DNA of 64,000 bases from Pseudosulfitobacter sp. DSM 107133 (GTDB taxonomy: Bacteria; Pseudomonadota; Alphaproteobacteria; Rhodobacterales; Rhodobacteraceae): assembly GCF_022788695.1 (NCBI RefSeq), contig NZ_CP085162.1:1-64000 (forward strand). Direction: 5' to 3'. The notes under the pieces were generated by a model that did not search any database, had not been told where the DNA came from, and was given only the letters and a program-made list of their open reading frames with translations. Positions 1 to 64,000 of the stretch are shown piece after piece (within the stretch, counting starts at the first letter, position 1; every line of letters starts with the position of its first letter). The translations under genes were made by a program, and so were the position numbers.

Positions 1-1011
1 TCAAAGCGGATTCCGCTCTGCAAACGTCCTGAAAAACGCCAGAAACGCCTTGTCAGGGTCTGTTGCCGGTGCGCGGTCCCTGGCCCATGCCCGCCATTCC
101 CCCTCGACGTGGTAGATATCAAACCCCGGATGGCGCAGCCGCGCCGTCTCGTAGGTCTCGGACCGCAGCGCCTGCCCCCGCGCCTCCAGCCAGCCGGGCC
201 GTGCGGGCACCGTGTCGCCTTGGGTCCGCTGCTTGCGCCCGACCTTGGAAAACTGCAACTCGCGCTCCGCCGTCGCCGTTCCGCTGGCGTCCTTGGCCCA
301 CCAGCGCAGCTCGACATGGGTCACCCGCCGCCCGGTCTTGATCGGCTCGACCGACACCACGTAATCGCTCAGCGCGTTGACCTCGACCAGCGCCGGTTCG
401 ATCGCCCGCAGCTTCAGGTTCGACCACGAGGTCAGCTTGCCCTTGGGCACGCCCAGAATCCCGCGCAGGTCCTCCAGGCTGAACCGTTCCGACGACCGCC
501 ACCGCAGCTTGCCGCGTTTCTGGATCATCTCGTACAGCGTCAGCGCATATTTCGATGACAGCGCAAACATCACCTCGCGTTGCAGGCGGGCGAACACCGT
601 GCTGTCCTTGATGATCTTGCGCAGACGCGTGGGGATTTCATATTCGAACAATCCGTCGCGGCGGCTGGATTCGATGTTCCCGCCCAGCAACTGCACCCGC
701 TCGATGGCCGGCGCACCGTCGCGGGTGATGCGCACCTTGACGATACAGGCCATCAGCCGCTCGATGGATTCGCCCACCCGGTCGTTGGAATTGTGCGACC
801 CGCGCAGGTCGCCCTTGGAAATCACATGGGTCACCGGCTTGTCGATGGCATCCCACGCGTTCTCCAGAAGCTGGTTGTAGATACGCCGGTCGGCCAGCGT
901 CAGCGGTGTGACCTCGACAAGGTCCACCAGCTCGCCGGGTTTCACCAGCGTGTCGGCATTGGGCCGCGCTTCGACCGTGCGAACGGGTTTGGGTTTCACG
1001 TCCTTCGCCAT
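1..1011 (-). CDS. Plasmid replication initiator, Rep_3 superfamily
   Basis: This 336-residue protein probably starts plasmid replication by binding the iterons that lie directly upstream of it. The central part (about residues 35-250) has the look of a Rep_3 winged-helix initiator: an early LTLADRRIYNQLLENAW segment, then FALSSKYALTLYEMIQKRG, then FSLEDLRGILGVPKGKL followed by LKLRAIEPALVEVN, which are the helix-rich parts of the two winged-helix domains. The ATG at 1011 is the only sensible start. The gene is divergent from parAB, with about 600 bp of origin-like DNA between. In Roseobacter plasmid nomenclature this would be a RepB-type replicon; that label is from memory. The C-terminal 90 residues are poorly characterised. 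Confidence 0.85.
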   Translation of the reverse strand: MAKDVKPKPVRTVEARPNADTLVKPGELVDLVEVTPLTLADRRIYNQLLENAWDAIDKPVTHVISKGDLRGSHNSNDRVGESIERLMACIVKVRITRDGAPAIERVQLLGGNIESSRRDGLFEYEIPTRLRKIIKDSTVFARLQREVMFALSSKYALTLYEMIQKRGKLRWRSSERFSLEDLRGILGVPKGKLTSWSNLKLRAIEPALVEVNALSDYVVSVEPIKTGRRVTHVELRWWAKDASGTATAERELQFSKVGRKQRTQGDTVPARPGWLEARGQALRSETYETARLRHPGFDIYHVEGEWRAWARDRAPATDPDKAFLAFFRTFAERNPL

Positions 1012-1460
1012 TGGACTTACCTGCTCAAACTTACTTTTGTAGTTGTTGTCGTGTAAGCTATCACGAAAGGGCGCTTTGGTAAATCACCCGAAACGTAAGC
1101 TTTGATTCGGGGCAAAACACCCACCCGATTCGCATCACGCTGATATTGTTGCAGAAAAAACGGCATTTTTCACCCCCTTGGGACGCCCCCGAAAAGTAAG
1201 CTTTGGGCCCGCCCCGATCCGTAAGCGGACAGGCCCCCAGACGTAAGGCCCGCCACCCCGAACCGTAAGCCAAGCGGCCCCGATATGTAAGCGTAGTGAC
1301 TGTTTTTCGTGTATTTCCAGTGCATTACAGGCCATGAACAAGAACTATTAGAATCCAGAACCAGACAGGGTTTTTCATATTTGATTTTTGTGGGGTGTTG
1401 CGCGTTCCGACAGATCACCGCACGCACCGCTAACGCAAAGCTTACAAATCGGGTGCACCG
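1012..1460. other. Candidate origin of replication between rep and parA
   Basis: This gene-free interval between the divergent initiator and parA contains at least six direct copies of a GTAAG-containing motif (GTAAG starting at 1053, 1095, 1196, 1221, 1243, 1265 and 1287) and inverted copies near 1030 and 1437-1446. An AT-rich stretch with T-runs follows the iterons at about 1300-1390 and could be the unwinding element. The layout of initiator, iterons and AT-rich DNA is that of an iteron-controlled theta origin. No clear DnaA box was recognised. The remaining DNA up to the parA start at 1637 shows no gene I can support. Confidence 0.75.
1193..1294. repeat. Tandem 22-bp iterons
   Basis: Four consecutive repeats carry GTAAG at 1221, 1243, 1265 and 1287, spaced exactly 22 bp apart, with a fifth copy 25 bp upstream at 1196. 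A 22-bp period is about two helical turns, so bound initiator molecules would lie on one face of the DNA. The copies share CCGTAAGC followed by a C-rich tail (for example GGCCCCGA), and they diverge mostly in the middle. Two more copies at 1053 and 1095 are 42 bp apart. Confidence 0.8.
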
Positions 1461-1636
1461 TGCCCAAACCCCTGTAGAATGACGGTGTTGGGCTGGTGAT
1501 ACGCGTAAACTTCCACTCTTTGACGGCAGAACCCCCAGCTTGCGGTTTTTTGGGCATGTTCCGTCAAACTTCGCACTTTACCATCCAGCCCCAAGGGTTC
1601 ATGATTCGGCGCATCCTCATTGTATTGCGAGCCATC

Positions 1637-2839
1637 ATGGACAACCCTGCCCTTCCCCGCGTCCGTCTGGAAGACCTTGAAAACCTCGCCCGCCGCGCCG
1701 ACACCGTGATCGGCCGGCTGCGCGACCGCATCTATGCCCCCGGCACCGAGAAACAGCTGGACCTGCGGTTTCCCGTGCGCCGCGCCGCCGAGATGGTGGG
1801 CCGCAGCGAAAAGGCCATTCGCGACGCCGAGGACGATGGCCGTCTGCCGATGCCGGACAAGGACCCCGAAACCGGCCGGCGCACCGGATACGAGCTGGCC
1901 GACATCAACCGCATGCGCGCGCTGTTCAGCACCCTGCCCCACCGCGCCGAGACTGACGAGGCGCTGGTGCTGGCGGTTCAGAACTTCAAGGGCGGCGTCG
2001 GCAAATCCACCGTCGTCTGCCATCTGGCGCAATATCTGGCGCTGAAAGGCTACCGCGTCTGCGTGATCGACTGTGACAGCCAGGCCAGCACCACATCAGT
2101 GTTCGGGCTGAACCCCGATGTGGACGTGGACGAGGATGAGGATACGCTTTACCCGTTCTTCCGCCACGGCGGCCCGACCTCGCTGCACTATGCGCTGCGG
2201 GCGACCTATTGGCCGGGCATCGCGCTGATCCCCGCGAACCTGGGGCTCTACGATGCCGAATACGAATTCGCGGCACGGATGGTGCGCGAACAGTCCTTTG
2301 TGCTGGACCGTCTGCGCGACGGCATCGCCACGATCCGCGACCAGTTCGACGTGATCCTGATGGATCCGCCCCCTGCCTTGGGGATGCTGTCGCTGTCGGT
2401 TCTGCGTGCGGCGGACGCGCTGGTGATCCCGGCCCCGCCCAACAACATCGACTTTGGCAGCACCGCGCATTTCCTGAAGATGATGGGCGCCACGCTCAAG
2501 GAACTGGCCGCCGCAGGTGGTCCGCGCGACTATGCGTTCCTGCGCATTCTGGCCACCAAGATGAACGACAACAAATCGGCCCACACCGCGATCAAGCGGA
2601 TGATGGACGCGGTGTTCCCCATGGACATGATGAGCGCGGTTCTGAAAGACAGCGCCGAGTTCGACAACGCCGCCGCCGACCTGGGCACGGTCTATGAAAT
2701 AACAGGCCCTGCGACCCGCACAGAGACACATAAACGCTGCCGGGCCTATCTGGATTCTGTCAACCGCGAGATCGAATTGCTGATCCGCAAGACATGGCCC
2801 AGCCACCACGCCGATCTGCGCAAGGAAGGACTGTTATGA
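1637..2839 (+). CDS. parA: Plasmid partition ATPase ParA
   Basis: This is a 400-residue ParA-type partition ATPase that would move plasmid copies apart together with ParB. An N-terminal helix-turn-helix-like segment (FPVRRAAEMVGRSEKAIRD, residues about 38-56) points to a type Ia ParA that also binds its own promoter. The deviant Walker A motif is NFKGGVGKST, and DCDSQAS and ILMDPPP are the next nucleotide-binding segments. The open frame extends upstream to 1496, but the ATG at 1637 begins the first family-like residues (MDNPALPRVRLEDLENLARR). The stop overlaps the parB start as ATGA, so the two are translationally coupled. Confidence 0.9.
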   Translation: MDNPALPRVRLEDLENLARRADTVIGRLRDRIYAPGTEKQLDLRFPVRRAAEMVGRSEKAIRDAEDDGRLPMPDKDPETGRRTGYELADINRMRALFSTLPHRAETDEALVLAVQNFKGGVGKSTVVCHLAQYLALKGYRVCVIDCDSQASTTSVFGLNPDVDVDEDEDTLYPFFRHGGPTSLHYALRATYWPGIALIPANLGLYDAEYEFAARMVREQSFVLDRLRDGIATIRDQFDVILMDPPPALGMLSLSVLRAADALVIPAPPNNIDFGSTAHFLKMMGATLKELAAAGGPRDYAFLRILATKMNDNKSAHTAIKRMMDAVFPMDMMSAVLKDSAEFDNAAADLGTVYEITGPATRTETHKRCRAYLDSVNREIELLIRKTWPSHHADLRKEGLL

Positions 2840-3816
2840 GCAAGAAACACGACGCCCTGTATGATGATGTTCTGGGAAACCTCGACGCACCGGAACCCGC
2901 CCCCGCCGCCGAAGTCGCACGCGGCAGCCGTTTCCTGAAACGGTCAACCACCATCGCCGATCACGTCACCGGCGAGATCGAGGAGAAAACCCTGCGCTGG
3001 GTCGACCCCGCCGATTGCGTGATGTGGGACCGCCACAACCGCGCCTATGACCTGCTGAGCGAAGAAAACTGCCGCGACCTGATCGACGGTATCCGCGCGC
3101 AGGGCCGTCAGGAATTTCCCGCAATCGTGCGCCGCAAGGGCGACACCTACGAGGTGATCTGCGGCGCGCGGCGGCACTTTGCCGTCAGCTGGCTGCGGGC
3201 GAACAACTACACCCAGTTCAAATACCTGATCGACGTGCGCGACCTGACCGACGAAGAGGCGTTTCGCCTGGCCGACATCGAAAACCGCGACCGCGAGGAC
3301 ATCTCGGATTACGAGCGCGCGATTGACTACGCCGACGCGATCAAACGCTATTACGGCGGCAAGCAAAAGGCGATGGCGGCCCGGCTTGAGGTCAGCCCGC
3401 CGTGGCTCTCGCGCTATCTGGCGCTGGCGGATTTGCCCGGCGACGTGGTCAAGGCGTTCACCTCGATCCGCGACATCAAGGAACGCCATGCCCGCGATCT
3501 GAAACCGCTGTTGGCGCGGCCCGAAACCGGTCAGCTGGTGCTGGAAGAAGCCCGCGCGATCATCCGCGAACAGGCGCGCGGCACCACGCTGGACGGGTTC
3601 GAGGTGATCAAACGGCTCAAGGGCGCGGCCCGCCCTGCCACCGAGCCGAAACCGCGCCCCGTGGGTGGCAAGGAATTCCGGCGCCACATGGCGGACAAGC
3701 CGGTGACCATGCGCAAAAAGGGCCGCATCGTGACGCTGGAATTTGACGCGGACATATCCGACGGCGCCTTGCAGATGGCGCTGGATAAATTCATGGAAGA
3801 CCGCAAGAAAAGCTGA
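2836..3816 (+). CDS. parB: Plasmid partition protein ParB
   Basis: This 326-residue centromere-binding protein is the partner of ParA. The N-terminal half carries the ParB/Sulfiredoxin fold, with the CTP-binding box seen as CGARRHFAVSWLRAN and the ENRDREDISDYERA segment that follows it. A helix-turn-helix (KQKAMAARLEVSPPWLSRYLAL) comes next and would read parS. The C-terminal region is basic and ends in a short dimerisation-like segment. The ATG at 2836 overlaps the parA stop by four bases. Two palindromes lie 8 and 56 bp after the stop and are the likely binding sites. Confidence 0.9.
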   Translation: MSKKHDALYDDVLGNLDAPEPAPAAEVARGSRFLKRSTTIADHVTGEIEEKTLRWVDPADCVMWDRHNRAYDLLSEENCRDLIDGIRAQGRQEFPAIVRRKGDTYEVICGARRHFAVSWLRANNYTQFKYLIDVRDLTDEEAFRLADIENRDREDISDYERAIDYADAIKRYYGGKQKAMAARLEVSPPWLSRYLALADLPGDVVKAFTSIRDIKERHARDLKPLLARPETGQLVLEEARAIIREQARGTTLDGFEVIKRLKGAARPATEPKPRPVGGKEFRRHMADKPVTMRKKGRIVTLEFDADISDGALQMALDKFMEDRKKS

Positions 3817-3823
3817 CTCACTG

Positions 3824-3847
3824 AAAAGTTGCCCATGGGCAACTTTT
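3824..3847. promoter_or_regulatory. Candidate parS centromere site 1
   Basis: This is a perfect 24-bp palindrome whose 16-bp core is GTTGCCCATGGGCAAC (3828-3843), 7 bp after the parB stop. The form GTT-N10-AAC resembles parS sites of alphaproteobacterial plasmids. Because the arms end in A and T runs it could also act as a transcription terminator for parAB, but the second copy nearby and the identical core at 59584 favour a ParB site. Confidence 0.65.
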
Positions 3848-3871
3848 TGGTTTCAGGGGGGCGACGGGCAA

Positions 3872-3891
3872 AAATTGCCCATGGGCAATTT
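3872..3891. promoter_or_regulatory. Candidate parS centromere site 2
   Basis: This 20-bp perfect palindrome has the core TTGCCCATGGGCAA, the same 14 bases as site 1. Its centre is 46 bp from the centre of site 1. It lies between parB and the convergent caspase gene and overlaps a second possible hairpin (GGGCAA...TTGCCC at about 3866-3880). Confidence 0.6.
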
Positions 3892-3914
3892 CCCCAAATC
3901 CGCCCCCTGCCCGC

Positions 3915-6002
3915 CTAGTTTCCCGCCACCGTGTCGATGTCGAATTGCAGGATCGCAGGCGCCGGACCGCTGTCGTCCTCCAGCGCGACGGCCCCCCGCG
4001 TCACCTGACCGAAACCGGCATTGCGCAGCGACGCAGCAAAGCTGCTGTCCTGCGCGGCACCCCCACGCATCACCTCGACCGCGGACTGTCCCAGAAACCG
4101 CAGATCCTCGATGGCGGACTGTGGCTCGGCCGGTGTCAGGATCACCACCACGCGGTCGCGGCCAAAGGCCTCGTCAGTGATGCGGAACAGCCCCTTTTTC
4201 AGCGTGTCACCGGGTTGCAGCCGCCCGCTGTAGAAATGCGTGATCGCGTAATCCGACCCGATGTGCAGCACGTTGGCATCCACCGGAAACGCCTCGTTGT
4301 TCTGCGCCAGCACATGCACCTGATCGTCGGGCACCAGCACCGGCACCGCCACCGTGTCCAGATCGCGCAGGTCCCGCTGTTGGCGGGTCTTGGTTTGCAG
4401 GCGCAGGTCCACGTTCAGGTCGGTGTCGCTGTACTGTCCACCCATCCGCAGCAGGTTGATCGCGCGGCCCATCCGTTCCAGTGAATCCTGCATCAGCGCG
4501 GCCACCTCGGCGGGCTGCCGGTCGGTGGTGCCGACCGAAGGCGTTTGCGCGGCCTTGGACGGCTCGAAATACCCTGTGCCGGGCAACAGCCAGATTGCAT
4601 CGGGGCGCGTGCTGTCGGGCATCACCGCCAGCCGCACGTCGGCATCGGCCCCCGCAGGGACCAGCACCAGCCGCCCGCCCGCGTCCTGTTCCAGCAGGTC
4701 CAGCGTGGCCGTCACCACCGCCGGCACATCGCCATCGGGGCGCGCCACGCGCAGGGTGAAATCGACCACATCGGCCAGCTTGCGGGCATAGCTGCCTTTC
4801 GGCAGCTCCGCGACATCCAGCGCCGGCAGGCCCGCGTGCGCGACCGGCTCCAGCTCGGATGTGAAGGTGTCGGTGAACGTCACCTTGGCATAGCCCACGG
4901 CATCGCTGACGGCACTGGCGGCGGTGGGCAGCAGCGCGACAATCTCGCCCTCGGCGATGTGCTGCAACTGCCCCGCGCGCAGGGTCAGGCCAAAGGCCCC
5001 TTCGCGCACCGGCCACTGGTGGATCTGCTCGCCCGCCTCGCCCGAGAACACATAGCCGTCCAGATCGCCCTCGAACATGGGGGTGGACAGGGCCAGGTTC
5101 TGCACCGCGTATTTGCGCAGCACTTCCTGACCCAACTGGCGATAGGTCACGCCGGGGTTTTCGGCCAGGGTTTCAAAAATCGTATAGGTGAACACGCCCT
5201 GCGACACGCGTCCGGGCGCGCCACGGGGCAGACGTTTTTCCGGCGTCGTCTCGGTGGTTTGGGCTGCGAAAAACGCGATGAATGCGCCGTCGCCATTGCC
5301 GCCCTCGACCGGGCTGGCAGGGCGCGCGCGCGGGTCGGGCAGGGCGCGCGATGTCGCCTCGGCGTCGGCCATCGCGCTGTCAGGCACACCCAGAGCCGAC
5401 GGGTCCAGCTTGCGCATCCGCACCTCCTCGCCGTCCGCTGGGGCGGCGCGGGTGACGGTGCCGGAATGACAGGCGTCGAAGACCGCCCAGACGGTCGCGC
5501 CCTTGGCCCGCAGGCTGCCGATCAGCACGCCGATCTCGTCATCGACCAGCGCGTTTTCGACGCTGCCGACGCTGTCGTCCCACGCCCCGATGTCGACGGG
5601 CAGGAACATCTCGTCCAGCCCGTCCTCCTCGGTTTCAGGGTGCAGCGCGGGGGCCTGCGTGCCGTGGCCCGAGAAGTGCAAATAGACAAAATCGCCCGGA
5701 CCCACACGCGCCGCCATGGCGGCAAACCCGTCGCGGATGCCTTGCAAGGTCGGGCGCCCCGCGCCCTCGACGCCATCGGCCAGAACGGTCACGTTGTCGG
5801 CGGCAAAGGGCACCGGCGCGCTGTCCGTCAGATAGGTCCTCACCAAGGCGACGTCATTCGCAGGTCCTTGCAGCCAATACCGTTCCTCAAGGTTGTCATA
5901 GGTCGACGCGCCGATCAGCAGCGCAAAGTTTTCGGCCAGCGCGGGCAGGGGCACCAGCAAGCTCAGGGCGGTCAGCGCGGGGCGCAACACAGCGCGGCCC
6001 AT
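3915..6002 (-). CDS. Exported caspase-like peptidase (C14), copy 1
   Basis: This 695-residue protein starts with a signal peptide (residues 1-23, ending PALAEN) and a caspase/metacaspase p20-like domain. The catalytic His113 is in YLHFSGHGTQ and the catalytic Cys178 in FDACHSGT, spaced as in family C14. EEDGLDEMFLPVD between them is the usual substrate-loop region. The remaining 450 residues contain no domain I recognise and probably form beta-rich modules. The start at 6002 shares one base (TGATG) with the stop of the small PPC-like gene upstream, so the two are co-translated. The longer frame to 6095 is unlikely because it lacks a signal peptide. The substrate is unknown; many metacaspases cut after Arg or Lys. 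Confidence 0.85.
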   Translation of the reverse strand: MGRAVLRPALTALSLLVPLPALAENFALLIGASTYDNLEERYWLQGPANDVALVRTYLTDSAPVPFAADNVTVLADGVEGAGRPTLQGIRDGFAAMAARVGPGDFVYLHFSGHGTQAPALHPETEEDGLDEMFLPVDIGAWDDSVGSVENALVDDEIGVLIGSLRAKGATVWAVFDACHSGTVTRAAPADGEEVRMRKLDPSALGVPDSAMADAEATSRALPDPRARPASPVEGGNGDGAFIAFFAAQTTETTPEKRLPRGAPGRVSQGVFTYTIFETLAENPGVTYRQLGQEVLRKYAVQNLALSTPMFEGDLDGYVFSGEAGEQIHQWPVREGAFGLTLRAGQLQHIAEGEIVALLPTAASAVSDAVGYAKVTFTDTFTSELEPVAHAGLPALDVAELPKGSYARKLADVVDFTLRVARPDGDVPAVVTATLDLLEQDAGGRLVLVPAGADADVRLAVMPDSTRPDAIWLLPGTGYFEPSKAAQTPSVGTTDRQPAEVAALMQDSLERMGRAINLLRMGGQYSDTDLNVDLRLQTKTRQQRDLRDLDTVAVPVLVPDDQVHVLAQNNEAFPVDANVLHIGSDYAITHFYSGRLQPGDTLKKGLFRITDEAFGRDRVVVILTPAEPQSAIEDLRFLGQSAVEVMRGGAAQDSSFAASLRNAGFGQVTRGAVALEDDSGPAPAILQFDIDTVAGN

Positions 6003-6622
6003 CAGTTTGTGATCAGCGCATAATCGGCGCTGCTGCCGCTGGCGTTCTGCACCGCGATGGTGAAATCGCCGGTGCTGCGCGGGCTCCACCCGCAATAGGC
6101 GATGGCGCTGGAATCGGTGTCGGAACAGACCAGCCGCCCCTGAGCGTCGGTGACCTTCAGGTTCAGGTCGTTGCTGCCCTTGGCCTCGACATAAATCTCG
6201 GCATAGGTGCCGCCCTCGAAGGGCACGGCGCGATAGGTGTCGGTCTGGCCGCCGCCGATCCGCGCGTTGTTGTAGACCGGGCCGCTGACCACCCCCTTGG
6301 TGTTTTCGGATGCCACGTCGTCGATCAACCCCAGCATCATGTCGTCGCCTGCCGCCAGATCCCGCGCGGTGGCCAGCATCGCATCGGCATCCAGCGCGCC
6401 GTCGCCGGGGGTGCCATCCTCGGCCATGCGGTCGGTGGGGGACAGGCCCAGACCCCGGCGCATCTTGGCGGCGGCCAGCACCAGCAGCGGATCGCGGGTG
6501 GCGACGCCAGTGTCATAGATAACGCGGCTGGCTTCGGCCTGTTTCAGCGGCGCGGGGTCGGCGGCCAGCGCGGGCAGGGCCGACAGGATCAGGGCAGCGG
6601 TCAGGGTGGTGAAACGGGTCAT
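6002..6622 (-). CDS. Small exported PPC-like protein, copy 1
   Basis: This 206-residue protein has a clear signal peptide (MTRFTTLTAALILSALPALA). An alpha-helical segment with DADAMLATARDLAAGD is followed by a C-terminal beta-sandwich-like region resembling pre-peptidase C-terminal (PPC) domains: a YAEIYVEAKG strand, then NLKVTDAQG and DFTIAVQNAS. Two cysteines (LVCSD and AYCGW) could form a disulfide. It is a paralogue of the gene at 17627-18334, sharing DADAML, the cysteine pair and the ending LTN or ITN. It is the first gene of a two-gene operon with the caspase, with a ribosome site AAGGA before its ATG. I infer a binding or regulatory partner of the peptidase; there is no direct evidence. 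Confidence 0.7.
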   Translation of the reverse strand: MTRFTTLTAALILSALPALAADPAPLKQAEASRVIYDTGVATRDPLLVLAAAKMRRGLGLSPTDRMAEDGTPGDGALDADAMLATARDLAAGDDMMLGLIDDVASENTKGVVSGPVYNNARIGGGQTDTYRAVPFEGGTYAEIYVEAKGSNDLNLKVTDAQGRLVCSDTDSSAIAYCGWSPRSTGDFTIAVQNASGSSADYALITN

Positions 6623-6779
6623 GGGAACATCCTTGAAAATAGGTTTTGGTCTGGAATTAAGTCAAAGTTAGCGATGCATGCGCGACCTGCCAAGCGGGCG
6701 AATTTTCATGACGGCATTTTTCACATGTACGGGGGCGATTTCCGGTCTAGGGTTTGTGCAGATTGATGAAAGATTGTAT

Positions 6780-8063
6780 ATGCGTCTGATATTGCTTGTT
6801 ATTTTAATATGTATGGCGGCAGTGCCCCGCTTTGCCACCGCCCAGATGGCCCCACAGGCCGCCGCCCACGTGCTGGAGGCCACCCTGATGCTGCGCAGCG
6901 CCGACGGGCGGGACCGTTTCCTCGGCTCGGGCTTTGTCTTTGGCAGCAATGACCGCGCCGTGACCAACGCCCATGTGGTCGGCAAGGCCGCGCAGGTGGT
7001 GGTCGTGACCCAAGGCGGCACCCGCATCGACGCCACGGTGATCGCCGTGGACCCGCTGCGCGATCTGGCGGTGCTGCAACTGGCCACGCCGCACGATGCG
7101 GTGTTGCAGCCTGCGTCCGGCGTTGCGGTCGGGCAGGGGGTCTTTGCCACCGGCGCCCCGCTTGAGGCGGCGTTTACCCTGACGCAGGGGATCGTCTCGG
7201 CGCTGTCCCGCCAGATCGACTCGACGCAGCCCGTGGGCTATCTGCAACATTCCGCAGCCGTCAACCCGGGCAGCAGCGGCGGGCCGCTGGTGGATGCCGC
7301 AGGCGACGTTCTGGGCATAAACACCCGTATCAGTGACGGTTCGCGGTTCTTTGTCGGCATCGCTTACGCCGTGCCGGTGGCGGACGTAAGCGACTTTGTG
7401 GCGCGCGGCCCACTGCCCGAACATCCGCCGCTGGGCGTGCAACTGCGCCCGCTGGTCCCGCGGATCAAGGCGGCCTTGGGCTATGACGGCACCGGCGCGC
7501 TGGTGGAACAGGTGCAGCCCGACACACCCGCCGATCTGGCAGGGGTGCAGGCGGGCGATATCCTGACCATGGTGGATGATCATGCGATCACCATGCCGGG
7601 CGATCTGGCCTTTGCGCTGGCACAGGGGGGCGCAGAGGTGCGGCTGGGCGTGCAGCGGGGAAATCAGGCTCTGACACTGGTGGTTTCGCGTGTCGTGGTC
7701 CAATCCGACATCACCCCCGCCACCCCGCAACAGGTCCAGCGCCGCGATCAGTACAAGCTGACCGACATGGGGCTGGTTCTGGACCCCGACGGCACCATCC
7801 GCGCGGTTGTGAATCAGGGCGCAGGGTTCTTTGCAGGTCTCACGGGGGGCGACCGGATCGTCGCGATCAACGGCACCGCCATTACCGATCTGCCCGACGG
7901 TTGGACCCGCAATTTTACCTTTGACAGCGCGGTCTTGCTGCGCATCTCATTGCCGGACGGGGCGACGCGGCATTACCTGCTGGACCCGTGGGAGGACGGC
8001 CCGGCGCTGCGTCTGGCCAGCGGTGCCAACGTGCTGGACATGGAGGTGGTCAGCTTTGACTGA
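6780..8063 (+). CDS. HtrA/DegP-like serine protease with two PDZ-like domains
   Basis: This 427-residue exported protease has a signal peptide over residues 1-21 and a trypsin-fold domain with the triad His65 (TNAHVV), Asp95 (DPLRDLAVL) and Ser166 (NPGSSGGPL). Two PDZ-like regions follow, at about 238-310 (GALVEQVQPDTPADLAGVQAGDIL) and 340-410 (AGFFAGLTGGDRIVAING). HtrA proteases act in the periplasm on misfolded or signalling substrates. The frame opens at 6678, but the ATG at 6780 begins the signal peptide. It is divergent from the caspase/PPC pair across 157 bp and leads the two-component genes, so it may be the envelope sensor or processing arm of this cluster. Confidence 0.88.
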   Translation: MRLILLVILICMAAVPRFATAQMAPQAAAHVLEATLMLRSADGRDRFLGSGFVFGSNDRAVTNAHVVGKAAQVVVVTQGGTRIDATVIAVDPLRDLAVLQLATPHDAVLQPASGVAVGQGVFATGAPLEAAFTLTQGIVSALSRQIDSTQPVGYLQHSAAVNPGSSGGPLVDAAGDVLGINTRISDGSRFFVGIAYAVPVADVSDFVARGPLPEHPPLGVQLRPLVPRIKAALGYDGTGALVEQVQPDTPADLAGVQAGDILTMVDDHAITMPGDLAFALAQGGAEVRLGVQRGNQALTLVVSRVVVQSDITPATPQQVQRRDQYKLTDMGLVLDPDGTIRAVVNQGAGFFAGLTGGDRIVAINGTAITDLPDGWTRNFTFDSAVLLRISLPDGATRHYLLDPWEDGPALRLASGANVLDMEVVSFD

Positions 8064-8751
8064 GGCAGGCAGAATATTGATCGTCGAGGACGACGCCGAC
8101 ATGGCCCGCGCATTGGCCGAGGCATGTAGCGAACTGGGCTATACCCCCGTGTTAGAGACGACATGCGCCGCAGGGCTTGCCACCGCGCGAACGGGGCAGT
8201 TCCCGCTGGCGATCCTGGACCGGATGATGCCCGACGGCGACAGCATCGACATGCTGGCCGAACTGCGGCACGCGGGCACCATCGGCGCGATCCTGATGGT
8301 CAGCGCATTGGCGCACGCAGGCCACCGCAGTCACGGGCTGGACCGGGGGGCCGATGATTACCTTGCCAAACCCTTTGCCCCCGAGGAGCTGCGCGCCCGC
8401 ATCCGCGCGCTGGTGCGCCGGACCAAGGCACAGCCCATGGACAACGATTTTCTGGTGTTCGACGGGCTTGAAATCCGCGTCAAGGCGCGCACGGTGCATC
8501 ACGGACAGGATCATATTCCCCTGTCGCCCAAGGAATTCGAACTGTTGATGTATTTCGCCACCCACGCAGGCACCCCGCTCAGCCGGATGCAGCTGCTGGA
8601 ACACGTCTGGAACCTGCATTTCGATCCGCAAACCAATGTGGTCGACGTGCATGTGGGCCGGTTGCGCCGCAAGCTGGAACAGCACACCAACCGCGCGTGG
8701 ATCCACACCGCACGCGGGGCGGGCTATTGGTTCGGGCCGGACGGGGCATGA
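8056..8751 (+). CDS. OmpR-family response regulator
   Basis: This 231-residue regulator has an N-terminal receiver domain with acidic pocket EDD (11-13), phospho-acceptor Asp55 (LAILDRMMPDG) and the conserved Lys in YLAKPF, then a winged-helix DNA-binding domain (LSPKEFELLMYFATHAG to VDVHVGRLRRKLE). I place the start at the TTG at 8056, inside the last codons of the HtrA gene, because GGAGG lies at 8042-8046 at good spacing and the product then begins with the family-typical TEAGRILIVEDD. The first ATG (8101) would cut into the receiver domain. It is coupled to the kinase by an ATGA overlap. Likely targets are the divergent promoters at 6623-6779; that is inference. Confidence 0.88.
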   Translation: MTEAGRILIVEDDADMARALAEACSELGYTPVLETTCAAGLATARTGQFPLAILDRMMPDGDSIDMLAELRHAGTIGAILMVSALAHAGHRSHGLDRGADDYLAKPFAPEELRARIRALVRRTKAQPMDNDFLVFDGLEIRVKARTVHHGQDHIPLSPKEFELLMYFATHAGTPLSRMQLLEHVWNLHFDPQTNVVDVHVGRLRRKLEQHTNRAWIHTARGAGYWFGPDGA

Positions 8752-10073
8752 GGAACGGCACCTTCCGTTCGGTCGCGCTGGTGGCGCTGGTGCCGCTGGT
8801 GATGGCGGTGGCGGGGGTGCTGGTGCTGCAATCGCAGTTGCGCGCGCGGCTGGTCGAGGCTGTGCAGACCCGCCTGCTGGCCGAGGCGCAGGGGTTTGCC
8901 GCCCTCTATGACCAGCGCCGCATCGTCGCCCTGCGCGAGGCGATCGCCTATCGCAGCACGCGCGGCGACCCTGCGGGCAGCGTCTATGTGCTGACCGACC
9001 GGGCGGGCGCGGTGCTGGCGGGCAATCTGGACGGCTGGCCCGATGGCATCGCGGTGCAGGACACCGCGCAGCAGGTCCAGATCGACGGGCGCCCCTATCT
9101 GGCCCGTGCGCAGGACTTGCGCGGCGGCTTTGGCCTGTTGGTGGGGGTCAGCCTGTTGCCGGTGGAACAGACGCTGGCCCAGATGCGCCGCGTCTTTGCC
9201 GCCTTTGGCCTGGCGATGCTGGTCGCGGGGCTGGCCGCCGCATGGGGCGTGGCGCGGCAGGCACAGTGGCGCACGGCGCGGATGAACGCGGCGCTGGCGC
9301 AGGTCGGCGGGGCAGGGGGCCTGGGCCTGCGGATGCCGCGCGAGGGCGGGTCGGAACACGCCGAACTGGCCGACCACATCGACGCCATGCTGGCACGCAT
9401 CGCGCATCTGTTCGACGCGCATCAACGGTTGGGCAACGCGGTGGCCCACGAAATGCGCACACCGCTGGCCCGCATCCGCACGCGGCTGGACGCGCTGGAT
9501 CTGGACGCGGTGGCGCGCGCGGGGCTGGACGACGAGATCCGCGCCACGATCCGCCTGTTCGACAGCCTGCTGAGCATCGCGCAAATGGACGCCGAGGCGG
9601 GCAATACCACCACGCTGCATCCCGTCGATCTGGGCCAGATCGCCGCCGGTATCGTCGAGCTGTACCAGCCCGTCGCCGAGGAAGAGGGGCGCAGGATCAC
9701 CACGCAAATCGACCCTGACACGCAGATATTGGGCGATGAGCACCTGTTGGCACAACTGCTGTCCAACCTGATCGAGAACGGCCTGAAATACACCCGCCCC
9801 GGCGACACCATCGCCGTCACCGTCCGTCGCGACGGGGCCAAGGTGCGCCTGCGCGTGCAGGACGACGGGCCGGGGGTGGACGCGACGTTGCGCGAACAGT
9901 TGTTCACGCCCTTTGCACGCGGCTTTGACACGGGGTCGAAACCGGGGCACGGGCTGGGTCTGTCGCTGGTGCGGGCGATTGCATTGCGCCACGGGGCGAT
10001 CCCGCGTGCGCCCGCCACCGAAAAAGGATTTGCAATCGAAGTCGAAGCCTTGCATTTTTCCACGCAGGAATAG
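8748..10073 (+). CDS. Membrane sensor histidine kinase
   Basis: This 441-residue kinase has two membrane segments (about residues 8-28 and 142-166) enclosing a periplasmic sensor loop of roughly 110 residues. A HAMP-like linker, a HisKA domain with His234 in GNAVAHEMRTPLARIRTRLD and a HATPase_c domain with N box LSNLIENGLKYT, G1 box DDGPGVD and G2 box GHGLGLSL follow. The ATG at 8748 overlaps the regulator stop. The sensor loop has no domain I recognise. Its position between exported proteases suggests that it senses an envelope signal and controls this cluster. Confidence 0.88.
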   Translation: MRNGTFRSVALVALVPLVMAVAGVLVLQSQLRARLVEAVQTRLLAEAQGFAALYDQRRIVALREAIAYRSTRGDPAGSVYVLTDRAGAVLAGNLDGWPDGIAVQDTAQQVQIDGRPYLARAQDLRGGFGLLVGVSLLPVEQTLAQMRRVFAAFGLAMLVAGLAAAWGVARQAQWRTARMNAALAQVGGAGGLGLRMPREGGSEHAELADHIDAMLARIAHLFDAHQRLGNAVAHEMRTPLARIRTRLDALDLDAVARAGLDDEIRATIRLFDSLLSIAQMDAEAGNTTTLHPVDLGQIAAGIVELYQPVAEEEGRRITTQIDPDTQILGDEHLLAQLLSNLIENGLKYTRPGDTIAVTVRRDGAKVRLRVQDDGPGVDATLREQLFTPFARGFDTGSKPGHGLGLSLVRAIALRHGAIPRAPATEKGFAIEVEALHFSTQE

Positions 10074-10114
10074 CTGCTTAATCCATTTTCCACATGCGCT
10101 TGGGGGCGCCTGAA

Positions 10115-11569
10115 ATGATTCATATCCGGCTTTGCACGGCGCTGTTCTGCGCCATGGTTCTTGCGGCCTGCTCGGCGCTGAACCCGCCGATCAACCCCTA
10201 TCTGGCCGACCCCGGATCGGTGCAGGAACCCGCATTCGGCGGCAACCTGATGGGGCGGGACGACGTGTTCATCGGGCTGGCCTTTTCCGGGGGCGGCACG
10301 CGGGCCTCGGCGTTTTCTTACGGGATGCTGAAGGCGCTGCGCGATGCCACGCGCACGGCGGAAAACCCCGACGGGTTGTTGCAACATGTGCGGCTGGTCA
10401 CCGGCGTGTCGGGCGGGTCGGTCACGGCGGCCTATTACGGGCTGCACGGGCCGCGGGGGCTGGATGTCTACCGCGAACAATACCTGATCCAGAACGCCGA
10501 AAAATACATGGCCACCGCCGTGTGGAACCCGGTGACGCTGGTCAAGGGGCTGTCGGGCGGGGCCAACGGGCGCAAGACCTTTGCGCGGTTCCTGGATGAA
10601 AGCATCCTGCACAAGGCCACCTTCCGCGACCTGTGGGCCAAGGGCTATGCGACGACGTGGATCAACGCCTCGGACGTGGCGAACAACACGCCGTTCCTGT
10701 TCTCGCAGGAAACCTTTGACGCGCTGTGTTCCAATCTGGCCGATCTGCCCGTGTCCGAAGCTGTTGCCGCCTCGGCCGCCTTTCCGCTGGTGTTCGCGCC
10801 GATCACGCTGGCCGCGCACCGCGAAGGCTGCGATTATTCCGAACCCGACTGGCTGACCGCGGCGCGGTTCAATCCCGAAAGCACCTCGGCGCTGCGGGCT
10901 TATGGCAAGGCGCTGGAAACCTACCGCGACCCGGACAAGATCAAGCTGGTCAAGCTGCTGGACGGCGCGATCACCGACAATTTCGGCACCACGGGTTTGT
11001 CGGTGGCGCGGGTGAAATCGCAGACCGCTTACGGCCCGATGACCGAGGAACAGGCCGTACGCGTCAACCGCATGTTGTTTCTGGTGGCCAACGCGGGCGT
11101 GCAGCAGGATTACAAATGGAACCAGCGGCTGCGCGGTCCGGGCGGGGTGCAGCTGGGAATGGCGATTGCCAATTCGTCCATGGGGGCGGCGACGCGTGTG
11201 GGCTATGACGTGCTGCGGCTGACGCTGGACCAATATGCCGACGACCTGATCGACTACCGGTGCAGCCTGTCTGCCGCGCGGGTGCGGGCGTTGCGCGGGT
11301 CGCTGGCGGGCTGGGATTGCAAGGACGTGAAACTGTTCGTGGGGCAGGTGTCGTTCGAGGTGCTGGACAACGACCAGCGCGACGATCTGAACGAAATCCC
11401 CACGCGCCTGCGGCTGGAAACGCCACAGGTGGACGCGGTGATTGCGGCGGGCGAACAGGCGACGCGGCTGACGCCGGAATTCAACGGCTTTCTGCGCGCG
11501 ATTGACGCAGTGCCCGCCCCTGCGGATGCGCGGCGCATCGGGGCGCGGCGGATCACGCCGGGGAACTGA
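10115..11569 (+). CDS. Patatin-like phospholipase lipoprotein
   Basis: This 484-residue protein has a lipoprotein signal peptide with lipobox LAAC, so it should be anchored in the envelope. The patatin fold is visible as the oxyanion loop FSGGGTRA, nucleophile Ser99 in GVSGGS and catalytic Asp283 in DGAITDN, the Ser-Asp dyad of patatin-like acyl hydrolases. Family members release fatty acids from phospholipids. The ATG at 10115 starts the lipobox signal; the frame opens at 10094. It sits between the sensor kinase and the second caspase-like gene on the same strand and is the only obvious membrane-damaging candidate in the cluster. Confidence 0.85.
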   Translation: MIHIRLCTALFCAMVLAACSALNPPINPYLADPGSVQEPAFGGNLMGRDDVFIGLAFSGGGTRASAFSYGMLKALRDATRTAENPDGLLQHVRLVTGVSGGSVTAAYYGLHGPRGLDVYREQYLIQNAEKYMATAVWNPVTLVKGLSGGANGRKTFARFLDESILHKATFRDLWAKGYATTWINASDVANNTPFLFSQETFDALCSNLADLPVSEAVAASAAFPLVFAPITLAAHREGCDYSEPDWLTAARFNPESTSALRAYGKALETYRDPDKIKLVKLLDGAITDNFGTTGLSVARVKSQTAYGPMTEEQAVRVNRMLFLVANAGVQQDYKWNQRLRGPGGVQLGMAIANSSMGAATRVGYDVLRLTLDQYADDLIDYRCSLSAARVRALRGSLAGWDCKDVKLFVGQVSFEVLDNDQRDDLNEIPTRLRLETPQVDAVIAAGEQATRLTPEFNGFLRAIDAVPAPADARRIGARRITPGN

Positions 11570-11785
11570 CGGGCCTCGACCTGCCGCACCGAGCTGAAAA
11601 CCACAGCCGCGACGTGGCCGCCCGCGGGGTTCACTCGCCTTAAAGGTGTGAAATCGCGCCCCATACCAGCGATGGTGTGGGGGCTTTTGTGTTTGCGGGC
11701 CAGAGGCTTGGCCCGAATGTGAAAAACGCTGTTAGGATTGAACAGCCCCGTAGACGGAACGCTTTCCCCTTCGTAACCTGCCGGC
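11570..11785. other. Gap between patatin and second caspase genes
   Basis: This 216-bp gap on the plus strand holds no gene I can support. A 7-bp hairpin (CGGGCCA / TGGCCCG, 11696-11715) is not followed by a T-run, so it is a weak terminator candidate at best. The gap could carry a separate promoter for the caspase-trypsin-TPR operon that starts at 11786. Confidence 0.4.
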
Positions 11786-13759
11786 ATGATGACGCGACTG
11801 ATCCCTTTGCTGCTGGCTCTGTGGCCGCTTGGCACCCACGCCGAAACCCGCGCGGTTCTGGTGGGGGTGGGGGATTATCTGTATCTTGATGCGGATTTGC
11901 AGGGGCCGGTCAACGACGTGGGCCTGATGGCCGACACGCTGATGCGGCGCGGTGTCGCGGCGGCGGCGATCACGGTGCTGTCTGACGCGGCGGCGCGGGT
12001 GCCCGATGGCGCGGTGCGCGGGCTGCCGGACCGTGTGGCGATACTGGACGCCCTGGGCGGGGCGATTGCGGCCTCGGCCCATGGCGACACGGTGGTGTTC
12101 TATTTCTCGGGCCACGGCGCGCAGGCCCCCGACCTGAACGGCGACGAGGGCGGCGGCATGGACGAGATTTTCCTGCCCCGCGACACGCGCGGCTGGAACG
12201 GTGGCATCGGTGCGGTCGAAAACGCGATTCTGGACGACGAATTCGGCACCTTCACCGAACAGGCCGCAGCACAGGGGGTGCAGCTGGTGGCGATCCTGGA
12301 CGCCTGCCACTCGGGCACCGGCTTTCGCGCGGGGCCAGAGACGGACGTGCGGGCGCGGTATATCACGCCGGCACAGCTTGGCCTGCCTGACGATCAGGTC
12401 AGCGATGCGGTGGGGCAGGGGCAGGCCCCCGCAGGCGACTATGTGTTCCTTTATGCGGCGCAGTCCGACCAGCGGGCGTTTGAATACCCCGTCGGTGACG
12501 CGCGCCTGTGGCACGGCGATTTCACCCGTGCGCTGACCTCGGTCATGCAAGAGGTGCCCGACATCACCTATACCGCCCTTGTGCAAGCCGCCGCCGCGCG
12601 GATGCGCACGGCGGGCGGGCAGGCGGCGCAGACGCCCGATGTCGAGGGACCGCTGGCAGATGCGCCGGTGATCGGCGGCGATGCGCCCGGACTGTTGCGG
12701 ATGCAGGTCGACGGCCAGACCCTGCGCGCGGGGCTGCTGGGCGGCGTGACCAAAGGCAGCATCGTGGCGCTGTACGCGGGACAGCTGGACGACAGCCCCG
12801 CCGGTCAGGCCGAGGTGACGCAAGTCCGCGCGACCGAGGCGGATTTGCGGTATCTGGAACCCTTTCCGACCGAGAAGGTCGCCTATGCCCAGATCACCGA
12901 CCGCGCGCTGGACACCTCGATCGCGCTGAACTTCAGCGCCGAGGCGCAGGCGCATCTGACGGATGGGTTTGACGCGCTGGCCGCGCGCGTGGACGTGCCG
13001 CTGGACGCCGCCACCCCGTCGCACCGCGTGGTCTGGGACGGGGCGCAATTTGCGCTGATCGGTCCCGATGGCGTGCTGGACGCGGGCGGTGACGGCACCA
13101 GCATCCGGCTGGGCGCGGGCGATACCGACGCATTGGCGCAGCGCATCGGGCTTGCCGTGGGACGCTTGCGGCTGGAAAAGGCGCTGGCGCAGATGGCGCA
13201 GGGGGCGGTCAAGACCGGCTTTGCCCTTGGCCCCACCGGCCCGACCGTCAGCTTTACCCTGACCGCGGGGCGGATGCGCGGCGGCAAATGCGCCACGCCC
13301 GACGGCACGCCGCAGCCGGTGACCGGACGGGCCAGCGCGCACAGCTGCGATGTGCTGGGCCTGCGCTATGACAACACCACCGGCGGGATGCAGGACGTGA
13401 CGGTCCTGTACATCAACGCCGACAACAGCATCGACACGCTGTGGCCCACCCGCAACCTGTCGAACAGGATCGAGGCCGGCGGCAGCCAGCAGATGGACTT
13501 TGCGCTGGTGGCCGATGCGGTGCTGCATGAACAGGTGATCGTGGTGTCGGTCCCCGCAGACCCCGGCAGCATGCGCACCACCCTTGCCTTTCTGGGCGGC
13601 GGCGGATTGCCCGCCAGCAGCATGGGGGCTGTGGCCGAATATATGGCCAGCGTCACCGATCCGGCGCAAAGCCGTGGATTTTCACTGAAACCCAAGGGCG
13701 CGGACCTGTCGGTACACCGGCTGGACCTGACCCTGACCCCATTCCAAACAGGAGACTGA
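11786..13759 (+). CDS. Exported caspase-like peptidase (C14), copy 2
   Basis: This 657-residue protein has a signal peptide (MMTRLIPLLLALWPLGTHA) and a caspase-like domain with His110 (FYFSGHGAQ) and Cys174 (LDACHSGTG). As in copy 1, a GGGMDEIFLPRD segment lies between the catalytic residues. The C-terminal 400 residues share the general arrangement of copy 1 and include a beta-rich stretch with two cysteines (GKCATP and HSCDVL) and a late segment reading DNSIDTLWPTRNLSN, which recalls DUF4384-like modules of other bacterial caspases. The trypsin gene starts 5 bp after the stop, with AGGAG in the last caspase codons. The pairing of a caspase with a trypsin zymogen is noteworthy. Confidence 0.87.
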   Translation: MMTRLIPLLLALWPLGTHAETRAVLVGVGDYLYLDADLQGPVNDVGLMADTLMRRGVAAAAITVLSDAAARVPDGAVRGLPDRVAILDALGGAIAASAHGDTVVFYFSGHGAQAPDLNGDEGGGMDEIFLPRDTRGWNGGIGAVENAILDDEFGTFTEQAAAQGVQLVAILDACHSGTGFRAGPETDVRARYITPAQLGLPDDQVSDAVGQGQAPAGDYVFLYAAQSDQRAFEYPVGDARLWHGDFTRALTSVMQEVPDITYTALVQAAAARMRTAGGQAAQTPDVEGPLADAPVIGGDAPGLLRMQVDGQTLRAGLLGGVTKGSIVALYAGQLDDSPAGQAEVTQVRATEADLRYLEPFPTEKVAYAQITDRALDTSIALNFSAEAQAHLTDGFDALAARVDVPLDAATPSHRVVWDGAQFALIGPDGVLDAGGDGTSIRLGAGDTDALAQRIGLAVGRLRLEKALAQMAQGAVKTGFALGPTGPTVSFTLTAGRMRGGKCATPDGTPQPVTGRASAHSCDVLGLRYDNTTGGMQDVTVLYINADNSIDTLWPTRNLSNRIEAGGSQQMDFALVADAVLHEQVIVVSVPADPGSMRTTLAFLGGGGLPASSMGAVAEYMASVTDPAQSRGFSLKPKGADLSVHRLDLTLTPFQTGD

Positions 13760-13764
13760 CCCAA

Positions 13765-14805
13765 ATGAGATTTCTACCCGCAGTGATGGCCGCATTGGCC
13801 CTGCCGCTGGCGCTGAACGCGCAGACGCTGGAATTGCCCGAAACACCCCCCGCGCAGGCGTCGCCCTTTGCCTTTGCCGAAAGCGGCGCCAAGGCCGAGG
13901 CCGCGGCACAGCAGGCCGACAGCGCAGGCCGTGTGATCGGCGGTGAAGAGGCCGCCGAGGGCGCGTGGCCCTGGCAGGTGGCCCTGTTGATCGCGGGCCA
14001 GCCCCGGACCGTGGACGCGCAGTTTTGCGGCGGGTCGATGGTGCTGGACACATGGGTTCTGACGGCGGCGCATTGCATCCACATGCAGGACCCCAACGGC
14101 GTCTACCGTGACCTTGCCCCGCGGGCGATTTCGGTGCTGGTCGGCACCAACGAGATTGCCGAAGGCAAGGGCGACGCGGTGCCGGTCGAGGCGATCTATC
14201 GCCATCCCGGCTATGAAGGGACCGAGTTCGACAACGACATCGCCCTGATCAAACTGGCCCGCGCGCCCAAGGTGCCTTACCAGACGATCAAGGTGCCGGA
14301 TGCCGCGTTCGGCGACCTGCTGGACCAGCCCGGCGTGCGCACCGTCGTCACCGGCTGGGGCCTGATCGAAGGCGCGAAACGCACCGAGATGATGCGTCAG
14401 GCCGAGATCCAGATGCTGTCGCGCGACCAGTGCAACCAGGTCATGCTGGAAGGCCGCGCCAAGGCCGCCGCCGAGGGGCTGAGCTATGCCGCCAAGGCGT
14501 TCGGGCTGAAGGACAGCGAGGCCGAGAAGGTCTGGCAGGAGCTGATCACCTATGTCCGCGAACCGATGACCGAAAACATGATCTGCTCGGGCACCTTTGG
14601 TGGCGGCAAGGGGTCATGCTCGGGTGACAGCGGCGGGCCGCTGGTGGTGCCGCTTGAGGACGGGACGTTCATTCAGGCGGGTATCGTCAGCTGGGGTCTG
14701 AGCAATCAGGCCACACAGTCCTGTCTGGAAACGGCGCAATTCTCGGCCTATACGCGGGTGTCGAATTACCTGCCGTGGCTGGACCAGACGATCAACGCGA
14801 ACTGA
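13765..14805 (+). CDS. Trypsin-fold (S1) serine protease zymogen
   Basis: This 346-residue exported protease has a signal peptide (residues 1-19), a 36-residue Ala/Glu-rich propeptide and a classical activation site, Arg56 before VIGG. The triad is His103 (LTAAHC), Asp158 (FDNDIALIKL) and Ser289 (GDSGGPL). The residue six before Ser289, which sets specificity in trypsin, is Gly rather than Asp, so trypsin-like Arg/Lys preference is unlikely. A helix-like insertion of about 45 residues (225-270) separates DQC from MICSG. If it cannot cut after Arg, another protease must remove the propeptide, and the adjacent caspase-like enzyme is one candidate. Its stop shares a base (TGATG) with the next start. 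Confidence 0.9.
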   Translation: MRFLPAVMAALALPLALNAQTLELPETPPAQASPFAFAESGAKAEAAAQQADSAGRVIGGEEAAEGAWPWQVALLIAGQPRTVDAQFCGGSMVLDTWVLTAAHCIHMQDPNGVYRDLAPRAISVLVGTNEIAEGKGDAVPVEAIYRHPGYEGTEFDNDIALIKLARAPKVPYQTIKVPDAAFGDLLDQPGVRTVVTGWGLIEGAKRTEMMRQAEIQMLSRDQCNQVMLEGRAKAAAEGLSYAAKAFGLKDSEAEKVWQELITYVREPMTENMICSGTFGGGKGSCSGDSGGPLVVPLEDGTFIQAGIVSWGLSNQATQSCLETAQFSAYTRVSNYLPWLDQTINAN

Positions 14806-17489
14806 TGGGCGCGCGGTCCTGCATCTTGGCACTGGTGCTGGCGGTTGGGCTGGCACCTGCTGCTGTGGCGCAGGACCATACGCCCGACAGCTATGCCGAA
14901 TGGATCCTGAAACGTTCGAAGGCTATACAGGATGCGTTCTATGGCGGCAGGCGCGCCGAGGCCATGGCCGCCGCCGAGGCGTTGAACACCGAAGTCGACA
15001 AATATGCCGATTTCATGGGCGATCACAAAGGGTTCTGGGTGCCTGACCTTCTGGTGACGCGGCTGGCGATCAGACTGCGGTACTATGAACAGGCCGCCGA
15101 AGTGGCCGCGCCGATGGTCACCGCACTGGACACGCCCGCCGAACACGGCGGCGCGATGCGGGTCGAGGCGATGCTGCTGTTGGGGCAGGCGCTGTATTAC
15201 CTGAAAGACTATACCGCCGCCGAAGCGGTGCTGCGCAGCTTTGTGTCACTGGGGCTTGAGCCGGGCACGCATGTGGATGGCAAAGACATCACCGAGGCGT
15301 CCTATTTGCTGGCGCAGGCGGCGACCCGTGCGCTGGCCCCTGACGCGGCGGAAATCCGGCGCGATTTGCTGGACGGGTTTCTGGACCGCCCTGGCGGCAC
15401 CGACGGTCTGTACCTGCGGCTGTGGCTGCTGGATTTTCAGGCCCGCCGCTCGAACGAGACCCACGCCCCCGGACTGTTGGACGACGCCCGTCTGGTCGCT
15501 GATTTCATGAAAACCTCGGACGAAGGCGACATGGCCGAATACCAGCTGTTGTATGGAATGCTGGGCCGGATTTTTGCCGACAACAAAGACTTTGACCGCG
15601 CGATTCCGATCCTTCAGGCCCGTATGGATCACATGCGCGCGCACGCGCCGGGCTCGCGCGAATATTTCTGGGCCTCGCAGAACCTTGCGGGGATTCGCAA
15701 CCTTCAGCATGATTTTCCCGCCGCCCTGCGCACCGCGCAAGCGGCACTGCGCGAACTGGATGCGGTGCCCGGCGGGCAGGACGAAGAATTTGCGCCCGTC
15801 CGCTCGGCGCTGGAACAGGTGATCTGGATTGCCGCGCTTCAGATGGGCGAGGCGCTGATCGCGCAAGAGGCGCTTGAGCGGGCCTATGTCGCGGTGCGCC
15901 AGACGCGGTCGGCGAACAACCCTGCGGCGCAGGAACTGGCTGCCGAAATGGACAAGGCGCTGGTGGATCCGGCCCGCTTTGTCTATGCGGGCGAACTGGG
16001 TCTGGACCGCCCCGGCGAGCTGTTTCTGACGGCAGACGGTGCCGATGTGATTTCGGCCTTTCTTGCGGGGCGTTATGCGCTGATTTCGCAAGTGCTGGCG
16101 CGCGCGGATGCGGCGAAGGAGGTGCCGACGGCGATAGTTGCACTGAACCGCGCCTTTCTGGCGGCGATGCTGGGCGATGTGGGGGAAGGGCAGGCGCAGC
16201 TGGCCCGCGCGCGCAAGGCGGCTGCCGAGGAGGAAGAGGACCAGTTGGCGGCCGACGCATGGGAGCCGGATTTCGCAGAAGCGTTGTTGATGCTGTATGC
16301 GCGCATCTATGACGTGGACCAGGCACTGCCGCCGCTGGCGCGGCTTGAGGCGCGCGATGACCTGCCCGACATGATACAGGCCAACGTGCGGATGCTGCGC
16401 GCGACGCAATCGTTTTATGCGGGCGACATTGCGGCAGCGGCACAGGTCTATTTTGACCATGCGGATGCGGATTTTGCCCGTGTCACGACAGAACCCTGGG
16501 GCGTTGTCCTGGGGTTGGGGCTGTTGAACATGGCGCTGGAACTGGATGATCTGGAACGGGCGCGGACTTTTGTGGTTGCCTTTTCAGAGCAGCTTGAAGC
16601 AACGCCCGACCGTGGGCTGGCGCTGGTCAGCACCCAGATGTTCGCGCTGAACGCCGACCCCGACGCGATGCTGACCGAACGGGGCTTTCAGACGATGGCG
16701 TTTCATCTGCGGTCGCTGGCGTCGATGCTGCCAGAGGAACACCAGTGGAGCATTGCGGCGCGCTTCGCCTATGCCTCGGCGCTGTCGCAGCGTGGCGAGG
16801 TGGCCGAAGCCGCGGAATTGACCCGCGGGGCGCTGGAAAGCTATCGCAAGTCGCCCTGGCATCAGGAAGGCACGGCGGCGTTTCTGTCGGTGTCCTATGG
16901 CTGGCTGGTCTGGGGCAGCGGCAACCCGGAACTGGCGCAAAGCATCATTTCGCAGGCCTATCACGCGCGCGATCCCGAAACATGGGGGCCTGCCTATTGG
17001 GCCGAAGTCTGTCAGGCGCAGGCCTTTGCGCGCACGTTTCAGGGGCGGCTGGACGAGGCCCGCACCGTGATCGAAGAGGCGCTGGGGCAGACCGAGATGA
17101 TGGCCAGACTGACCCCGCCCAACACCATGCGCTTGCGGCTGCAATACGCCGATATTCTGGCCCAGTTGGGAGAAAGTGAACAGGCCGCCGTTGCCTTTGA
17201 CAGCGCTGTCGCTGCGGTGCCTTATCCTGAATACAAGGGGGGCCAGACCATGACCGAAGCCCTGCGCAAACGCGCGACCTTTCACCACAACCAGTCGCAA
17301 CCGCAGGCGGCCTATGCCGACATCGCGCAGTCGAACGCATTGTGGTTCGATCGCTATGACCGCTATGCCACCGACGGGGCGCAAGTGGCGCGCCAACCCT
17401 TCGAGGACCGCGCGCGCGCGGTGGACGAGGCGGTGTTTGGCTGGGTTCTGAGCCAGTCGCTGGCAGAAATTCAACCCCAGCAAGAATAA
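14805..17489 (+). CDS. Large exported TPR-like repeat protein
   Basis: This 894-residue protein begins with a signal peptide (MGARSCILALVLAVGLAPAAVAQ) and is then almost entirely alpha-helical, with pairs of helices of the tetratricopeptide type, such as QALYYLKDYTAAEAVLRSF, AIPILQARMDHMRAHAPG and AARFAYASALSQRGEVAEAAELTRGALES. No catalytic motif is seen. TPR proteins are scaffolds, and in other bacterial protease systems TPR domains gate caspase or CHAT peptidases. The start at 14805 shares a base with the trypsin stop; the frame opens at 14775. I infer a periplasmic scaffold or regulator for the proteases. Confidence 0.75.
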   Translation: MGARSCILALVLAVGLAPAAVAQDHTPDSYAEWILKRSKAIQDAFYGGRRAEAMAAAEALNTEVDKYADFMGDHKGFWVPDLLVTRLAIRLRYYEQAAEVAAPMVTALDTPAEHGGAMRVEAMLLLGQALYYLKDYTAAEAVLRSFVSLGLEPGTHVDGKDITEASYLLAQAATRALAPDAAEIRRDLLDGFLDRPGGTDGLYLRLWLLDFQARRSNETHAPGLLDDARLVADFMKTSDEGDMAEYQLLYGMLGRIFADNKDFDRAIPILQARMDHMRAHAPGSREYFWASQNLAGIRNLQHDFPAALRTAQAALRELDAVPGGQDEEFAPVRSALEQVIWIAALQMGEALIAQEALERAYVAVRQTRSANNPAAQELAAEMDKALVDPARFVYAGELGLDRPGELFLTADGADVISAFLAGRYALISQVLARADAAKEVPTAIVALNRAFLAAMLGDVGEGQAQLARARKAAAEEEEDQLAADAWEPDFAEALLMLYARIYDVDQALPPLARLEARDDLPDMIQANVRMLRATQSFYAGDIAAAAQVYFDHADADFARVTTEPWGVVLGLGLLNMALELDDLERARTFVVAFSEQLEATPDRGLALVSTQMFALNADPDAMLTERGFQTMAFHLRSLASMLPEEHQWSIAARFAYASALSQRGEVAEAAELTRGALESYRKSPWHQEGTAAFLSVSYGWLVWGSGNPELAQSIISQAYHARDPETWGPAYWAEVCQAQAFARTFQGRLDEARTVIEEALGQTEMMARLTPPNTMRLRLQYADILAQLGESEQAAVAFDSAVAAVPYPEYKGGQTMTEALRKRATFHHNQSQPQAAYADIAQSNALWFDRYDRYATDGAQVARQPFEDRARAVDEAVFGWVLSQSLAEIQPQQE

Positions 17490-17626
17490 GGGGCATCTTC
17501 CGCCAAAGGTAAGGTATTCCTGACGGTGTTTGTCATAAAAAATGTCTGGAAAACGCGCAGTTACGCTGACATGATCTTATCAATTGCCTAACCCTGAACT
17601 GTCTTTAATTGAAAGGATTTCTACTG

Positions 17627-18334
17627 ATGACACGCACCACTTTAATCTCGATGATGGGGGCCGCAGCCCTTGCGATGGCACCGATCACGGGTTTTGCACA
17701 GGACAAGTCCGGCGAGAATGTGCAGCCCACCGAAGCCACCGCCGAGGTCAGCGCCGTTGGCAAGGTCGCGCTGGCACAAGACCTGTTCGCCTATGCGCAG
17801 GAGGGCAAGAATGCCGTCGCCGCGCTGGCCGCTGCGCAGATCATGCAGGGGGTCGATGCCAAGGATGTCGAGCGTGAAAAAACCACCTCTGACAACGAAG
17901 ACATGGCCGGAGTGACAGAAGAGGCCGACGGGGCCGATGCGCCGATGGACGCCGACGCCATGCTGACAGCCGCGCTGGAATATGCGGGCGGTGATCCTGC
18001 CGTGACCGGCCTGATCGAGGACGCGCAGGCCGAAGGTTCGCGGGGCCGTATCGGGGGCGCGTCGCGCACCCTGTCGCGACTGCCCGCGGGCAAGGTCGAC
18101 CTGTTCAAAGTGCCCTTCTACGGCGGCCGTTTTGCCGAGCTGGCTATTGTGGGTGACGGTGATGCGAACCTTGACCTGCTGGTCACCGACGAGAACGGCA
18201 ACACCATCTGTCTGGACAAGACCTATACCGACAAGATCTATTGCTCGTTCACACCGGCATGGGACGGGTATTTCCTGGTTGCCGTGGCCAACCAGGGCCG
18301 CAAGCGCAACAGCTATTACATCCTGACCAACTGA
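17627..18334 (+). CDS. Small exported PPC-like protein, copy 2
   Basis: This 235-residue paralogue of the protein at 6002-6622 has a signal peptide (ending ITGFAQ), an acidic low-complexity middle (about residues 85-110, rich in Asp, Glu and Ala) and a C-terminal beta-sandwich-like region with LDLLVTDENGN and YFLVAVANQG. The cysteine pair (NTICLD and KIYCSF) is conserved with copy 1, and both end in an LTN-like tail. The ATG at 17627 has GAAAGGA 9 bp upstream; a TTG at 17609 is less likely. It lies 8 bp before the CHAT gene, just as copy 1 abuts a caspase, so each PPC-like protein is paired with one cysteine peptidase. Confidence 0.7.
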   Translation: MTRTTLISMMGAAALAMAPITGFAQDKSGENVQPTEATAEVSAVGKVALAQDLFAYAQEGKNAVAALAAAQIMQGVDAKDVEREKTTSDNEDMAGVTEEADGADAPMDADAMLTAALEYAGGDPAVTGLIEDAQAEGSRGRIGGASRTLSRLPAGKVDLFKVPFYGGRFAELAIVGDGDANLDLLVTDENGNTICLDKTYTDKIYCSFTPAWDGYFLVAVANQGRKRNSYYILTN

Positions 18335-18342
18335 GGCCGGGC

Positions 18343-20037
18343 GTGATTGCCCACACAATAACGGGGCGCGCGGGGGCAATCCTGCGCGCCTTGTTTATAT
18401 GCGGGGCCTGTTTGTGGGCCACGGGGGGGCTGGCGCAACTGACCCCGGCACAGACGCGGGAACAGATCCGCGACGACGTGTTCCTGACGCTGCAACGTGC
18501 CACTTCCAGCGTGGCGGGCGCGGCGTTGCAGCAGGCGGCGCTGCGACAACAGGCGGGCAATGCCGCGCTGGCGGCCTTGCTGCGTGAACGCAGCGACCTG
18601 AGTGACCGCGCCGAAGCCGACCAGGGCGCGCTTGCCCATGCGGTCGGCACCCGCGGCGCCGCCGCCGAGGCCGAGATCGACCGCGCGCGCGCCAGTCTGA
18701 ATGACATCCGCCGGCAGATCGCCGCATTGGATGCGCGCATTGAAGACGGGTTTCCGGCGTTTCGCGAGCTGACCAACCCGCGCCCGATGAGCGTGGCCGA
18801 AGTGCAGAAAACCCTGCATCCGGGCGAGGTGATGATTGTCACGCTGACCTCTGAATTTGACTCCTTTGTCTGGGCGATTTCGCCTGACGCAGCCGACTGG
18901 CATGCGGCCAATTTCGAACAGGACGCGTTGGTGGCGCAGATCAGCCTGCTGCGGCGGATGCTGGACGTGACGACTCAGAACCGCTCGGCGGCGGCGCTGG
19001 AGGAGGACACCAGCATCGGCGTGTCGGCAGACGGCTTTGACCGCGCGGTTGCCTATGGATTGTATCAAAAGCTGCTGGCCCCGCTGGCGGCGGTCATTGA
19101 CGGGGCGGACCATCTGATCGTGGTGCCGGACGGGCCGTTGACCGCGCTGCCCTTTGGCTTGCTGGTGGCCAGCGCGCCCGTGGGCGACGATGCAGACCCG
19201 CAGGCGCTGCGCGACACCGATTGGCTGATCGGGCGGGCGGCAATGACGGTGTTGCCCAATGTGTCCAGCCTGCGGGCCTTGCGGCGCAAGGTGGACAAGA
19301 CCGATCTGGGTGGGCCGCGCCGCCCGTTTGTGGGCTTTGGCGATCCGGTTTTTGCCTATCGCGACAGCGATGCGCCGACCGGCATGGTGACGGACGGCGC
19401 CTATGTCAGTCGCGGCGTGTTCGAACAGTTGAGCGGTGTGGCGGGGTTGGCGCCGCTGCCGGGCACCGCGCGGGAACTGCGGCGGCTGGCGCAGCTGACA
19501 GGCGCTGCCGCGACGGATCTGTTTCTGGGGAGCGCGGCCACGGAAACCGCTGTGCGTGGCGCGGATTTGCGCGATGTGGATATCGTCGCCTTTGCCACCC
19601 ACGGGCTGCTGGCGGGCGAGCTGTCGGGGCTGGCGGAACCTGCACTGGTGTTCACCCCGCCGGGCGCGCCGGGGCCGCAAGACGATGCGTTGCTGACCGC
19701 GACCGAGGCGGCGGGGCTGCGGCTGTCGGCGCAATTGATTATCCTGTCGGCCTGCAACACCGCCTCGGGCGATGGCACGCCGGGGGCCGAAGGGCTTTCG
19801 GGTTTGGCGCGGTCGTTCATCTATGCGGGGGCGCGGTCGATACTGGTGTCGCACTGGCCGGTGGATGATTATGCGACCTCGGTGCTGACCACGGGCATGG
19901 TGGCCGAAATGCAGGCCGGGGTGCCCCGTAGCGCTGCGCTGCGCCGGTCGATGCTGCGGCTGATGCGGGACGACCCACAGGTGAAATACGCGCACCCGCG
20001 CTATTGGGCGCCGTTTATTCTGGTGGGCGATGGTTGA
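18343..20037 (+). CDS. Exported CHAT-domain cysteine peptidase, copy 1
   Basis: This 564-residue protein is a CHAT peptidase, a caspase-related fold. The dyad is His420 (FATHGLLAGE) and Cys471 (ILSACNTASGDG), and the usual following segments GLSGLARSFIYAGA and LVSHWPV are present. The N-terminal part has an export signal (ILRALFICGACLWATGGLAQ) and a helical region with a coiled-coil-like stretch (about 70-140). I use the GTG at 18343, 8 bp after the PPC-like gene; the frame extends upstream but overlaps that gene. The likely ccdA promoter overlaps its stop codon. Confidence 0.85.
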   Translation: MIAHTITGRAGAILRALFICGACLWATGGLAQLTPAQTREQIRDDVFLTLQRATSSVAGAALQQAALRQQAGNAALAALLRERSDLSDRAEADQGALAHAVGTRGAAAEAEIDRARASLNDIRRQIAALDARIEDGFPAFRELTNPRPMSVAEVQKTLHPGEVMIVTLTSEFDSFVWAISPDAADWHAANFEQDALVAQISLLRRMLDVTTQNRSAAALEEDTSIGVSADGFDRAVAYGLYQKLLAPLAAVIDGADHLIVVPDGPLTALPFGLLVASAPVGDDADPQALRDTDWLIGRAAMTVLPNVSSLRALRRKVDKTDLGGPRRPFVGFGDPVFAYRDSDAPTGMVTDGAYVSRGVFEQLSGVAGLAPLPGTARELRRLAQLTGAAATDLFLGSAATETAVRGADLRDVDIVAFATHGLLAGELSGLAEPALVFTPPGAPGPQDDALLTATEAAGLRLSAQLIILSACNTASGDGTPGAEGLSGLARSFIYAGARSILVSHWPVDDYATSVLTTGMVAEMQAGVPRSAALRRSMLRLMRDDPQVKYAHPRYWAPFILVGDG

Positions 20038-20077
20038 AATGGTGGGCGCAGGTTATATACTCCTGATGTATACGCAT
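20034..20077 (+). promoter_or_regulatory. ccdAB promoter and possible operator
   Basis: TTGAAA (20034-20039) and TATACT (20056-20061) are separated by 16 bp and form a good sigma-70-type promoter 33 bp before ccdA. The -10 box lies in an imperfect inverted repeat (TATATAC and GTATACG separated by 7 bp), a plausible binding site for the antitoxin-toxin complex. The -35 overlaps the CHAT stop codon. Confidence 0.55.
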
Positions 20078-20093
20078 TCTGTGAGAGGCCAAA

Positions 20094-20315
20094 ATGGGAC
20101 GTGTAAAGGTGAATCTGACGCTGGATGCGGATGTCGCGGAAACCGCGCGCACGCTGGGCCTGAACATGTCGCGCGTCGCAGAGGCGGCCATTGCCGAAGC
20201 GTCCAAGGTTGAACGCAACCGGCTGTGGCGTCTGGAAAACAAGGCCGCGATCGACGCCTATGCCGAAGAGGTGGCCCAGGAGGGCCTGCCGCTGGCGCAG
20301 TTTCGAAGTTTTTAG
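20094..20315 (+). CDS. ccdA: CcdA-type antitoxin
   Basis: This 73-residue protein has the CcdA layout: an N-terminal ribbon-helix-helix DNA-binding part (RVKVNLTLDADVAETARTLGLNMSRVAE split over residues 3-30) and a C-terminal arm (WRLENKAAIDAYAEEVAQEG) that would wrap the toxin. A GAGAGG ribosome site precedes the ATG. The toxin gene follows without a gap. Together they form a type II addiction module that stabilises the replicon. Confidence 0.88.
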   Translation: MGRVKVNLTLDADVAETARTLGLNMSRVAEAAIAEASKVERNRLWRLENKAAIDAYAEEVAQEGLPLAQFRSF

Positions 20316-20609
20316 GTGGCGCAGTTTGACATTTTTCGCCTGACCGGCGGGCAGCTGGTTGTGGATTTGCAGACCGATCTGATTGGCATCGACGCCTCGC
20401 GCGTTGTTGCACCCCTGCGCGAGGCGGGGCGCTACACGGCCTTTCCGGGCCTGACGCCGGCGGTTGAATTTGACGGCATGATGTGGATTGTCAGGGTTCA
20501 GGAACTGGCGGCGGTGCCGGGGGCCGAGTTGCGCGAGGCTGTCGGGTCTTTGGCAGAGCAGCGGGACGCGCTGAAGCGGGCGCTGGACATATTGATTGAC
20601 GGCGTGTGA
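20316..20609 (+). CDS. ccdB: CcdB-type gyrase toxin
   Basis: This 97-residue protein matches CcdB in length and pattern: FDIFRLTGGQLVVDLQTDLI at the N-terminus, VVAPL in the middle, FDGMMWIVRVQELAAVP, and a C-terminal helix ending in DILIDGV. CcdB poisons DNA gyrase through its last helix; the E. coli tail Trp-Gly-Ile is here Asp-Gly-Val, so activity is not assured. It starts with GTG directly after the ccdA stop (TAG then GTG), giving tight coupling. Confidence 0.85.
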   Translation: MAQFDIFRLTGGQLVVDLQTDLIGIDASRVVAPLREAGRYTAFPGLTPAVEFDGMMWIVRVQELAAVPGAELREAVGSLAEQRDALKRALDILIDGV

Positions 20610-20628
20610 ACGGGCCGGAAATGCCAAA

Positions 20629-20649
20629 GGGCAAAGACCTGCTTTGCCC
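20629..20649. terminator. Hairpin between ccdB and the convergent gene
   Basis: An 8-bp perfect stem (GGGCAAAG / CTTTGCCC) with a 5-nt loop lies between ccdB and the gene ending at 20669. The flanks are only moderately T-rich on either strand, so it may be a bidirectional terminator of modest strength. Confidence 0.45.
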
Positions 20650-20668
20650 CAAAGCGTTTTGGCTAGGG

Positions 20669-21670
20669 TCAGGCCACTGCGCGCTGTTCCCCGGTATCGA
20701 CCTGCATCCGCACCATGGTCTGATTCAGCAGGATATAGGCGATTTCGCCAAAGGTCGCTGGCCCGGTATAAGATCCGGTCGTCTCGCCTTCGAGTTCGCC
20801 ATAAAGATAGTTCAGGATGCAATTGCATGACAACTGGGTGCTGCCATCCCCCGAGATCTGTTCTGCAAAAGTCTGCGCATAAGAGCCGGAAGGTTTCGCC
20901 AGCCGGTATTCAACACCCGCCACGACGGGGGCATAAAAGGCGACCTTGCCTGCACTGGCGTCGACCGCACGGAACGAAACATTGATCATGGCGCCCGAAT
21001 AATTGGCGACCAGGGGCAGCTTAACGTCGATCCCGTTTTCGGCGACATAGGCGGCAAAATCCACTTTCTGGCCGTTGACCGTGGCCTGTGTCACGTCAAA
21101 ACCCGTCTCGTCAAAAACGATCGTGTCCGCGCCCGGGTCCTGCTCGAAGATATTGACGATATCCAGATCGGTGGCGGCCCCCCGGGGCAGGGCAACATGC
21201 AAAAGCAGCGCGCCCTCGTCATAGGCTTTGCCCGTTGCGCCATCAAAGACCTTCGGGCTGACTGTGCCAATGTCATCAAGATGCACGCCGGTGACCCAGC
21301 CCATCAGGGGTTGATCGAAAAGACCGTCATAGGACGCCCCATGGATCGCAAAGTCTGCATGGGCAGAGGAAAATGCGGGGACCAGGATCATGGTTATGCC
21401 GCTGTCATACCGGTCCCGCGCCAGGTCGGGCAGGTCATTGCCGGTGCGCAGCACGCTTCGGGCATCTGTCGCCTCGTCAATCTCGGTGACAAAAACGTGG
21501 TCCCGGTCAAGCCGGCCGCCGGTGTCGGTCACAAAATAAAGCGAGGTGCCACCAATCCAATGTCCGGTTGGCAGGGCGGCAAGCACCGCTTCGTCGCCTG
21601 CAATCAGCAGCACGGCACCGTCCTCAATTCGTTTCGCCGCATCCGCGACAGTCATCATTGCGTTTTTCAT
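20669..21670 (-). CDS. Protein of unknown function, FIST-like in pattern
   Basis: I cannot assign this 333-residue cytosolic protein with certainty. It begins MKNAMMTVADAAKRIEDGAVLLIAGDE and contains LPTGHWIGGTSLYFV and AFSSAHADFAIHG, then a long beta-rich middle and a late segment with clustered cysteines (LSCNCILNYLYG). The pattern recalls FIST-type sensory proteins and the DUF6976 group, from memory. The ATG at 21670 follows AGAGG at good spacing; the frame extends to 21724 but overlaps the small upstream gene. It forms a two-gene unit with 21681-21890. Confidence 0.55.
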   Translation of the reverse strand: MKNAMMTVADAAKRIEDGAVLLIAGDEAVLAALPTGHWIGGTSLYFVTDTGGRLDRDHVFVTEIDEATDARSVLRTGNDLPDLARDRYDSGITMILVPAFSSAHADFAIHGASYDGLFDQPLMGWVTGVHLDDIGTVSPKVFDGATGKAYDEGALLLHVALPRGAATDLDIVNIFEQDPGADTIVFDETGFDVTQATVNGQKVDFAAYVAENGIDVKLPLVANYSGAMINVSFRAVDASAGKVAFYAPVVAGVEYRLAKPSGSYAQTFAEQISGDGSTQLSCNCILNYLYGELEGETTGSYTGPATFGEIAYILLNQTMVRMQVDTGEQRAVA

Positions 21671-21680
21671 TCCAGACCTC

Positions 21681-21890
21681 TTAGAAAATGGCGATGTCTT
21701 TGACAGCAAAGCTGTTTTTGACAAAATAGGCGTGCAATTCCGCGATTTTGTTACCGATAGAGCCCGGTTCGGTCTGCACTTCCCGACGCAGGCGGGTCAT
21801 CAGTATTTTTGTCGCCAACGTCGCGGACGACAGTTCGCGGTCTGATTTCAGCGCGCGCATCCATACGGGATCATTGGTAGGGGGGATCAC
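21681..21890 (-). CDS. Small protein of unknown function
   Basis: This 69-residue protein starts with GTG at 21890, supported by a near-perfect AAAGGAGAG ribosome site. It is mostly helical, with the segment LATKILMTRLRREVQTEPGS and no membrane span or recognisable domain. It ends 10 bp before the ATG of the 333-residue protein, so the two are probably made together. Confidence 0.55.
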   Translation of the reverse strand: MIPPTNDPVWMRALKSDRELSSATLATKILMTRLRREVQTEPGSIGNKIAELHAYFVKNSFAVKDIAIF

Positions 21891-22018
21891 AAAACTCTCC
21901 TTTGTGCGTTGTCACAGGTTTCCCGGGCACCGTTTACACCGGCGGCCTTTACAGGCGATTAATCGGACCTGGTTTCAAATGGGCACATTGGTGAGAATTT
22001 GACCAAAAGCGTGCGCGG

Positions 22019-22786
22019 TCACGCTTCGGGGCATTGAAAACGAAAGACGGTTGCGTTGTCGGCGGGGTCGCGCAGGCGGGTGGCATGGACGCGAAAGATC
22101 GACGCCAGCCGCGCGGTGCTCAGCACCTCTTCGGGGCGTCCGCAGGCGATGACCCGCCCGCCGTCCATCACCGCAAGACGGTCACATCCCATCGCCTGAT
22201 TGAGATCATGCAGCGCCATGACCACCGTGACCGGCAAATTGCCCACCAGCCGCAACAGCGACAGCTGGTGGTGGATATCCAGATGGTTGGTCGGCTCGTC
22301 CAGCATCAAAAGACGAGGCCGCTGCGCCAGTGCCCGCGCGATCTGCACCCGCTGGCGTTCACCGCCCGACAGGGTCGCCCAGCGGTGGTGTGTCATATGG
22401 GCCATGCCCACGGCATCCAGCGCCTGCGCAACAATGGCGCGATCCTGCGCGCCAAAGGGGGACAGGGCCGACAGCCATGGTGTGCGCCCCAGCTCGACCA
22501 CATCGCGCACCGACAGCGCCTCGGAGGTTTCCGCGATTTGTTCCACGACGGCGATCTTTTGGGCAATGTCGCGCCGGCTGAGCGCGGTTTGCGGCTGGTC
22601 GTCCAGCAGAACGGTGCCAGAAGGGCGTTTCAAAAGCCCCGCCAAAAGACGCAGCAGCGTGGATTTGCCAGAGCCATTGGGGCCAATCAGGCCGAATGTT
22701 TCGCCGGGGGCGATCTCCAGCGAGACATCCTGTACAATGCCGCGTGCTCCGGCCGCCCAGCCAACGGATTTCGCTGTGAGCCTCAT
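22019..22786 (-). CDS. btuD: Cobalamin-type ABC importer ATPase
   Basis: This 255-residue ATPase of the FepC/BtuD group has Walker A GPNGSGKST, the signature LSGGERQRVQIARAL, Walker B LLMLDEPTNHLD and the switch His in ALHDLN. It energises the permease encoded by the next upstream gene, with which it overlaps (ATGA at 22783-22786). The longer frame to 23155 is an overlap artefact. Without the riboswitch upstream this could equally be an iron-siderophore importer; the riboswitch makes cobalamin or a corrinoid precursor the likely cargo. Confidence 0.85.
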   Translation of the reverse strand: MRLTAKSVGWAAGARGIVQDVSLEIAPGETFGLIGPNGSGKSTLLRLLAGLLKRPSGTVLLDDQPQTALSRRDIAQKIAVVEQIAETSEALSVRDVVELGRTPWLSALSPFGAQDRAIVAQALDAVGMAHMTHHRWATLSGGERQRVQIARALAQRPRLLMLDEPTNHLDIHHQLSLLRLVGNLPVTVVMALHDLNQAMGCDRLAVMDGGRVIACGRPEEVLSTARLASIFRVHATRLRDPADNATVFRFQCPEA

Positions 22787-23823
22787 TGCCGTCTCCGGTT
22801 GCGCACAAGGATCAGCGCAAAGCCCGGCGCACCGACCAAAGCCGTGACCACGCCGATCGGGACAACCTGACCGGGGATCAGCATGCGCGAGGCGATATCC
22901 GCCACGATCAGAAACACCGCCCCCGCCAAGGCCGAGGCAGGCACAAGCCGCGCATGCCGTGGCCCGACGACAAAGCGCATGGCATGGGGGATCACAAGGC
23001 CCACGAAACCGATGGAGCCGACCAGGCTGACCATTGTGGCGGTCATCAGGGTCACGGCACCGATCAGCATGACCTGCACCCGACGCACCGCGATGCCAAG
23101 CGAGGCCGCCGAGGACACGCCGAAGGAAAACGCATCCATTGCCCGCGCAAACCACAGGCAGATCAGAAAGCCGACCGCCGTGACGGGTGCCGCCAGCACC
23201 ACATCGGGCCAGCGCACGCCCGACAGGTTGCCCAGCAGCCAGAACATGATGCCGCGCGCCTGTTCGGCATTTGCCGATTTGGCGATCAGAAAGGATGTCA
23301 GCGCGTTGAACAGCTGCGAACCGGCGATGCCCGCAAGCACCAGCTGCGCCGAGCCGCCACCCGCCGCGCGTGCCAGCATTGCCACCACGGCAAAGGCCAG
23401 CGTCGCCCCGACAAAGGCCCCGCCCGAGATCCCCAGCAGACCGCCGCCAACGCCCAGAATGGTGACCGCAACCGCACCGGCTCCGGCCCCTGCGGACACG
23501 CCCAACAAGTAGGGATCGGCCAGCGCATTGCGCACCAAAGCCTGTAGAACGACACCCGACAGGGCAAGGCCCGCACCACAGGCGGCAGCCAGCAGGGTGC
23601 GCGGCAGACGATAGCTCCAGATGATGCCGGCGTCGATGGGGTCCACGACCAGCCCCGCGTCCCAGATACGGTTGGCAAAGACCGCCGCCACCGTCGAAAG
23701 CGGCAGCGGCGTTTCACCAATGACGACACCGCCCAGAACGGCCAGTATCAATATGGCCGCCCCCTGCGCGACCCACAGCCCATGTGTGCGCCCTGTGACG
23801 CGGGGGGCAGCCAGATCACTCAT
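22783..23823 (-). CDS. btuC: Cobalamin-type ABC importer permease
   Basis: This 346-residue FecCD/BtuC-family permease has about ten hydrophobic spans. Typical segments are PRTLLAAACGAGLALSGVVLQALVRNALADPYLLGVSAGAG and VGSIGFVGLVIPHAMRF, the latter being the region that contacts the ATPase. It overlaps both neighbours by four bases, giving a btuF-btuC-btuD order on the minus strand. Confidence 0.88.
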   Translation of the reverse strand: MSDLAAPRVTGRTHGLWVAQGAAILILAVLGGVVIGETPLPLSTVAAVFANRIWDAGLVVDPIDAGIIWSYRLPRTLLAAACGAGLALSGVVLQALVRNALADPYLLGVSAGAGAGAVAVTILGVGGGLLGISGGAFVGATLAFAVVAMLARAAGGGSAQLVLAGIAGSQLFNALTSFLIAKSANAEQARGIMFWLLGNLSGVRWPDVVLAAPVTAVGFLICLWFARAMDAFSFGVSSAASLGIAVRRVQVMLIGAVTLMTATMVSLVGSIGFVGLVIPHAMRFVVGPRHARLVPASALAGAVFLIVADIASRMLIPGQVVPIGVVTALVGAPGFALILVRNRRRQ

Positions 23824-24830
23824 TGAAGATCAAACTCCGGCAGGGCCTCGGCCAATGTCTCAAGCGCTGTGACATTGCGGATCGAGGGGTCCATCGAATG
23901 CGCATTCAGGATCACGATACGGTCATTCCTGACCGCGTCCATCTGGCTGGTCACCGGATCGCTGCGCAGGAATTCCAGCTTTTTCTCCACATCATCCGCC
24001 TCGAAACGGCGCCGGTCCATTTCGGCGACGACGATGACCGAAGGGTTGGCGCGGGCGATGCTTTCCCAGCTGACAACCGGCCATTCCTCGTCGCTTTGTA
24101 CGACATTGCGCAGCCCGAGCTTGTCCATCATGTAACCCGGAGGCCCCTTGCGGCCCGCGACATAGGGGTCGATGTCCATCTCGGCGGAGGAGAACCAGAA
24201 CACGGCCGAAGCATCGTCAAGATCCAGCGCCGCCGCCTTTTCGATGGCCGCCGCTTCGCGGGCTTTCAGATCCGCGACCAGAGCCGCGCCTTTTTCGGAC
24301 ACGTCGAAAATCTGCGCAAGCTGGGTGACACCGGCATAGATGCTGTCCATTTCGAACATGGCCAGACGGGTGCCGTCCGATCCGGTGCTGTTGTCCTTGG
24401 CCCAGCAATCGGCGGGCAGCACGAAGGTCGCGATGCCAAGGTCGGCAAACTGGTCGCGGGTGGCAACGATGCCCTGCGGGCCGATGTGCCATTCATATTG
24501 CGCGACAACCACATCGGGGCGCTTGTCGACCACGGATTCAAAGCTGGGGTCATTGTCGGCCAGACGTTCGATGCCTGCGTTCAGTTCGGTGAACTCGGGC
24601 AGCACTTTGGTAAACCAGACCGAGGTTCCGGCAACCTTGTCGCCAAGTCCCAGCGTATACATCAGCTCGGTGCCGGCCTGACCGACGGTGATCGCCGTTT
24701 CGGGGGCCGCGTCAAAGGTGACGTCGACGCCGCAATTTTCGATCGTCAGGGGATAGCTCGTCTGGGCCTGCGCCATCGGCGCGAAACAGACCGCGCCCAG
24801 CAGGGCCGCCGTCAGGGTGTTATTGTACAT
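23820..24830 (-). CDS. btuF: Periplasmic cobalamin/corrinoid-binding protein
   Basis: This 336-residue protein has a signal peptide (MYNNTLTAALLGAVCFAPMAQA) and a TroA/BtuF-like binding fold: AITVGQAGTELMYTLGLGDKVAGTS early on, RPDVVVAQYEW in the N-lobe and VVSWESIARANPSVIVVAE in the C-lobe. The ATG at 24830 with GGAG upstream begins the signal peptide; a GTG at 24977 in the same frame would add 49 non-family residues. It is the first long gene after a cobalamin riboswitch. Confidence 0.82.
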   Translation of the reverse strand: MYNNTLTAALLGAVCFAPMAQAQTSYPLTIENCGVDVTFDAAPETAITVGQAGTELMYTLGLGDKVAGTSVWFTKVLPEFTELNAGIERLADNDPSFESVVDKRPDVVVAQYEWHIGPQGIVATRDQFADLGIATFVLPADCWAKDNSTGSDGTRLAMFEMDSIYAGVTQLAQIFDVSEKGAALVADLKAREAAAIEKAAALDLDDASAVFWFSSAEMDIDPYVAGRKGPPGYMMDKLGLRNVVQSDEEWPVVSWESIARANPSVIVVAEMDRRRFEADDVEKKLEFLRSDPVTSQMDAVRNDRIVILNAHSMDPSIRNVTALETLAEALPEFDLQ

Positions 24831-24970
24831 CGTATGTCTCCGGTGTGTGATGCGCCCGGAGACAAAGAGGGAATGGCGAACCCACGGCTGACCTGCACGG
24901 CAACCGGAACGGTCGACATACGGGCGCTTGCGATGGCCGGTGCCGGGGGGCACCGCAGGATTAATTTCAT
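24812..24970 (-). CDS. Possible 52-residue leader peptide between riboswitch and btuF
   Basis: An ATG at 24970 is preceded by GGGGAGGTG at ideal spacing, directly after the riboswitch and its hairpin. The frame runs 52 residues (MKLILRCPPAPAIASARM at the start) and overlaps the first codons of btuF in another frame. It has no recognisable domain. It may be a translated leader through which the riboswitch controls btuF, or a chance frame after a Shine-Dalgarno sequence. Confidence 0.35.
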   Translation of the reverse strand: MKLILRCPPAPAIASARMSTVPVAVQVSRGFAIPSLSPGASHTGDIRCTITP

Positions 24971-25014
24971 TCGACACCTCCCCGGACTCCCCGCCCGGGC
25001 CGCGTTACGTTTGG

Positions 25015-25182
25015 TGTCGGCAGGTCTCCTGACTGGCGAGTCGTTACGGCAGCGGCCTTCCCATGGCACGGGGCCACAGTGGCATGATCGCTGCACGCTC
25101 ATCGCCTACAGTTGCGGGGGCAGTTCCGGTTCACCGGCGGACCGGTGGCGGATTCCCTTTTGATTCCTTGCGGAAACCGACA
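25015..25182 (-). ncRNA. Cobalamin riboswitch
   Basis: Reading the minus strand, the closing stem is TGTCGG (25182-25177) with CCGACA (25020-25015). Between them are GGGAATCCG, the CCCCGCAACTGTA core, ATGCCACTG, CCATGGGAAGG and the B12 box GCCAGTCAGGAGACCTGCC, all in the order of the cobalamin aptamer. A hairpin (CCCGG / CCGGG) next to a strong Shine-Dalgarno sequence follows. When vitamin B12 is plentiful this element should switch off the btuFCD operon. Confidence 0.95.
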
Positions 25183-25239
25183 GGGAGTGTTCTAGCCAGC
25201 AACCTCTGCGCTCGCAATGGTTGATTGTTGCCTGCCAGA

Positions 25240-25767
25240 TCAGTCCAGCTGCGACTGGGTGGTATCACGGGCTGTATCACCGGCCCATCTGGCCGCGAGG
25301 TGCAGCAGGATGATAATCATTGCCAGAGGCACCGACACCGAAATCCACACCATCGGAATGCCAAGCGTGTCTGCGGTCAGCCCCGACTGTCTGGCAAGAT
25401 ATCCTTTGGCAAAGCCGCCCCGCAGGCCCACAAAGCAGAAATAGACCACCGGCAGGACGAAAATCAGCACGGCCGCGCTTTGGATGGCGTCGCCAAGTGC
25501 GGACAGAATGTGGGGCGGTTTGGGAAAGACGCTTTGCATCAGCACCGCGTCCGAGCGGGTCTTGAAAGACAGGGTTGCGCCCAGCAGGCCGGTCCAGACC
25601 ATCGCATAGCGGGCGACATCTTCGGTCCAGATCGGGGGCGCGGAAAAGACATAGCGGGCAATGATTTGCAGCATGACCGTCAGGAACATCAGGCAGACAG
25701 CCAGAATCGCGGCCCGCCGCGTGATGGCGTGAACGCTGTTGCTGATCGAGATGATGACGTGGCGCAT
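25240..25767 (-). CDS. TRAP transporter small membrane subunit (DctQ type)
   Basis: This 175-residue protein has four hydrophobic spans and the DctQ pattern TVMLQIIARYVFSAPPIWTEDVARYAMVWTGLLGA. TRAP systems import organic acids with sodium. It is the last gene of the amidase-DctM-DctP-DctQ unit, an order that differs from the usual PQM; the gap from DctP is 53 bp. The cargo cannot be read from the sequence. Confidence 0.85.
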   Translation of the reverse strand: MRHVIISISNSVHAITRRAAILAVCLMFLTVMLQIIARYVFSAPPIWTEDVARYAMVWTGLLGATLSFKTRSDAVLMQSVFPKPPHILSALGDAIQSAAVLIFVLPVVYFCFVGLRGGFAKGYLARQSGLTADTLGIPMVWISVSVPLAMIIILLHLAARWAGDTARDTTQSQLD

Positions 25768-25820
25768 GTGCCGGTCTCCACTGGAAATGCCGGGCCCGGT
25801 TGTGGGCCCGGCGGTTGCTT

Positions 25821-26795
25821 TTAGCGGTTGCTGTCGGACAGGTCTGTCCAGATCTTGACGTCTTCGGCAGGCATCAGGTCCGACTCATACACCGGCTTGG
25901 ATGCTGCGCGGAACACGGCGCGTTCTTCTGCGGTCAGGCGCTGTACGGTCACGCCTTTTTCCTCAAGCGCGGTCAGCCCGGATTCGGACGCTTCGGCCAG
26001 CCACGCGCGGTTGGCGGCATCGGCTGTCGCCACGGCGGCATCGACGGCAGCGCGTTCGTCGTCGCTCAGGCCGTCATACCAGCCTTTCGAGAACAGGATC
26101 GCCCGCATCGGGATAATCACACCCGCATCCGAGAAGTTTCTGACAAAATCGGTCTGGCCGAAAATCACCGGCACGAAAGGCGAGTTCAGGTAGCCGTCGA
26201 TCACGCCGGTTTGCAGGCCTGCGGGCACTTCACCCCAGGGCACCACCGTGCCGGTCGAGCCCCAGGCCTGATACATTGCAATCTGCGCGTCATCCAATGC
26301 CCGCATCCGCAGGTCGGCCATATCGGCAGGCGCGCGCACGGCCTTGGTTGTGGTGATAATGCCCGATGACGGCCCGATCGGCACAAAGGCAACGACCATT
26401 GCATCCTGGGCGGCCAGCTTTTCGTTCAGCCGGTCAAAGACCTTGCCCGCAGCCAGCGCACGGTCCATATGCGCCGCATCATCAAAGATATAGGGCAAGC
26501 GCACGCCATAAACGAAGGGGTCGATCTGGGCGATGGCGCGCACGTCGGACAAAGAGACCTCCAGCAATCCGGTGGAAATCTGGTCGAATTTCTCGGCCTC
26601 GTTCCCGACCGAGTCGCGCGGCATTTCACGCACCTCCATCCCGGCGTCTTTCAGCGCGTTGCCAAAGGCATGGGCCCAGTTGTAAGACCCCGATTGTTCC
26701 AGATCGGGCTTGCCGTCCAGTGCAATCTTGACCTCGGCGATGGCGGGGGCCGCCATGGCCATAAGTGCGGCCAGTGTCAGTGATGTCAGTTTCAT
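25821..26795 (-). CDS. TRAP transporter solute-binding protein (DctP type)
   Basis: This 324-residue protein has a signal peptide (MKLTSLTLAALMAMAAPAIA) and the DctP fold. The segment ADMADLRMRALDDAQIAMYQAWGSTGTVVPWGEVPAGLQTGVIDG includes the conserved Arg that binds a ligand carboxylate and the helix that follows. It delivers an unknown acid to the DctQM membrane pair. A good ribosome site (GGAGG) precedes the ATG. Confidence 0.88.
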   Translation of the reverse strand: MKLTSLTLAALMAMAAPAIAEVKIALDGKPDLEQSGSYNWAHAFGNALKDAGMEVREMPRDSVGNEAEKFDQISTGLLEVSLSDVRAIAQIDPFVYGVRLPYIFDDAAHMDRALAAGKVFDRLNEKLAAQDAMVVAFVPIGPSSGIITTTKAVRAPADMADLRMRALDDAQIAMYQAWGSTGTVVPWGEVPAGLQTGVIDGYLNSPFVPVIFGQTDFVRNFSDAGVIIPMRAILFSKGWYDGLSDDERAAVDAAVATADAANRAWLAEASESGLTALEEKGVTVQRLTAEERAVFRAASKPVYESDLMPAEDVKIWTDLSDSNR

Positions 26796-26812
26796 TTGTC
26801 GTCCTCCCTTAT

Positions 26813-28096
26813 TCAGTTCACGGAAAAGCCGAACAGCTGCGGCAACGTCAGGCTAAGCGCAGGCCAGTAGACCAGCGCCAGCAGCAGCAGAACCTGCACG
26901 GCGATGAAGGGCAGCACAGCATAGGCCAGCCGCCAGTAGTTCAGATTTGTCAGCGCCGATACGACCACCAGGCATTTGCCCAGCGGCGGGGTAATCAGGC
27001 CGACGCACAGGTTGAAACACAGCACGATCCCCAGATGGATCGGGCTTATGCCCTGCGCCAGCGCTTGGGGTGCAAACAGCGGGATCAGCAGGGTCAGCGC
27101 CACGGGCGTGTCCATGAACATGCCCGCGATCAGGAAGATGGCCACCAGGAAGAACAGGTATTTCGTGCCCGTCAGCCCGAAGGATTCGACCCAGTTTGCC
27201 AGTGCCTGCGACCAGCCCAGCTGACCGGCCAGATAGCCAAGCACCGAGATGGCGGCGAGGATGATAAAGATGGTGCCGGTCATCTTGGCTGTCGCCTCGA
27301 CGGCATCAAAGATCATCTTCCAGTTCAGCCCCTTGTAGTACTGGCCCGCGATCAGCGCGACCATAACGGCGATGGCCGACCCTTCGGTTGGGGTGGCAAG
27401 GCCGAAGACCAGCGCACCCAGGATCACTACCGGCAGGCACAGCGCCGGTGCGGCGTGCAGCAGGCTGGGCAGGAATTGCGGCAGATCGTCCGATTTGCCG
27501 CCGGGGTGCCCCTTGATGTTGGCGATCAGCGCATTCAGCAGCATCAGGGCCGCCGCCAGCAGCAACCCCGGCACGACACCGGCGATGAACAGGGCGGCGA
27601 CGGATGCGCCGGTCAGGCCGCCATAGATAATCATGATGATCGACGGCGGAATGATCGGTCCGATCATGGACGAGGCGGCTGTAATCGCTCCGGCATAATA
27701 GGGATCGTAGCCGCGCGCCTTCATTTCGGGGACAAAGGTGCGCGACAGCGCGGCGCTGTCTGCGATGGCCGAACCCGAAATGCCCGCAAAGAACACGCTG
27801 GTCAGGATGTTGACGTGGCCAAGCCCGCCGCGAAACCGCCCGACGATGGACATGGCAAAGTCGATCAGGCTGCGCGTGACGCCTGCGCGGCTCATGATTT
27901 CAGCGGTCAGGATGAACATCGGCATCGCCATAAAGGCAAAAACATCAAGCTGCGCAAAAATGCGCTGTGGCATGATGGACAGGAACTGGGTTTTGCCCAC
28001 GGCGACAAAGGCCAGCACCGACACCGAGCCCATCAGATAGGCAAAGGCGGTGCCGCTGATCAGGAAGACGATGAAAACGATCGGGATGAACCACAT
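26813..28096 (-). CDS. TRAP transporter large membrane subunit (DctM type)
   Basis: This 427-residue protein has about 12 hydrophobic spans and typical DctM segments: FAGISGSAIADSAAL, the sodium-site-like GPIIPPSIIMIIYG and IFLIAGMFMDTPVALTLLIPLF. It lies 4 bp after the amidase and 17 bp before the DctP gene. The N-terminus is VWFI-like hydrophobic from the first residue, as expected. Confidence 0.9.
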   Translation of the reverse strand: MWFIPIVFIVFLISGTAFAYLMGSVSVLAFVAVGKTQFLSIMPQRIFAQLDVFAFMAMPMFILTAEIMSRAGVTRSLIDFAMSIVGRFRGGLGHVNILTSVFFAGISGSAIADSAALSRTFVPEMKARGYDPYYAGAITAASSMIGPIIPPSIIMIIYGGLTGASVAALFIAGVVPGLLLAAALMLLNALIANIKGHPGGKSDDLPQFLPSLLHAAPALCLPVVILGALVFGLATPTEGSAIAVMVALIAGQYYKGLNWKMIFDAVEATAKMTGTIFIILAAISVLGYLAGQLGWSQALANWVESFGLTGTKYLFFLVAIFLIAGMFMDTPVALTLLIPLFAPQALAQGISPIHLGIVLCFNLCVGLITPPLGKCLVVVSALTNLNYWRLAYAVLPFIAVQVLLLLALVYWPALSLTLPQLFGFSVN

Positions 28097-28100
28097 GATA

Positions 28101-29630
28101 TTACACCGCCGTTCTGATGTTGGGTGTTGATGACGGAACCGCTGATGTCAGGACGGGCGGATGGGTCACGATCGCACGCAAGTCAACATTCGAAGCCGCA
28201 AGCGCCGCCATATCGGGACGCGGGCGGGCGGTGTCTGCGTCGCGGTCAAACAGGGTTTCCAGCGCTTTGGCCGTGGCCAGCAGCCGTTCGTCACCGCGCA
28301 AGGGGCCAAGCATCTGAAGCCCGAAGGGCATGCCGTGCGGATCGCGGCCACAGGGCAGGGTAAGTGCGGGCCCGCCCGTCAAAGAGCCGCGATACATCAG
28401 CGCCAGCCAGCGGTAATAGACATCCATCACCTGCCCGTCGATTTCGGTCGGGTGCGATTGCTGCCACGGAAAGGGCGAGACCGGCGCGGTTGGCAGCAGG
28501 ATGATGTCAAACGCATCCATCACCTTGTTGAAGTTGCGCAGGATGCGGGTCTGTTCCGCATGTGCCCAGCTTCTGTCGGCCAGCGTCATGGCCTGTCCCA
28601 TCGCGACGTTCTGCGCGATGTGGTCACCAAAATCCCCGGGTGCCGTTTTCAGAGCCTCGGCAAATCCCGCAACAAAGCTTTCTGCACGCAAGATGTCAAA
28701 GACGCGGTCCATCTGGCCCAGATCAAGACTGGCCGGGCGGCAGTCCATCACATGCGGCCGCAGCGCGTCGATGCGCGCGCGAAAGGTCTTGCGGATGGCG
28801 GGGTCGACGGGCGCGCCGCCAAAGTCTTCGCTGTATCCGACGCGCAGGGTTTTCAGGTCGACCTGCGGCAGGGTGGCGAACCTGTCGGGGGCCGCGGGCG
28901 ACGACAGGGGGTCGTCGCGGTCATGGCCCTGAATGACGTTCAGCATCAAGAGCAAGTCGTCCATTGTCCGCGCCATCGGCCCCAGAACGGAAATGCCGGA
29001 CCAGCCCAGCGGGCGTGTCGGGTGTGCGACCACATCGACCGACGGGCGATAGCCGACGATGCCGCACAAGGACGCCGGCAGGCGCAGGGAACCACCCGTG
29101 TCGGAGCCGGTGCACAGCGGCAGCAGATCGGCCGCCAGTGCCGCCGCCGAGCCGCCGGACGAGCCGCCCGCGATCAGGTCGGGGTTGAACGGGTTGCCCG
29201 TGGCCCCCCACACCGGATTGCGGCTGTTGCCGCCCGCGCCCAGTTCGGGGACATTCGTCTTGGCCAGAATGATGGCACCTGCCGCGCGCAGCCGTGCGAC
29301 CATGGGCAGATCCTGGGTGGGCACATTGGCGCGTCCGCGTTTGCTGCCATGGGTGGTCAGCAGCCCCTTGGTGTCTTGCAGGTCTTTGACTCCAATGGGC
29401 AATCCGTCAAGCGGGCCGATTGGTGTGCCGGCTTTCCAGCGCTGCGTTGCCTGCGACGCCTGCGCCACCGCCCGTTCCGCATCCAGCGCGGTCAGGGCGT
29501 TAACCTTGGGGTTGAACAGCGTAATATGTTCCAGACAGGCAGCCAGATAATCGCTGGGCGTCAGGGTTTGGGCCGCGAAACGGGCCAGAACCGCGTGCGC
29601 GGGCAGCGCCACAAGCGCCAGAGGGTTCAA
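28101..29630 (-). CDS. Amidase-signature hydrolase
   Basis: This 509-residue enzyme belongs to the amidase signature family, with the Ser-cisSer-Lys triad: Lys in GLPIGVKDLQDT, the Ser-rich motif GGSSGGSAAALAADLLPLCTGSD and GGSLRLPAS. Family members hydrolyse amides to acid and ammonia. It is the first gene of the TRAP unit, so it probably cleaves an amide whose product or parent acid is imported. No ATG is near the start; TTG at 29630 after GGGTGATCCG is the best choice, and a downstream GTG is possible. Confidence 0.85.
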   Translation of the reverse strand: MNPLALVALPAHAVLARFAAQTLTPSDYLAACLEHITLFNPKVNALTALDAERAVAQASQATQRWKAGTPIGPLDGLPIGVKDLQDTKGLLTTHGSKRGRANVPTQDLPMVARLRAAGAIILAKTNVPELGAGGNSRNPVWGATGNPFNPDLIAGGSSGGSAAALAADLLPLCTGSDTGGSLRLPASLCGIVGYRPSVDVVAHPTRPLGWSGISVLGPMARTMDDLLLMLNVIQGHDRDDPLSSPAAPDRFATLPQVDLKTLRVGYSEDFGGAPVDPAIRKTFRARIDALRPHVMDCRPASLDLGQMDRVFDILRAESFVAGFAEALKTAPGDFGDHIAQNVAMGQAMTLADRSWAHAEQTRILRNFNKVMDAFDIILLPTAPVSPFPWQQSHPTEIDGQVMDVYYRWLALMYRGSLTGGPALTLPCGRDPHGMPFGLQMLGPLRGDERLLATAKALETLFDRDADTARPRPDMAALAASNVDLRAIVTHPPVLTSAVPSSTPNIRTAV

Positions 29631-29747
29631 CGGATCACCCGTGCATCTATAGCCAGCAGAAATAACACGAAAGCCCTCCCAAACCTTGCATCGGGTTAAG
29701 GTAATCCATGCACATCACCAAAAAAAGTGAGTTTTCGGCGCAGTACA

Positions 29748-30740
29748 TTAACTAAATGGAATGGTTTGCATCTCGGCGGTGGTTTGTTGCAGGCATTTCA
29801 GGAACAGCGACAGGGTGCTGTTCTGGGTGATCTGGTCGGCGCGCCAGAAGCACCGCGCTTCGGACAGCAGGCCCTGCGTGTCCAGCGGCAGGATCGTGAC
29901 TTCCCCGCGCGCGGCCTGTGCCTGTGCCAGTTGCAGCGGCATCAGGCCAAGGGCAGGCATCACGCGCAACAATTCAAGATTGAGCGCAAGTGAATTTGAC
30001 GCGATTGTGTTGCTGGGCGCGGTCAGCCCGTTGGTGGCAAACAGCGCATCCACCGCCCGCCGTGCCACCGAGTTTGCTTGCGGCAGGATCCACGGAAACG
30101 GGATGACATCGGTCCATGCCAGTTCGTTCTGCTGGGCAAGCGGGTGGTGACGTCCTGCGACCACAACGACGGGTTCGGAAAACAGCGGCATCTGGTCGAT
30201 GCCGGGCAGTTCCTGCGGTTGCCAGATGCGCGCGATCAACAGATCAATCGCACCGGCCTCTAGCTCTGGAAAAAGCTCGACAAAATGGCCTTCCAGAACG
30301 GTTACATTTGCCTGCGGCGTGCTGCGTTTGAAAATCGCAATGCTTCCGGGCAACAAGGACGGCGCGACCGAGCTGACAACCCCGATAGAGACCGAGCCCG
30401 ATACACCGCTGGCCATCGCTTCGATGTCAAAGGCGGCGCGGTCAAGCTGGTTCAGGGTTTGGCGGGCGTGATCTGCCAGACGGTTGCCGATAGGTGTCAG
30501 ATACAGCCGGTTGCGGTCCCGCGTCACAATCGGTGCGCCGACGATCTTTTCCAGCTCGGCAATCTGCTTGGAAACGGCGGGCTGGGTCACGTTCAGGGCC
30601 ACCGCCACCCGTGCCACCAGCTTTAGGTCGGCCAATGCCGCAATGACCCGCAGATGGCGCAGCGTGATTGCCTTTTGAAATTCCTTGCCCAAACGCCTTG
30701 GCTCCCCCGGTCCGGTTGCGGGCAGCCTGTCACAGTTCAT
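29748..30740 (-). CDS. LysR-family transcription regulator
   Basis: This 330-residue regulator has an N-terminal winged helix (LRHLRVIAALADLKLVARVAVALNVTQPAVSKQIAELEKIVG) and a periplasmic-binding-protein-like effector domain (GSVSIGVVSSVAPSLLPG onward). The ATG at 30740 is the first methionine; a TTG at 30692 after GGGGGAG is an alternative. It sits upstream of, and codirectional with, the amidase-TRAP operon, 117 bp away, and is its likely regulator. It resembles the GbpR/PcaQ group in its QPAVSKQIAELE helix. Confidence 0.88.
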   Translation of the reverse strand: MNCDRLPATGPGEPRRLGKEFQKAITLRHLRVIAALADLKLVARVAVALNVTQPAVSKQIAELEKIVGAPIVTRDRNRLYLTPIGNRLADHARQTLNQLDRAAFDIEAMASGVSGSVSIGVVSSVAPSLLPGSIAIFKRSTPQANVTVLEGHFVELFPELEAGAIDLLIARIWQPQELPGIDQMPLFSEPVVVVAGRHHPLAQQNELAWTDVIPFPWILPQANSVARRAVDALFATNGLTAPSNTIASNSLALNLELLRVMPALGLMPLQLAQAQAARGEVTILPLDTQGLLSEARCFWRADQITQNSTLSLFLKCLQQTTAEMQTIPFS

Positions 30741-30761
30741 CAAAAGTGAAAATATGGCTGA

Positions 30762-31481
30762 TTACGTCCGGCGTCCGGCCAGCCATTTTTCCAGATCGCG
30801 CTGCGCGGCATCCAGTATTTCGATGTTGATCGTGCGGGTGAACAAGGCCCGGTTCAGCGCGCGCACACGTTTGTTCAGGGCAATATGTTCATCCAGTTCG
30901 GAATCAACACCCAGCTTGTCATACAGCGACAACAGCCGGTTCTGCACGGTTCTCAGCGACATGCCCTGTCTTTCGGCAATCAGCTTGTCCTGTAGTCCCA
31001 GCGCCAGATCGACCAGCACCGCGAATTCGCTGTCGTCGATGCGCATACGCGGCGAGGTGCTGCTTTTCTGAAGGCGGTGAATTTCACGGTCCACCATGAT
31101 CTGCCCTTCGATCAGCACCGCGCGCAGGGCCAGCTTCAGCCGCTCGCGCGAGGCGGTTTTCAGGATATAGCCATAGGCGCTGTCCTCGGGCACGATCTGG
31201 GCAATGCCCCGCAAGTAGGCTTCGTCGGCGTAGTTCGACCAGAACAGGATGCGGGTTTGCGGGCGCTCGGACCAGATCGCGCGGGCCGCTTCGATGCCGT
31301 TGCGCCGGTCCATCTGCAAATCCATCACGATGGCTTCGATCTTGCCGCGCCGGGCCTCGTCCTCGCCCGCCGCGCCATCCGAAAACTGGATGATTTCAGT
31401 CACCTCGGGCAGGGCCTCGACCAAAGCGTCCTGAAGATAGGCGCCATGGAACTGGTCGTCTTCTACGATCAGCACCTTCAT
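30762..31481 (-). CDS. Response regulator with LuxR-like C-terminus
   Basis: This 239-residue regulator has a receiver domain (KVLIVEDDQFHGAYLQDAL, phospho-acceptor Asp in AIVMDLQMDRRNGIEAARA, Lys in GYILKTAS) and a C-terminal helix-turn-helix with LGLQDKLIAERQGMSLRTVQNRLLSLYDKLGV. That part is a variant of the NarL/LuxR helix with a longer tail of about 45 residues. The ATG at 31481 overlaps the kinase stop. Targets may be the LysR/TRAP genes or the sugar operon. Confidence 0.8.
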   Translation of the reverse strand: MKVLIVEDDQFHGAYLQDALVEALPEVTEIIQFSDGAAGEDEARRGKIEAIVMDLQMDRRNGIEAARAIWSERPQTRILFWSNYADEAYLRGIAQIVPEDSAYGYILKTASRERLKLALRAVLIEGQIMVDREIHRLQKSSTSPRMRIDDSEFAVLVDLALGLQDKLIAERQGMSLRTVQNRLLSLYDKLGVDSELDEHIALNKRVRALNRALFTRTINIEILDAAQRDLEKWLAGRRT

Positions 31482-32656
31482 GTCCGGCTTTCCAGCATCA
31501 CGCGCACCCTGCATCCGTAATCGTTCAGGATGTCCAGCTCGGCCGAGATCAGACGCGCGCGGGTGCGCATGTGCGACAGGCCCGAGCTTCTGTGCAGGGA
31601 GGCGGGAATACCGCGCCCGTCGTCGCTGATTGTCATGACAAGGCCGTATTGGGCCACGGGTTCGATCATCACTTTGATCGTGCGCGCGCCGGAATGATAG
31701 GCGGCGTTGTTGATGGCCTCCTGGGCGATGCGAAACAGGGCGGTGCGCGTTGTCGGGTCCAGCCGGTCGGGCGCGCCGCCGGTGTCGTCGGTCACGTCAA
31801 TCCGCACCGGCGCGATCCCGACCGCGCGTTCCAGGTGGACGCGCACCGCATGGGCAAAGCCGAACAGCTCAAGCAGGGTCGGCACCGCGGTGTCGATGAT
31901 CTGCCGCAAGTTGCCGATGGTGTCGGATACGCCCTGTGCCAAAGCAGCGCGGTCAAGCGGGGCGTCGCCCGTGACCTCGCGCAGCAGGCGCGTCAGGTCG
32001 GCCAGTGTCTGGTCGTGCAGGTCCATGCCGATGCGCTGGCGTTCCTGCTCAAGCGTTTGGGTCAGTTCCAGCGCGCCGCGGCGCAAACCTTCTTCGCGTT
32101 TTTGCGCTTCCTGTCCGACCTGGGTGGCCCGCTGGGCCTGTTCGGCGGTGTGCATCGCATGGAAATAGGGCGACAGGACGTCTGCAATATTCCGGGCGCG
32201 CTGCACGGTTTCCAGGGTATATAGGCCCGGTGTTTCGTGCGAGATGTTCAGCGTTCCGATGGACTGGCCCATGACCTTCATCAGCACATGCACCCGCGAG
32301 CGCAGCCCGTGGTTGAAGATCGGTTCCGAACAGGCGCCCGCAAAGGTCTGGCGGGGATCCTGCATCGCGTCGCTGCACAGCATGAAATCGCATTTGCCGG
32401 TGATCAGGTCGCGGATCGGTGAGCGGTCAACCCGCGTGCGCGCCCGTGACCAGCGCGTTTGAATGCCAACCTCGTAGCTGGCCATCCAGCCGGGCCGGTC
32501 ATACAGGCACAGATCGGCGTGCGAAAAGGGAATGACCTCTGCGATTTCATCCGCCACCGCCTCAAGCGCCGAGGCGATGTCGGTACGTTCGGCCAGATGG
32601 GTCGAGATGCGCAGAAATACGTCACCCTTTGCATTGGCTTGCAGGGCCTTGTCCAT
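31478..32656 (-). CDS. GAF-domain sensor histidine kinase (NarX-like)
   Basis: This 392-residue cytosolic kinase has a GAF-like sensor domain (residues 10-170), a coiled-coil linker, a HisKA_3 domain with His in RIGMDLHDQTLADLTRLLRE and a HATPase domain (AQEAINNAAYHSGARTI, DDGRGIP, GLSHMRTRARLI). No membrane span is seen. The ATG at 32656 has GGAGGAGA upstream; the frame reaches 32758. It is divergent from the sugar importer across 215 bp, so that operon is a candidate target. Confidence 0.85.
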   Translation of the reverse strand: MDKALQANAKGDVFLRISTHLAERTDIASALEAVADEIAEVIPFSHADLCLYDRPGWMASYEVGIQTRWSRARTRVDRSPIRDLITGKCDFMLCSDAMQDPRQTFAGACSEPIFNHGLRSRVHVLMKVMGQSIGTLNISHETPGLYTLETVQRARNIADVLSPYFHAMHTAEQAQRATQVGQEAQKREEGLRRGALELTQTLEQERQRIGMDLHDQTLADLTRLLREVTGDAPLDRAALAQGVSDTIGNLRQIIDTAVPTLLELFGFAHAVRVHLERAVGIAPVRIDVTDDTGGAPDRLDPTTRTALFRIAQEAINNAAYHSGARTIKVMIEPVAQYGLVMTISDDGRGIPASLHRSSGLSHMRTRARLISAELDILNDYGCRVRVMLESRT

Positions 32657-32871
32657 TGTCTCCTCCTGTCGCGCGGTGCGCGTCCCCGCAAGTTTGGGCC
32701 GCAAATTGCAAAAAGGAAACACCTGTAACCGCAGATCGGTTGCGGGTTCCCGCATCATCTCTGCGGGCGCGTGCCTTTACAGGTGGGGGCGCTGGCCACA
32801 TCATTCCGCCATCCTGGTCCTTGCCGGACTGGATTTCAGCGCAGGATCAATGCGCGATAGGGAGGAATATT

Positions 32872-33888
32872 ATGACAATTTCAAAAATGCTGCTGGGGGC
32901 GGCAGGTCTTGCCCTGGTTGCGGGAACCGCGCTGGCCGAAACCCCGACATCCGACAAGCGGATTGCGCTTTCGAACAATTACGCGGGCAACTCGTGGCGA
33001 CAGGCGATGCTGCAAACCTATGAGGAGATCGGCAAGCAGGCGGTTGCCGATGGGGTGGTGGCCGCGGCGGATGCCTATACCACATCCGAAAATCAGGCGA
33101 CCGAGCAGGCGGCGCAGATTCAGAACATGATCCTTCAGGGCTATGATGCCATCGTGCTGAACGCCGCGTCGCCCACGGCGCTGAATGGCGCGGTCAAGGA
33201 AGCCTGCGACGCCGGTGTGACGGTGGTCAGCTTTGACGGCATCGTGACCGAGCCCTGCGCCTGGCGGATCGCGGTGGATTTTGCCGCCATGGGCAAAGAA
33301 CAGGTGGATTATCTGGCGACGCGCCTGTCCGATGGTGGCAATCTGCTGGAAATCCGGGGGCTTGCAGGCGTGTTTGTGGACGACGAGATTTCCAAAGGCA
33401 TCCACGAAGGCGTGGCCGAGCACAGCCAGTTCGACATTGTCGGATCGGTGCATGGCGACTGGGCGCAAGACGTGGCGCAAAAGGCCGTGGCCGGCATTCT
33501 GCCATCGCTGCCGCCGGTCGTGGGCGTTGTGACACAGGGCGGTGACGGCTATGGCACGGCGCAGGCCTTTGCTGCCGCAGGCCGTGACACGCCGCTGATC
33601 GTGCTGGGCAATCGTCAGGACGAACTTCAGTGGTGGGCCGAACAACGCGACGCGAACGGGTATGAAACCCTGTCGCTGTCGATCGCGCCGGGCGTTGCCT
33701 CGCTGGCGTTCTGGGTCGCGCAGCAGGTGCTTGCGGGCGAAGACGTGCCCAAGGATCTGACGGTGCCTTTCCTGAAGATCACCCAGGACACGCTGGACGA
33801 TGCGCTGGCCACGACGCCGGAAGGCTCGGTCGCCAATGTGACCTATGCGCTGGATGATGCCAAACAGGTCATCGCAGACGCCAAGTGA
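32872..33888 (+). CDS. Sugar ABC importer solute-binding protein
   Basis: This 338-residue protein has a signal peptide (ending GTALAE) and the type I sugar-binding fold: RIALSNNYAGNSWRQAMLQTYEEIG, then NQATEQAAQIQNMILQGYDAIVLNAASPTALNG, as in ribose/xylose-type binding proteins. Ligand residues cannot be deduced safely. GGAGG lies 7 bp before the ATG at 32872. It leads an operon of ATPase, two permeases and a lactonase. Confidence 0.88.
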   Translation: MTISKMLLGAAGLALVAGTALAETPTSDKRIALSNNYAGNSWRQAMLQTYEEIGKQAVADGVVAAADAYTTSENQATEQAAQIQNMILQGYDAIVLNAASPTALNGAVKEACDAGVTVVSFDGIVTEPCAWRIAVDFAAMGKEQVDYLATRLSDGGNLLEIRGLAGVFVDDEISKGIHEGVAEHSQFDIVGSVHGDWAQDVAQKAVAGILPSLPPVVGVVTQGGDGYGTAQAFAAAGRDTPLIVLGNRQDELQWWAEQRDANGYETLSLSIAPGVASLAFWVAQQVLAGEDVPKDLTVPFLKITQDTLDDALATTPEGSVANVTYALDDAKQVIADAK

Positions 33889-33948
33889 TGTTTCGTCGGG
33901 TCGCCCTTTGGGGCGGCCCGCGTTTCCCAATTGAAGAATGGAGCACTC

Positions 33949-35373
33949 ATGCAAGATCATGAGAGTGCCCCGATCGTGACGCTTGTTGACGCGGCCAAGC
34001 ATTTTGGCCCGGTGCGCGCGCTCGACGGGGTCAGCCTGTCGGTCGGGCCGGGCGATTGCATCGGGCTTGTCGGCCATAACGGCGCGGGCAAATCCACGCT
34101 TGTGAACCTGATCAACGGGGGGCTTGCGCCCTCTTCGGGCAGCCTTGTCTTTTCGGCGGGCCATTCGGCGCTGGATGCCGGTGTGCGGTCGGTGTTACAG
34201 GAACTGTCGCTGTGCCCGAACCTGACGGTGGCCGAAAACCTCAGGATTTCGCACAGCGCGCTGAAAGGCCCCGGCTGGCGACGCCCTGCGCGGGCCGAAA
34301 TACGCGCCAGCCTTGATACGATCTTTCCGGGGCACAGCATCAGCGCGAATGCCGAGGTTGATAGCCTGTCGATCGCAGAACGCCAGATGATCGAGATTGC
34401 CATCGGATTTGCCCCGCGCGGCACGCAGGCGCGGCTGGTTATTCTGGACGAGCCGACGTCATCGCTGGATGAGGGCATTGCCGACCAGCTGCTGAAGCAC
34501 ATCCGGCAGTTCTGTGCGGCGGGCGGGGCCGTTGTCTTTATTTCGCATATGCTGGGCGAGGTCTTTAAGGTCGCCAGCCGCATCATTGTGTTGAAAGACG
34601 GCAAGATCGTTGCCGAGCGCCCCTGTGGTGACTTCACCCGTCAGGGGCTGGTTGATGCGATGGGGCATGTCGCCCCCGAAGCGGGCGAAGACACCGGCCC
34701 AAAGGGGGATTTTGGCCCCGAGCTCTTGCGCACCCCGCAGGGGCTGGCGGTGCGTCAGGGCGAAATCGTGGGCCTGTCCGGTTTGGCAGGGCACGGGCAG
34801 GCAGAGGCGCTGGCGCGGCTGTATCTGTCGCGTTCGTCCGCATGGAAATCCAGCAAGTCGCCCGAAGTGGTCTTTGTCGCCGGGGACCGGGCGCGCGACG
34901 GGGTGCTGCCGCTGTGGTCGATCCTGCGCAACATTTCGATTTCGGTTCTGCAACAGACCGCAAGGCGCGGTTTCGTGAACCGGCAGGCCGAAACGGCGAT
35001 AGCGGCAGACTGGAAGGCCCGCATTGGCATCCGCACCGATGATCTGCGCAACCCGATCCTGTCGTTGTCCGGCGGCAACCAGCAAAAGGTGCTTTTTGCC
35101 CGTGCGCTGGCGTCGCGCGCACCTTTGGTCATCATGGACGACCCGATGCGCGGCGTTGATGTGGGCACCAAACAGGACGTTTATGCCATGATCCGCGCCG
35201 AGGCCGCCAAAGGGCGCACATTCCTGTGGTATTCGACCGAAACCGAAGAGGTCTGCCAGTGTGACCGTGTCTTTGTCTTTCGCAATCACGAGATCAGCGC
35301 CGAACTGACCGGCGCCGACATCACCGAGGAAAAGATCCTGGGTGCATCCTTTGAAATGCAGGAGGCATCATGA
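33949..35373 (+). CDS. Sugar ABC importer ATPase with two ABC domains
   Basis: This 474-residue protein has a canonical first ABC domain (GHNGAGKST; LSIAERQMIEIA signature; VILDEPTSSLD) and a second half in which the P-loop is degenerate (GLAGHGQAEALAR) while the signature LSGGNQQKVLFARAL and MDDPMRGVD remain. That asymmetry is normal for CUT2 sugar importers. The ATG at 33949 has GGAG upstream; a TTG at 33931 in frame is less likely. It overlaps the first permease by ATGA. Confidence 0.88.
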   Translation: MQDHESAPIVTLVDAAKHFGPVRALDGVSLSVGPGDCIGLVGHNGAGKSTLVNLINGGLAPSSGSLVFSAGHSALDAGVRSVLQELSLCPNLTVAENLRISHSALKGPGWRRPARAEIRASLDTIFPGHSISANAEVDSLSIAERQMIEIAIGFAPRGTQARLVILDEPTSSLDEGIADQLLKHIRQFCAAGGAVVFISHMLGEVFKVASRIIVLKDGKIVAERPCGDFTRQGLVDAMGHVAPEAGEDTGPKGDFGPELLRTPQGLAVRQGEIVGLSGLAGHGQAEALARLYLSRSSAWKSSKSPEVVFVAGDRARDGVLPLWSILRNISISVLQQTARRGFVNRQAETAIAADWKARIGIRTDDLRNPILSLSGGNQQKVLFARALASRAPLVIMDDPMRGVDVGTKQDVYAMIRAEAAKGRTFLWYSTETEEVCQCDRVFVFRNHEISAELTGADITEEKILGASFEMQEAS

Positions 35374-36299
35374 ATTTTCTTGCCCGCCACAGGATCATCC
35401 TGCCTGTGGTGTCCCTGGCCATTCTTCTGGCCGCGACCTTTTACATGCAGCCCCGCGCCATGAGCTATTTCGGGGTGAACCTGCTGTTCAATCTGGCGGT
35501 TCCGATTGCGCTGGCGACCATCGCGCAGATGATGATTATCATGGTCAACGATATCGACCTGTCGCTGGGGGCCTTTGTCAGTCTGACGGCCTGCGTGACG
35601 GCCACCTTTGTGAACGATACGCCGTTGCTGGGTCTGCTGATCCTGCTGGGGTTGATCCTGTCCTATGCGGTTCTGGGCGCGGTCATTCATGCGCTGGAAC
35701 TGCCGGCCATCGTGGTCACGCTGGGCATGTCCTTTGTCTGGGGCGGGCTGGCGCTGTTCATTCTGGCATCCCCCGGCGGGGCAAGCCCGGGCTGGCTGCG
35801 TGCGCTGATGACGGTCAAGCCGCCCTTTGTGCCGATGGCCGTGATGGCCGCTGTGGCCATTTGCGTTGTCACACATCTGTTGATTGTCCGTTCGGGCATT
35901 GGAACGGTGTTGCGCGGGGTCGGCGGCAATGCGCGCTCTGTCGCGCGGGCGGGCTGGTCGGTGATCCGGCTCAAGGCGCTGGCCTATGGGCTGGCGGGGC
36001 TGTTCGGCGTGCTGGCCGGTATGGCGCTGGTCGGGCTGACAACATCGGCCGATGCCAATATCGCGCTGCGCTACACGCTGTTGTCCATCGCGGGTGTGAT
36101 CCTGGGCGGCGGTGAATTTACCGGCGGCAAGGTCAGCCCCACAGGGGCGGTGATCGGCGCGTTTACCCTGACCCTGGCGGCGTCGTTCCTGTCGTTCATG
36201 CGGCTGTCACCCGACTGGCAGATCGGCGCGCAGGGCGCGATCCTGATCCTTGTGCTGACCGCGCGCCTGATCTTCAGCCGCAAGGGGGCCGAGACATGA
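35370..36299 (+). CDS. Sugar ABC importer permease, first
   Basis: This 309-residue protein of the BPD_transp_2 family has eight or more hydrophobic spans. IIMVNDIDLSLGAFVSLTA and VVTHLLIVRSGIGTVLRGVGGNARSVARAGW are typical of CUT2 permeases. It overlaps both neighbours by four bases. It would pair with the next gene as a heterodimer. Confidence 0.87.
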   Translation: MNFLARHRIILPVVSLAILLAATFYMQPRAMSYFGVNLLFNLAVPIALATIAQMMIIMVNDIDLSLGAFVSLTACVTATFVNDTPLLGLLILLGLILSYAVLGAVIHALELPAIVVTLGMSFVWGGLALFILASPGGASPGWLRALMTVKPPFVPMAVMAAVAICVVTHLLIVRSGIGTVLRGVGGNARSVARAGWSVIRLKALAYGLAGLFGVLAGMALVGLTTSADANIALRYTLLSIAGVILGGGEFTGGKVSPTGAVIGAFTLTLAASFLSFMRLSPDWQIGAQGAILILVLTARLIFSRKGAET

Positions 36300-37231
36300 A
36301 TCCGCTGAGCAAACCGTGGATATGGTCATGGCTGGCCGCCGCTGCGGCCTTTGGTCTGACCCTTGGGCTGACCTCGGGGCGTGGCGCCGGAGAGCTGGCC
36401 TATGCCGCGCTGTCATTCGGCGCTTTTGCGGCCATCGTGGGCCTTGGGCAGATGCTGGTGATTACGCTGGGGCCGGGCAATGTCGATCTGTCGATTCCGG
36501 CCACCATGACGCTGGCGGCGACGCTGGCGCTCAAGGCGATGAGCTCTGACGCCGGCACGGCCTTTCTGGGGCTGGGCATTGCGCTGGCGGTGGGGCTGGG
36601 GGCCGGGCTGGCCAATTACGCCCTGATCTTCCTGTTGCGCCTGCCGCCCATCATCGCAACGCTGGCGGCCTCGTTGATTTACCAGTCGATTGCGATCTGG
36701 TCGAACCGGGGTCTGCGCATCAAACCCCCCGCCGGACTGGCGGATTTTGCCACGGGCCGCTTTCTGGGCCTGCCGAATGTGGCATGGGTCGGGCTGGGCC
36801 TTGCCATCGTGGTCTGGGTGCTGCTGGAGCGGTCGGTCTGGGGCCGGATGCTGCTGGCCACGGGGCAGAACCTGCGGGTTGCCCGTCTGGCCGGTGTGCC
36901 GGTCGAGCTGGTGCGCGCCACCACCTATGTCACGGTGGCGGTTTTTGCGTCGCTTGCGGGCTATCTGCTGGCCAGCTTTTCGGGGGGTGCGGCGCTGAAC
37001 ATGGGGGCCGAATACCTGTTGATGTCGATTGCCGTGGTTGTCATCGGCGGCAGTTCCATCGCCGGGGGCAATTCCAACGTGCCGGGCGTCTGGGGCGCGG
37101 CACTGTTCATGTTTCTCGTGGTGTCGATGCTGAACAGCTATGGCGCGGGCGCAGGCGTGCGCAACGTGCTGACCGGAACCATCATCATTGCCATCGTCAT
37201 CGCCGCCAGCACAAGGAGGGACCGCGCATGA
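36296..37231 (+). CDS. Sugar ABC importer permease, second
   Basis: This 311-residue BPD_transp_2 permease carries LGQMLVITLGPGNVDLSIPATMTLAATLALK and WGRMLLATGQNLRVARLAGVPVELVRATTYV, the region that contacts the ATPase. Its stop overlaps the lactonase start by four bases, so all five genes of the operon are coupled or nearly so. Confidence 0.87.
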   Translation: MNPLSKPWIWSWLAAAAAFGLTLGLTSGRGAGELAYAALSFGAFAAIVGLGQMLVITLGPGNVDLSIPATMTLAATLALKAMSSDAGTAFLGLGIALAVGLGAGLANYALIFLLRLPPIIATLAASLIYQSIAIWSNRGLRIKPPAGLADFATGRFLGLPNVAWVGLGLAIVVWVLLERSVWGRMLLATGQNLRVARLAGVPVELVRATTYVTVAVFASLAGYLLASFSGGAALNMGAEYLLMSIAVVVIGGSSIAGGNSNVPGVWGAALFMFLVVSMLNSYGAGAGVRNVLTGTIIIAIVIAASTRRDRA

Positions 37232-38154
37232 AACCGATGCCGCCACATCTGGAAATTCACGATGACCGTTTTGCCACCCTGGTCCATCCTGTGTCGACGC
37301 TGGACGTGATTGCCGAAGGATTTACCTGGACCGAAGGGCCGGTCTGGTGCGGCGATCACGACTGTTTGCTGTTCTCGGATATTCCCAGCCAGCGGATCAT
37401 GCGCTGGTCAGACACCGAAGGGCTGTCGGTCTATCGCGAAGGATCGGGGTTCAACAACGGCAATACGCGCGACACGCAGGGGCGGCTGGTCGGTTGCCGC
37501 CATGGCGCGCGCGACGTGGTGCGCACCGAAGCCGACGGGTCGCTGCGTGTTCTTGCCGACAGGTTTCAGGGCAAGCGTCTGAATTCGCCCAATGATGTTG
37601 TTGTCAGCTCGGACGGGGCGGTGTGGTTCACTGATCCCACATATGGCATTCTCTCGAACTTTGAAGGCCGCCGCCGCCCGCCCGAACAATCTGCGCGCAA
37701 TGTGTTCCGCCTGTCGCCCGATGGCGATCTCGGCGCCGTGGTCACCGATTTCGTCCAGCCCAACGGGCTGTGTTTTTCACCGGATGAAAAAACGCTGTAT
37801 ATCTCTGAAAGCGGGTCCAGCCATGACGCTTCGGTGCCCTCGGTCATCCGCCGCTTCGCGGTCGACGGCGGCACATTGCGCGACGAAGGTGTCTTTGCCG
37901 AAATCGACAGGGGTTTGCCCGACGGGATGCGGTGCGACGTGATGGGCAATCTGTGGTCTTCGGCAGCGGACGGGGTGCATTGCTTTGACCCGGAAGGCGG
38001 TCTTTTGGGCAAGATACTGGTGCCCCGGGTTGTGTCAAACCTGTGCTTTGGCGGGCGCGACGGCCACAGGATGTTCATCACCGCGACCAGTCATGTGTAC
38101 CGCGTATTTGTGGATGTACACGGGGCCGAACCCTGGACCCGCGGGCGCGGATAA
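37228..38154 (+). CDS. SMP-30/gluconolactonase-family hydrolase
   Basis: This 308-residue beta-propeller has the metal-site pattern of the SMP-30 family: Glu in FTWTEGPVW, Asn in LNSPNDVVV, Asn in VQPNGLCFSPDE and Asp in GLPDGMRCD. Such enzymes open sugar lactones. Placement as the last gene of a sugar importer operon suggests that it handles a lactone formed from the imported sugar. GGAGG lies before the ATG at 37228. Confidence 0.85.
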   Translation: MKPMPPHLEIHDDRFATLVHPVSTLDVIAEGFTWTEGPVWCGDHDCLLFSDIPSQRIMRWSDTEGLSVYREGSGFNNGNTRDTQGRLVGCRHGARDVVRTEADGSLRVLADRFQGKRLNSPNDVVVSSDGAVWFTDPTYGILSNFEGRRRPPEQSARNVFRLSPDGDLGAVVTDFVQPNGLCFSPDEKTLYISESGSSHDASVPSVIRRFAVDGGTLRDEGVFAEIDRGLPDGMRCDVMGNLWSSAADGVHCFDPEGGLLGKILVPRVVSNLCFGGRDGHRMFITATSHVYRVFVDVHGAEPWTRGRG

Positions 38155-38172
38155 CACCGGTCTCGCGGGCAA

Positions 38173-39282
38173 TGTGAACTCACGGTGAAGTGCAGTTCTT
38201 GATATCTCGTTTTACTCCAACCGGTTCTGTATTTCCATCAGGTTGCTTTCAAAGACCTCAGCGGGCGTCCGGTAGCCAAGGCACTTGCGCGGCGTTGCGT
38301 TGAGGCGGTGGCAAATCGACCTCAAATATCGATTTGTCAGCGCCGTCGGTGCGGTTGATCTTGGCAGGTATCGGCGCAGCCTGTTGTTCGTATTCTCAAC
38401 AGTGCCTTTCTGATAGGGCGCTTGCGGGTCACAGAACCAGGCATCCGCACCGATCCCGGCCTTGAGATGCTTCCATGCCGAAAACTCGGTGCCGCGATCA
38501 AAAGTGATCGACTGGCGCGCGTCGGCGGGCAGGGGAGCCAACCCGTTGATCAGGGACTCCATGATCGGTTTGGATTGGCGATCTTCATTACGCATCACGA
38601 CGGCATAGCGGCTGACGCGCTCGACCAGTGACGTCACGTTTACCTTCCCATGCTCCTTGCGGAACATCATCAAGTCGCACTCCCAATGGCCGAATTCCAG
38701 GCGTTCTGAGACGCGCTCAGGCCTGTGTGACAGGCTTTGAACGTCGAATATGTGGGTTCTGTTGTGCCTGCGGTAACCACGCGGCCGGCGGCGACGGCGA
38801 TGCTCAGGGAGATGGCGGTAGAACTGTTCCTCGCGACCGTCTTTGGAATAGGCAAAGCGATAGATCGTCTCGTGGCTCACGCGGATCGGGTGCCGTTCGA
38901 GCCGCATCCGGCCGGCGATCTGTTCGGGGGACCAGCCAGCCTTCAGGCGGTCTTCGATCGCGGCTTTCAAATCAGGGTGAATGATCATCTTGCGATGGAT
39001 CGCGCGGCGCTGCTCATATTTGTCCTGAGCGACGAGCGCGTGATACCCGTTTAGCTCAGGAAGTTCGTCGTCCGTGTACCGATTACGCTTAATGTCTCGG
39101 TAGATCGTGGACGGGTCGCGACCCAGTCGATCCGCGATCTCTGAAATCGGCATTTTGCCTTCAAGCCACTTTGCAAGCTTGCGACGTTCGTCCAGCTTCA
39201 GGTGACAGTAGTGGGTTCCCATTCTTCATCCTCCGTGCAACTCTCTGTTTTAGTAAAGAATTTGCACTTCGTTTGTGAATCC
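38173..39282. mobile_element. IS30-family insertion sequence
   Basis: The transposase at 38212-39222 is flanked by imperfect terminal inverted repeats. The left one (38173-38200) contains TCAC, GAAGTGCA and TTCTT; the right one (39256-39282, complemented) has the same three blocks with one-base differences in spacing. The size of about 1.1 kb suits IS30. A target duplication was not resolved, so the exact ends are uncertain. It lies between the sugar operon and an IS110 element. Confidence 0.7.
38212..39222 (-). CDS. IS30-family transposase
   Basis: This 336-residue transposase has N-terminal helix-turn-helix segments (LDERRKLAKWLEGKMPISEIADRLGRDPSTIYRDIKRN over residues 10-47) and a DDE catalytic core: Asp in HWECDLMMF, Asp in ITFDRGTEF and Glu in QKGTVENTNNRLRRY. 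Length and motifs are complete, so it may be active. Confidence 0.95.
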   Translation of the reverse strand: MGTHYCHLKLDERRKLAKWLEGKMPISEIADRLGRDPSTIYRDIKRNRYTDDELPELNGYHALVAQDKYEQRRAIHRKMIIHPDLKAAIEDRLKAGWSPEQIAGRMRLERHPIRVSHETIYRFAYSKDGREEQFYRHLPEHRRRRRPRGYRRHNRTHIFDVQSLSHRPERVSERLEFGHWECDLMMFRKEHGKVNVTSLVERVSRYAVVMRNEDRQSKPIMESLINGLAPLPADARQSITFDRGTEFSAWKHLKAGIGADAWFCDPQAPYQKGTVENTNNRLRRYLPRSTAPTALTNRYLRSICHRLNATPRKCLGYRTPAEVFESNLMEIQNRLE

Positions 39283-39378
39283 ACCCAAAACGCACCGCAA
39301 CGCTCTATAATATGAATTATGTAAAATAATCTGCGGAATTCCGATTTCCACCTGCGCGGAATCAAGTATCCGTCTTGG

Positions 39379-40323
39379 TCAAGGGTGTTTTGGTGTCCAT
39401 TCTCTGTTTTCGCTTATGAGAGTGTTTGCGAGGATCAGGAGTTTTCGCATGAGGACGGCGAGCGCGACCTTGTGGGGTTTTCCGGCGGCTCTGAGGGCAT
39501 CGTATTTCTGGCTCAGATCGGGGTTTCGCTTCATGGCGACGAGGGCGGGCATGAACAGGCTCTCGCGCAGGAGCCTGCGCCCGCCCTGGATGTGGGCCTT
39601 TCCGCTCCACTGACCGGACTGACACGTGATCGGCGCGAGACCTGCGAGCGCCGCGATCTGCTTTGACCCCAGAGTGCCGATCTCGGGGCATTCGCTGAGC
39701 AGCGCCCGTGCGGTGATGGCACCGATCCCGGGGATCGAGGTGAGAATGCCGATTGCCCTGGCGCGTTCCGGGCAATCGCGGTTTCGCCGTTCGATTTCGG
39801 CGTTAAGCCTGTCGATCTGGTGGTTGACCTGACGCAGGCGTGCCCGGGTCAGGCGGCGGGTCACGTCGAGCTGTTGCGTGCCAAGGCGGTTCATCAGCGC
39901 GGTACGATCCCGCACCAGCCCGGTGCGGGCGACATGCAACTCCTTGATTTCACGCTGTTTGGGGTCGGTTGGCTGGTCCGGAACCAGCTCCAGCGCGCGC
40001 CCCATGAGCGCGAGCATGCGGGCATCGACCGCGTCGGTCTTAGCGCGTGTGCCGTGGGCCTGCGCGAAGCGGCGGGCCTGCAGCGGGTTCACCTTGACGA
40101 GCGGCAGGCGGCCTGAGAAATGGCTCTCGAGGCGTCGGTGGTAGGGGCCGGTGGGCTCGAAGACCACGCGCTCCGGCGTTGTCTGCCCCAACCAGCGCTC
40201 GAAGGCGCGCAGGCCTGTCGCGGTATTGTCGAACCGGGCGTGGGTTGCGGTGCTGAGCCGGTGCGCGTCAAGATGCGCTTTCGAGATGTCGATGCCGATG
40301 GTATCGTTGATCATCTTCGTCAT
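39379..40323 (-). CDS. IS110-family transposase (DEDD recombinase)
   Basis: This 314-residue protein has a RuvC-like N-terminal domain (IGIDISKAHLDAH; VVFEPTGPYHRRLE; TKTDAVDARMLA-like AKTDAVDARMLALMG) and the C-terminal Transposase_20 domain with the catalytic Ser region ALAGLAPITCQSGQWSGKAHIQGGRRLLRESLFMPALV. IS110 enzymes use a bridge RNA encoded in the flanking non-coding end. It appears complete. Confidence 0.93.
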   Translation of the reverse strand: MTKMINDTIGIDISKAHLDAHRLSTATHARFDNTATGLRAFERWLGQTTPERVVFEPTGPYHRRLESHFSGRLPLVKVNPLQARRFAQAHGTRAKTDAVDARMLALMGRALELVPDQPTDPKQREIKELHVARTGLVRDRTALMNRLGTQQLDVTRRLTRARLRQVNHQIDRLNAEIERRNRDCPERARAIGILTSIPGIGAITARALLSECPEIGTLGSKQIAALAGLAPITCQSGQWSGKAHIQGGRRLLRESLFMPALVAMKRNPDLSQKYDALRAAGKPHKVALAVLMRKLLILANTLISENREWTPKHP

Positions 40324-40924
40324 GTCCTTTGCTTGTCGTGCAGAGCCTGTGAGCTGCTGCGTATCCGTTCAGGCCTCATGCGAAGACGACGGGCGATCTC
40401 ACTTGATTACGGTCCTCGAAGACCTGGCCGCAGACGATCCACCCGTCGCCGGTGCCTGCGATCCAAAAGGTGGCTGGCACCGGCTCCACCTTCGCAGAAG
40501 AGCCACGGAAAGTCTGAGACAAGGCCGCAGGCCGCCGCACATCGACGGGCCGCCCCACGGCACGGCGATTTGGCTGCTGTTGTGTGGAACAGATAGGTCG
40601 TAGGTGTTTGGCTGCCATTAAGTGGCAGACACAGCTGTAGGATCGCCGCACCTCGGCCCGTCGATGCGCGGCTTCATGCTTTTTGCAAAAGGCAGAAAAG
40701 TCCACACTGGCGGCCTTGGCTTTCCCTGTTTAACGAGTGTTTGCCTGGGACATTTTTCAGCCTAGCAAAATCAGAGACTTACGGAGCAAGAAATACAGTA
40801 GGTTCAACTGGTACGCTGCCACAAGAGATTCCTTATGCTACGATCCTGCCCCCTGGCGGAATCCACCCCTATCGGGTCTTAGGGTCTGGATGCGCTGGAC
40901 ACCGAACCGTCCGGGCACGGGCGA
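40324..40924. other. Structured non-coding flank of the IS110 element
   Basis: This 600-bp stretch lies upstream of the IS110 transposase and downstream of the NRPS. It contains a perfect 8-bp stem (CCGGTGCC at 40449-40456 with GGCACCGG at 40476-40483), a 6-bp hairpin (CTGCCA / TGGCAG, 40612-40628) and a 16-bp inverted repeat with one mismatch (40537-40552 with 40654-40669). Parts of it could encode the IS110 bridge RNA or be element ends. From about 40731 to 40924 I see only short frames without recognisable homology. Confidence 0.5.
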
Positions 40925-43900
40925 TCAGGCGCGCTGTTTTTCGATGAACGGAATATGAAGCCCGGTCTGGTCCTGTGACACCAGCGCGGGGCCCGGACCG
41001 TGGTGACCAAGGGCGGCCTGCAAGAGGGGCACAAAGGCCGCCATGCCGTGCAGTCCCAGCATATCATCATGCCCGCAATCGACCTCGATCCGTCGGGTTC
41101 CGGCCCGCGTATAGCGGTCCCACGGCGTGCCGCGCCATTCCAGCAGTGTATCAAGCGCGGCCGATTTGCCCCGCGTTGCACAGACGTCAATGACCGGCGT
41201 GTTGATCTGCGCCGGCAGGTGACGCTGTGCGAGGTCAAGATTGGCCTCGACCATGTCGCGGATGCGCCCGCGCAACCTGTCAAAACGGTCTTTGCCGATG
41301 GTTGTGCGAAGGGCGGTGATCTCGGGGCGGGTGACCAGTTTTTCGGCCAGCGCATCCAGCGTGTGCAGCGCGGGGTCCGGCGCCTCGCCAAGGAAGGCCA
41401 GCGCCTGTTGGACCCGGCTGGCTTCGGTGTTGGCGTCCATGCGGGATTGGAACGGATAGGCGTCGAGCAGGCACAGGCAGGCGATCTGGGCGCCCTGCGC
41501 CTGAAGCTGGCTTGCGATTTCATGAGCAAGAAGGCCGCCGAACGACCAGCCCACCAGATAATAGGGACCATGGGACTGGATGGTGCGGATACGGGCCACA
41601 TAGTCACGCGCCATGGTGCGCATGTCGGGCCAGGTGTCGGGTTCGGTCAGGGCGGAAGATTGCAACGCACAGATGCCCACCCGCCGGGGCAGCGCTTGCG
41701 CCAGGGCGGCATAGCCCCAGCCGATCCCGAGGATCGGGTGCAGGCAGAAGACGGTTGGCGCGTCGGTGTCGGCCTTGCGCAGGTCAAGAACAGGGGCCAG
41801 CGGATCTGCGCCGCTGGCGTGGTCCAGTTCGGCTGCAAGGCGGCGCAGGTCGGGGTTGGCAAAAACGGTGGTCAGCGCAATATCGGGCCCGTAATCGCGG
41901 CGCAAAGCGGCAATCAGGCGCGCGGCGGTCAGGCTGTTCCCGCCGAGTTGGAAGAAATCGTCGTCTATTCCGATGTCCTGATTGTCCAATACCGCGCGGA
42001 CCCGATCCAGCAAGTGGTGTTCGGTTGGCGTCAGCGGACCCGTTGCGGATTTGCCGCCGCGACGGACCTCGGCTGGAACCGGCGGCAAGGCCTTGCGGTC
42101 AACTTTGCCATTTGCGTTCTGCGGCAAGGCCGGAAGGCGCAGATAGGCCGCGGGGATCATGTAGCCCGGCAAATGGGCGCGCAAATGCGCATCAAGTGAA
42201 GCCGTGTCGACGGGTTCGGCACTGGTGAAATAGCACAGCAGCCGGTCCTGATCGCGCGGCTTTACGACGGCTGCGGCCCCGATGGGGGTGAACTGGCGGG
42301 CGACGGCTTCGATCTCTCCGGTTTCGATCCGGTGGCCGCGAATCTTGATCTGGAAATCAATCCGCCCGAAATGTTCAAGCGTGCCGGTTTCAGTCCAGCG
42401 GCCCAGATCGCCGGTGCGGTAGATGCGCCCCAGCGGGCTGTCGACAAAACTGTCCTGCGTCAGGTCGGGGCGCGCGTGATAGCCTTGTGCCAGTCCGACG
42501 CCCCCGATCCAGATTTCACCGATGGTGCCAACAGGTGCGGGTGCGCCGAACCGGTCGCGCACGAAAATCCGTTCGCCGGCAAGGGGGCGGCCAATGGGAG
42601 GGCGTGCTGCGTTGTCGGCGGTGATCCGTGCGATGCTGGACCAGATTGTCGTTTCGGTTGGTCCATAGACGTTGAACAAAGCCCCGCCCGTGACCAGCCG
42701 TTGGGCCAGATCGCTTGGCAAAGCCTCGCCACCTGCCAGTTTGGTCACGGCGCGCAGGCCCGGCCCTGCGGCTTCGAGGGCAAGCGACCACAGCGACGGC
42801 GTTGCCTGCATATGGGTGATGTTCGATGTCTCGATCCGTGTGTTCAGCAGGTCGGGATCACGCGTTTCCTGCCGCTGCGCGATTTCGACCGTGCCGCCGG
42901 TGCAGAGCGGCAGCAGCATTTCCAGCGTTGCGATGTCAAAGGCGATTGTGGTGACGGCCAGCCAGCGGGTCGTTGCATCCAGATCGATGGCGTCACGCAT
43001 CGCGGCCAACACGGCCCACAGCGCAGCATGGCCGATATCGACGCCCTTGGGCTGACCGGTAGAGCCGGATGTGAAGATCACATAGGCCAGATCGTCGGCA
43101 GCACGCGGGCAGATGTCGGCAGGCCAGCGGGCCGGCGCGCCGTCAAGACTTGTGGTGTCCAGCGTCAGGCTTTGTACCCCGCCGGTGGTTTCGGCATCAC
43201 TCCGGTCGGGGGCGGCCAGCACGAGCGTGGGCGCGGCGGTTTGCAGGATCAGCGCATTGCGTTTTTCAGGGGCGTCGGGATCAAGAGGCAGATAGGCCGC
43301 GCCGAGCCGGTGCAAGGCCAGGATCGCGGCCGGCAACAGGACCGTGCGGTCCAGCAGCAGCGCCACGATGTCGCCCCGTTTCACTCCGCGCTGATGCAGC
43401 TGGCAGGCAATCCCTGCGGCTGTCGCGTCAAGCGCGCCATAGCTGAGAGACCGCGTGCCGTCATGAACAGCGGTATGATCGGGTGTTCGGCGAACATGCG
43501 TGTCGAATGCGTCCAGCCAGCTTTCTCCCGCAGGAGCAGGGCCACCGTCGGACCACGCCGCGATGTTCCGGCGTTCGCCCGCCAGATAGATATCAGCGGC
43601 GCGCACCGGGGCATCCGGGCGGGCCACCATTTCGCGCAGAAACCGGAGCAGGCGATCAAGGTGACGATCAACCTCGGTCTGGGAATACAGCCCCGGATTG
43701 GCGTTCAGGGTCAGGGTCAACCCCGCGCCGTTCCCGCGATCAAAGACAAAGGCCGTGAGATCGTCGACCGACCCGTTTGACAGGTTGGTCACCTTGGCGG
43801 CGACAGGTCCGAAATGCAGCGCATAGTCGAAAGGTTCGAAATTGACAGCCATGCGCGCGACCTGCTGGTCGGCCCGCGTCAGGCCAAGATCGTGGCGGAC

Positions 43901-44899
43901 ATGTTCAAAGCGGTATTTCTGATGGCGCAGCGCGCTCATCATGGTTTGGCCGCCCTGGCGGACCAGGTCCGAGAAGCTGATTTCCCCGGTAAAGTCAAAA
44001 CGCAGCGCAACGGCGTTTGCTGCCATCATCGCCACCGCACGTTCGCGCCGCGACAGCCGCCCCAGCACCGGCATGGCCAGCACCAGATCGGCAACGCCGG
44101 TCATTCTGTGCACATAACCGGCAAAGGCCGAAACCATCACCTGTGGCAGTGAGACGCCCGATTGCGTGGCAAACCTGCGCAGCCGACCGCTGTCGTCAAG
44201 GTTCAGCTGACGGCTTGCGCTGACCACGCCGCCGGTGCGCGTGCCGCCGGTTGACAGGGTCACGGGATCAGGCACCGCTGCCAGCTTGTCCCGCCAATAG
44301 GCGCGGTCACGGGCGGCGCGCGTGCTGTTCAGATAGCTGTGTTCTGCCTCAAGCAGCACCTTGGCGGGGGCAATTGCCAGGGGGGGCGGCGTGTCGCCGC
44401 GCAGCCGTGCGGTATAAATTTCGGCGCAGCGACGGGCCAGCAGGCCGCCGGAAAAACCGTCCAGCAGCACATGATGGGCGCAATGATACCAAAGATGGTG
44501 ACCCGCGTTCAGGCGGATCAGGGCCGACCGCCACAACCCGCGTGCGTGATCCGCAAGGTCGGATTGCATCCATGCAAGGGCCGTGGCCATCGGATCGGCC
44601 TCGTGGCCGAAATCAATCAGCGCAATGTCACCTTCAAAATGCGGCGCGATCCGCACCTGCAATCCGGTTTCGTCCGGGACAAGACTGGCGCGGGGCGCTT
44701 CGATTTCGCTGGCCAGCCAGTGCAGGGTCTCCAGAAACACTGCGGTATCAATGTCCCCCTCCAACGCCAGATACTCGGCAAGGTTGAACATATAGCCCTC
44801 CGGGCTAAGCTGCTCGGCAAACCAGATCCCGTTCTGTGCTGCATTCGCCTGAAGAAGCGTGTCCGCTGCCGGTGTAACTTTTTGCCTATCCAAAAGCAT
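40925..44899 (-). CDS. Stand-alone NRPS module (C-A-PCP-TE)
   Basis: This 1324-residue single-module synthetase contains a condensation domain (HHVLLDG active site, CAHHVLLDGFSGG), an adenylation domain (YVIFTSGSTGQPKG; FNVYGPTETTIWSS; YRTGDLGRW; NANGKVDRKAL), a carrier domain (FFQLGGNSLTAARLI, with the phosphopantetheine Ser) and a thioesterase (GWSFGGLLAHEIA, His in DCGHDDM). The layout resembles EntF. I place the start at 44899 because the 74 residues before it are not domain-like and GGAAG lies upstream. No phosphopantetheinyl transferase, MbtH protein or second module is visible here. The product is unknown, and I do not predict the amino acid. Confidence 0.9.
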   Translation of the reverse strand: MLLDRQKVTPAADTLLQANAAQNGIWFAEQLSPEGYMFNLAEYLALEGDIDTAVFLETLHWLASEIEAPRASLVPDETGLQVRIAPHFEGDIALIDFGHEADPMATALAWMQSDLADHARGLWRSALIRLNAGHHLWYHCAHHVLLDGFSGGLLARRCAEIYTARLRGDTPPPLAIAPAKVLLEAEHSYLNSTRAARDRAYWRDKLAAVPDPVTLSTGGTRTGGVVSASRQLNLDDSGRLRRFATQSGVSLPQVMVSAFAGYVHRMTGVADLVLAMPVLGRLSRRERAVAMMAANAVALRFDFTGEISFSDLVRQGGQTMMSALRHQKYRFEHVRHDLGLTRADQQVARMAVNFEPFDYALHFGPVAAKVTNLSNGSVDDLTAFVFDRGNGAGLTLTLNANPGLYSQTEVDRHLDRLLRFLREMVARPDAPVRAADIYLAGERRNIAAWSDGGPAPAGESWLDAFDTHVRRTPDHTAVHDGTRSLSYGALDATAAGIACQLHQRGVKRGDIVALLLDRTVLLPAAILALHRLGAAYLPLDPDAPEKRNALILQTAAPTLVLAAPDRSDAETTGGVQSLTLDTTSLDGAPARWPADICPRAADDLAYVIFTSGSTGQPKGVDIGHAALWAVLAAMRDAIDLDATTRWLAVTTIAFDIATLEMLLPLCTGGTVEIAQRQETRDPDLLNTRIETSNITHMQATPSLWSLALEAAGPGLRAVTKLAGGEALPSDLAQRLVTGGALFNVYGPTETTIWSSIARITADNAARPPIGRPLAGERIFVRDRFGAPAPVGTIGEIWIGGVGLAQGYHARPDLTQDSFVDSPLGRIYRTGDLGRWTETGTLEHFGRIDFQIKIRGHRIETGEIEAVARQFTPIGAAAVVKPRDQDRLLCYFTSAEPVDTASLDAHLRAHLPGYMIPAAYLRLPALPQNANGKVDRKALPPVPAEVRRGGKSATGPLTPTEHHLLDRVRAVLDNQDIGIDDDFFQLGGNSLTAARLIAALRRDYGPDIALTTVFANPDLRRLAAELDHASGADPLAPVLDLRKADTDAPTVFCLHPILGIGWGYAALAQALPRRVGICALQSSALTEPDTWPDMRTMARDYVARIRTIQSHGPYYLVGWSFGGLLAHEIASQLQAQGAQIACLCLLDAYPFQSRMDANTEASRVQQALAFLGEAPDPALHTLDALAEKLVTRPEITALRTTIGKDRFDRLRGRIRDMVEANLDLAQRHLPAQINTPVIDVCATRGKSAALDTLLEWRGTPWDRYTRAGTRRIEVDCGHDDMLGLHGMAAFVPLLQAALGHHGPGPALVSQDQTGLHIPFIEKQRA

Positions 44900-45359
44900 G
44901 GGACTTCCTTTCGTCATCTGGGGGAATATCCGTTGTGACGCGCACCTGGGGAATGTCCTGGGCATGCAATCGCCCCTGCCCTGCCCCATCACGGTTTCGC
45001 AGGCCGTAGAGGGTGCAGCGGGAATCAAGCGGTTGAAAATACGACATTTTATGGGGATATACCTGAGAGCTCCGGCACATCTCGAAGCGCGCGACACAGG
45101 GGCCCCTGCGGTGCTGCACATGTGAAATTGCCGTGCTCATAAAGCCAAGTGTCCAAGCCTGTCGTCGGCTGGTCCTAGCTTGCGGGAAACCGGACTTCAA
45201 CCTATAAGGGAATATTTACAAGGCCATGGATACATACGAAAGTTTCAGAAATACATATCAAAGGTTGGTTTTTACAATAAATTCAAAAAGGGTGTCTAAA
45301 AATTGGGCGCTGTTGCGGGGTCAGGCCCCGTGCATCCCAAGTGGATGCAGCCAACAGCC
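44900..45359. other. Gene-free interval between NRPS and SURF1
   Basis: This 460-bp gap should hold the NRPS promoter. It has AT-rich parts near 45200-45300 and no gene I can support. A 5-bp GC stem (CGGGG / CCCCG, 45316-45330) followed on the minus strand by a distant T-run may terminate the cyo-SURF1 operon. Confidence 0.4.
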
Positions 45360-46079
45360 CTATTCCGCGTCGCTGCCACGCCAAGGCAATGTGGTCAGGC
45401 GGTCCTTGACGACATAGACCATCGCGCCGAAAAACAGGGCTGCCATCGCATACCAGGTCAGCGCATAGGCCAGATGCGTGTTGCGGAACGTCAGGCGGGT
45501 CAGCCCGCCGCGCGGCCATAACGCACCGGTTCCGGCGGCCTCTGCATCAATGAAATAGGCGGTTTGCGCCTCGGTCAGGCCCACGGCCCGCGTCATTTCC
45601 GCAAGGTCGGCAGAGACCCAGCGGCCGGTTTCCGGTTGGTTGCTTTCCAGCAACGTCCCCCCGGGTTGATCCAGCCGGACAAGGCCGGTGACCCTGGCAG
45701 GACCGGGGGCGGCGTCCCAATCGCCCTGGTTCAGGCCGCCTGGCACGAAACCACGGTTGACCCAGATCGCACCATCCTGGGTGATCAGCGGCGTCATGAT
45801 CCAGAAACCGGGGCCCAGATCTGTAACCGCCTTTATCCGCAGGCTTTGGTCACCGGCAAAACGGCCTGACGCGAACACGCGCAGATATTCAGGCGCATCA
45901 CCCGCAGGGGCCGGAACCGGATCGCCAAAGGCGCGGGTTTGCACAGCGTCGATCAGATCAAGCTTCCAGGCAAGCCTGCGCATCTGCCAGTTGCCAAGGG
46001 CGATCATGCCGGCAAACATGACCCCCGCGACCAACAAGATCGTCACATCTGCCCAGGTTGGTCGACGTGCGCCGCTCAC
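45360..46079 (-). CDS. SURF1-family oxidase assembly factor
   Basis: This 239-residue membrane protein has two terminal spans (TILLVAGVMFAGMIALGNWQMRRLAWK and HLAYALTWYAMAALFFGAMVYVVKDR) enclosing a periplasmic domain with GPGFWIMTPLI, VNRGFVP and the late FRNTHLAYALTWY. SURF1 proteins help haem insertion into haem-copper oxidases. The start is GTG at 46079, overlapping the cyoD stop. Its place as the last cyo gene suggests it serves this quinol oxidase. Confidence 0.85.
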   Translation of the reverse strand: MSGARRPTWADVTILLVAGVMFAGMIALGNWQMRRLAWKLDLIDAVQTRAFGDPVPAPAGDAPEYLRVFASGRFAGDQSLRIKAVTDLGPGFWIMTPLITQDGAIWVNRGFVPGGLNQGDWDAAPGPARVTGLVRLDQPGGTLLESNQPETGRWVSADLAEMTRAVGLTEAQTAYFIDAEAAGTGALWPRGGLTRLTFRNTHLAYALTWYAMAALFFGAMVYVVKDRLTTLPWRGSDAE

Positions 46080-46441
46080 TCCAGGCCGCGCATCCGCTCG
46101 ATCTGGTCATGGGCGGGCATCATGTTGTTGTTCAGATGGGTCATGACCCAAATCGACCCGACCAACACAATCAGCAACAGGATGCCCGTGAACACCAGCG
46201 ACATCACCTGCCAGCCCTCTTCTGCTTTCACGGTGACATGCAGGAAATAGAACACATGCACCATGATCTGCACCGCACCCAGCCCAAAGATGATCGTCAA
46301 CGCCAGCCAGATATGGATATTGACGTCGCCAAGCACAATCCAGAACGGGATCAGTGTCAGGACGACCGACAGGACGAAACCGATAATATAAGAGCGGTAA
46401 GAGCCGTGGGCTTCTGACGTGTCGTGGTTGTCGGTGCTCAT
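46076..46441 (-). CDS. cyoD: Cytochrome bo3 quinol oxidase subunit IV
   Basis: This 121-residue protein has three membrane spans, with the CyoD-like GSYRSYIIGFVLSVVLTLIPFWIV at the N-terminal span and LGAVQIMVHVFYFLHV in the middle. It supports assembly of the oxidase. It overlaps cyoC and SURF1 by four and three bases. Confidence 0.9.
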   Translation of the reverse strand: MSTDNHDTSEAHGSYRSYIIGFVLSVVLTLIPFWIVLGDVNIHIWLALTIIFGLGAVQIMVHVFYFLHVTVKAEEGWQVMSLVFTGILLLIVLVGSIWVMTHLNNNMMPAHDQIERMRGLE

Positions 46442-47070
46442 AGCAACACCCCTGTGAGGTAAACAAAGGAAAACACCCCGATCCAGATCAGATCGAGAAA
46501 GTGCCAGAACAGGCTAAGGCACAGGATGCGGCGCTTGTTTTCGGTGGTCAGCCCGTGCTTTTGCACCTGCACCAGCAGCACCACCAGCCAGATCGTGCCC
46601 GCCGTAACATGCAGCCCGTGCGTGCCGACCAGAACCCAGAATGACGACAGAAACGCGCTGGCCCCCGGTCCGGCACCAAGGTGCCACAGGTGGTGGAATT
46701 CCAGCACTTCCATGCCCAGAAAGCCCAGACCAAAGGCCCCGGTAACAACAAGCCATGTCACCATCTGGCCCTGCTTGCCCTGCTGCATGTTGATCACCGC
46801 AAACCCGTAGGTGATCGACGAGAACAGCAGGAAGAAGGTCGACAACAGAATCTTTTCGATCTCGAACAGATCAGAGGGCGCAGGGCCAGCGGCATAGCTG
46901 GTGCCCAGCACCGCATAGACCGCAAAGAGAATGCCGAATATCAGGCTGTCGCTCATCAGGTACAGCCAGAACCCCAGCATGGTGCTGGGTTCGTGATGGG
47001 CCTCTTCGTGATGTTCGCCGTAAAAGTCGAACCCTTCGGCGGGTTCCTTGGGATGTGTTGTTGCTGTCAT
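46438..47070 (-). CDS. cyoC: Cytochrome bo3 quinol oxidase subunit III
   Basis: This 210-residue subunit has five spans and the haem-copper oxidase subunit III pattern: GFWLYLMSDSLIFGILFAVYAVL, FHHLWHLGAGPGASAFLSSFWVLVGTHGLHVTAGTIW and SLFWHFLDLIWIGVFSFVYL. It lies between cyoB (7-bp gap) and cyoD (4-bp overlap). Confidence 0.93.
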   Translation of the reverse strand: MTATTHPKEPAEGFDFYGEHHEEAHHEPSTMLGFWLYLMSDSLIFGILFAVYAVLGTSYAAGPAPSDLFEIEKILLSTFFLLFSSITYGFAVINMQQGKQGQMVTWLVVTGAFGLGFLGMEVLEFHHLWHLGAGPGASAFLSSFWVLVGTHGLHVTAGTIWLVVLLVQVQKHGLTTENKRRILCLSLFWHFLDLIWIGVFSFVYLTGVLL

Positions 47071-47076
47071 GGCCGT

Positions 47077-49110
47077 TTACTCCGCCGGAACATTCGATTT
47101 GCCGGCATTTGCAATGGCGCGGATTTCATCAGGTTGCAGATAGTAATCACGATCATAGTCGAACGTATGGAAGATCGCATAGGCTATCGACCCCAGGAAA
47201 CCGACCACGGCAAGCCACCAGATGTGCCAGACCAGCGCGAAACCCATCGCGGTCATCAACCCCGCGACCACGACCCCGGTTGCCGTGCCTTTGGGCATAT
47301 GGATCGGCGCATAGGTCTCTGGCGGCGTCTGGCCGTTGTTGGCCTTCATGTGATGCCAGGCGTCCAGCGCATAGACACGCGGCACATGCGCAAAGTTGTA
47401 ATAGGGGGGCGGCGATGTCGTCGCCCATTCCAGGGTGCGCCCATTCCAGGGGTCACCGCCGCAGGCCAGCGCCTCGCGGTTGCGGATCGACACAAAAATC
47501 TGGACGATAAAGGCCACCAGACCAATGGCAATCAACGCAACGCCCGCCGCAGCAAGGCCGAACAACACCGCATAGCTGGTGTCTTCGAACTGGCTCAGAC
47601 GCCGTGTCACGCCCATCAGGCCCAGAACATACAGCGGCATGAACGCGACCCAAAAGCCACCGACCCAGCCAACAAAGCTGACGGTGCCCCAGAACTTGTC
47701 GAGGTGAAACCCGAACGCCTTGGGCCACCAATAGGTGATGCCTGCAAACACACCAAACACCACCCCGCCGATAATGACGTTATGGAAATGTGCCACCAGA
47801 AACAGCGAGTTGTGCAGCACATAATCGGCAGGCGGCACCGCCAGCAGAACGCCGGTCATGCCCCCGATGGTAAAGGTGATCATGAACGCGACGGTCCACA
47901 TCATCGGCAGCTCGAAAGAGATGCGTCCCTTGTACATGGTAAAGAGCCAGTTAAACAGCTTGGCCCCCGTCGGGATCGAAATGATCATCGTGGTGATCCC
48001 GAAGAACGAGTTCACATCCGCACCCGCCCCCATCGTAAAGAAGTGGTGCAGCCAGACGACATAGCTCAGCACCATGATGACAGCCAGCGCATAGACCATC
48101 GAGGTATAGCCAAACAGCCGTTTGTGCGAAAATGTCGGTACGATTTCCGAGAAGATGCCAAAGATCGGCAGGATCAGGATGTACACTTCGGGGTGGCCCC
48201 AGATCCAGATCAGGTTGATGTACATCATCGGGTTGCCGCCCATTTCATTGGTAAAGAAATGGGTGCCCAGATAACGATCCGCCGTCAGCAAGGCCAGGGT
48301 GGCGGCAAGAACGGGGAAAGAGGCGACAATCAGAACATTGGTGACCAGCGAAGCCCAGGTAAAGATCGGCAGTTTCATCCAGGTCATGCCCGGCGCCCGC
48401 ATTTTCACAATGGTGGCGATCAGGTTGATCCCCGACAGCGTCGTGCCGATCCCGGCGATGTTCAGCGACCACAGGTAGTAATCCATGCCGACACCCGGGC
48501 TGAATTGCAGCCCCGACAGCGGTGGAAAGGCCAGCCAGCCGGTTGCCGCAAATTCGCCCACGAACAACGACATCATAATCAGAACAACACCCCCGAAGGT
48601 CAGCCAGAAGCTGAAGTTGTTCAGGAAAGGAAAGGCCACATCCCGCGCACCGATCTGCAACGGCATGATATAGTTCATGAACCCGGTGATAAACGGCATC
48701 GCCACGAAAAAGATCATAATCACGCCATGGGCGGTAAAGACCTGATCGTAGTGATAGGGCGGCAGAAATTCGACAATGCCCGCCGAGGCAAGAGCCTGAT
48801 GAATGCGCATCAGGATCGCATCGGAAAAGCCGCGCACAAGCATCACGATGGCCAGCACCATATACATGATGCCGATCTTCTTGTGATCGACAGAGGTAAA
48901 CCACTCGGTCCACAGATAGCCCCACAGACGCCTGTAGGTCAGCCATCCAACCAGCCCGGCCCCCAGCAACATGGTCACCATGAAGGTGCCAAAAATCAGC
49001 GGGTCATAGAAAAAGGGAAAGACATCCCAGCCCAGCTTGCCCCAAAGCCAGTGGACCTGATTGGCGACGTCTGGAAAGTGTTCGAGAGCCTCGGAAGGTG
49101 ATGTAGACAT
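47077..49110 (-). CDS. cyoB: Cytochrome bo3 quinol oxidase subunit I
   Basis: This 677-residue catalytic subunit has about 15 spans. [34 protein letters not shown] holds the CuB His and the cross-linked Tyr, [23 protein letters not shown] the next two CuB His, and [12 protein letters not shown] the haem ligands. The E in GHPEVY is part of the proton path. It oxidises ubiquinol, reduces oxygen and pumps protons. It lies 2 bp after cyoA. Confidence 0.95.
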
Positions 49111-49112
49111 GT

Positions 49113-50222
49113 TTAATTCCCGGTTGGCACAGACATCGGCGGAGTCTCTGGCGGCAGAAAGTCCAGCAATGCGTTGATTTCTTCGGCGCGGTCGGCCAGA
49201 TCGGGGCGGAGGATCGAAAACATGCCCTGCGGATCATCGGCAGAGCACAGGCCCCGATAAAGTTCGCGGTTCAGCAGCCCGTCAATGCCGCCCCCGCCAA
49301 GCGCATCGACCATCATCATGTCGTTCAGGCACAGGTCGTCATCGCCCACACACATGTTCAGAATGCGCTGCCACAGCCCATCCTCGACAGACCCGTAATA
49401 GTGCACGTCGTTGCCGATGCTGGGCTGGTCCAGTTGCACAAAAGCCGCGCGATCCAGCGGATCGTTGCTGGCCGCCGCAGCGCCCGCCCAGCTGTCAAAA
49501 CCGGCCTGATCCAGCGCCTGAACGTCAAACCGCATCCGCGAGAAACCCGCACCGTTGTAATGCGAAGCAAAGCCTTCATAGGTGCCGACGCTGTTGATAA
49601 CGCCATTCAGCTCGGTCTCCATCCCTGCCATCGCATAGATCATTCCGGCCATATCGGGGACGTAAAACGCGTTCATCACCGTGGTTGATGTCAGCTTCAG
49701 CTCGACCGGACGATTTTCGATCACCGCCATCTCGTTCACGGTGGCGATATTGTATTCGGGATAGATGAACAGCCATTTCCAATCCATCGCCACGACCTGC
49801 ACCTGAAGGGGTGTCACGTTGGCATCAATCGGCCGGGTTTCGGAAATGCGCGGCAAGTCGCGGTAGGGATCCAGCCGGTGCGTTGCCACCCACGTCAGCC
49901 CCGCCAGACAGATCACAATCGCGAGAGGGACCGTCCACACAACGATTTCCAGGCTGACGGAATGGTCCCATTCAGGGTCATAACGCGCCTCTTTGTTCGC
50001 GGACCGGTATTTGTAGGCAAAAAAGACCGTCAACAACAGCACCGGAAGAATCACGATCAGCATCAGGACGGTGGAATAGATGATAAGGTCAGCCTGCTGT
50101 GACGCGACATCACCCGCAGGGTTCATCACCACCAGATTGCACCCCGACAACGTCATCAGTGTAAGGGCCAGAGGCGCAAACCGGCAGGCTTTGCCGCCGA
50201 TCCTGAATTGAGTGAGAGACAT
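49113..50222 (-). CDS. cyoA: Cytochrome bo3 quinol oxidase subunit II
   Basis: This 369-residue lipoprotein (lipobox LSGC) has two membrane spans and a cupredoxin-like periplasmic domain. [19 protein letters not shown] and [24 protein letters not shown] are CyoA-type, and the CuA ligands found in cytochrome c oxidases are missing, as expected for a quinol oxidase. It is the first cyo gene and is divergent from an MFS permease across about 160 bp. Confidence 0.93.
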
Positions 50223-50381
50223 TGGTGACCTATTGCATGATTTGTCAGCGCCTTAATATTAGCACTCTGGCGGTCGTGGGACAGCGCGAAAGCTGCGCTG
50301 TATTGGCGCAGGTGTCGGAACTTGTGGCGAATTTTGATATTGTCACTATCCTTAGCAGAACAAGGACGAAGGATTTCTGTC

Positions 50382-51671
50382 ATGACCTACGAAAGCGCAC
50401 CTGGCTCGGATGACGCGCAAGAATATGTGCCGCAATCTGTCCGTCTTGATGATGTCATCACGACGGTGGTGATGGCGCGGGTGACGGATTATTTCGGCTT
50501 TTTTGTCTTTGCCATCGCCTCGGCGCTGGTTTTCCCCAAGATCTTCTTTCCCTTCCTTGATCCGGTCCCTGCGACCCTGGCGTCGTTCGGTATATTCGCG
50601 CTGGCGTTCCTCGCGCGTCCGGTGGCCAGTCTGCTGGGGCGGAAACTGGAAAAACGCATCGGCAGGGCCGGCAAGATCACGGTTGCCCTGATGCTTCTGG
50701 GCACCTCGACGGTCGCGATTGGCCTGCTGCCGGGCTACGACCGGCTTGGCTGGGTGGCCCCTGCGTTGCTGGCGGGATTTCGCATTATTCAGGGCCTTGG
50801 TCTGGGCGGCTCCTGGGACGGGCTGACACTGCAACTCAAATCTGCCGCCCCGCAGGATCGCACCGGCCTGTATGGCATGGTGCCGCAACTGGGCGGGCCC
50901 ATCGGGTTTTGCGTGGCCGCCGCGATGTTCTTTGTGCTGACCGGTTTCCTGACACCCGAGGAATTCTATCAACACGGCTGGCGCTTCGCGTTTTTCGCGG
51001 TGATGGCGGTAAATGTGGTGTCCCTGTTTGCACGTCTGCGGCTGCTGACCACAGATTTCGGCTCGGACGGGGAAACGCTGATGAAATCGGCTCCGTTCGG
51101 CTTTTTGGTGCGGACGGAATGGCGCACAATTCTGTTGTCGGCGTTCTTGCCCCTGTCCAGCTATGCGCTGTTGCACATGCTGACGGTTTTCCCGATCAGC
51201 TATACCTTGCTTTTTACCGACCATGCGATTGACCGGATCATCCTGTGGCAGCTTGTCGGAGGCGCGTTGTCGGTCGGAACTGTCATTCTGTCCGGTGTGC
51301 TTGCCGACCGCTACACAAAGCGCGCCGTGTTGTTGTGGTCAAGCGTCCTGACACTGCTGCTGTGCCTGACGATCGGTACGCTGAACGACAATCCTGCCAT
51401 CTACATCATCCCCGGCTTCCTGATCTTCGGCCTGTCCTATGGTCAGTCCAGCGCCATCGTGCCCAACCGTTTTGCGCCCGATTGCCGGTATTCCGGTTCT
51501 GCGCTGTCCACCAACCTGTCATGGATTTTCGGAGCCGCCTTTGCGCCGCTGGTCGGGCTGTTTCTGGCCAGCAGATTCGGGCTTTGGGCGGCGGCCCTGT
51601 ATCTGGTGTCCGGCGTGCTGGTAACGCTGGCGACCTTGTACATCCTGCAACGCGAATTCAATCAGGATTGA
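50382..51671 (+). CDS. MFS transporter, metabolite:H+ symporter-like
   Basis: This 429-residue permease has 12 likely spans, with MARVTDYFGFFVFAIASALVFPKIFFP at the N-terminus, the loop motif RPVASLLGRKLEKRIGRAGKI (normally G-x3-GD-R) and GFRIIQGLGLGGSWDG in span 4, typical of the MHS family. The conserved loop Gly-Asp is altered. The ATG at 50382 follows AAGGA. The cargo is unknown. Confidence 0.8.
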   Translation: MTYESAPGSDDAQEYVPQSVRLDDVITTVVMARVTDYFGFFVFAIASALVFPKIFFPFLDPVPATLASFGIFALAFLARPVASLLGRKLEKRIGRAGKITVALMLLGTSTVAIGLLPGYDRLGWVAPALLAGFRIIQGLGLGGSWDGLTLQLKSAAPQDRTGLYGMVPQLGGPIGFCVAAAMFFVLTGFLTPEEFYQHGWRFAFFAVMAVNVVSLFARLRLLTTDFGSDGETLMKSAPFGFLVRTEWRTILLSAFLPLSSYALLHMLTVFPISYTLLFTDHAIDRIILWQLVGGALSVGTVILSGVLADRYTKRAVLLWSSVLTLLLCLTIGTLNDNPAIYIIPGFLIFGLSYGQSSAIVPNRFAPDCRYSGSALSTNLSWIFGAAFAPLVGLFLASRFGLWAAALYLVSGVLVTLATLYILQREFNQD

Positions 51672-51768
51672 TCTGCCAGCGGACGCCCGACCGGGCCGTC
51701 CGCTGGCATTCGCAACAACGCGCCGCTGGCGCGACCCGTCGGAAAACAGCGCGGAAAGCGTCAGACGG

Positions 51769-52836
51769 TCACAGGCAGCCCGCCAGCGCGGTTGCAAGGT
51801 TACGCAACAATTGCGGATACAGGTCCGCCCCCGGTTCAAGGTCGGATCCCAACGGGTCCATCACCCCTGTTTGCGCAGTCGAACCGTCCATAACCGAGGC
51901 CACAATGCCCGGATTGAATTGCGGTTCTGACATAACACAGGTCACATCCTGATCCGCGACGCGCGCCTGAATTCCGGCGATACGGGCCGGGCTTGGATCG
52001 GTCGCATCCGAAACAGAGATCGCACCCGAGGCCGGGAAGTCGAATGCCTGTTCGAAATACTGATAGGCGTCGTGGAAAACGATGAAATGGGCACCGCGCA
52101 CGGGTTCCAGGATGGTGTTGATCTGGGTCCGCAGATTTGCCAGTTCCTCGCGCCCTGCTGCGGCATTTGCAAAATACGCGCCCGCATTGTCCGGGTCGGC
52201 CGCCGACAGCGCGGCGGCGATTGCGTTCAACCAGACCGCCCCGTTGTCCGGCGACAGCCAGGCATGTGGATCGTGGCCCTCATGGTCGTGACCCTCGTGC
52301 CCGTCATGGTTCTCGTGCCCTTCATGGTCGTGGTCCTCATGCCCTGCATGGTCATGACCCTCATGCCCCGCATGGTCGTGACCCTCGTGCGCGTGATCGT
52401 GGCCTTCGTCATGACCCGCATGATCGTGGCCTTCATGATCTTCACCGTGGCCTTCGTCGCCATGCTGATGCGGCTCGAACAAGGCGCTTTCACGCATCGG
52501 CAGTTCCGTGGTGCCTTCGGTCTCGATCAGTTCGACAGCGGTCGCATTTCCGGCCAGCGTATCAATCGCGCTTTCCAGCCAGGGGGTCAGATCGGGGCCG
52601 ATCCAAAACACCAGATCCGCGTCCTGCAAGGCCGCTGCTTCGGACGGGCGCAGGGTGTATTCGTGCGGGCTGGCCCCCGGTGCCACGATCAGCGACGGCG
52701 CCCCAACCCCCTGCATGACACGCGCCACAAGCGAATGCACAGGGGCGATATCCACGGCCACTTTCGGGACATCCGCAAGGGCCGTTCCAGCCAGCAGCGT
52801 GGCCGCAAGCGACAAGGACGCGAGGTTTCTGGACAT
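51769..52836 (-). CDS. znuA: Zinc ABC importer binding protein with long His-rich loop
   Basis: This 355-residue ZnuA has a signal peptide (ending GTALAD) and the zinc-site residues His in APVHSLVARV, His in SPHEYTLRPSEA, His in FIVFHDAYQYF and Asp near the C-terminus. A His/Asp/Glu/Gly-rich loop of about 75 residues (125-198) made of GHDH- and GHEGHDH-like units is a zinc-gathering segment and is longer than in most ZnuA proteins. It is divergent from zur-znuCB and should be Zur-repressed. Confidence 0.92.
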   Translation of the reverse strand: MSRNLASLSLAATLLAGTALADVPKVAVDIAPVHSLVARVMQGVGAPSLIVAPGASPHEYTLRPSEAAALQDADLVFWIGPDLTPWLESAIDTLAGNATAVELIETEGTTELPMRESALFEPHQHGDEGHGEDHEGHDHAGHDEGHDHAHEGHDHAGHEGHDHAGHEDHDHEGHENHDGHEGHDHEGHDPHAWLSPDNGAVWLNAIAAALSAADPDNAGAYFANAAAGREELANLRTQINTILEPVRGAHFIVFHDAYQYFEQAFDFPASGAISVSDATDPSPARIAGIQARVADQDVTCVMSEPQFNPGIVASVMDGSTAQTGVMDPLGSDLEPGADLYPQLLRNLATALAGCL

Positions 52837-52879
52837 CTTTCACTCCATGTGATTTTATAACGTTACAGGTCGCGTACAG

Positions 52880-52897
52880 GAAATGTAATAACATGAC
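52880..52897. promoter_or_regulatory. Zur box
   Basis: This 18-bp imperfect palindrome, GAAATGTAATAACATGAC, matches the alphaproteobacterial Zur pattern that I recall (ATGTNATNNCAT-like arms). It lies in the 56-bp znuA/zur divergent region and overlaps the zur start codon. A second weaker element (TTATAACGTTACA, about 52855-52867) is nearer znuA. Zur with zinc would shut both directions. Confidence 0.65.
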
Positions 52898-53411
52898 AAG
52901 TGGATCACAGACAGATCGTGAAACGCCGTCAGATCCGGTCGGATTCGACAAACACGACCATGCGGGCTGTATCACCACCGCTGTGGCCGCTGCCGAGGCG
53001 CATTGCGCGGCCAACGGGCTGCGCTTTACCCCGGTCCGGCGCGCCGCGCTGGAAATTCTTCTGCAAGAACACCGCGCACTTGGCGCATACGAAACGCTCG
53101 ACCGCCTGCGCGAGGCCGGTTTCGGGGCGCAGCCGCCGGTGGCCTATCGTGCGCTGGAATTCCTTGTCGCCAACGGCTTTGCACACAAGATCGAACGGCT
53201 GAACGCCTTTATTGCCTGCGCCCATCCCGGGGCCAACCATTCACCCGCCTTCATGATTTGCCGCGCCTGCGATTCCGTTGCCGAAGCACAGTCAGCACCT
53301 GCACGCGGTGCCCTTGGTGACGCGGCCCGCGCGACCGGGTTCCAGATCGAACGCACCATGGTGGAAGCCGTCGGCCTGTGTCCGGCCTGCGCCGACAACG
53401 CTGCACCATGA
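52893..53411 (+). CDS. zur: Zinc uptake regulator Zur (Fur family)
   Basis: This 172-residue Fur-family repressor has an N-terminal winged helix (LRFTPVRRAALEILLQEHRALGAYETLDRLREAG) and a metal site made of two CxxC pairs (MICRACDS and GLCPACAD). ACAHPGANHSPAFMICRAC holds further zinc ligands. It overlaps znuC by ATGA and should repress znuA and its own operon when zinc is sufficient. Confidence 0.92.
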   Translation: MTSGSQTDRETPSDPVGFDKHDHAGCITTAVAAAEAHCAANGLRFTPVRRAALEILLQEHRALGAYETLDRLREAGFGAQPPVAYRALEFLVANGFAHKIERLNAFIACAHPGANHSPAFMICRACDSVAEAQSAPARGALGDAARATGFQIERTMVEAVGLCPACADNAAP

Positions 53412-54211
53412 GCCTTGTCACCGTTGAAGACGTCAGTGTCGGCTATGGTGCCGAGACAGTGCTGGCGCATGTGTCACTGGCCATCGAACCGGGGGAAATC
53501 GTCACCATCGTCGGCCCGAACGGTTCCGGCAAGACGACGCTGCTGCGCACCCTGATCGGCGCGGTGCGCCCCGCATCCGGCAGGATCACCCGCAAACCCG
53601 CTCTGCGCATCGGCTATGTTCCGCAAAAGCTGCACATCGACCCCACCCTGCCCATCACGGTGGAAAGGTTCCTGCGCCTGACCGGCGGCACATCCCGCAG
53701 CGCGGGCGCGCGGGCGCTGGCGCGCGCCGGGGTGCCGGATCTGTCGGGGCGTCAGATGTCTGCCCTGTCGGGCGGCCAGATGCAGCGCGTTCTGCTGGCA
53801 CGCGCCTTGATCAACGACCCCGAAATCCTGCTGCTTGACGAGGCCACGCAGGGTCTGGACCAACCCGGCTCCGCCGCGTTCTACCGCCAGATCGAAGAGG
53901 TGCGCAAAGACACCGGATGCGCCGTTCTGATGATCAGTCACGAATTGCATGTGGTGATGAGCGCCTCGGATCGGGTGATCTGTCTGAACGGGCACGTCTG
54001 CTGCGAAGGCACGCCCGAAATCGTCTCGGCGGCGCCGGAATATCGCGCGCTTTTCGGGTCTGGCACCGGCGGGGCACTGGCCCTGTACCGCCACGATCAC
54101 GACCATAACCACGGGAATGGGCACGGGCATGACCACGGGAATGGGCATGATGAAACCTGCACCCATGACCACGGACACCCCGAAAACACCAAAACCAAGG
54201 CGGCTGGATGA
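53408..54211 (+). CDS. znuC: Zinc ABC importer ATPase with His-rich tail
   Basis: This 267-residue ATPase has Walker A GPNGSGKTT, signature LSGGQMQRVLLARAL, Walker B ILLLDEATQGLD and the switch His in MISHELH. The C-terminal 35 residues are a His/Asp/Gly-rich tail of the type HDHDHNHGNGHGHDHGNGHD, an unusual feature for the cytosolic ATPase; it could bind incoming zinc or sense cytosolic zinc. The ATG at 53408 overlaps the zur stop, and the stop overlaps znuB. Confidence 0.92.
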   Translation: MSLVTVEDVSVGYGAETVLAHVSLAIEPGEIVTIVGPNGSGKTTLLRTLIGAVRPASGRITRKPALRIGYVPQKLHIDPTLPITVERFLRLTGGTSRSAGARALARAGVPDLSGRQMSALSGGQMQRVLLARALINDPEILLLDEATQGLDQPGSAAFYRQIEEVRKDTGCAVLMISHELHVVMSASDRVICLNGHVCCEGTPEIVSAAPEYRALFGSGTGGALALYRHDHDHNHGNGHGHDHGNGHDETCTHDHGHPENTKTKAAG

Positions 54212-54999
54212 TGCTGGATGATTTTATGGTCCGCGCAACACTGGCGGGTGTCGGCGTTGCCTGTGCCGCGGCACCTCTGGGCAGCTTTGTCGTCTGGCGG
54301 CGCATGGCCTATTTCGGTGACGCAACCGCCCATGCCGCGATTCTGGGCGTGGCCCTGTCGCTGGCGCTGAACATCTCGATCTTTGCCGGCGCGGTTGCCG
54401 TGGCGCTGGTGATGGCCCTGACCGTGACACTGCTGACGGGGCGCGGTTACGCGATGGATACGCTGCTGGGCGTTCTGGCCCATTCCGCGCTTGCCTTCGG
54501 GCTGGTTGCGGTGTCGTTCCTGTCGGGCATCCGCATCGACCTGATGGCCTATCTGTTCGGTGACATTCTGGCGGTGTCGCGCGGCGATCTGGCGGTGATC
54601 TGGGGCGGTGCCGCGCTGGTGGTCGGGCTGATCGGCTGGCGCTGGTCCGCGCTGCTGACATCCACCCTCAGCGAAGAGCTTGCCTATGCCGGTGGTATCG
54701 ACCCCAAGCGCGAACAGCTGGTCCTGACCCTGGCGCTTGCCGTCACCGTTGCCGTCGCGATCAAGGTTGTCGGTGTCCTTTTGATTGCGGCGATGTTGAT
54801 CATACCTGCCGCCGCCGCCCGCCCGCTGTCGCGCACCCCCGAGGAAATGGCCGTGATTGCCGCCGTGATCGGTGGCGGCTCGGCCATAGCCGGATTGCGC
54901 GCCGCCTATGTGCTGGACACGCCTGCCGGCCCCTCCATTGTCTGCGTTGCAGCCCTCATTTTCCTGACAACCAGTGTCCTGAGGGGGTTACGGCCCTAG
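54208..54999 (+). CDS. znuB: Zinc ABC importer permease
   Basis: This 263-residue ABC-3 family permease has about eight spans, with CAAAPLGSFVVWRRMAYFGDATAHAAILGVAL at the N-terminus and EELAYAGGIDPKREQLVLTLALAVTVAVAIKVVGVLLIAAMLIIPAAAARPLSRTPEEM in the second half. It ends convergently with minE; the two stop codons overlap. Confidence 0.92.
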   Translation: MMLDDFMVRATLAGVGVACAAAPLGSFVVWRRMAYFGDATAHAAILGVALSLALNISIFAGAVAVALVMALTVTLLTGRGYAMDTLLGVLAHSALAFGLVAVSFLSGIRIDLMAYLFGDILAVSRGDLAVIWGGAALVVGLIGWRWSALLTSTLSEELAYAGGIDPKREQLVLTLALAVTVAVAIKVVGVLLIAAMLIIPAAAARPLSRTPEEMAVIAAVIGGGSAIAGLRAAYVLDTPAGPSIVCVAALIFLTTSVLRGLRP

Positions 55000-55268
55000 G
55001 ACGACGCGGCAGAGCGCGGCAGTTCGATGTTGATCTCCAGGCTCGACATCTTGTCACCGCGTTCCATGCGCACTTCGACATCATCCTCGGCAATAGGGAC
55101 ATGTTTGCGGATCGCCGCCACGATATCGCGTTGCAGCAGCGGCAGGTAATCGTTTTCAGCCGTGCCGCCCCCGCTGCGCTCGTGCGCAAGCAGGATTTGC
55201 AGCCGGTCCTTTGCGGTTTGCGCGCTTTTGGGGCGGCGCGGTTTGCGGGCAAAATTGAAAAAGCTCAT
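54996..55268 (-). CDS. minE: Division-site topological factor MinE
   Basis: This 90-residue MinE has the N-terminal membrane and MinD-contact part (MSFFNFARKP then AKDRLQILLAHERS) and the topological-specificity domain (LLQRDIVAAIRKHV...EINIELP). It stimulates MinD ATPase and drives pole-to-pole oscillation. It overlaps minD by four bases. Confidence 0.93.
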   Translation of the reverse strand: MSFFNFARKPRRPKSAQTAKDRLQILLAHERSGGGTAENDYLPLLQRDIVAAIRKHVPIAEDDVEVRMERGDKMSSLEINIELPRSAASS

Positions 55269-56113
55269 GACGCACGTCCGAACAAACGGTTCAGCAGGTT
55301 GGGACGGCGCTCGCCTTCGATGCGCATCTCGACCTCGTTGCCAATCAGACGGCTGACCGCATCCTCATAGGCCCGCCGCGCAGCCGACGGTTGATCCAGC
55401 ACAACGGGCGTGCCGATGTTCGAGGCGCGCAAAATCGCCTGGCTTTCGGGGATCACCCCCAACAGCGGAACCGCGAGGATTTCCAGCACGTCTTCCACCG
55501 TCATCATCTCGCCGCTTTCGACCCGCGCCTTGTCGTGGCGCGTCAGCAGAACCTGCGCCTTGACCGGCGCGGCATCCTTGCTTTCGGCGCGCAGGGTCTG
55601 GCTGCTGAGCAACCCCAGCACCCGATCACTGTCGCGCACCGAGGACACCTCGGGGTTGGTCACAACAACCGCCTCGTCGGCAAAATACATCGCCATCTGG
55701 GCACCGTGTTCGATCCCCGCAGGGCTGTCGCAGATGATATAGTCGAATTCCTGCTTCAGCTCGTCCAGAACCTTTTCAACCCCCTCTTTGGTCAGCGCAT
55801 TCTTGTCGCGCGTCTGCGAGGTTGGCAGGATGCACAGATTGTCCAGCCGCTTGTCGCGGATCAGGGCCTGTTTCAGCCGCGCATCGCCCTGAATGACGTT
55901 GATAAAGTCGAAAACGACGCGCCGCTCGCAGCCCATGGTCATGTCCAGATTGCGCAGCCCGACATCAAAATCAATCACGACTGTCCGAAAGCCCTGCTGG
56001 GCCAGCCCCGCCGAAATTGCCGCCGACGACGTGGTCTTGCCCACGCCGCCCTTGCCCGACGTAATCACGATAACGCGCCCGAGAGGCGGCTTTTCCTTCA
56101 ATTCAATGCTCAT
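55265..56113 (-). CDS. minD: Division-site ATPase MinD
   Basis: This 282-residue MinD has the deviant Walker A GKGGVGKTT, VIDFDVGLRNLDM and the C-terminal amphipathic membrane helix (LLNRLFGRA). CDSPAGIEHGAQMA is the Walker B-like segment. The ATG at 56113 shares a base with the minC stop (TGATG). It activates MinC and binds the membrane. Confidence 0.95.
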   Translation of the reverse strand: MSIELKEKPPLGRVIVITSGKGGVGKTTSSAAISAGLAQQGFRTVVIDFDVGLRNLDMTMGCERRVVFDFINVIQGDARLKQALIRDKRLDNLCILPTSQTRDKNALTKEGVEKVLDELKQEFDYIICDSPAGIEHGAQMAMYFADEAVVVTNPEVSSVRDSDRVLGLLSSQTLRAESKDAAPVKAQVLLTRHDKARVESGEMMTVEDVLEILAVPLLGVIPESQAILRASNIGTPVVLDQPSAARRAYEDAVSRLIGNEVEMRIEGERRPNLLNRLFGRAS

Positions 56114-56820
56114 CAAATCACCTCTACACGCAGTTTTTCTTCTTCCAGGTAGATATGCGCGCAGCCCTTGCGGGCGACGGGGGCAAGTGTCTCGCTGGTT
56201 TGGTAAAGTCCGGCAATGGCCACCAGTTCGGCATCAAGCACCTGGCAGAAGATCCGGGCGCTTTCGTCTCCGTGCACGCCGGCCATCGCCCGCCCGCGCA
56301 GGGCGCCATACACATGGATCGAACCGCTGGCGATCAGCTCGGCCCCCGACGCAACCGTGCCTACCACCGTCAGGTCACCATGTTCGCTGACAACCGTCTG
56401 GCCCGACCGGACCGGCGCATGCAGCACCTTGTTTTTGATGTCCACCCGCGCGGCACGCGACCCGCGCCGCGCCTGTCTGTCCGCGGGCATCGGCGCATCC
56501 TTGCCCGCAGGCACCTCGATCAACCCCAGTTCCTGCAAGGCATCCGCCGAAACGCTGCCGCTGCCATGGACGCCGAAAACCCGCAGGTTCCGACGCCGTA
56601 AATTCTCAATCAGCGGGCGCAGACGATCCGGCTCTGCCGTTGCCGGCGCATGTGTCAGATCAAGGACCATAGGTGCCTTGTCATAGAACTGCGGTGTTTG
56701 CTCCAGCTGCGCGTCAAGCTGCGCATAGAAGGATTCCATATCCGCATCCGCGTCGACCCGAAGCGCAAGCGCCGTCAGGAACCGCCCACGGATCTGGAAC
56801 GGGGCTGTGTTTGCCGACAT
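56113..56820 (-). CDS. minC: Septum-site inhibitor MinC
   Basis: This 235-residue MinC has an N-terminal FtsZ-inhibiting domain (FQIRGRFLTALALRVDAD) and the C-terminal beta-helix (VRSGQTVVSEHGDLTVVGTVASGAELIASGSIHVYGALRGRAMAGVHGD). The ATG at 56820 starts the family-like sequence; a GTG at 56856 adds 12 residues and cannot be excluded. The order minC-minD-minE is the usual one. Confidence 0.93.
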   Translation of the reverse strand: MSANTAPFQIRGRFLTALALRVDADADMESFYAQLDAQLEQTPQFYDKAPMVLDLTHAPATAEPDRLRPLIENLRRRNLRVFGVHGSGSVSADALQELGLIEVPAGKDAPMPADRQARRGSRAARVDIKNKVLHAPVRSGQTVVSEHGDLTVVGTVASGAELIASGSIHVYGALRGRAMAGVHGDESARIFCQVLDAELVAIAGLYQTSETLAPVARKGCAHIYLEEEKLRVEVI

Positions 56821-56856
56821 GTCGCCATGCCGGTCTGTGGCGTATTGATAAGACAC

Positions 56857-57163
56857 CTGGTGCCGATGCTCCTGCTCGCTGGCGGTTCACGACTCGGGGC
56901 CGGACCGCTCTTGTTAGGCGGTCATTCTTCACCAAGGCGGCGCTGTGCGAAAGCCGCCTTTGAGTCATCAGCAAAAAGCCGCCCCCCGACCGATACTGGC
57001 GCGACGACAGCCTGTTGAACCTGTGCGGTCTTTTTGCACCGCTGGTCAGCGCCGCCAGACAAAGCTACAACGCCGGCTTATGTCGCGCGCCACACAACTG
57101 CATTCCGAAAGACATATCCCAGATGCCGTCAGCACATCCCACGACTGCCAGAAACGAAACCCC
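56857..57163. other. Divergent interval between minC and the acyl-CoA ligase
   Basis: This 307-bp interval should hold the promoters of minCDE (leftward) and the ligase-thiolase pair (rightward). I see no gene, no clear promoter and no BioR-type palindrome (TTATAGATAA-like) in it. Confidence 0.4.
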
Positions 57164-58357
57164 ATGACCAGGGACCGTTTCCGCTGGAGCGATGCGACGC
57201 AACTGTTCGTGCAGGGCCACCCCATTGGTGGCGCGCCATCGCAGGCCCCTGCCCTTGCGCGCGAAATCCGTGCCCTGCGCAATGCCATCCTCGGCGGTCG
57301 TGATTTTTCAGTCGGCCCGGACGGAATCGGCGTGCTGCCGCAGTCGCCTGCGGCGGCGGGGGTATCTCACAGCCGTTCCGGCGGAACCACCGGCGCGGCC
57401 AAGGCGATCCGGCGCAGCCATTCTTCGTGGATTGCCAGCTTTGACATTGCACGCGACCACTTTGATCTGTCCGCGCGCGATGTCTATGGCGTGCTCAGCC
57501 TGCCGTCGCATTCGCTGGCGCTGTTCGCGATTGTCGAGGCGGCGCATCTGGGGGCCGATCTGCATTTGCTGGCGGGGCTGCACCCGCGCGCGCAGGTTGC
57601 GCAACTGGTGCAGGCAGGCGCGACAGTGCTTTATGCCACGCCGACCCAGCTGCGGCTGCTGTGCGATGCGGGCGGCGAAATACCGTCGCTGCGCCAGATC
57701 CTGTGCGGTGGCGGGCGGATGCCCCAAGGGTTGCGCAGCCGCCTTGCCGCGCTGTGCCCGCAGGCGCGTTTGACGGAATTCTACGGCACATCGGAAACCA
57801 GCTTTATTGCATGGGGCGACGGCACCGGCCCTGACGGCGCGGTCGGCAAGGCCTATCCGGGGGTCGACATCGACATCCGCAATCCTGTTGATGGCACCGG
57901 CGAAATCTGGGTCCGCAGCCCCTATCTGTTTGACGGCTATGCCAAAGGGCACAGCAGCGACACCCGCTGGGACGACGGGTTTGTCACCGTGGGCGAGCTG
58001 GGGCGCATCGACGCGGCGGGCCATGTCTTTGTTGCCGGCCGGCACAGCCGCATGGTCACCATCGCCGGTCAGAACGTCTTTCCCGAAGACATCGAGGTGC
58101 TGCTGCAAAGCCGCCCCGATATTCCCCATTGCGCGGTGATGCCCCTGCCCGACGACCTGCGCGGCACGGTTCTGGTTGCGGTGATTGCGGGGCAGCCGGA
58201 TGCAGGTCAGGCGCAAGAGGTGATCGCCCGGTGCCGCGCCGCCTTTGGCCCGCTGGCGGCACCGCGTCAGGTGATTGCCCTGCCGGATTTTCCACTGCTG
58301 ACCTCGGGTAAACCCGATTTGCGCACCATCGCCGCGCTGCTTGAGGCCCGCACATGA
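57164..58357 (+). CDS. Short AMP-forming acyl-CoA ligase, YhfT-like
   Basis: This 397-residue protein belongs to the ANL family but is about 100 residues shorter than usual, lacking much of the first subdomain. The P-loop HSRSGGTTGAAKAIRRSHSSW, TEFYGTSETS, TVGELGRID (normally TGDLG), GRHSRMVTIAGQNVFPEDIE and the last Lys in SGKPDL are visible. A ligase-thiolase pair next to bioY also occurs in Bacillus (yhfUTS), where the genes belong to the biotin regulon. The ATG at 57164 begins the first family-like residues. A role in activating a biotin precursor is inference. Confidence 0.75.
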   Translation: MTRDRFRWSDATQLFVQGHPIGGAPSQAPALAREIRALRNAILGGRDFSVGPDGIGVLPQSPAAAGVSHSRSGGTTGAAKAIRRSHSSWIASFDIARDHFDLSARDVYGVLSLPSHSLALFAIVEAAHLGADLHLLAGLHPRAQVAQLVQAGATVLYATPTQLRLLCDAGGEIPSLRQILCGGGRMPQGLRSRLAALCPQARLTEFYGTSETSFIAWGDGTGPDGAVGKAYPGVDIDIRNPVDGTGEIWVRSPYLFDGYAKGHSSDTRWDDGFVTVGELGRIDAAGHVFVAGRHSRMVTIAGQNVFPEDIEVLLQSRPDIPHCAVMPLPDDLRGTVLVAVIAGQPDAGQAQEVIARCRAAFGPLAAPRQVIALPDFPLLTSGKPDLRTIAALLEART

Positions 58358-59466
58358 GCGGGGTGCAAATCCTGTCGGCGATCCGCTCGCCGGTTGCACC
58401 GCGCGGCGGCGCGCTGGCGCGCCTTGCGCTGCACGATCTGGGTGCGCCGGTGCTGCGGGCGGCGATTGATGCGGCGGGGCTGTCGCCCGATGCCATCGAC
58501 GAGGTGATTGCCGGCAATGCCCTAGGCGGCGGTGGCAATCCGGCGCGGATGGTTGCCCTTGCCGCCGGCCTGCCCGAACGCGTTGCGGGGCTGAGTATCG
58601 ACCGGCAATGCTGCGGCGGGCTGGATGCGCTGCTGCTGGCCTCGGCCCTGATTGCGTCGGGTCAGGCCGATGTGGTCGCGGCGGGCGGTGTCGAATCCTA
58701 TTCCCGCCGCCCCATGCGTCTGCGCACCGATCCCGACGGCGGCGCGCCACAGCCCTATGACCGCCCGCCCTTTGCCCCGTGGCCCGCGCGTGACCCCGAC
58801 ATGGACGCCGCCGCCGATGCGCTGGCCACCGATCTGGGCATCAGCCGCGCCGAACAGGACGCCTGGGCCATCGACAGCCACCGCAAGGCGCTGGCTGCCC
58901 CGCAAACCGGTGAGATTCTGCCGCTCGGCGGTCTTGCCAAGGATGCCTTTGCCCGCGCGCTGAACACACGGCTTTGCGCGCGCGCGCCGCAGTTGGCAGG
59001 CACCATCAGCGCGGCCAATGCGGCGGTGGCGGCAGATGCGGCGGCCTTTTGCATTCTGGTGTCGGACCGCGTCGCGGCGCGTCTGGGGGCCACGGGTGTT
59101 TCACTGCTGGGCGGTGTCACGCGGGGCGACCGCCCGGAATGCCCCGGCATCGCGCCGGTTGCGGCCATCAACACGCTTCTGGACCGCCATAGTCTGAAAG
59201 CCGCCGACCTGTCCGTGGCCGAGGTGATGGAAGCCTATGCGGTGCAGGCCATGGCCTGTGTCCGGCTGACCGGCATTGCCCCCGCCGTGGTCAACCGTGG
59301 CGGCGGTGCGCTGGCGCGGGGCCATCCGATCGGTGCCTCGGGGGCGATCAATGCGGTGCGTCTGTTTCATGAACTGCGCCACACCGGCGGCACCGGACTG
59401 GCCGCCATCGCCGCTGCCGGGGGCCTGGGCACCGCGCTGCTTATGGCGTCTGGTCAAAGCCGCTGA
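58354..59466 (+). CDS. Thiolase-family protein lacking the second catalytic Cys
   Basis: This 370-residue thiolase has the first active Cys in IDRQCCGGLDAL and the His in LARGHPIGASGAIN. The C-terminal Cys motif (normally CIGGGxG) reads AAAGGLGTALL, with Ala replacing Cys. Such a change would impair the general acid/base role, so the enzyme may act as a condensing or non-thiolytic variant. It overlaps the ligase by four bases. It ends convergently with the nitroreductase, overlapping by 26 bp. Confidence 0.8.
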   Translation: MSGVQILSAIRSPVAPRGGALARLALHDLGAPVLRAAIDAAGLSPDAIDEVIAGNALGGGGNPARMVALAAGLPERVAGLSIDRQCCGGLDALLLASALIASGQADVVAAGGVESYSRRPMRLRTDPDGGAPQPYDRPPFAPWPARDPDMDAAADALATDLGISRAEQDAWAIDSHRKALAAPQTGEILPLGGLAKDAFARALNTRLCARAPQLAGTISAANAAVAADAAAFCILVSDRVAARLGATGVSLLGGVTRGDRPECPGIAPVAAINTLLDRHSLKAADLSVAEVMEAYAVQAMACVRLTGIAPAVVNRGGGALARGHPIGASGAINAVRLFHELRHTGGTGLAAIAAAGGLGTALLMASGQSR

Positions 59467-60124
59467 AGGTCGCGTAACTGTCCAACGGGTCGCGTTCGGT
59501 TCTGACGGTGTTCACCGCCGCCTGCGGATCGGCCCGCCCCAGCGCAATGCCACAGACCACCATCTCGTCCGCCCCCAGCCCCAGTTGCCCATGGGCAACA
59601 TCACCGTGATTGGCCAATGCTCCGATGCCGCAGGTGGCATATCCCAGCGCCTCGGCCCCTGTCATCAGACCCATCAGCGCCATGCCCAGATCCATGAAAC
59701 AGCCCTTGCCCATCTCGGGGTGGATCGTCACCACAATCCCCACCGGCGCGCCAAAGAAACGGTAGTTGGCCGTGAACTGCGCGCGCCGCGCCGCGATGTC
59801 GCGCCGCCCGATGCCAAGCGCCTGATACAGCGCAAAGCCCGCCGCGCGCTGTTTCGCCTTGAGATCGGCAGGCATCGGTTGCGGAAAATAGGAATACTGC
59901 GCCACTTCGGGCCGCCCGTCCCGCACCGCGCCCTCCAGCGCGCCGGCAAGCGCGGCCAGCGGCGCGCCGGTCAGCACATGGAACCGGCCCGGTTGCAGAT
60001 TGGCCCCGCTGGGGGCCGCACGGGCCACCCGCAGGATACGCCCGAGGTCTGCCACCGGCACCGCATCGGGCAGGAACCCCCGCACCGACCGGCGGTGCAG
60101 CAGCAGGGCCTCGGTGTCACTCAT
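59441..60124 (-). CDS. Nitroreductase-family flavoprotein
   Basis: This 227-residue protein has the nitroreductase fold: LLHRRSVRGFLPDAVP for FMN phosphate binding, ARAAPSGANLQPGRFHVL and GYATCGIGALANH. The substrate is unknown. The frame is longer upstream, but the ATG at 60124 overlaps the bioY stop (ATGA), so it is the last gene of the bioM-bioN-bioY unit. It contains an exact copy of the parS-like core. Confidence 0.8.
   Translation of the reverse strand: MSDTEALLLHRRSVRGFLPDAVPVADLGRILRVARAAPSGANLQPGRFHVLTGAPLAALAGALEGAVRDGRPEVAQYSYFPQPMPADLKAKQRAAGFALYQALGIGRRDIAARRAQFTANYRFFGAPVGIVVTIHPEMGKGCFMDLGMALMGLMTGAEALGYATCGIGALANHGDVAHGQLGLGADEMVVCGIALGRADPQAAVNTVRTERDPLDSYATFSGFDQTP
59584..59599. 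promoter_or_regulatory. Third copy of the parS-like palindrome
   Basis: GTTGCCCATGGGCAAC occurs here with all 16 bases identical to the core beside parB, inside the nitroreductase coding frame. A chance exact match of a 16-bp palindrome in 64 kb is unlikely, although the coding frame constrains it. Confidence 0.5.
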
Positions 60125-60663
60125 CCGCGCGACAGGATGCTGTCGGGCCGTGCCCTGGCCAGCCCCGAGGTGATGCCACCGGCCAGAACCGCCTTGATCA
60201 CATCGCCCGGAATAAAGGCGGTGACCAGCAGCGCCGCCTCGGCCAGCGTCTTGTCCAGCATGACCGACATGCCCACCACGCCAAAGCCATACAGCACCAC
60301 GATACCGCCCAGCACCGAGGCCACGGCAGAGACAACCGCCAGATTTCCGTTCCAGCGCTCGACAATAAAGCCGGTGACAAAGGCTGCAACCGGCCAGCCC
60401 ACCAGAAACCCGACCGAAGGTGTCGCAAAGACGCCAAGGCCGCCGCGCCCGCCCGCCAGCAGCGGAAGACCCAGCGCGACCAGCGCCAGAAACAGCAGCA
60501 CCGCAAGTGCCCCGCGCCGTGCGCCCAGCACCGTGCCGCACAGCATCACACCCATGGTCTGCGCGGTGATCGGCACGCCAAAGCCAAGCGTCAGTTTCGG
60601 GATCAGGCCAAGTGCTGCAATCAGTGCGGCAAACATGGCAACAAGGGCAAGGTTACGTTCCAT
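60121..60663 (-). CDS. bioY: Biotin ECF importer substrate subunit BioY
   Basis: This 180-residue membrane protein has six spans and the BioY pattern: LGFGVPITAQTMGVMLCGTVLGARRGALAVLLFLALVALGLPLLAGGRGGLG and the following FVTGFIVERW. It captures biotin and works with BioM and BioN. The nitroreductase overlaps its stop; BioN ends 30 bp upstream. Confidence 0.92.
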   Translation of the reverse strand: MERNLALVAMFAALIAALGLIPKLTLGFGVPITAQTMGVMLCGTVLGARRGALAVLLFLALVALGLPLLAGGRGGLGVFATPSVGFLVGWPVAAFVTGFIVERWNGNLAVVSAVASVLGGIVVLYGFGVVGMSVMLDKTLAEAALLVTAFIPGDVIKAVLAGGITSGLARARPDSILSRG

Positions 60664-60693
60664 CGGTAAATCCTGTTCTGGTTTGTAGGTCTT

Positions 60694-61293
60694 CTATTCC
60701 ATGCCACCGCGCGCGCGCAGCGCCTCGGCAACATATTCCGCATCGTCGATGGCCAGCGCCGCCAACGGTGTCACGATTTTCCATCCGGCCCGGCGCGGCG
60801 ACCGCGCCCGCCAGGATTCGGTCAGACGCCCGCCCTTTTGCGCCAGCGACGGAGCAAAGCGCACCACCAGCGCCACCGACAGTTCCAGTGCGCGGGTTGA
60901 CAGACCCATCCGGCGCAGCGGTGTCAACAGCCATGACATCACCGCAATCATATCAGAAAGCTGCGTGGTCATGGTGACGAAATTCGCCAGCGCCACCGCC
61001 GTCAACAGCCGCAAGGTCACCGCCAGCCCGGCCGCAATCTGCCCCGTCACCCCGTGCCACAGCGCGATCACCAACAGGAACGGCCACAGCATACGCAGCC
61101 CGTCCAGCCCCGCGCGGGCAAACCGCGTGCCCCCCGTCAGGTACAGCGCCCCGACACCCAGCGCAGCGCCCCCCAGCACCACCGGGTTTTCACTGGCAAA
61201 CAGTGCGCCCGTGGCCAGCGACAACAGGCCCAGCTTGACACCGGCCCGCATCCCGTGCGCCCAGATCCTAACCGGCGAGGTGAGTGAGATCAT
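60694..61293 (-). CDS. bioN: ECF importer transmembrane subunit BioN
   Basis: This 199-residue CbiQ-family T-component has spans such as LGLLSLATGALFASENPVVLGGAAL and the coupling helices with SWLLTPLRRMG and ESWRARSPRR, the Ala-Arg motifs that contact the ATPase. The ATG at 61293 lies inside the end of bioM (26-bp overlap). Confidence 0.87.
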   Translation of the reverse strand: MISLTSPVRIWAHGMRAGVKLGLLSLATGALFASENPVVLGGAALGVGALYLTGGTRFARAGLDGLRMLWPFLLVIALWHGVTGQIAAGLAVTLRLLTAVALANFVTMTTQLSDMIAVMSWLLTPLRRMGLSTRALELSVALVVRFAPSLAQKGGRLTESWRARSPRRAGWKIVTPLAALAIDDAEYVAEALRARGGME

Positions 61294-62020
61294 CCTCTTC
61301 CCCCCATGCCTGCATCTGTGCCTCGAACAGGGGCAGCACCCGCGTGGCGGGGCCGTCATCGCGTATTTTGCCCTGATCCAGCCAGATCACGCGGTCAAAT
61401 CCCTGAAGCGTTGCCGGATCATGCGAAATCAGCACAACGCCGGCCCCGACCCCGTCAACATAGCGCATCAGCTGCCGCCGTGTCGGGATATCCAGACCGG
61501 AATAGGGTTCGTCCAGCACAATCAGCGCGGGCTGCATCGCCATCACCGCCATCAGGCAGACCAGCTGCTTTTGCCCCTGCGACAGGCTGTGGGTGGCGGC
61601 GTCGGCCCAATGTCCCTTGCCGAAGCGGTGCAAAATCGCCTCGGTCTGTCGCGCCACCTCTGCCTTGTCATGGCCAAGCTGGGTCAGGCCAAAGCCGATT
61701 TCTTCGGACACGGTGGGAAAGATGATCTGGTGATCGGGGTTCTGGAACAGGATGCCAACGCTGCGCAGCGCCGCCTTGCGGTCACGCGCCATGTCCTTGC
61801 CCGCGATGGTGATCCGCCCCGCACTTGGCGCGATCAGCCCCGCAATCAGCCGCGCCAGCGACGTCTTGCCCGAGCCGTTGCGCCCGACAATGCCAATCCG
61901 CCGGTCGCGGGCGGAAAACGACAGCCCTTCCAGCACCGTGCGCCCGGACAGGCGCAATGCGACATCATCAAACAGCAGCTCGGCGGGGCGGGCAGTTTCT
62001 GAGGCGGGGTTTGCGCGCAA
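61268..62020 (-). CDS. bioM: ECF importer ATPase BioM
   Basis: This 250-residue ATPase of the CbiO type has Walker A GRNGSGKTS, LFQNPDHQIIFPTV, signature LSQGQKQLVCLMAVMAM, Walker B LIVLDEPYSGLD and switch His in LISHD. It powers BioYN. No ATG is near the start; TTG at 62020 is used, with a later start possible. Confidence 0.87.
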   Translation of the reverse strand: MRANPASETARPAELLFDDVALRLSGRTVLEGLSFSARDRRIGIVGRNGSGKTSLARLIAGLIAPSAGRITIAGKDMARDRKAALRSVGILFQNPDHQIIFPTVSEEIGFGLTQLGHDKAEVARQTEAILHRFGKGHWADAATHSLSQGQKQLVCLMAVMAMQPALIVLDEPYSGLDIPTRRQLMRYVDGVGAGVVLISHDPATLQGFDRVIWLDQGKIRDDGPATRVLPLFEAQMQAWGEEDDLTHLAG

Positions 62021-62184
62021 TACGTCGTCTCTGTTGTGGGCGGGGCCATGGGGCGGTTCTGTGCAGGTTCCGTGCTAATCAGAATTCAGAACCAAAGTCG
62101 AGCGGTTGCGCACATAGGCGCCGCGCGGCAGGGACAGCATTTGTCACTTGACCCCCACAGCGGCGGCCACGAACACTCGCGCTT

Positions 62185-63771
62185 ATGCTGCGATATATCC
62201 TTGCCTGCCTCCTGATGCTGCCCCTGCCGCTGCGCGCGCAGGATCTTTCGCCGTTGGACCGTACCGATCTGATGTTCCAGATGGCGCAAACCGTGCAGAA
62301 TTCGGGCGCGGCCCAGGCGGTGCAGCAGATTGCCCTGCGGCTTGCCGCCAAGGCCCAGGGACTGGAACCGCTGGCCATTGCCCGCCGCGATCTGGTCGAG
62401 GACATGGCACGGGTGCGCAGCGACAGCACCCTTGATCCCGCCCGCCGCCGCCAGCGGCTGGAAGAACTGGACGTGGCCCTGCGCGTCAACGATCAGGCGC
62501 TGGCCAAGGGGTTTCCGGCCTATCTGGACATCGTCGCCCCCGACCCGCTGACCATTGCCGAGGCCCAAAGCCTGCTCGACCCCGACGAGGCGCTGATCCA
62601 GATGCATCAGGGCAAGGATTGGCTGACGCTCTGGCTGATCTCGGGGCGGCACGTGCTGTGGCACCGCCTGCCGGTGACGCAATCCGACGCGGTGGAACTG
62701 GTGGCGATGTACCGCGAAACCATGGGGCTGAGCGGCACCCTGCGCGCCGCCGCCGCGCTGGATGATGAACCGGTCGCCACCCAGCCCTTCAACACGCGGC
62801 TGGCCGCGATCCTGTACCAATGGCTGTTCGCGCCCTTTCAGGCCGAGCTTGCGCAGTACCCCCACCTGATGATCGTCGCGGACAAATCGTGGATCGGGAT
62901 GCCTTTCGCGACCCTGCTGACCGATCCGGCCGAGGCGGGCAGCGACCCCACCCCCGACATGCTGCGCCACGCCAGCTGGTTGTTGCGCGACCATGCGATC
63001 ACCATGCTGCCGTCCGCGGTCAGCCTGCGGGCGGCGCGGGCAAACCGCCCTGCCCTATCCTCCGACAGCGGCCTGCCCACCACCACCCTGCTGGCCATCG
63101 GTGATCCGCTGTTCACCGGCACCCAAGGCACCGACGCCGTGGTGCGTGCCGCCACCGGCACCGTCGATGTCAGCCAGCTGGCCCCCCTGCCCGGCACCCG
63201 CCGCGAGGTCCGCGCCATCGCCGCCGCCTTTGACCAAGGCAGCGCGCAGGTGCTGCTGGGCGCAGATGCCTCGGAAACGATGCTGGAAACCATGGACCTG
63301 AGCGACCGCGACGTGATCGTCTTTGCCACCCACGGGCTGATCGCGGGCGAATTGCAGGGGCTGGCCGAACCCGCGCTGGCGCTGACCCCGCCCGCCACGA
63401 TCACCGGCAGCGATGACGGGCTGCTGACCGCGGGCGAGGTTGCAGGGCTGACGCTGACCGCCGATTGGGTGGTGCTGTCGGCCTGTAACACCGCCGCCGG
63501 TGACGGCGCGGGGGCCGAAGGGCTGTCCGGTCTGGCCCGCGCCTTCTTTGCCGCAGGTGCACAGGCGCTGCTGGTCAGCCACTGGCCCGTGCGCGACGAC
63601 GCGGCCGCGCGGCTGACCGCCCACGCCTTTGCCGAAATGCGCGCCCACCCCGACCTGCGCAAGGCCGAGGCGATGCGCCGCGCGATGCTGGCGCTGATGG
63701 ACGACGACAGCGACCCCGGCCTGTCGCACCCCGTCGCATGGGCGCCGTTCTTTGTGGTGGGCAACCGATGA
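62185..63771 (+). CDS. Exported CHAT-domain cysteine peptidase, copy 2
   Basis: This 528-residue protein has a signal peptide (MLRYILACLLMLPLPLRAQ), a helical N-terminal half and a CHAT domain with His383 (FATHGLIAGE) and Cys434 (VLSACNTAAGDG), followed by GLSGLARAFFAAGA and LVSHWPV. The catalytic region is close to that of copy 1 at 18343. The helical half reads TLDPARRRQRLEELDVALRV, suggesting a coiled-coil. The next gene overlaps by ATGA. Confidence 0.85.
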   Translation: MLRYILACLLMLPLPLRAQDLSPLDRTDLMFQMAQTVQNSGAAQAVQQIALRLAAKAQGLEPLAIARRDLVEDMARVRSDSTLDPARRRQRLEELDVALRVNDQALAKGFPAYLDIVAPDPLTIAEAQSLLDPDEALIQMHQGKDWLTLWLISGRHVLWHRLPVTQSDAVELVAMYRETMGLSGTLRAAAALDDEPVATQPFNTRLAAILYQWLFAPFQAELAQYPHLMIVADKSWIGMPFATLLTDPAEAGSDPTPDMLRHASWLLRDHAITMLPSAVSLRAARANRPALSSDSGLPTTTLLAIGDPLFTGTQGTDAVVRAATGTVDVSQLAPLPGTRREVRAIAAAFDQGSAQVLLGADASETMLETMDLSDRDVIVFATHGLIAGELQGLAEPALALTPPATITGSDDGLLTAGEVAGLTLTADWVVLSACNTAAGDGAGAEGLSGLARAFFAAGAQALLVSHWPVRDDAAARLTAHAFAEMRAHPDLRKAEAMRRAMLALMDDDSDPGLSHPVAWAPFFVVGNR

Positions 63772-64000
63772 TCCGGCGTCTGATCCCCGCGCTGCTGGCA
63801 CTGATGCTGGCCCAGCCGGTGCAGGCGCAAAGCCCGGCGGATTTGCTGAACGATGTTGACCGGATACTGGCCGACGGCGGCGGCCTTGGCCTTGACGTGG
63901 AATTGACCCGCGCCTTGCGTGCCGCCCGCGCACAGGGCCCGCTGGACCCCGACTGGGCGCAGGTGATGGTGGTGACCGCCAGCCTGATCGCCACGGGATT
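63768..64000 (+). CDS. Exported protein, cut by the window end
   Basis: Only the first 77 residues are visible. A signal peptide (MIRRLIPALLALMLAQPVQA) is followed by a helical part (SPADLLNDVDRILADGG). By analogy with the first cluster a TPR-like partner is possible, but the visible part is too short to say. It overlaps the CHAT gene by four bases. Confidence 0.6.
   Translation, partial: MIRRLIPALLALMLAQPVQAQSPADLLNDVDRILADGGGLGLDVELTRALRAARAQGPLDPDWAQVMVVTASLIATG

Follow-up and report, generated by a model that had tools for sequence, protein, structure and literature searches.

In bacteria, effectors of the caspase, CHAT and trypsin types are mostly treated as components of intracellular conflict systems. 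In the 64,000-nt stretch of a Pseudosulfitobacter sp. DSM 107133 plasmid analysed here (the window), eleven genes at 3915-20037 encode such enzymes, some of them related to the caspases that drive cell death in animals; nine of the products are predicted to be exported, and the sensor kinase is an additional membrane protein. This raises the question of whether the genes form one signal-controlled system acting outside the cytosol, as the initial annotation had proposed.

The genes are arranged in two divergent units, casp1-PPC1 on the minus strand and HtrA-RR-HK-patatin-casp2-S1-TPR-PPC2-CHAT on the plus strand, and the presence of all eleven was confirmed, with Pfam domain assignments that agree with most of the names (Table 1). 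The starts of casp1 and HtrA were set according to the sister-plasmid annotation and not by the longest open reading frames; RR has a TTG start and a length equal to that in the sister-plasmid annotations, and the HisKA match of HK (25.3 bits) is just under the Pfam cut-off of 26.9. Of the gene joints initially described as tight, three proved loose, with gaps of 41 nt (HK-patatin), 216 nt (patatin-casp2) and 137 nt (TPR-PPC2). The cluster limits were drawn too narrowly, as a second CHAT gene lies outside them; its partner gene ends at base 65204, close to the end of the contig (65,426 bases).

Table 1. Genes and candidate regulatory boxes in the window.
Feature	Position	Strand	Description
casp1	3915..6002	-	exported C14 caspase, metacaspase-like, H113/C178; PF00656 55.8 bits
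PPC1	6002..6622	-	exported two-part protein, putative fold; without Pfam match
HtrA	6780..8063	+	exported serine protease resembling HtrA; Pfam Trypsin_2 and PDZ
RR	8056..8751	+	OmpR-family response regulator; Response_reg and Trans_reg_C
HK	8748..10073	+	membrane sensor histidine kinase; HATPase_c
patatin	10115..11569	+	patatin-like phospholipase; PF01734 66.4 bits
casp2	11786..13759	+	exported C14 caspase, metacaspase-like, H110/C174; PF00656 75.0 bits
S1	13765..14805	+	S1 serine protease zymogen; PF00089 160 bits
TPR	14805..17489	+	TPR protein; TPR_12
PPC2	17627..18334	+	exported PPC1 paralogue
CHAT	18343..20037	+	exported CHAT protease, H420/C471; PF12770 200 bits
CHAT2	62185..63771	+	second exported CHAT protease; PF12770 191 bits
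CHAT2 partner, start	63768..64000	+	exported, perhaps TPR-like; weak TPR matches only
box variant TGACGGCATTTTTCA	6705..6734	+	PPC1/HtrA divergent promoter; PWM score 19.7
box TGACGGTGTTTGTCA, exact pattern	17517..17546	+	upstream of PPC2; PWM score 9.2
tentative, very weak candidate box	11709..11738	-	upstream of casp2; score -4.7
box variant	62128..62157	+	upstream of CHAT2; PWM score 11.7, under the cut-off of 12

The catalytic residues listed for the proteases and patatin were found near-invariant across orthologues: the His-Cys dyad was kept in 76/76 for casp1 and 17/17 for CHAT, casp2 retained Cys in 51/51 and His in 50/51 (one gap), patatin S99/D283 was present in 47/47, and H, D and S of HtrA in 60, 61 and 61 of 65 distinct sequences. 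Both caspases contain a C14 p20 domain with the dyad above the PF00656 cut-off, and metacaspases are the nearest relatives of casp1 among solved structures and relatives of casp2 as well. HtrA has the domains of the HtrA/DegP class (trypsin-like PF13365 and PDZ_6, with predicted export) and scores 213 bits against the DegP model TIGR02037, under its threshold of 416.

Conserved aspartates occur in casp1 (Asp50/Asp176) and casp2 (Asp44/Asp172), which we take to be the residues lining the S1 pocket, and together with the metacaspase similarity they predict cleavage after Lys/Arg. Orthocaspases are described as cleaving after positively charged residues (PMC6426788). The S1 zymogen carries the activation site R56-VIGG, whose P1 position is Lys in 30 and Arg in 21 of 51 distinct sequences, and residue 189 is Thr in 45, Gly in four, Leu in one and Asp in one; the window's protein has Gly. 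As Asp189 is found in only 1/51 while the activation site is always Lys/Arg, S1 is probably activated by a different protease, most plausibly one of the metacaspase-like caspases; whether a caspase does activate it we judge an even matter. The protease cascade first proposed is therefore an interpretation drawn from the Lys/Arg site, the Asp189-less S1 and the neighbouring metacaspase-like enzymes.

PPC1 has an invariant [KR]-G at residues 109-110 and an invariant C-terminal Asn, the ending being mostly YALMTN-COOH, and PPC2 is 30% identical to it. The label PPC did not gain support, as the PPC model was absent from the Pfam matches of 37 family members, and the fold is putative; sequence matching to the PDB returned nothing useful for these proteins. 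One relative (P0048) bears the name 'Peptidase C-terminal archaeal/bacterial'.

The export signals reported on nine products were borne out by a home-made signal-peptide heuristic applied over orthologues, which predicted signal peptides for casp1 in 70/74, PPC1 in 69/74, HtrA in 61/66, patatin in 45/47, casp2 in 44/50, S1 in 59/66 and PPC2 in 24/24, compared with 6/68 for the cytosolic RR. The signal was weaker for CHAT (10/14) and TPR (4/8). Patatin has a lipobox-like LAAC, judged by eye.

Next, conservation was surveyed in 65 casp1 loci with at least 9 kb upstream, mostly Rhodobacteraceae by title. The order casp1-PPC1 // HtrA-RR-HK was retained in 55/65, with casp2 also carried in 47 and S1 in 44, which rules out a chance assembly, and it recurs in other genera at approximately 38-63% amino-acid identity. 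Upstream of casp1, HtrA, RR and HK were each present in 57/65; counting both flanks, patatin was found in 45/65, PPC2 in 20, CHAT in 10 and TPR in five. Homologues of casp1, PPC1, HtrA, RR, HK, casp2 and S1 are thus usually found together, as one system should have them, but CHAT and TPR, linked in some loci, are often unlinked to casp1. TPR was present in six and CHAT in five of 20 extended casp1 regions, and CHAT had no match anywhere in 12/39 casp1 genomes. At E<=1e-99, casp1 occurred in 30/394 family genomes, with casp2 within 11 kb in 19, a distant second caspase in four, none in one and six undecided. Caspase with S1 was kept in five of six sister loci, as was caspase with CHAT; seven more distant caspase loci had neither pairing. 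Six of 80 loci lay on contigs >1 Mb, which indicates that the system is not confined to plasmids. Phage cargo was ruled out, as no casp1 relative was encoded in the 69 pattern-matching viral-contig stretches checked.

Purifying selection acts on all genes, none of which exceeded a dN/dS of 0.28, and no positive selection was detected. Against two sister plasmids, dS was 0.59-0.70 for TPR and 0.07-0.20 for casp1 to S1, with the break in divergence at the S1/TPR joint. As judged from dS, the TPR gene of the window is an exchanged allele relative to these plasmids, and its difference is attributed to this exchange and not to positive selection. Among the sister plasmids, two have a TPR allele in common (dS 0.04). 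The TPR and CHAT proteins, encoded separately in this cluster, are fused in some relatives.

A TGACnGnnTTTGTCA box was found upstream of casp1 in 60/62 loci that carry the two-component pair, compared with 0/7 that lack it (Fisher 3e-8 for box against RR and HK presence, with kinship between loci ignored); these counts were drawn from 80 loci, 11 of which were left out for too little upstream DNA. A search of five of the seven genomes in the latter group revealed no close HK: the best matches had E values of 4e-36 to 2e-16, compared with <=2e-82 in four controls. A position weight matrix (PWM) gave 107 matches scoring >12 in loci L024-L027 and L040-L139, while 20 column-shuffled matrices gave 0-4 in L040-L139. 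Of the 107, the divergent promoter held 75, while 17 preceded casp2, six PPC2 and one CHAT, two fell in a rearranged Ahrensia locus and six elsewhere; the box also precedes PPC and TPR-CHAT genes distant from casp1. The boxes of the window (19.7, 11.7 and 9.2) are weaker than most, with none scoring >7 before casp2, S1, TPR, the first CHAT gene or patatin; in a sister plasmid, the box before CHAT scores 21.7.

Away from the cluster, 72 exact sites were found in 33 genomes, 11 before PPC-family and four before CHAT genes, while 57 precede no cluster-family gene. Five genomes without the pair held 11 such sites, that is, as many per genome, which indicates that the majority of remote sites do not belong to this regulator; none of the 11 precedes a PPC- or CHAT-family gene, a number too small to be significant by itself. 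Likewise, 0/9 remote sites precede a cluster-family gene in the window's genome and two others of its genus. One remote site precedes a TolQ-like gene. The control in pair-less genomes slightly lowered our confidence, and we still consider it very likely that the genes form one two-component regulon, with regulator binding predicted from the box.

The synteny, the shared box and the lack of this box in pair-less loci suggest that the linked pair probably provides the signal control initially proposed. An inducible extracytoplasmic protease switch under one regulon is the best explanation and, in our estimate, moderately probable. Counting against it are the patchy linkage of CHAT, TPR, patatin and PPC2 to casp1, the many remote sites before other genes, the weak boxes of the window, the TPR allele common to two sister plasmids, the purifying selection on every gene and the lack of casp1 relatives in the viral contigs. 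The membrane kinase would sense an envelope or external signal, and the OmpR-type regulator would bind the box, switching on casp1-PPC1 and, in a positive loop, HtrA-RR-HK; it would also drive casp2-S1, where the box is present, as well as PPC2 and the CHAT genes, in some genomes even where these last two are at remote sites. In the periplasm, the caspases would convert S1 to its active form by cutting at [KR]-V-[IV]-G-G and would probably cleave the PPC proteins at the [KR]-G joint, the exchanged TPR protein would probably supply the target or trigger of CHAT, and patatin, where present, may attack membrane lipid. As patatin is absent from the flanks of 20/65 loci, the lipid-damage end of the initial reading is weak, while one exported, probably signal-controlled system stands. 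Inducible envelope-level defence or self-damage is the likeliest purpose, though it is proposed only tentatively. A fuller version, rather unlikely as it stands, is a periplasmic coagulation-like zymogen cascade, in which sensor-induced caspases would activate S1 and split PPC at the Lys/Arg-Gly joint, the free PPC1 C-terminus would be read by the HtrA PDZ with feedback on the kinase, and the CHAT response would depend on which interchangeable TPR allele is present.

Among the alternatives, accessory envelope maintenance, comparable to the Cpx or CenKR responses but using unusual proteases, is unlikely but survives best: the kinase would sense misfolding or damage in the envelope, and surface proteins and lipids would be cleared or remodelled by HtrA, the caspases, S1 and CHAT with no harm to the cell. 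It is favoured by the steady presence of HtrA, RR and HK, purifying selection on all genes, the loci outside plasmids, the TGA half shared by the box and the CenR motif, and the site before a TolQ-like gene, tolQ being a CenR target (PMC9275681). The patchy occurrence among family genomes, the plasmid location in Pseudosulfitobacter and the TPR allele exchange argue against it, and caspase, S1 and CHAT together exceed, in our judgement, known quality-control needs. It is improbable that CenR or another global regulator owns the box and that the proteins are co-regulated without acting on each other; the many remote sites before other genes, their equal density in pair-less genomes and the resemblance to a CenR half-site would fit, but all seven pair-less loci lack the box although CenKR is conserved in alphaproteobacteria (PMC9275681), the second half is TTTGTCA and not TGA, and the two-component pair travels with the caspases. 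Exported enzymes for antagonism, algal interaction or extracellular protein or lipid digestion, which the predicted export signals and the sea-water and algal sources of the plasmid strains (source fields) would suit, are very improbable, as Pfam found no secretion or known immunity domain in the eleven proteins, HtrA and the lipoprotein-like patatin suggest the periplasm, and several hosts are, by title, Tabrizicola and relatives from ponds, lakes or reactors.

If the preferred reading of an inducible protease switch holds, a conserved exported regulon under two-component control puts caspase-type proteolysis in the envelope, and alphaproteobacterial orthocaspases gain a pathway of signal, regulator box, zymogen and substrate, with one bacterial protease activating another. 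The zymogen cascade, if true, would mirror the proteolysis of apoptosis or immunity outside the cytoplasm.

No description of this cluster was found in open-licence papers, in line with the initial statement that no described system is known to have this combination, and the bacterial system looks real, conserved and, as far as found, hitherto undescribed. A known defence system was ruled out, as PADLOC found no complete anti-phage system among the nine proteins other than RR and HK, all matches being to single genes (caspase at 72-76 bits, RT-Protease_XI at 48, PDC at 21-24, Phospholipase at 19 and BovA at 16). Caspase and trypsin-type effectors are shared with EACC1-associated conflict systems (PMC10907252, PMC8195603), and the former paper mentions some periplasmic sensors alongside such effectors; the two caspases score 33.1 and 35.9 bits against NF047832 (EACC1-associated caspase, cut-off 140), and, unlike in those systems, Pfam found no NTPase domain in the eleven proteins besides the kinase ATPase. 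As in the type III-E CRISPR Craspase (TPR-CHAT, Csx29), a CHAT protease occurs with TPR repeats, but here the proteins are predicted to be exported, TPR and CHAT are separate genes, and the eleven proteins include no Cas domain or Cas7-11 partner (Pfam). LypABC of Caulobacter (PMC13236601) is likewise an alphaproteobacterial peptidase set, toxic when overproduced and needed for lysis; it resembles CARD-NLR with an ATPase, whereas the present proteins look exported and show no CARD-like domain or NLR-type ATPase (Pfam). CenKR of Rhodobacter (PMC9275681) is an essential, conserved OmpR-family regulator with envelope targets and the motif TGA-N8-TGA; the family, the TGA half-site and envelope targets are common to both, and the present pair differs in being accessory, tied to proteases and associated with TGACnGnnTTTGTCA. 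Finally, metacaspase/orthocaspase operons hold C14 enzymes, sometimes several per operon, beside other proteases, as here, and four Rhizobium strains have an operon of protease plus protease inhibition (PMC3501461); to these the present cluster adds a two-component pair together with an S1 zymogen, CHAT, patatin and PPC, a set that the available part of that paper does not describe, any more than it does a shared regulatory box.

All eleven genes proposed in the initial annotation were found, with gene starts corrected. The C14 caspase gene casp1 and PPC1 (PPC being a name only, with the fold unproven) lie on the minus strand, and HtrA, RR, HK, patatin, casp2 (a second C14 caspase), S1 (a trypsin-type zymogen), TPR, PPC2 and CHAT on the plus strand, where the pair RR and HK denotes an OmpR-family response regulator and a membrane sensor histidine kinase. 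The cluster is located near the beginning of its contig (65,426 bases) and adjoins a Rep3 initiator and ParA-like and ParB-like genes; a DUF6976 protein with no visible link also adjoins it, and the window further carries an ABC uptake set. The TPR protein was matched in 46 PLSDB records, every one Pseudosulfitobacter. Plasmids of roughly 80 kb from Pseudosulfitobacter pseudonitzschiae bear the same gene set, and the gene row was seen in all three plasmids whose annotation was inspected, there with two additional genes between patatin and casp2.

By aligning casp1 against the GTDB genome set, 84 relatives were recovered and 80 loci retained, whose hosts are, by record name, nearly all Rhodobacteraceae or unclassified alphaproteobacteria, together with Ahrensia and two Rhizobiaceae MAGs; one record named Exiguobacterium profundum MAG (CP059262.1, L060) contains a Rhodobacteraceae-type cluster, and its name looks wrong. 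Synteny was counted in the 65 loci whose sequence extends 9 kb or more upstream of casp1, taking that flank only, and revealed PPC1 in 60 and HtrA, RR and HK in 57 each, followed by casp2 (47), patatin (45), S1 (44), PPC2 (19), TPR (5) and CHAT (4). The exact starting order casp1-PPC1 // HtrA-RR-HK was retained in 55 of the 65 loci, and two more match it save for a split casp1 or HtrA call. This indicates one system rather than a chance assembly, a question raised earlier; the proposed linkage of eleven genes holds for these five and for casp2 and S1, but not for TPR and CHAT, which are often unlinked or absent, as they were seen in only 6 and 5 of 20 regions with wider flanks. In Primorskyibacter aestuariivivens, three tandem TPR proteins have S1 on one side and CHAT on the other. 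Among 394 family genomes, casp1 occurred in 30 (E<=1e-99), so the system is patchy, in about 8% of sampled genomes. In these 30, casp2 lay within 11 kb in 19, a second caspase was far off in four (two of them casp2 by profile) and none was matched in one; for the remaining six, contigs end or only two candidates were scored per genome.

A regulatory box, TGACnGnnTTTGTCATGTG, is common to 67 sequences of the divergent PPC1/HtrA promoter, three of which are second copies of another locus. Its half-sites are TGAC and TGTC, with starts offset by ten bases, a spacing that would suit an OmpR-type regulator, and the box can alternatively be read as an inverted repeat. A matrix built from the 64 promoter sequences <500 bases gave 107 sites scoring >12 in 1.97 Mb of loci (L024-L027 and L040-L139, some rows being one genome twice), and 20 column-shuffled matrices, run as a control over L040-L139, gave 0-4 sites each. 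The divergent promoter holds 75 sites; the 32 elsewhere lie upstream of casp2 (17), PPC2 (6) and CHAT (1), upstream of casp1 and of RR (one each) in a rearranged Ahrensia locus, ahead of a small putative membrane protein (3), roughly 0.5 kb ahead of a TPR-like gene (one, in L045) and at two unassigned positions. The small membrane protein is a possible further regulon member. Box and pair were compared in the 69 loci with 4 kb or more of DNA upstream of casp1 (the other 11 of the 80 were dropped), and a box was found within 2.6 kb upstream of casp1 in 60 of 62 loci with RR and HK (L042 and L064 are box-less despite the pair) and in none of seven loci without (Fisher 3e-8, kinship ignored). No close HK was found in the five searched genomes of these seven loci. 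Across the replication and partition genes from the cluster lies a second CHAT gene with an exported, perhaps TPR-like partner and a weaker box.

Coordinates of boxes and accompanying features (L, stretches from other genomes or, for L142, the contig)
Sequence	Position	Feature	Remark
window	6705	box, PPC1/HtrA promoter	score 19.7
window	17517	box before PPC2	score 9.2
window	62128	box before second CHAT gene	score 11.7
window	62185-64000	second CHAT gene	with partner gene, which runs to contig base 65204 (L142)
window	20669-21724 (-)	DUF6976 protein	Pfam 450 bits
window	22019-24977 (-)	ABC uptake set	Pfam: ATPase, FecCD permease, periplasmic binding protein
L084	12397-12807	small probable membrane protein	about 140 aa, downstream of casp1, box upstream
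L085	12854-13264	small probable membrane protein	as L084
L090	12217-12651	small probable membrane protein	as L084
L137	1309-9202	three tandem TPR proteins	P. aestuariivivens
L149	1530-1934	exported-looking protein, 134 aa	Fertoeibacter niger, box about 100 nt upstream
L152	near 1981	exact box	Rhodobacter sp. SY28-1

The exact pattern TGACNGNNTTTGTCA occurred 108 times in 33 casp1 genomes versus 6 for the reversed control, with 36 sites within 25 kb of casp1 (20 of 33 genomes) and 72 remote, all of which were inspected. Directly upstream of PPC-family genes were 11 of the 72, and five remote-box PPC genes code for the N-terminal part only (L191, L200, L208, L209 and L215). Four preceded CHAT genes, namely the TPR-CHAT fusions of L143-L145 and the CHAT of a split-off casp2 module (L133, one remote site), and 57 preceded neither family. 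Profile-free clustering of the proteins downstream of 71 remote sites returned PPC as the biggest group and TPR-CHAT as the second; the Fertoeibacter niger protein fell outside the PPC group. Remote sites were equally frequent in five casp1 genomes lacking the pair (11 sites), and the pattern greatly outnumbers its reversed control beyond the cluster and in pair-less genomes too. A family gene followed none of these 11 sites, which agrees with the regulon model and is too small a number to count alone, and none of the nine found in the window's genome and two congeneric ones. In Rhodobacter sp. SY28-1, an exact box precedes a MotA/TolQ/ExbB-family gene (TolQ by eye); tolQ is a reported CenR target in Rb. 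sphaeroides (PMC9275681).

Six sister loci, whose caspase is of intermediate similarity (E 1e-58 to 1e-75), all lack the pair and combine the caspase with S1 in five and with CHAT in five, one CHAT match being weak and one contig ending early; neither S1 nor CHAT was found in the seven more distant caspase loci examined. The stretches L029 and L164-L168 present a compact related set without the pair, comprising caspase, S1 protease and CHAT, not every locus having all three. When the window and two sister plasmids were compared with one another, most genes showed small differences; casp1 to S1 gave dS 0.07-0.20 and TPR 0.59-0.70, changing abruptly at the S1/TPR joint; PPC2 and CHAT of the window were also divergent (0.46-0.51). 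SC33-90 and H46, the fourth comparison, have one TPR allele in common (dS 0.04). The TPR difference is allele exchange under purifying selection, which is compatible with a recognition role and is no proof of one.

Catalytic residues were kept in casp1 (76/76), casp2 (Cys 51/51; His 50/51, with one gap), patatin (47/47), S1 (51/51 distinct) and CHAT (17/17), and HtrA includes degenerate copies (H 60, D 61 and S 61 of 65). The S1 activation site has K in 30 and R in 21, followed by V in 50 of 51. Residue 189 (aligned to Asp189 of tryptase) is rarely Asp (T 45, G 4, L 1, D 1), so trypsin-like cleavage by S1 of its own activation site is not expected. Among relatives with a solved structure, metacaspases score best for both caspases, and orthocaspases are reported (PMC6426788) to cleave after positively charged residues. 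PPC1 has K/R at 109 and then Gly in 75/75 and a C-terminal Asn in 74/74; among 26 PPC2 sequences the R is present in 22 and the Gly in 23, and a terminal Asn in 20/21. We hypothesize that PPC may be cut at this [KR]-G joint and its tail read by PDZ. No published description of the cluster was found in the openly licensed literature searched. The cluster is a genuine, conserved group of putatively exported proteases, which most likely forms one two-component regulon; a proposed protease cascade is the best-supported mechanism, and a defence or self-damage purpose is the one we prefer.
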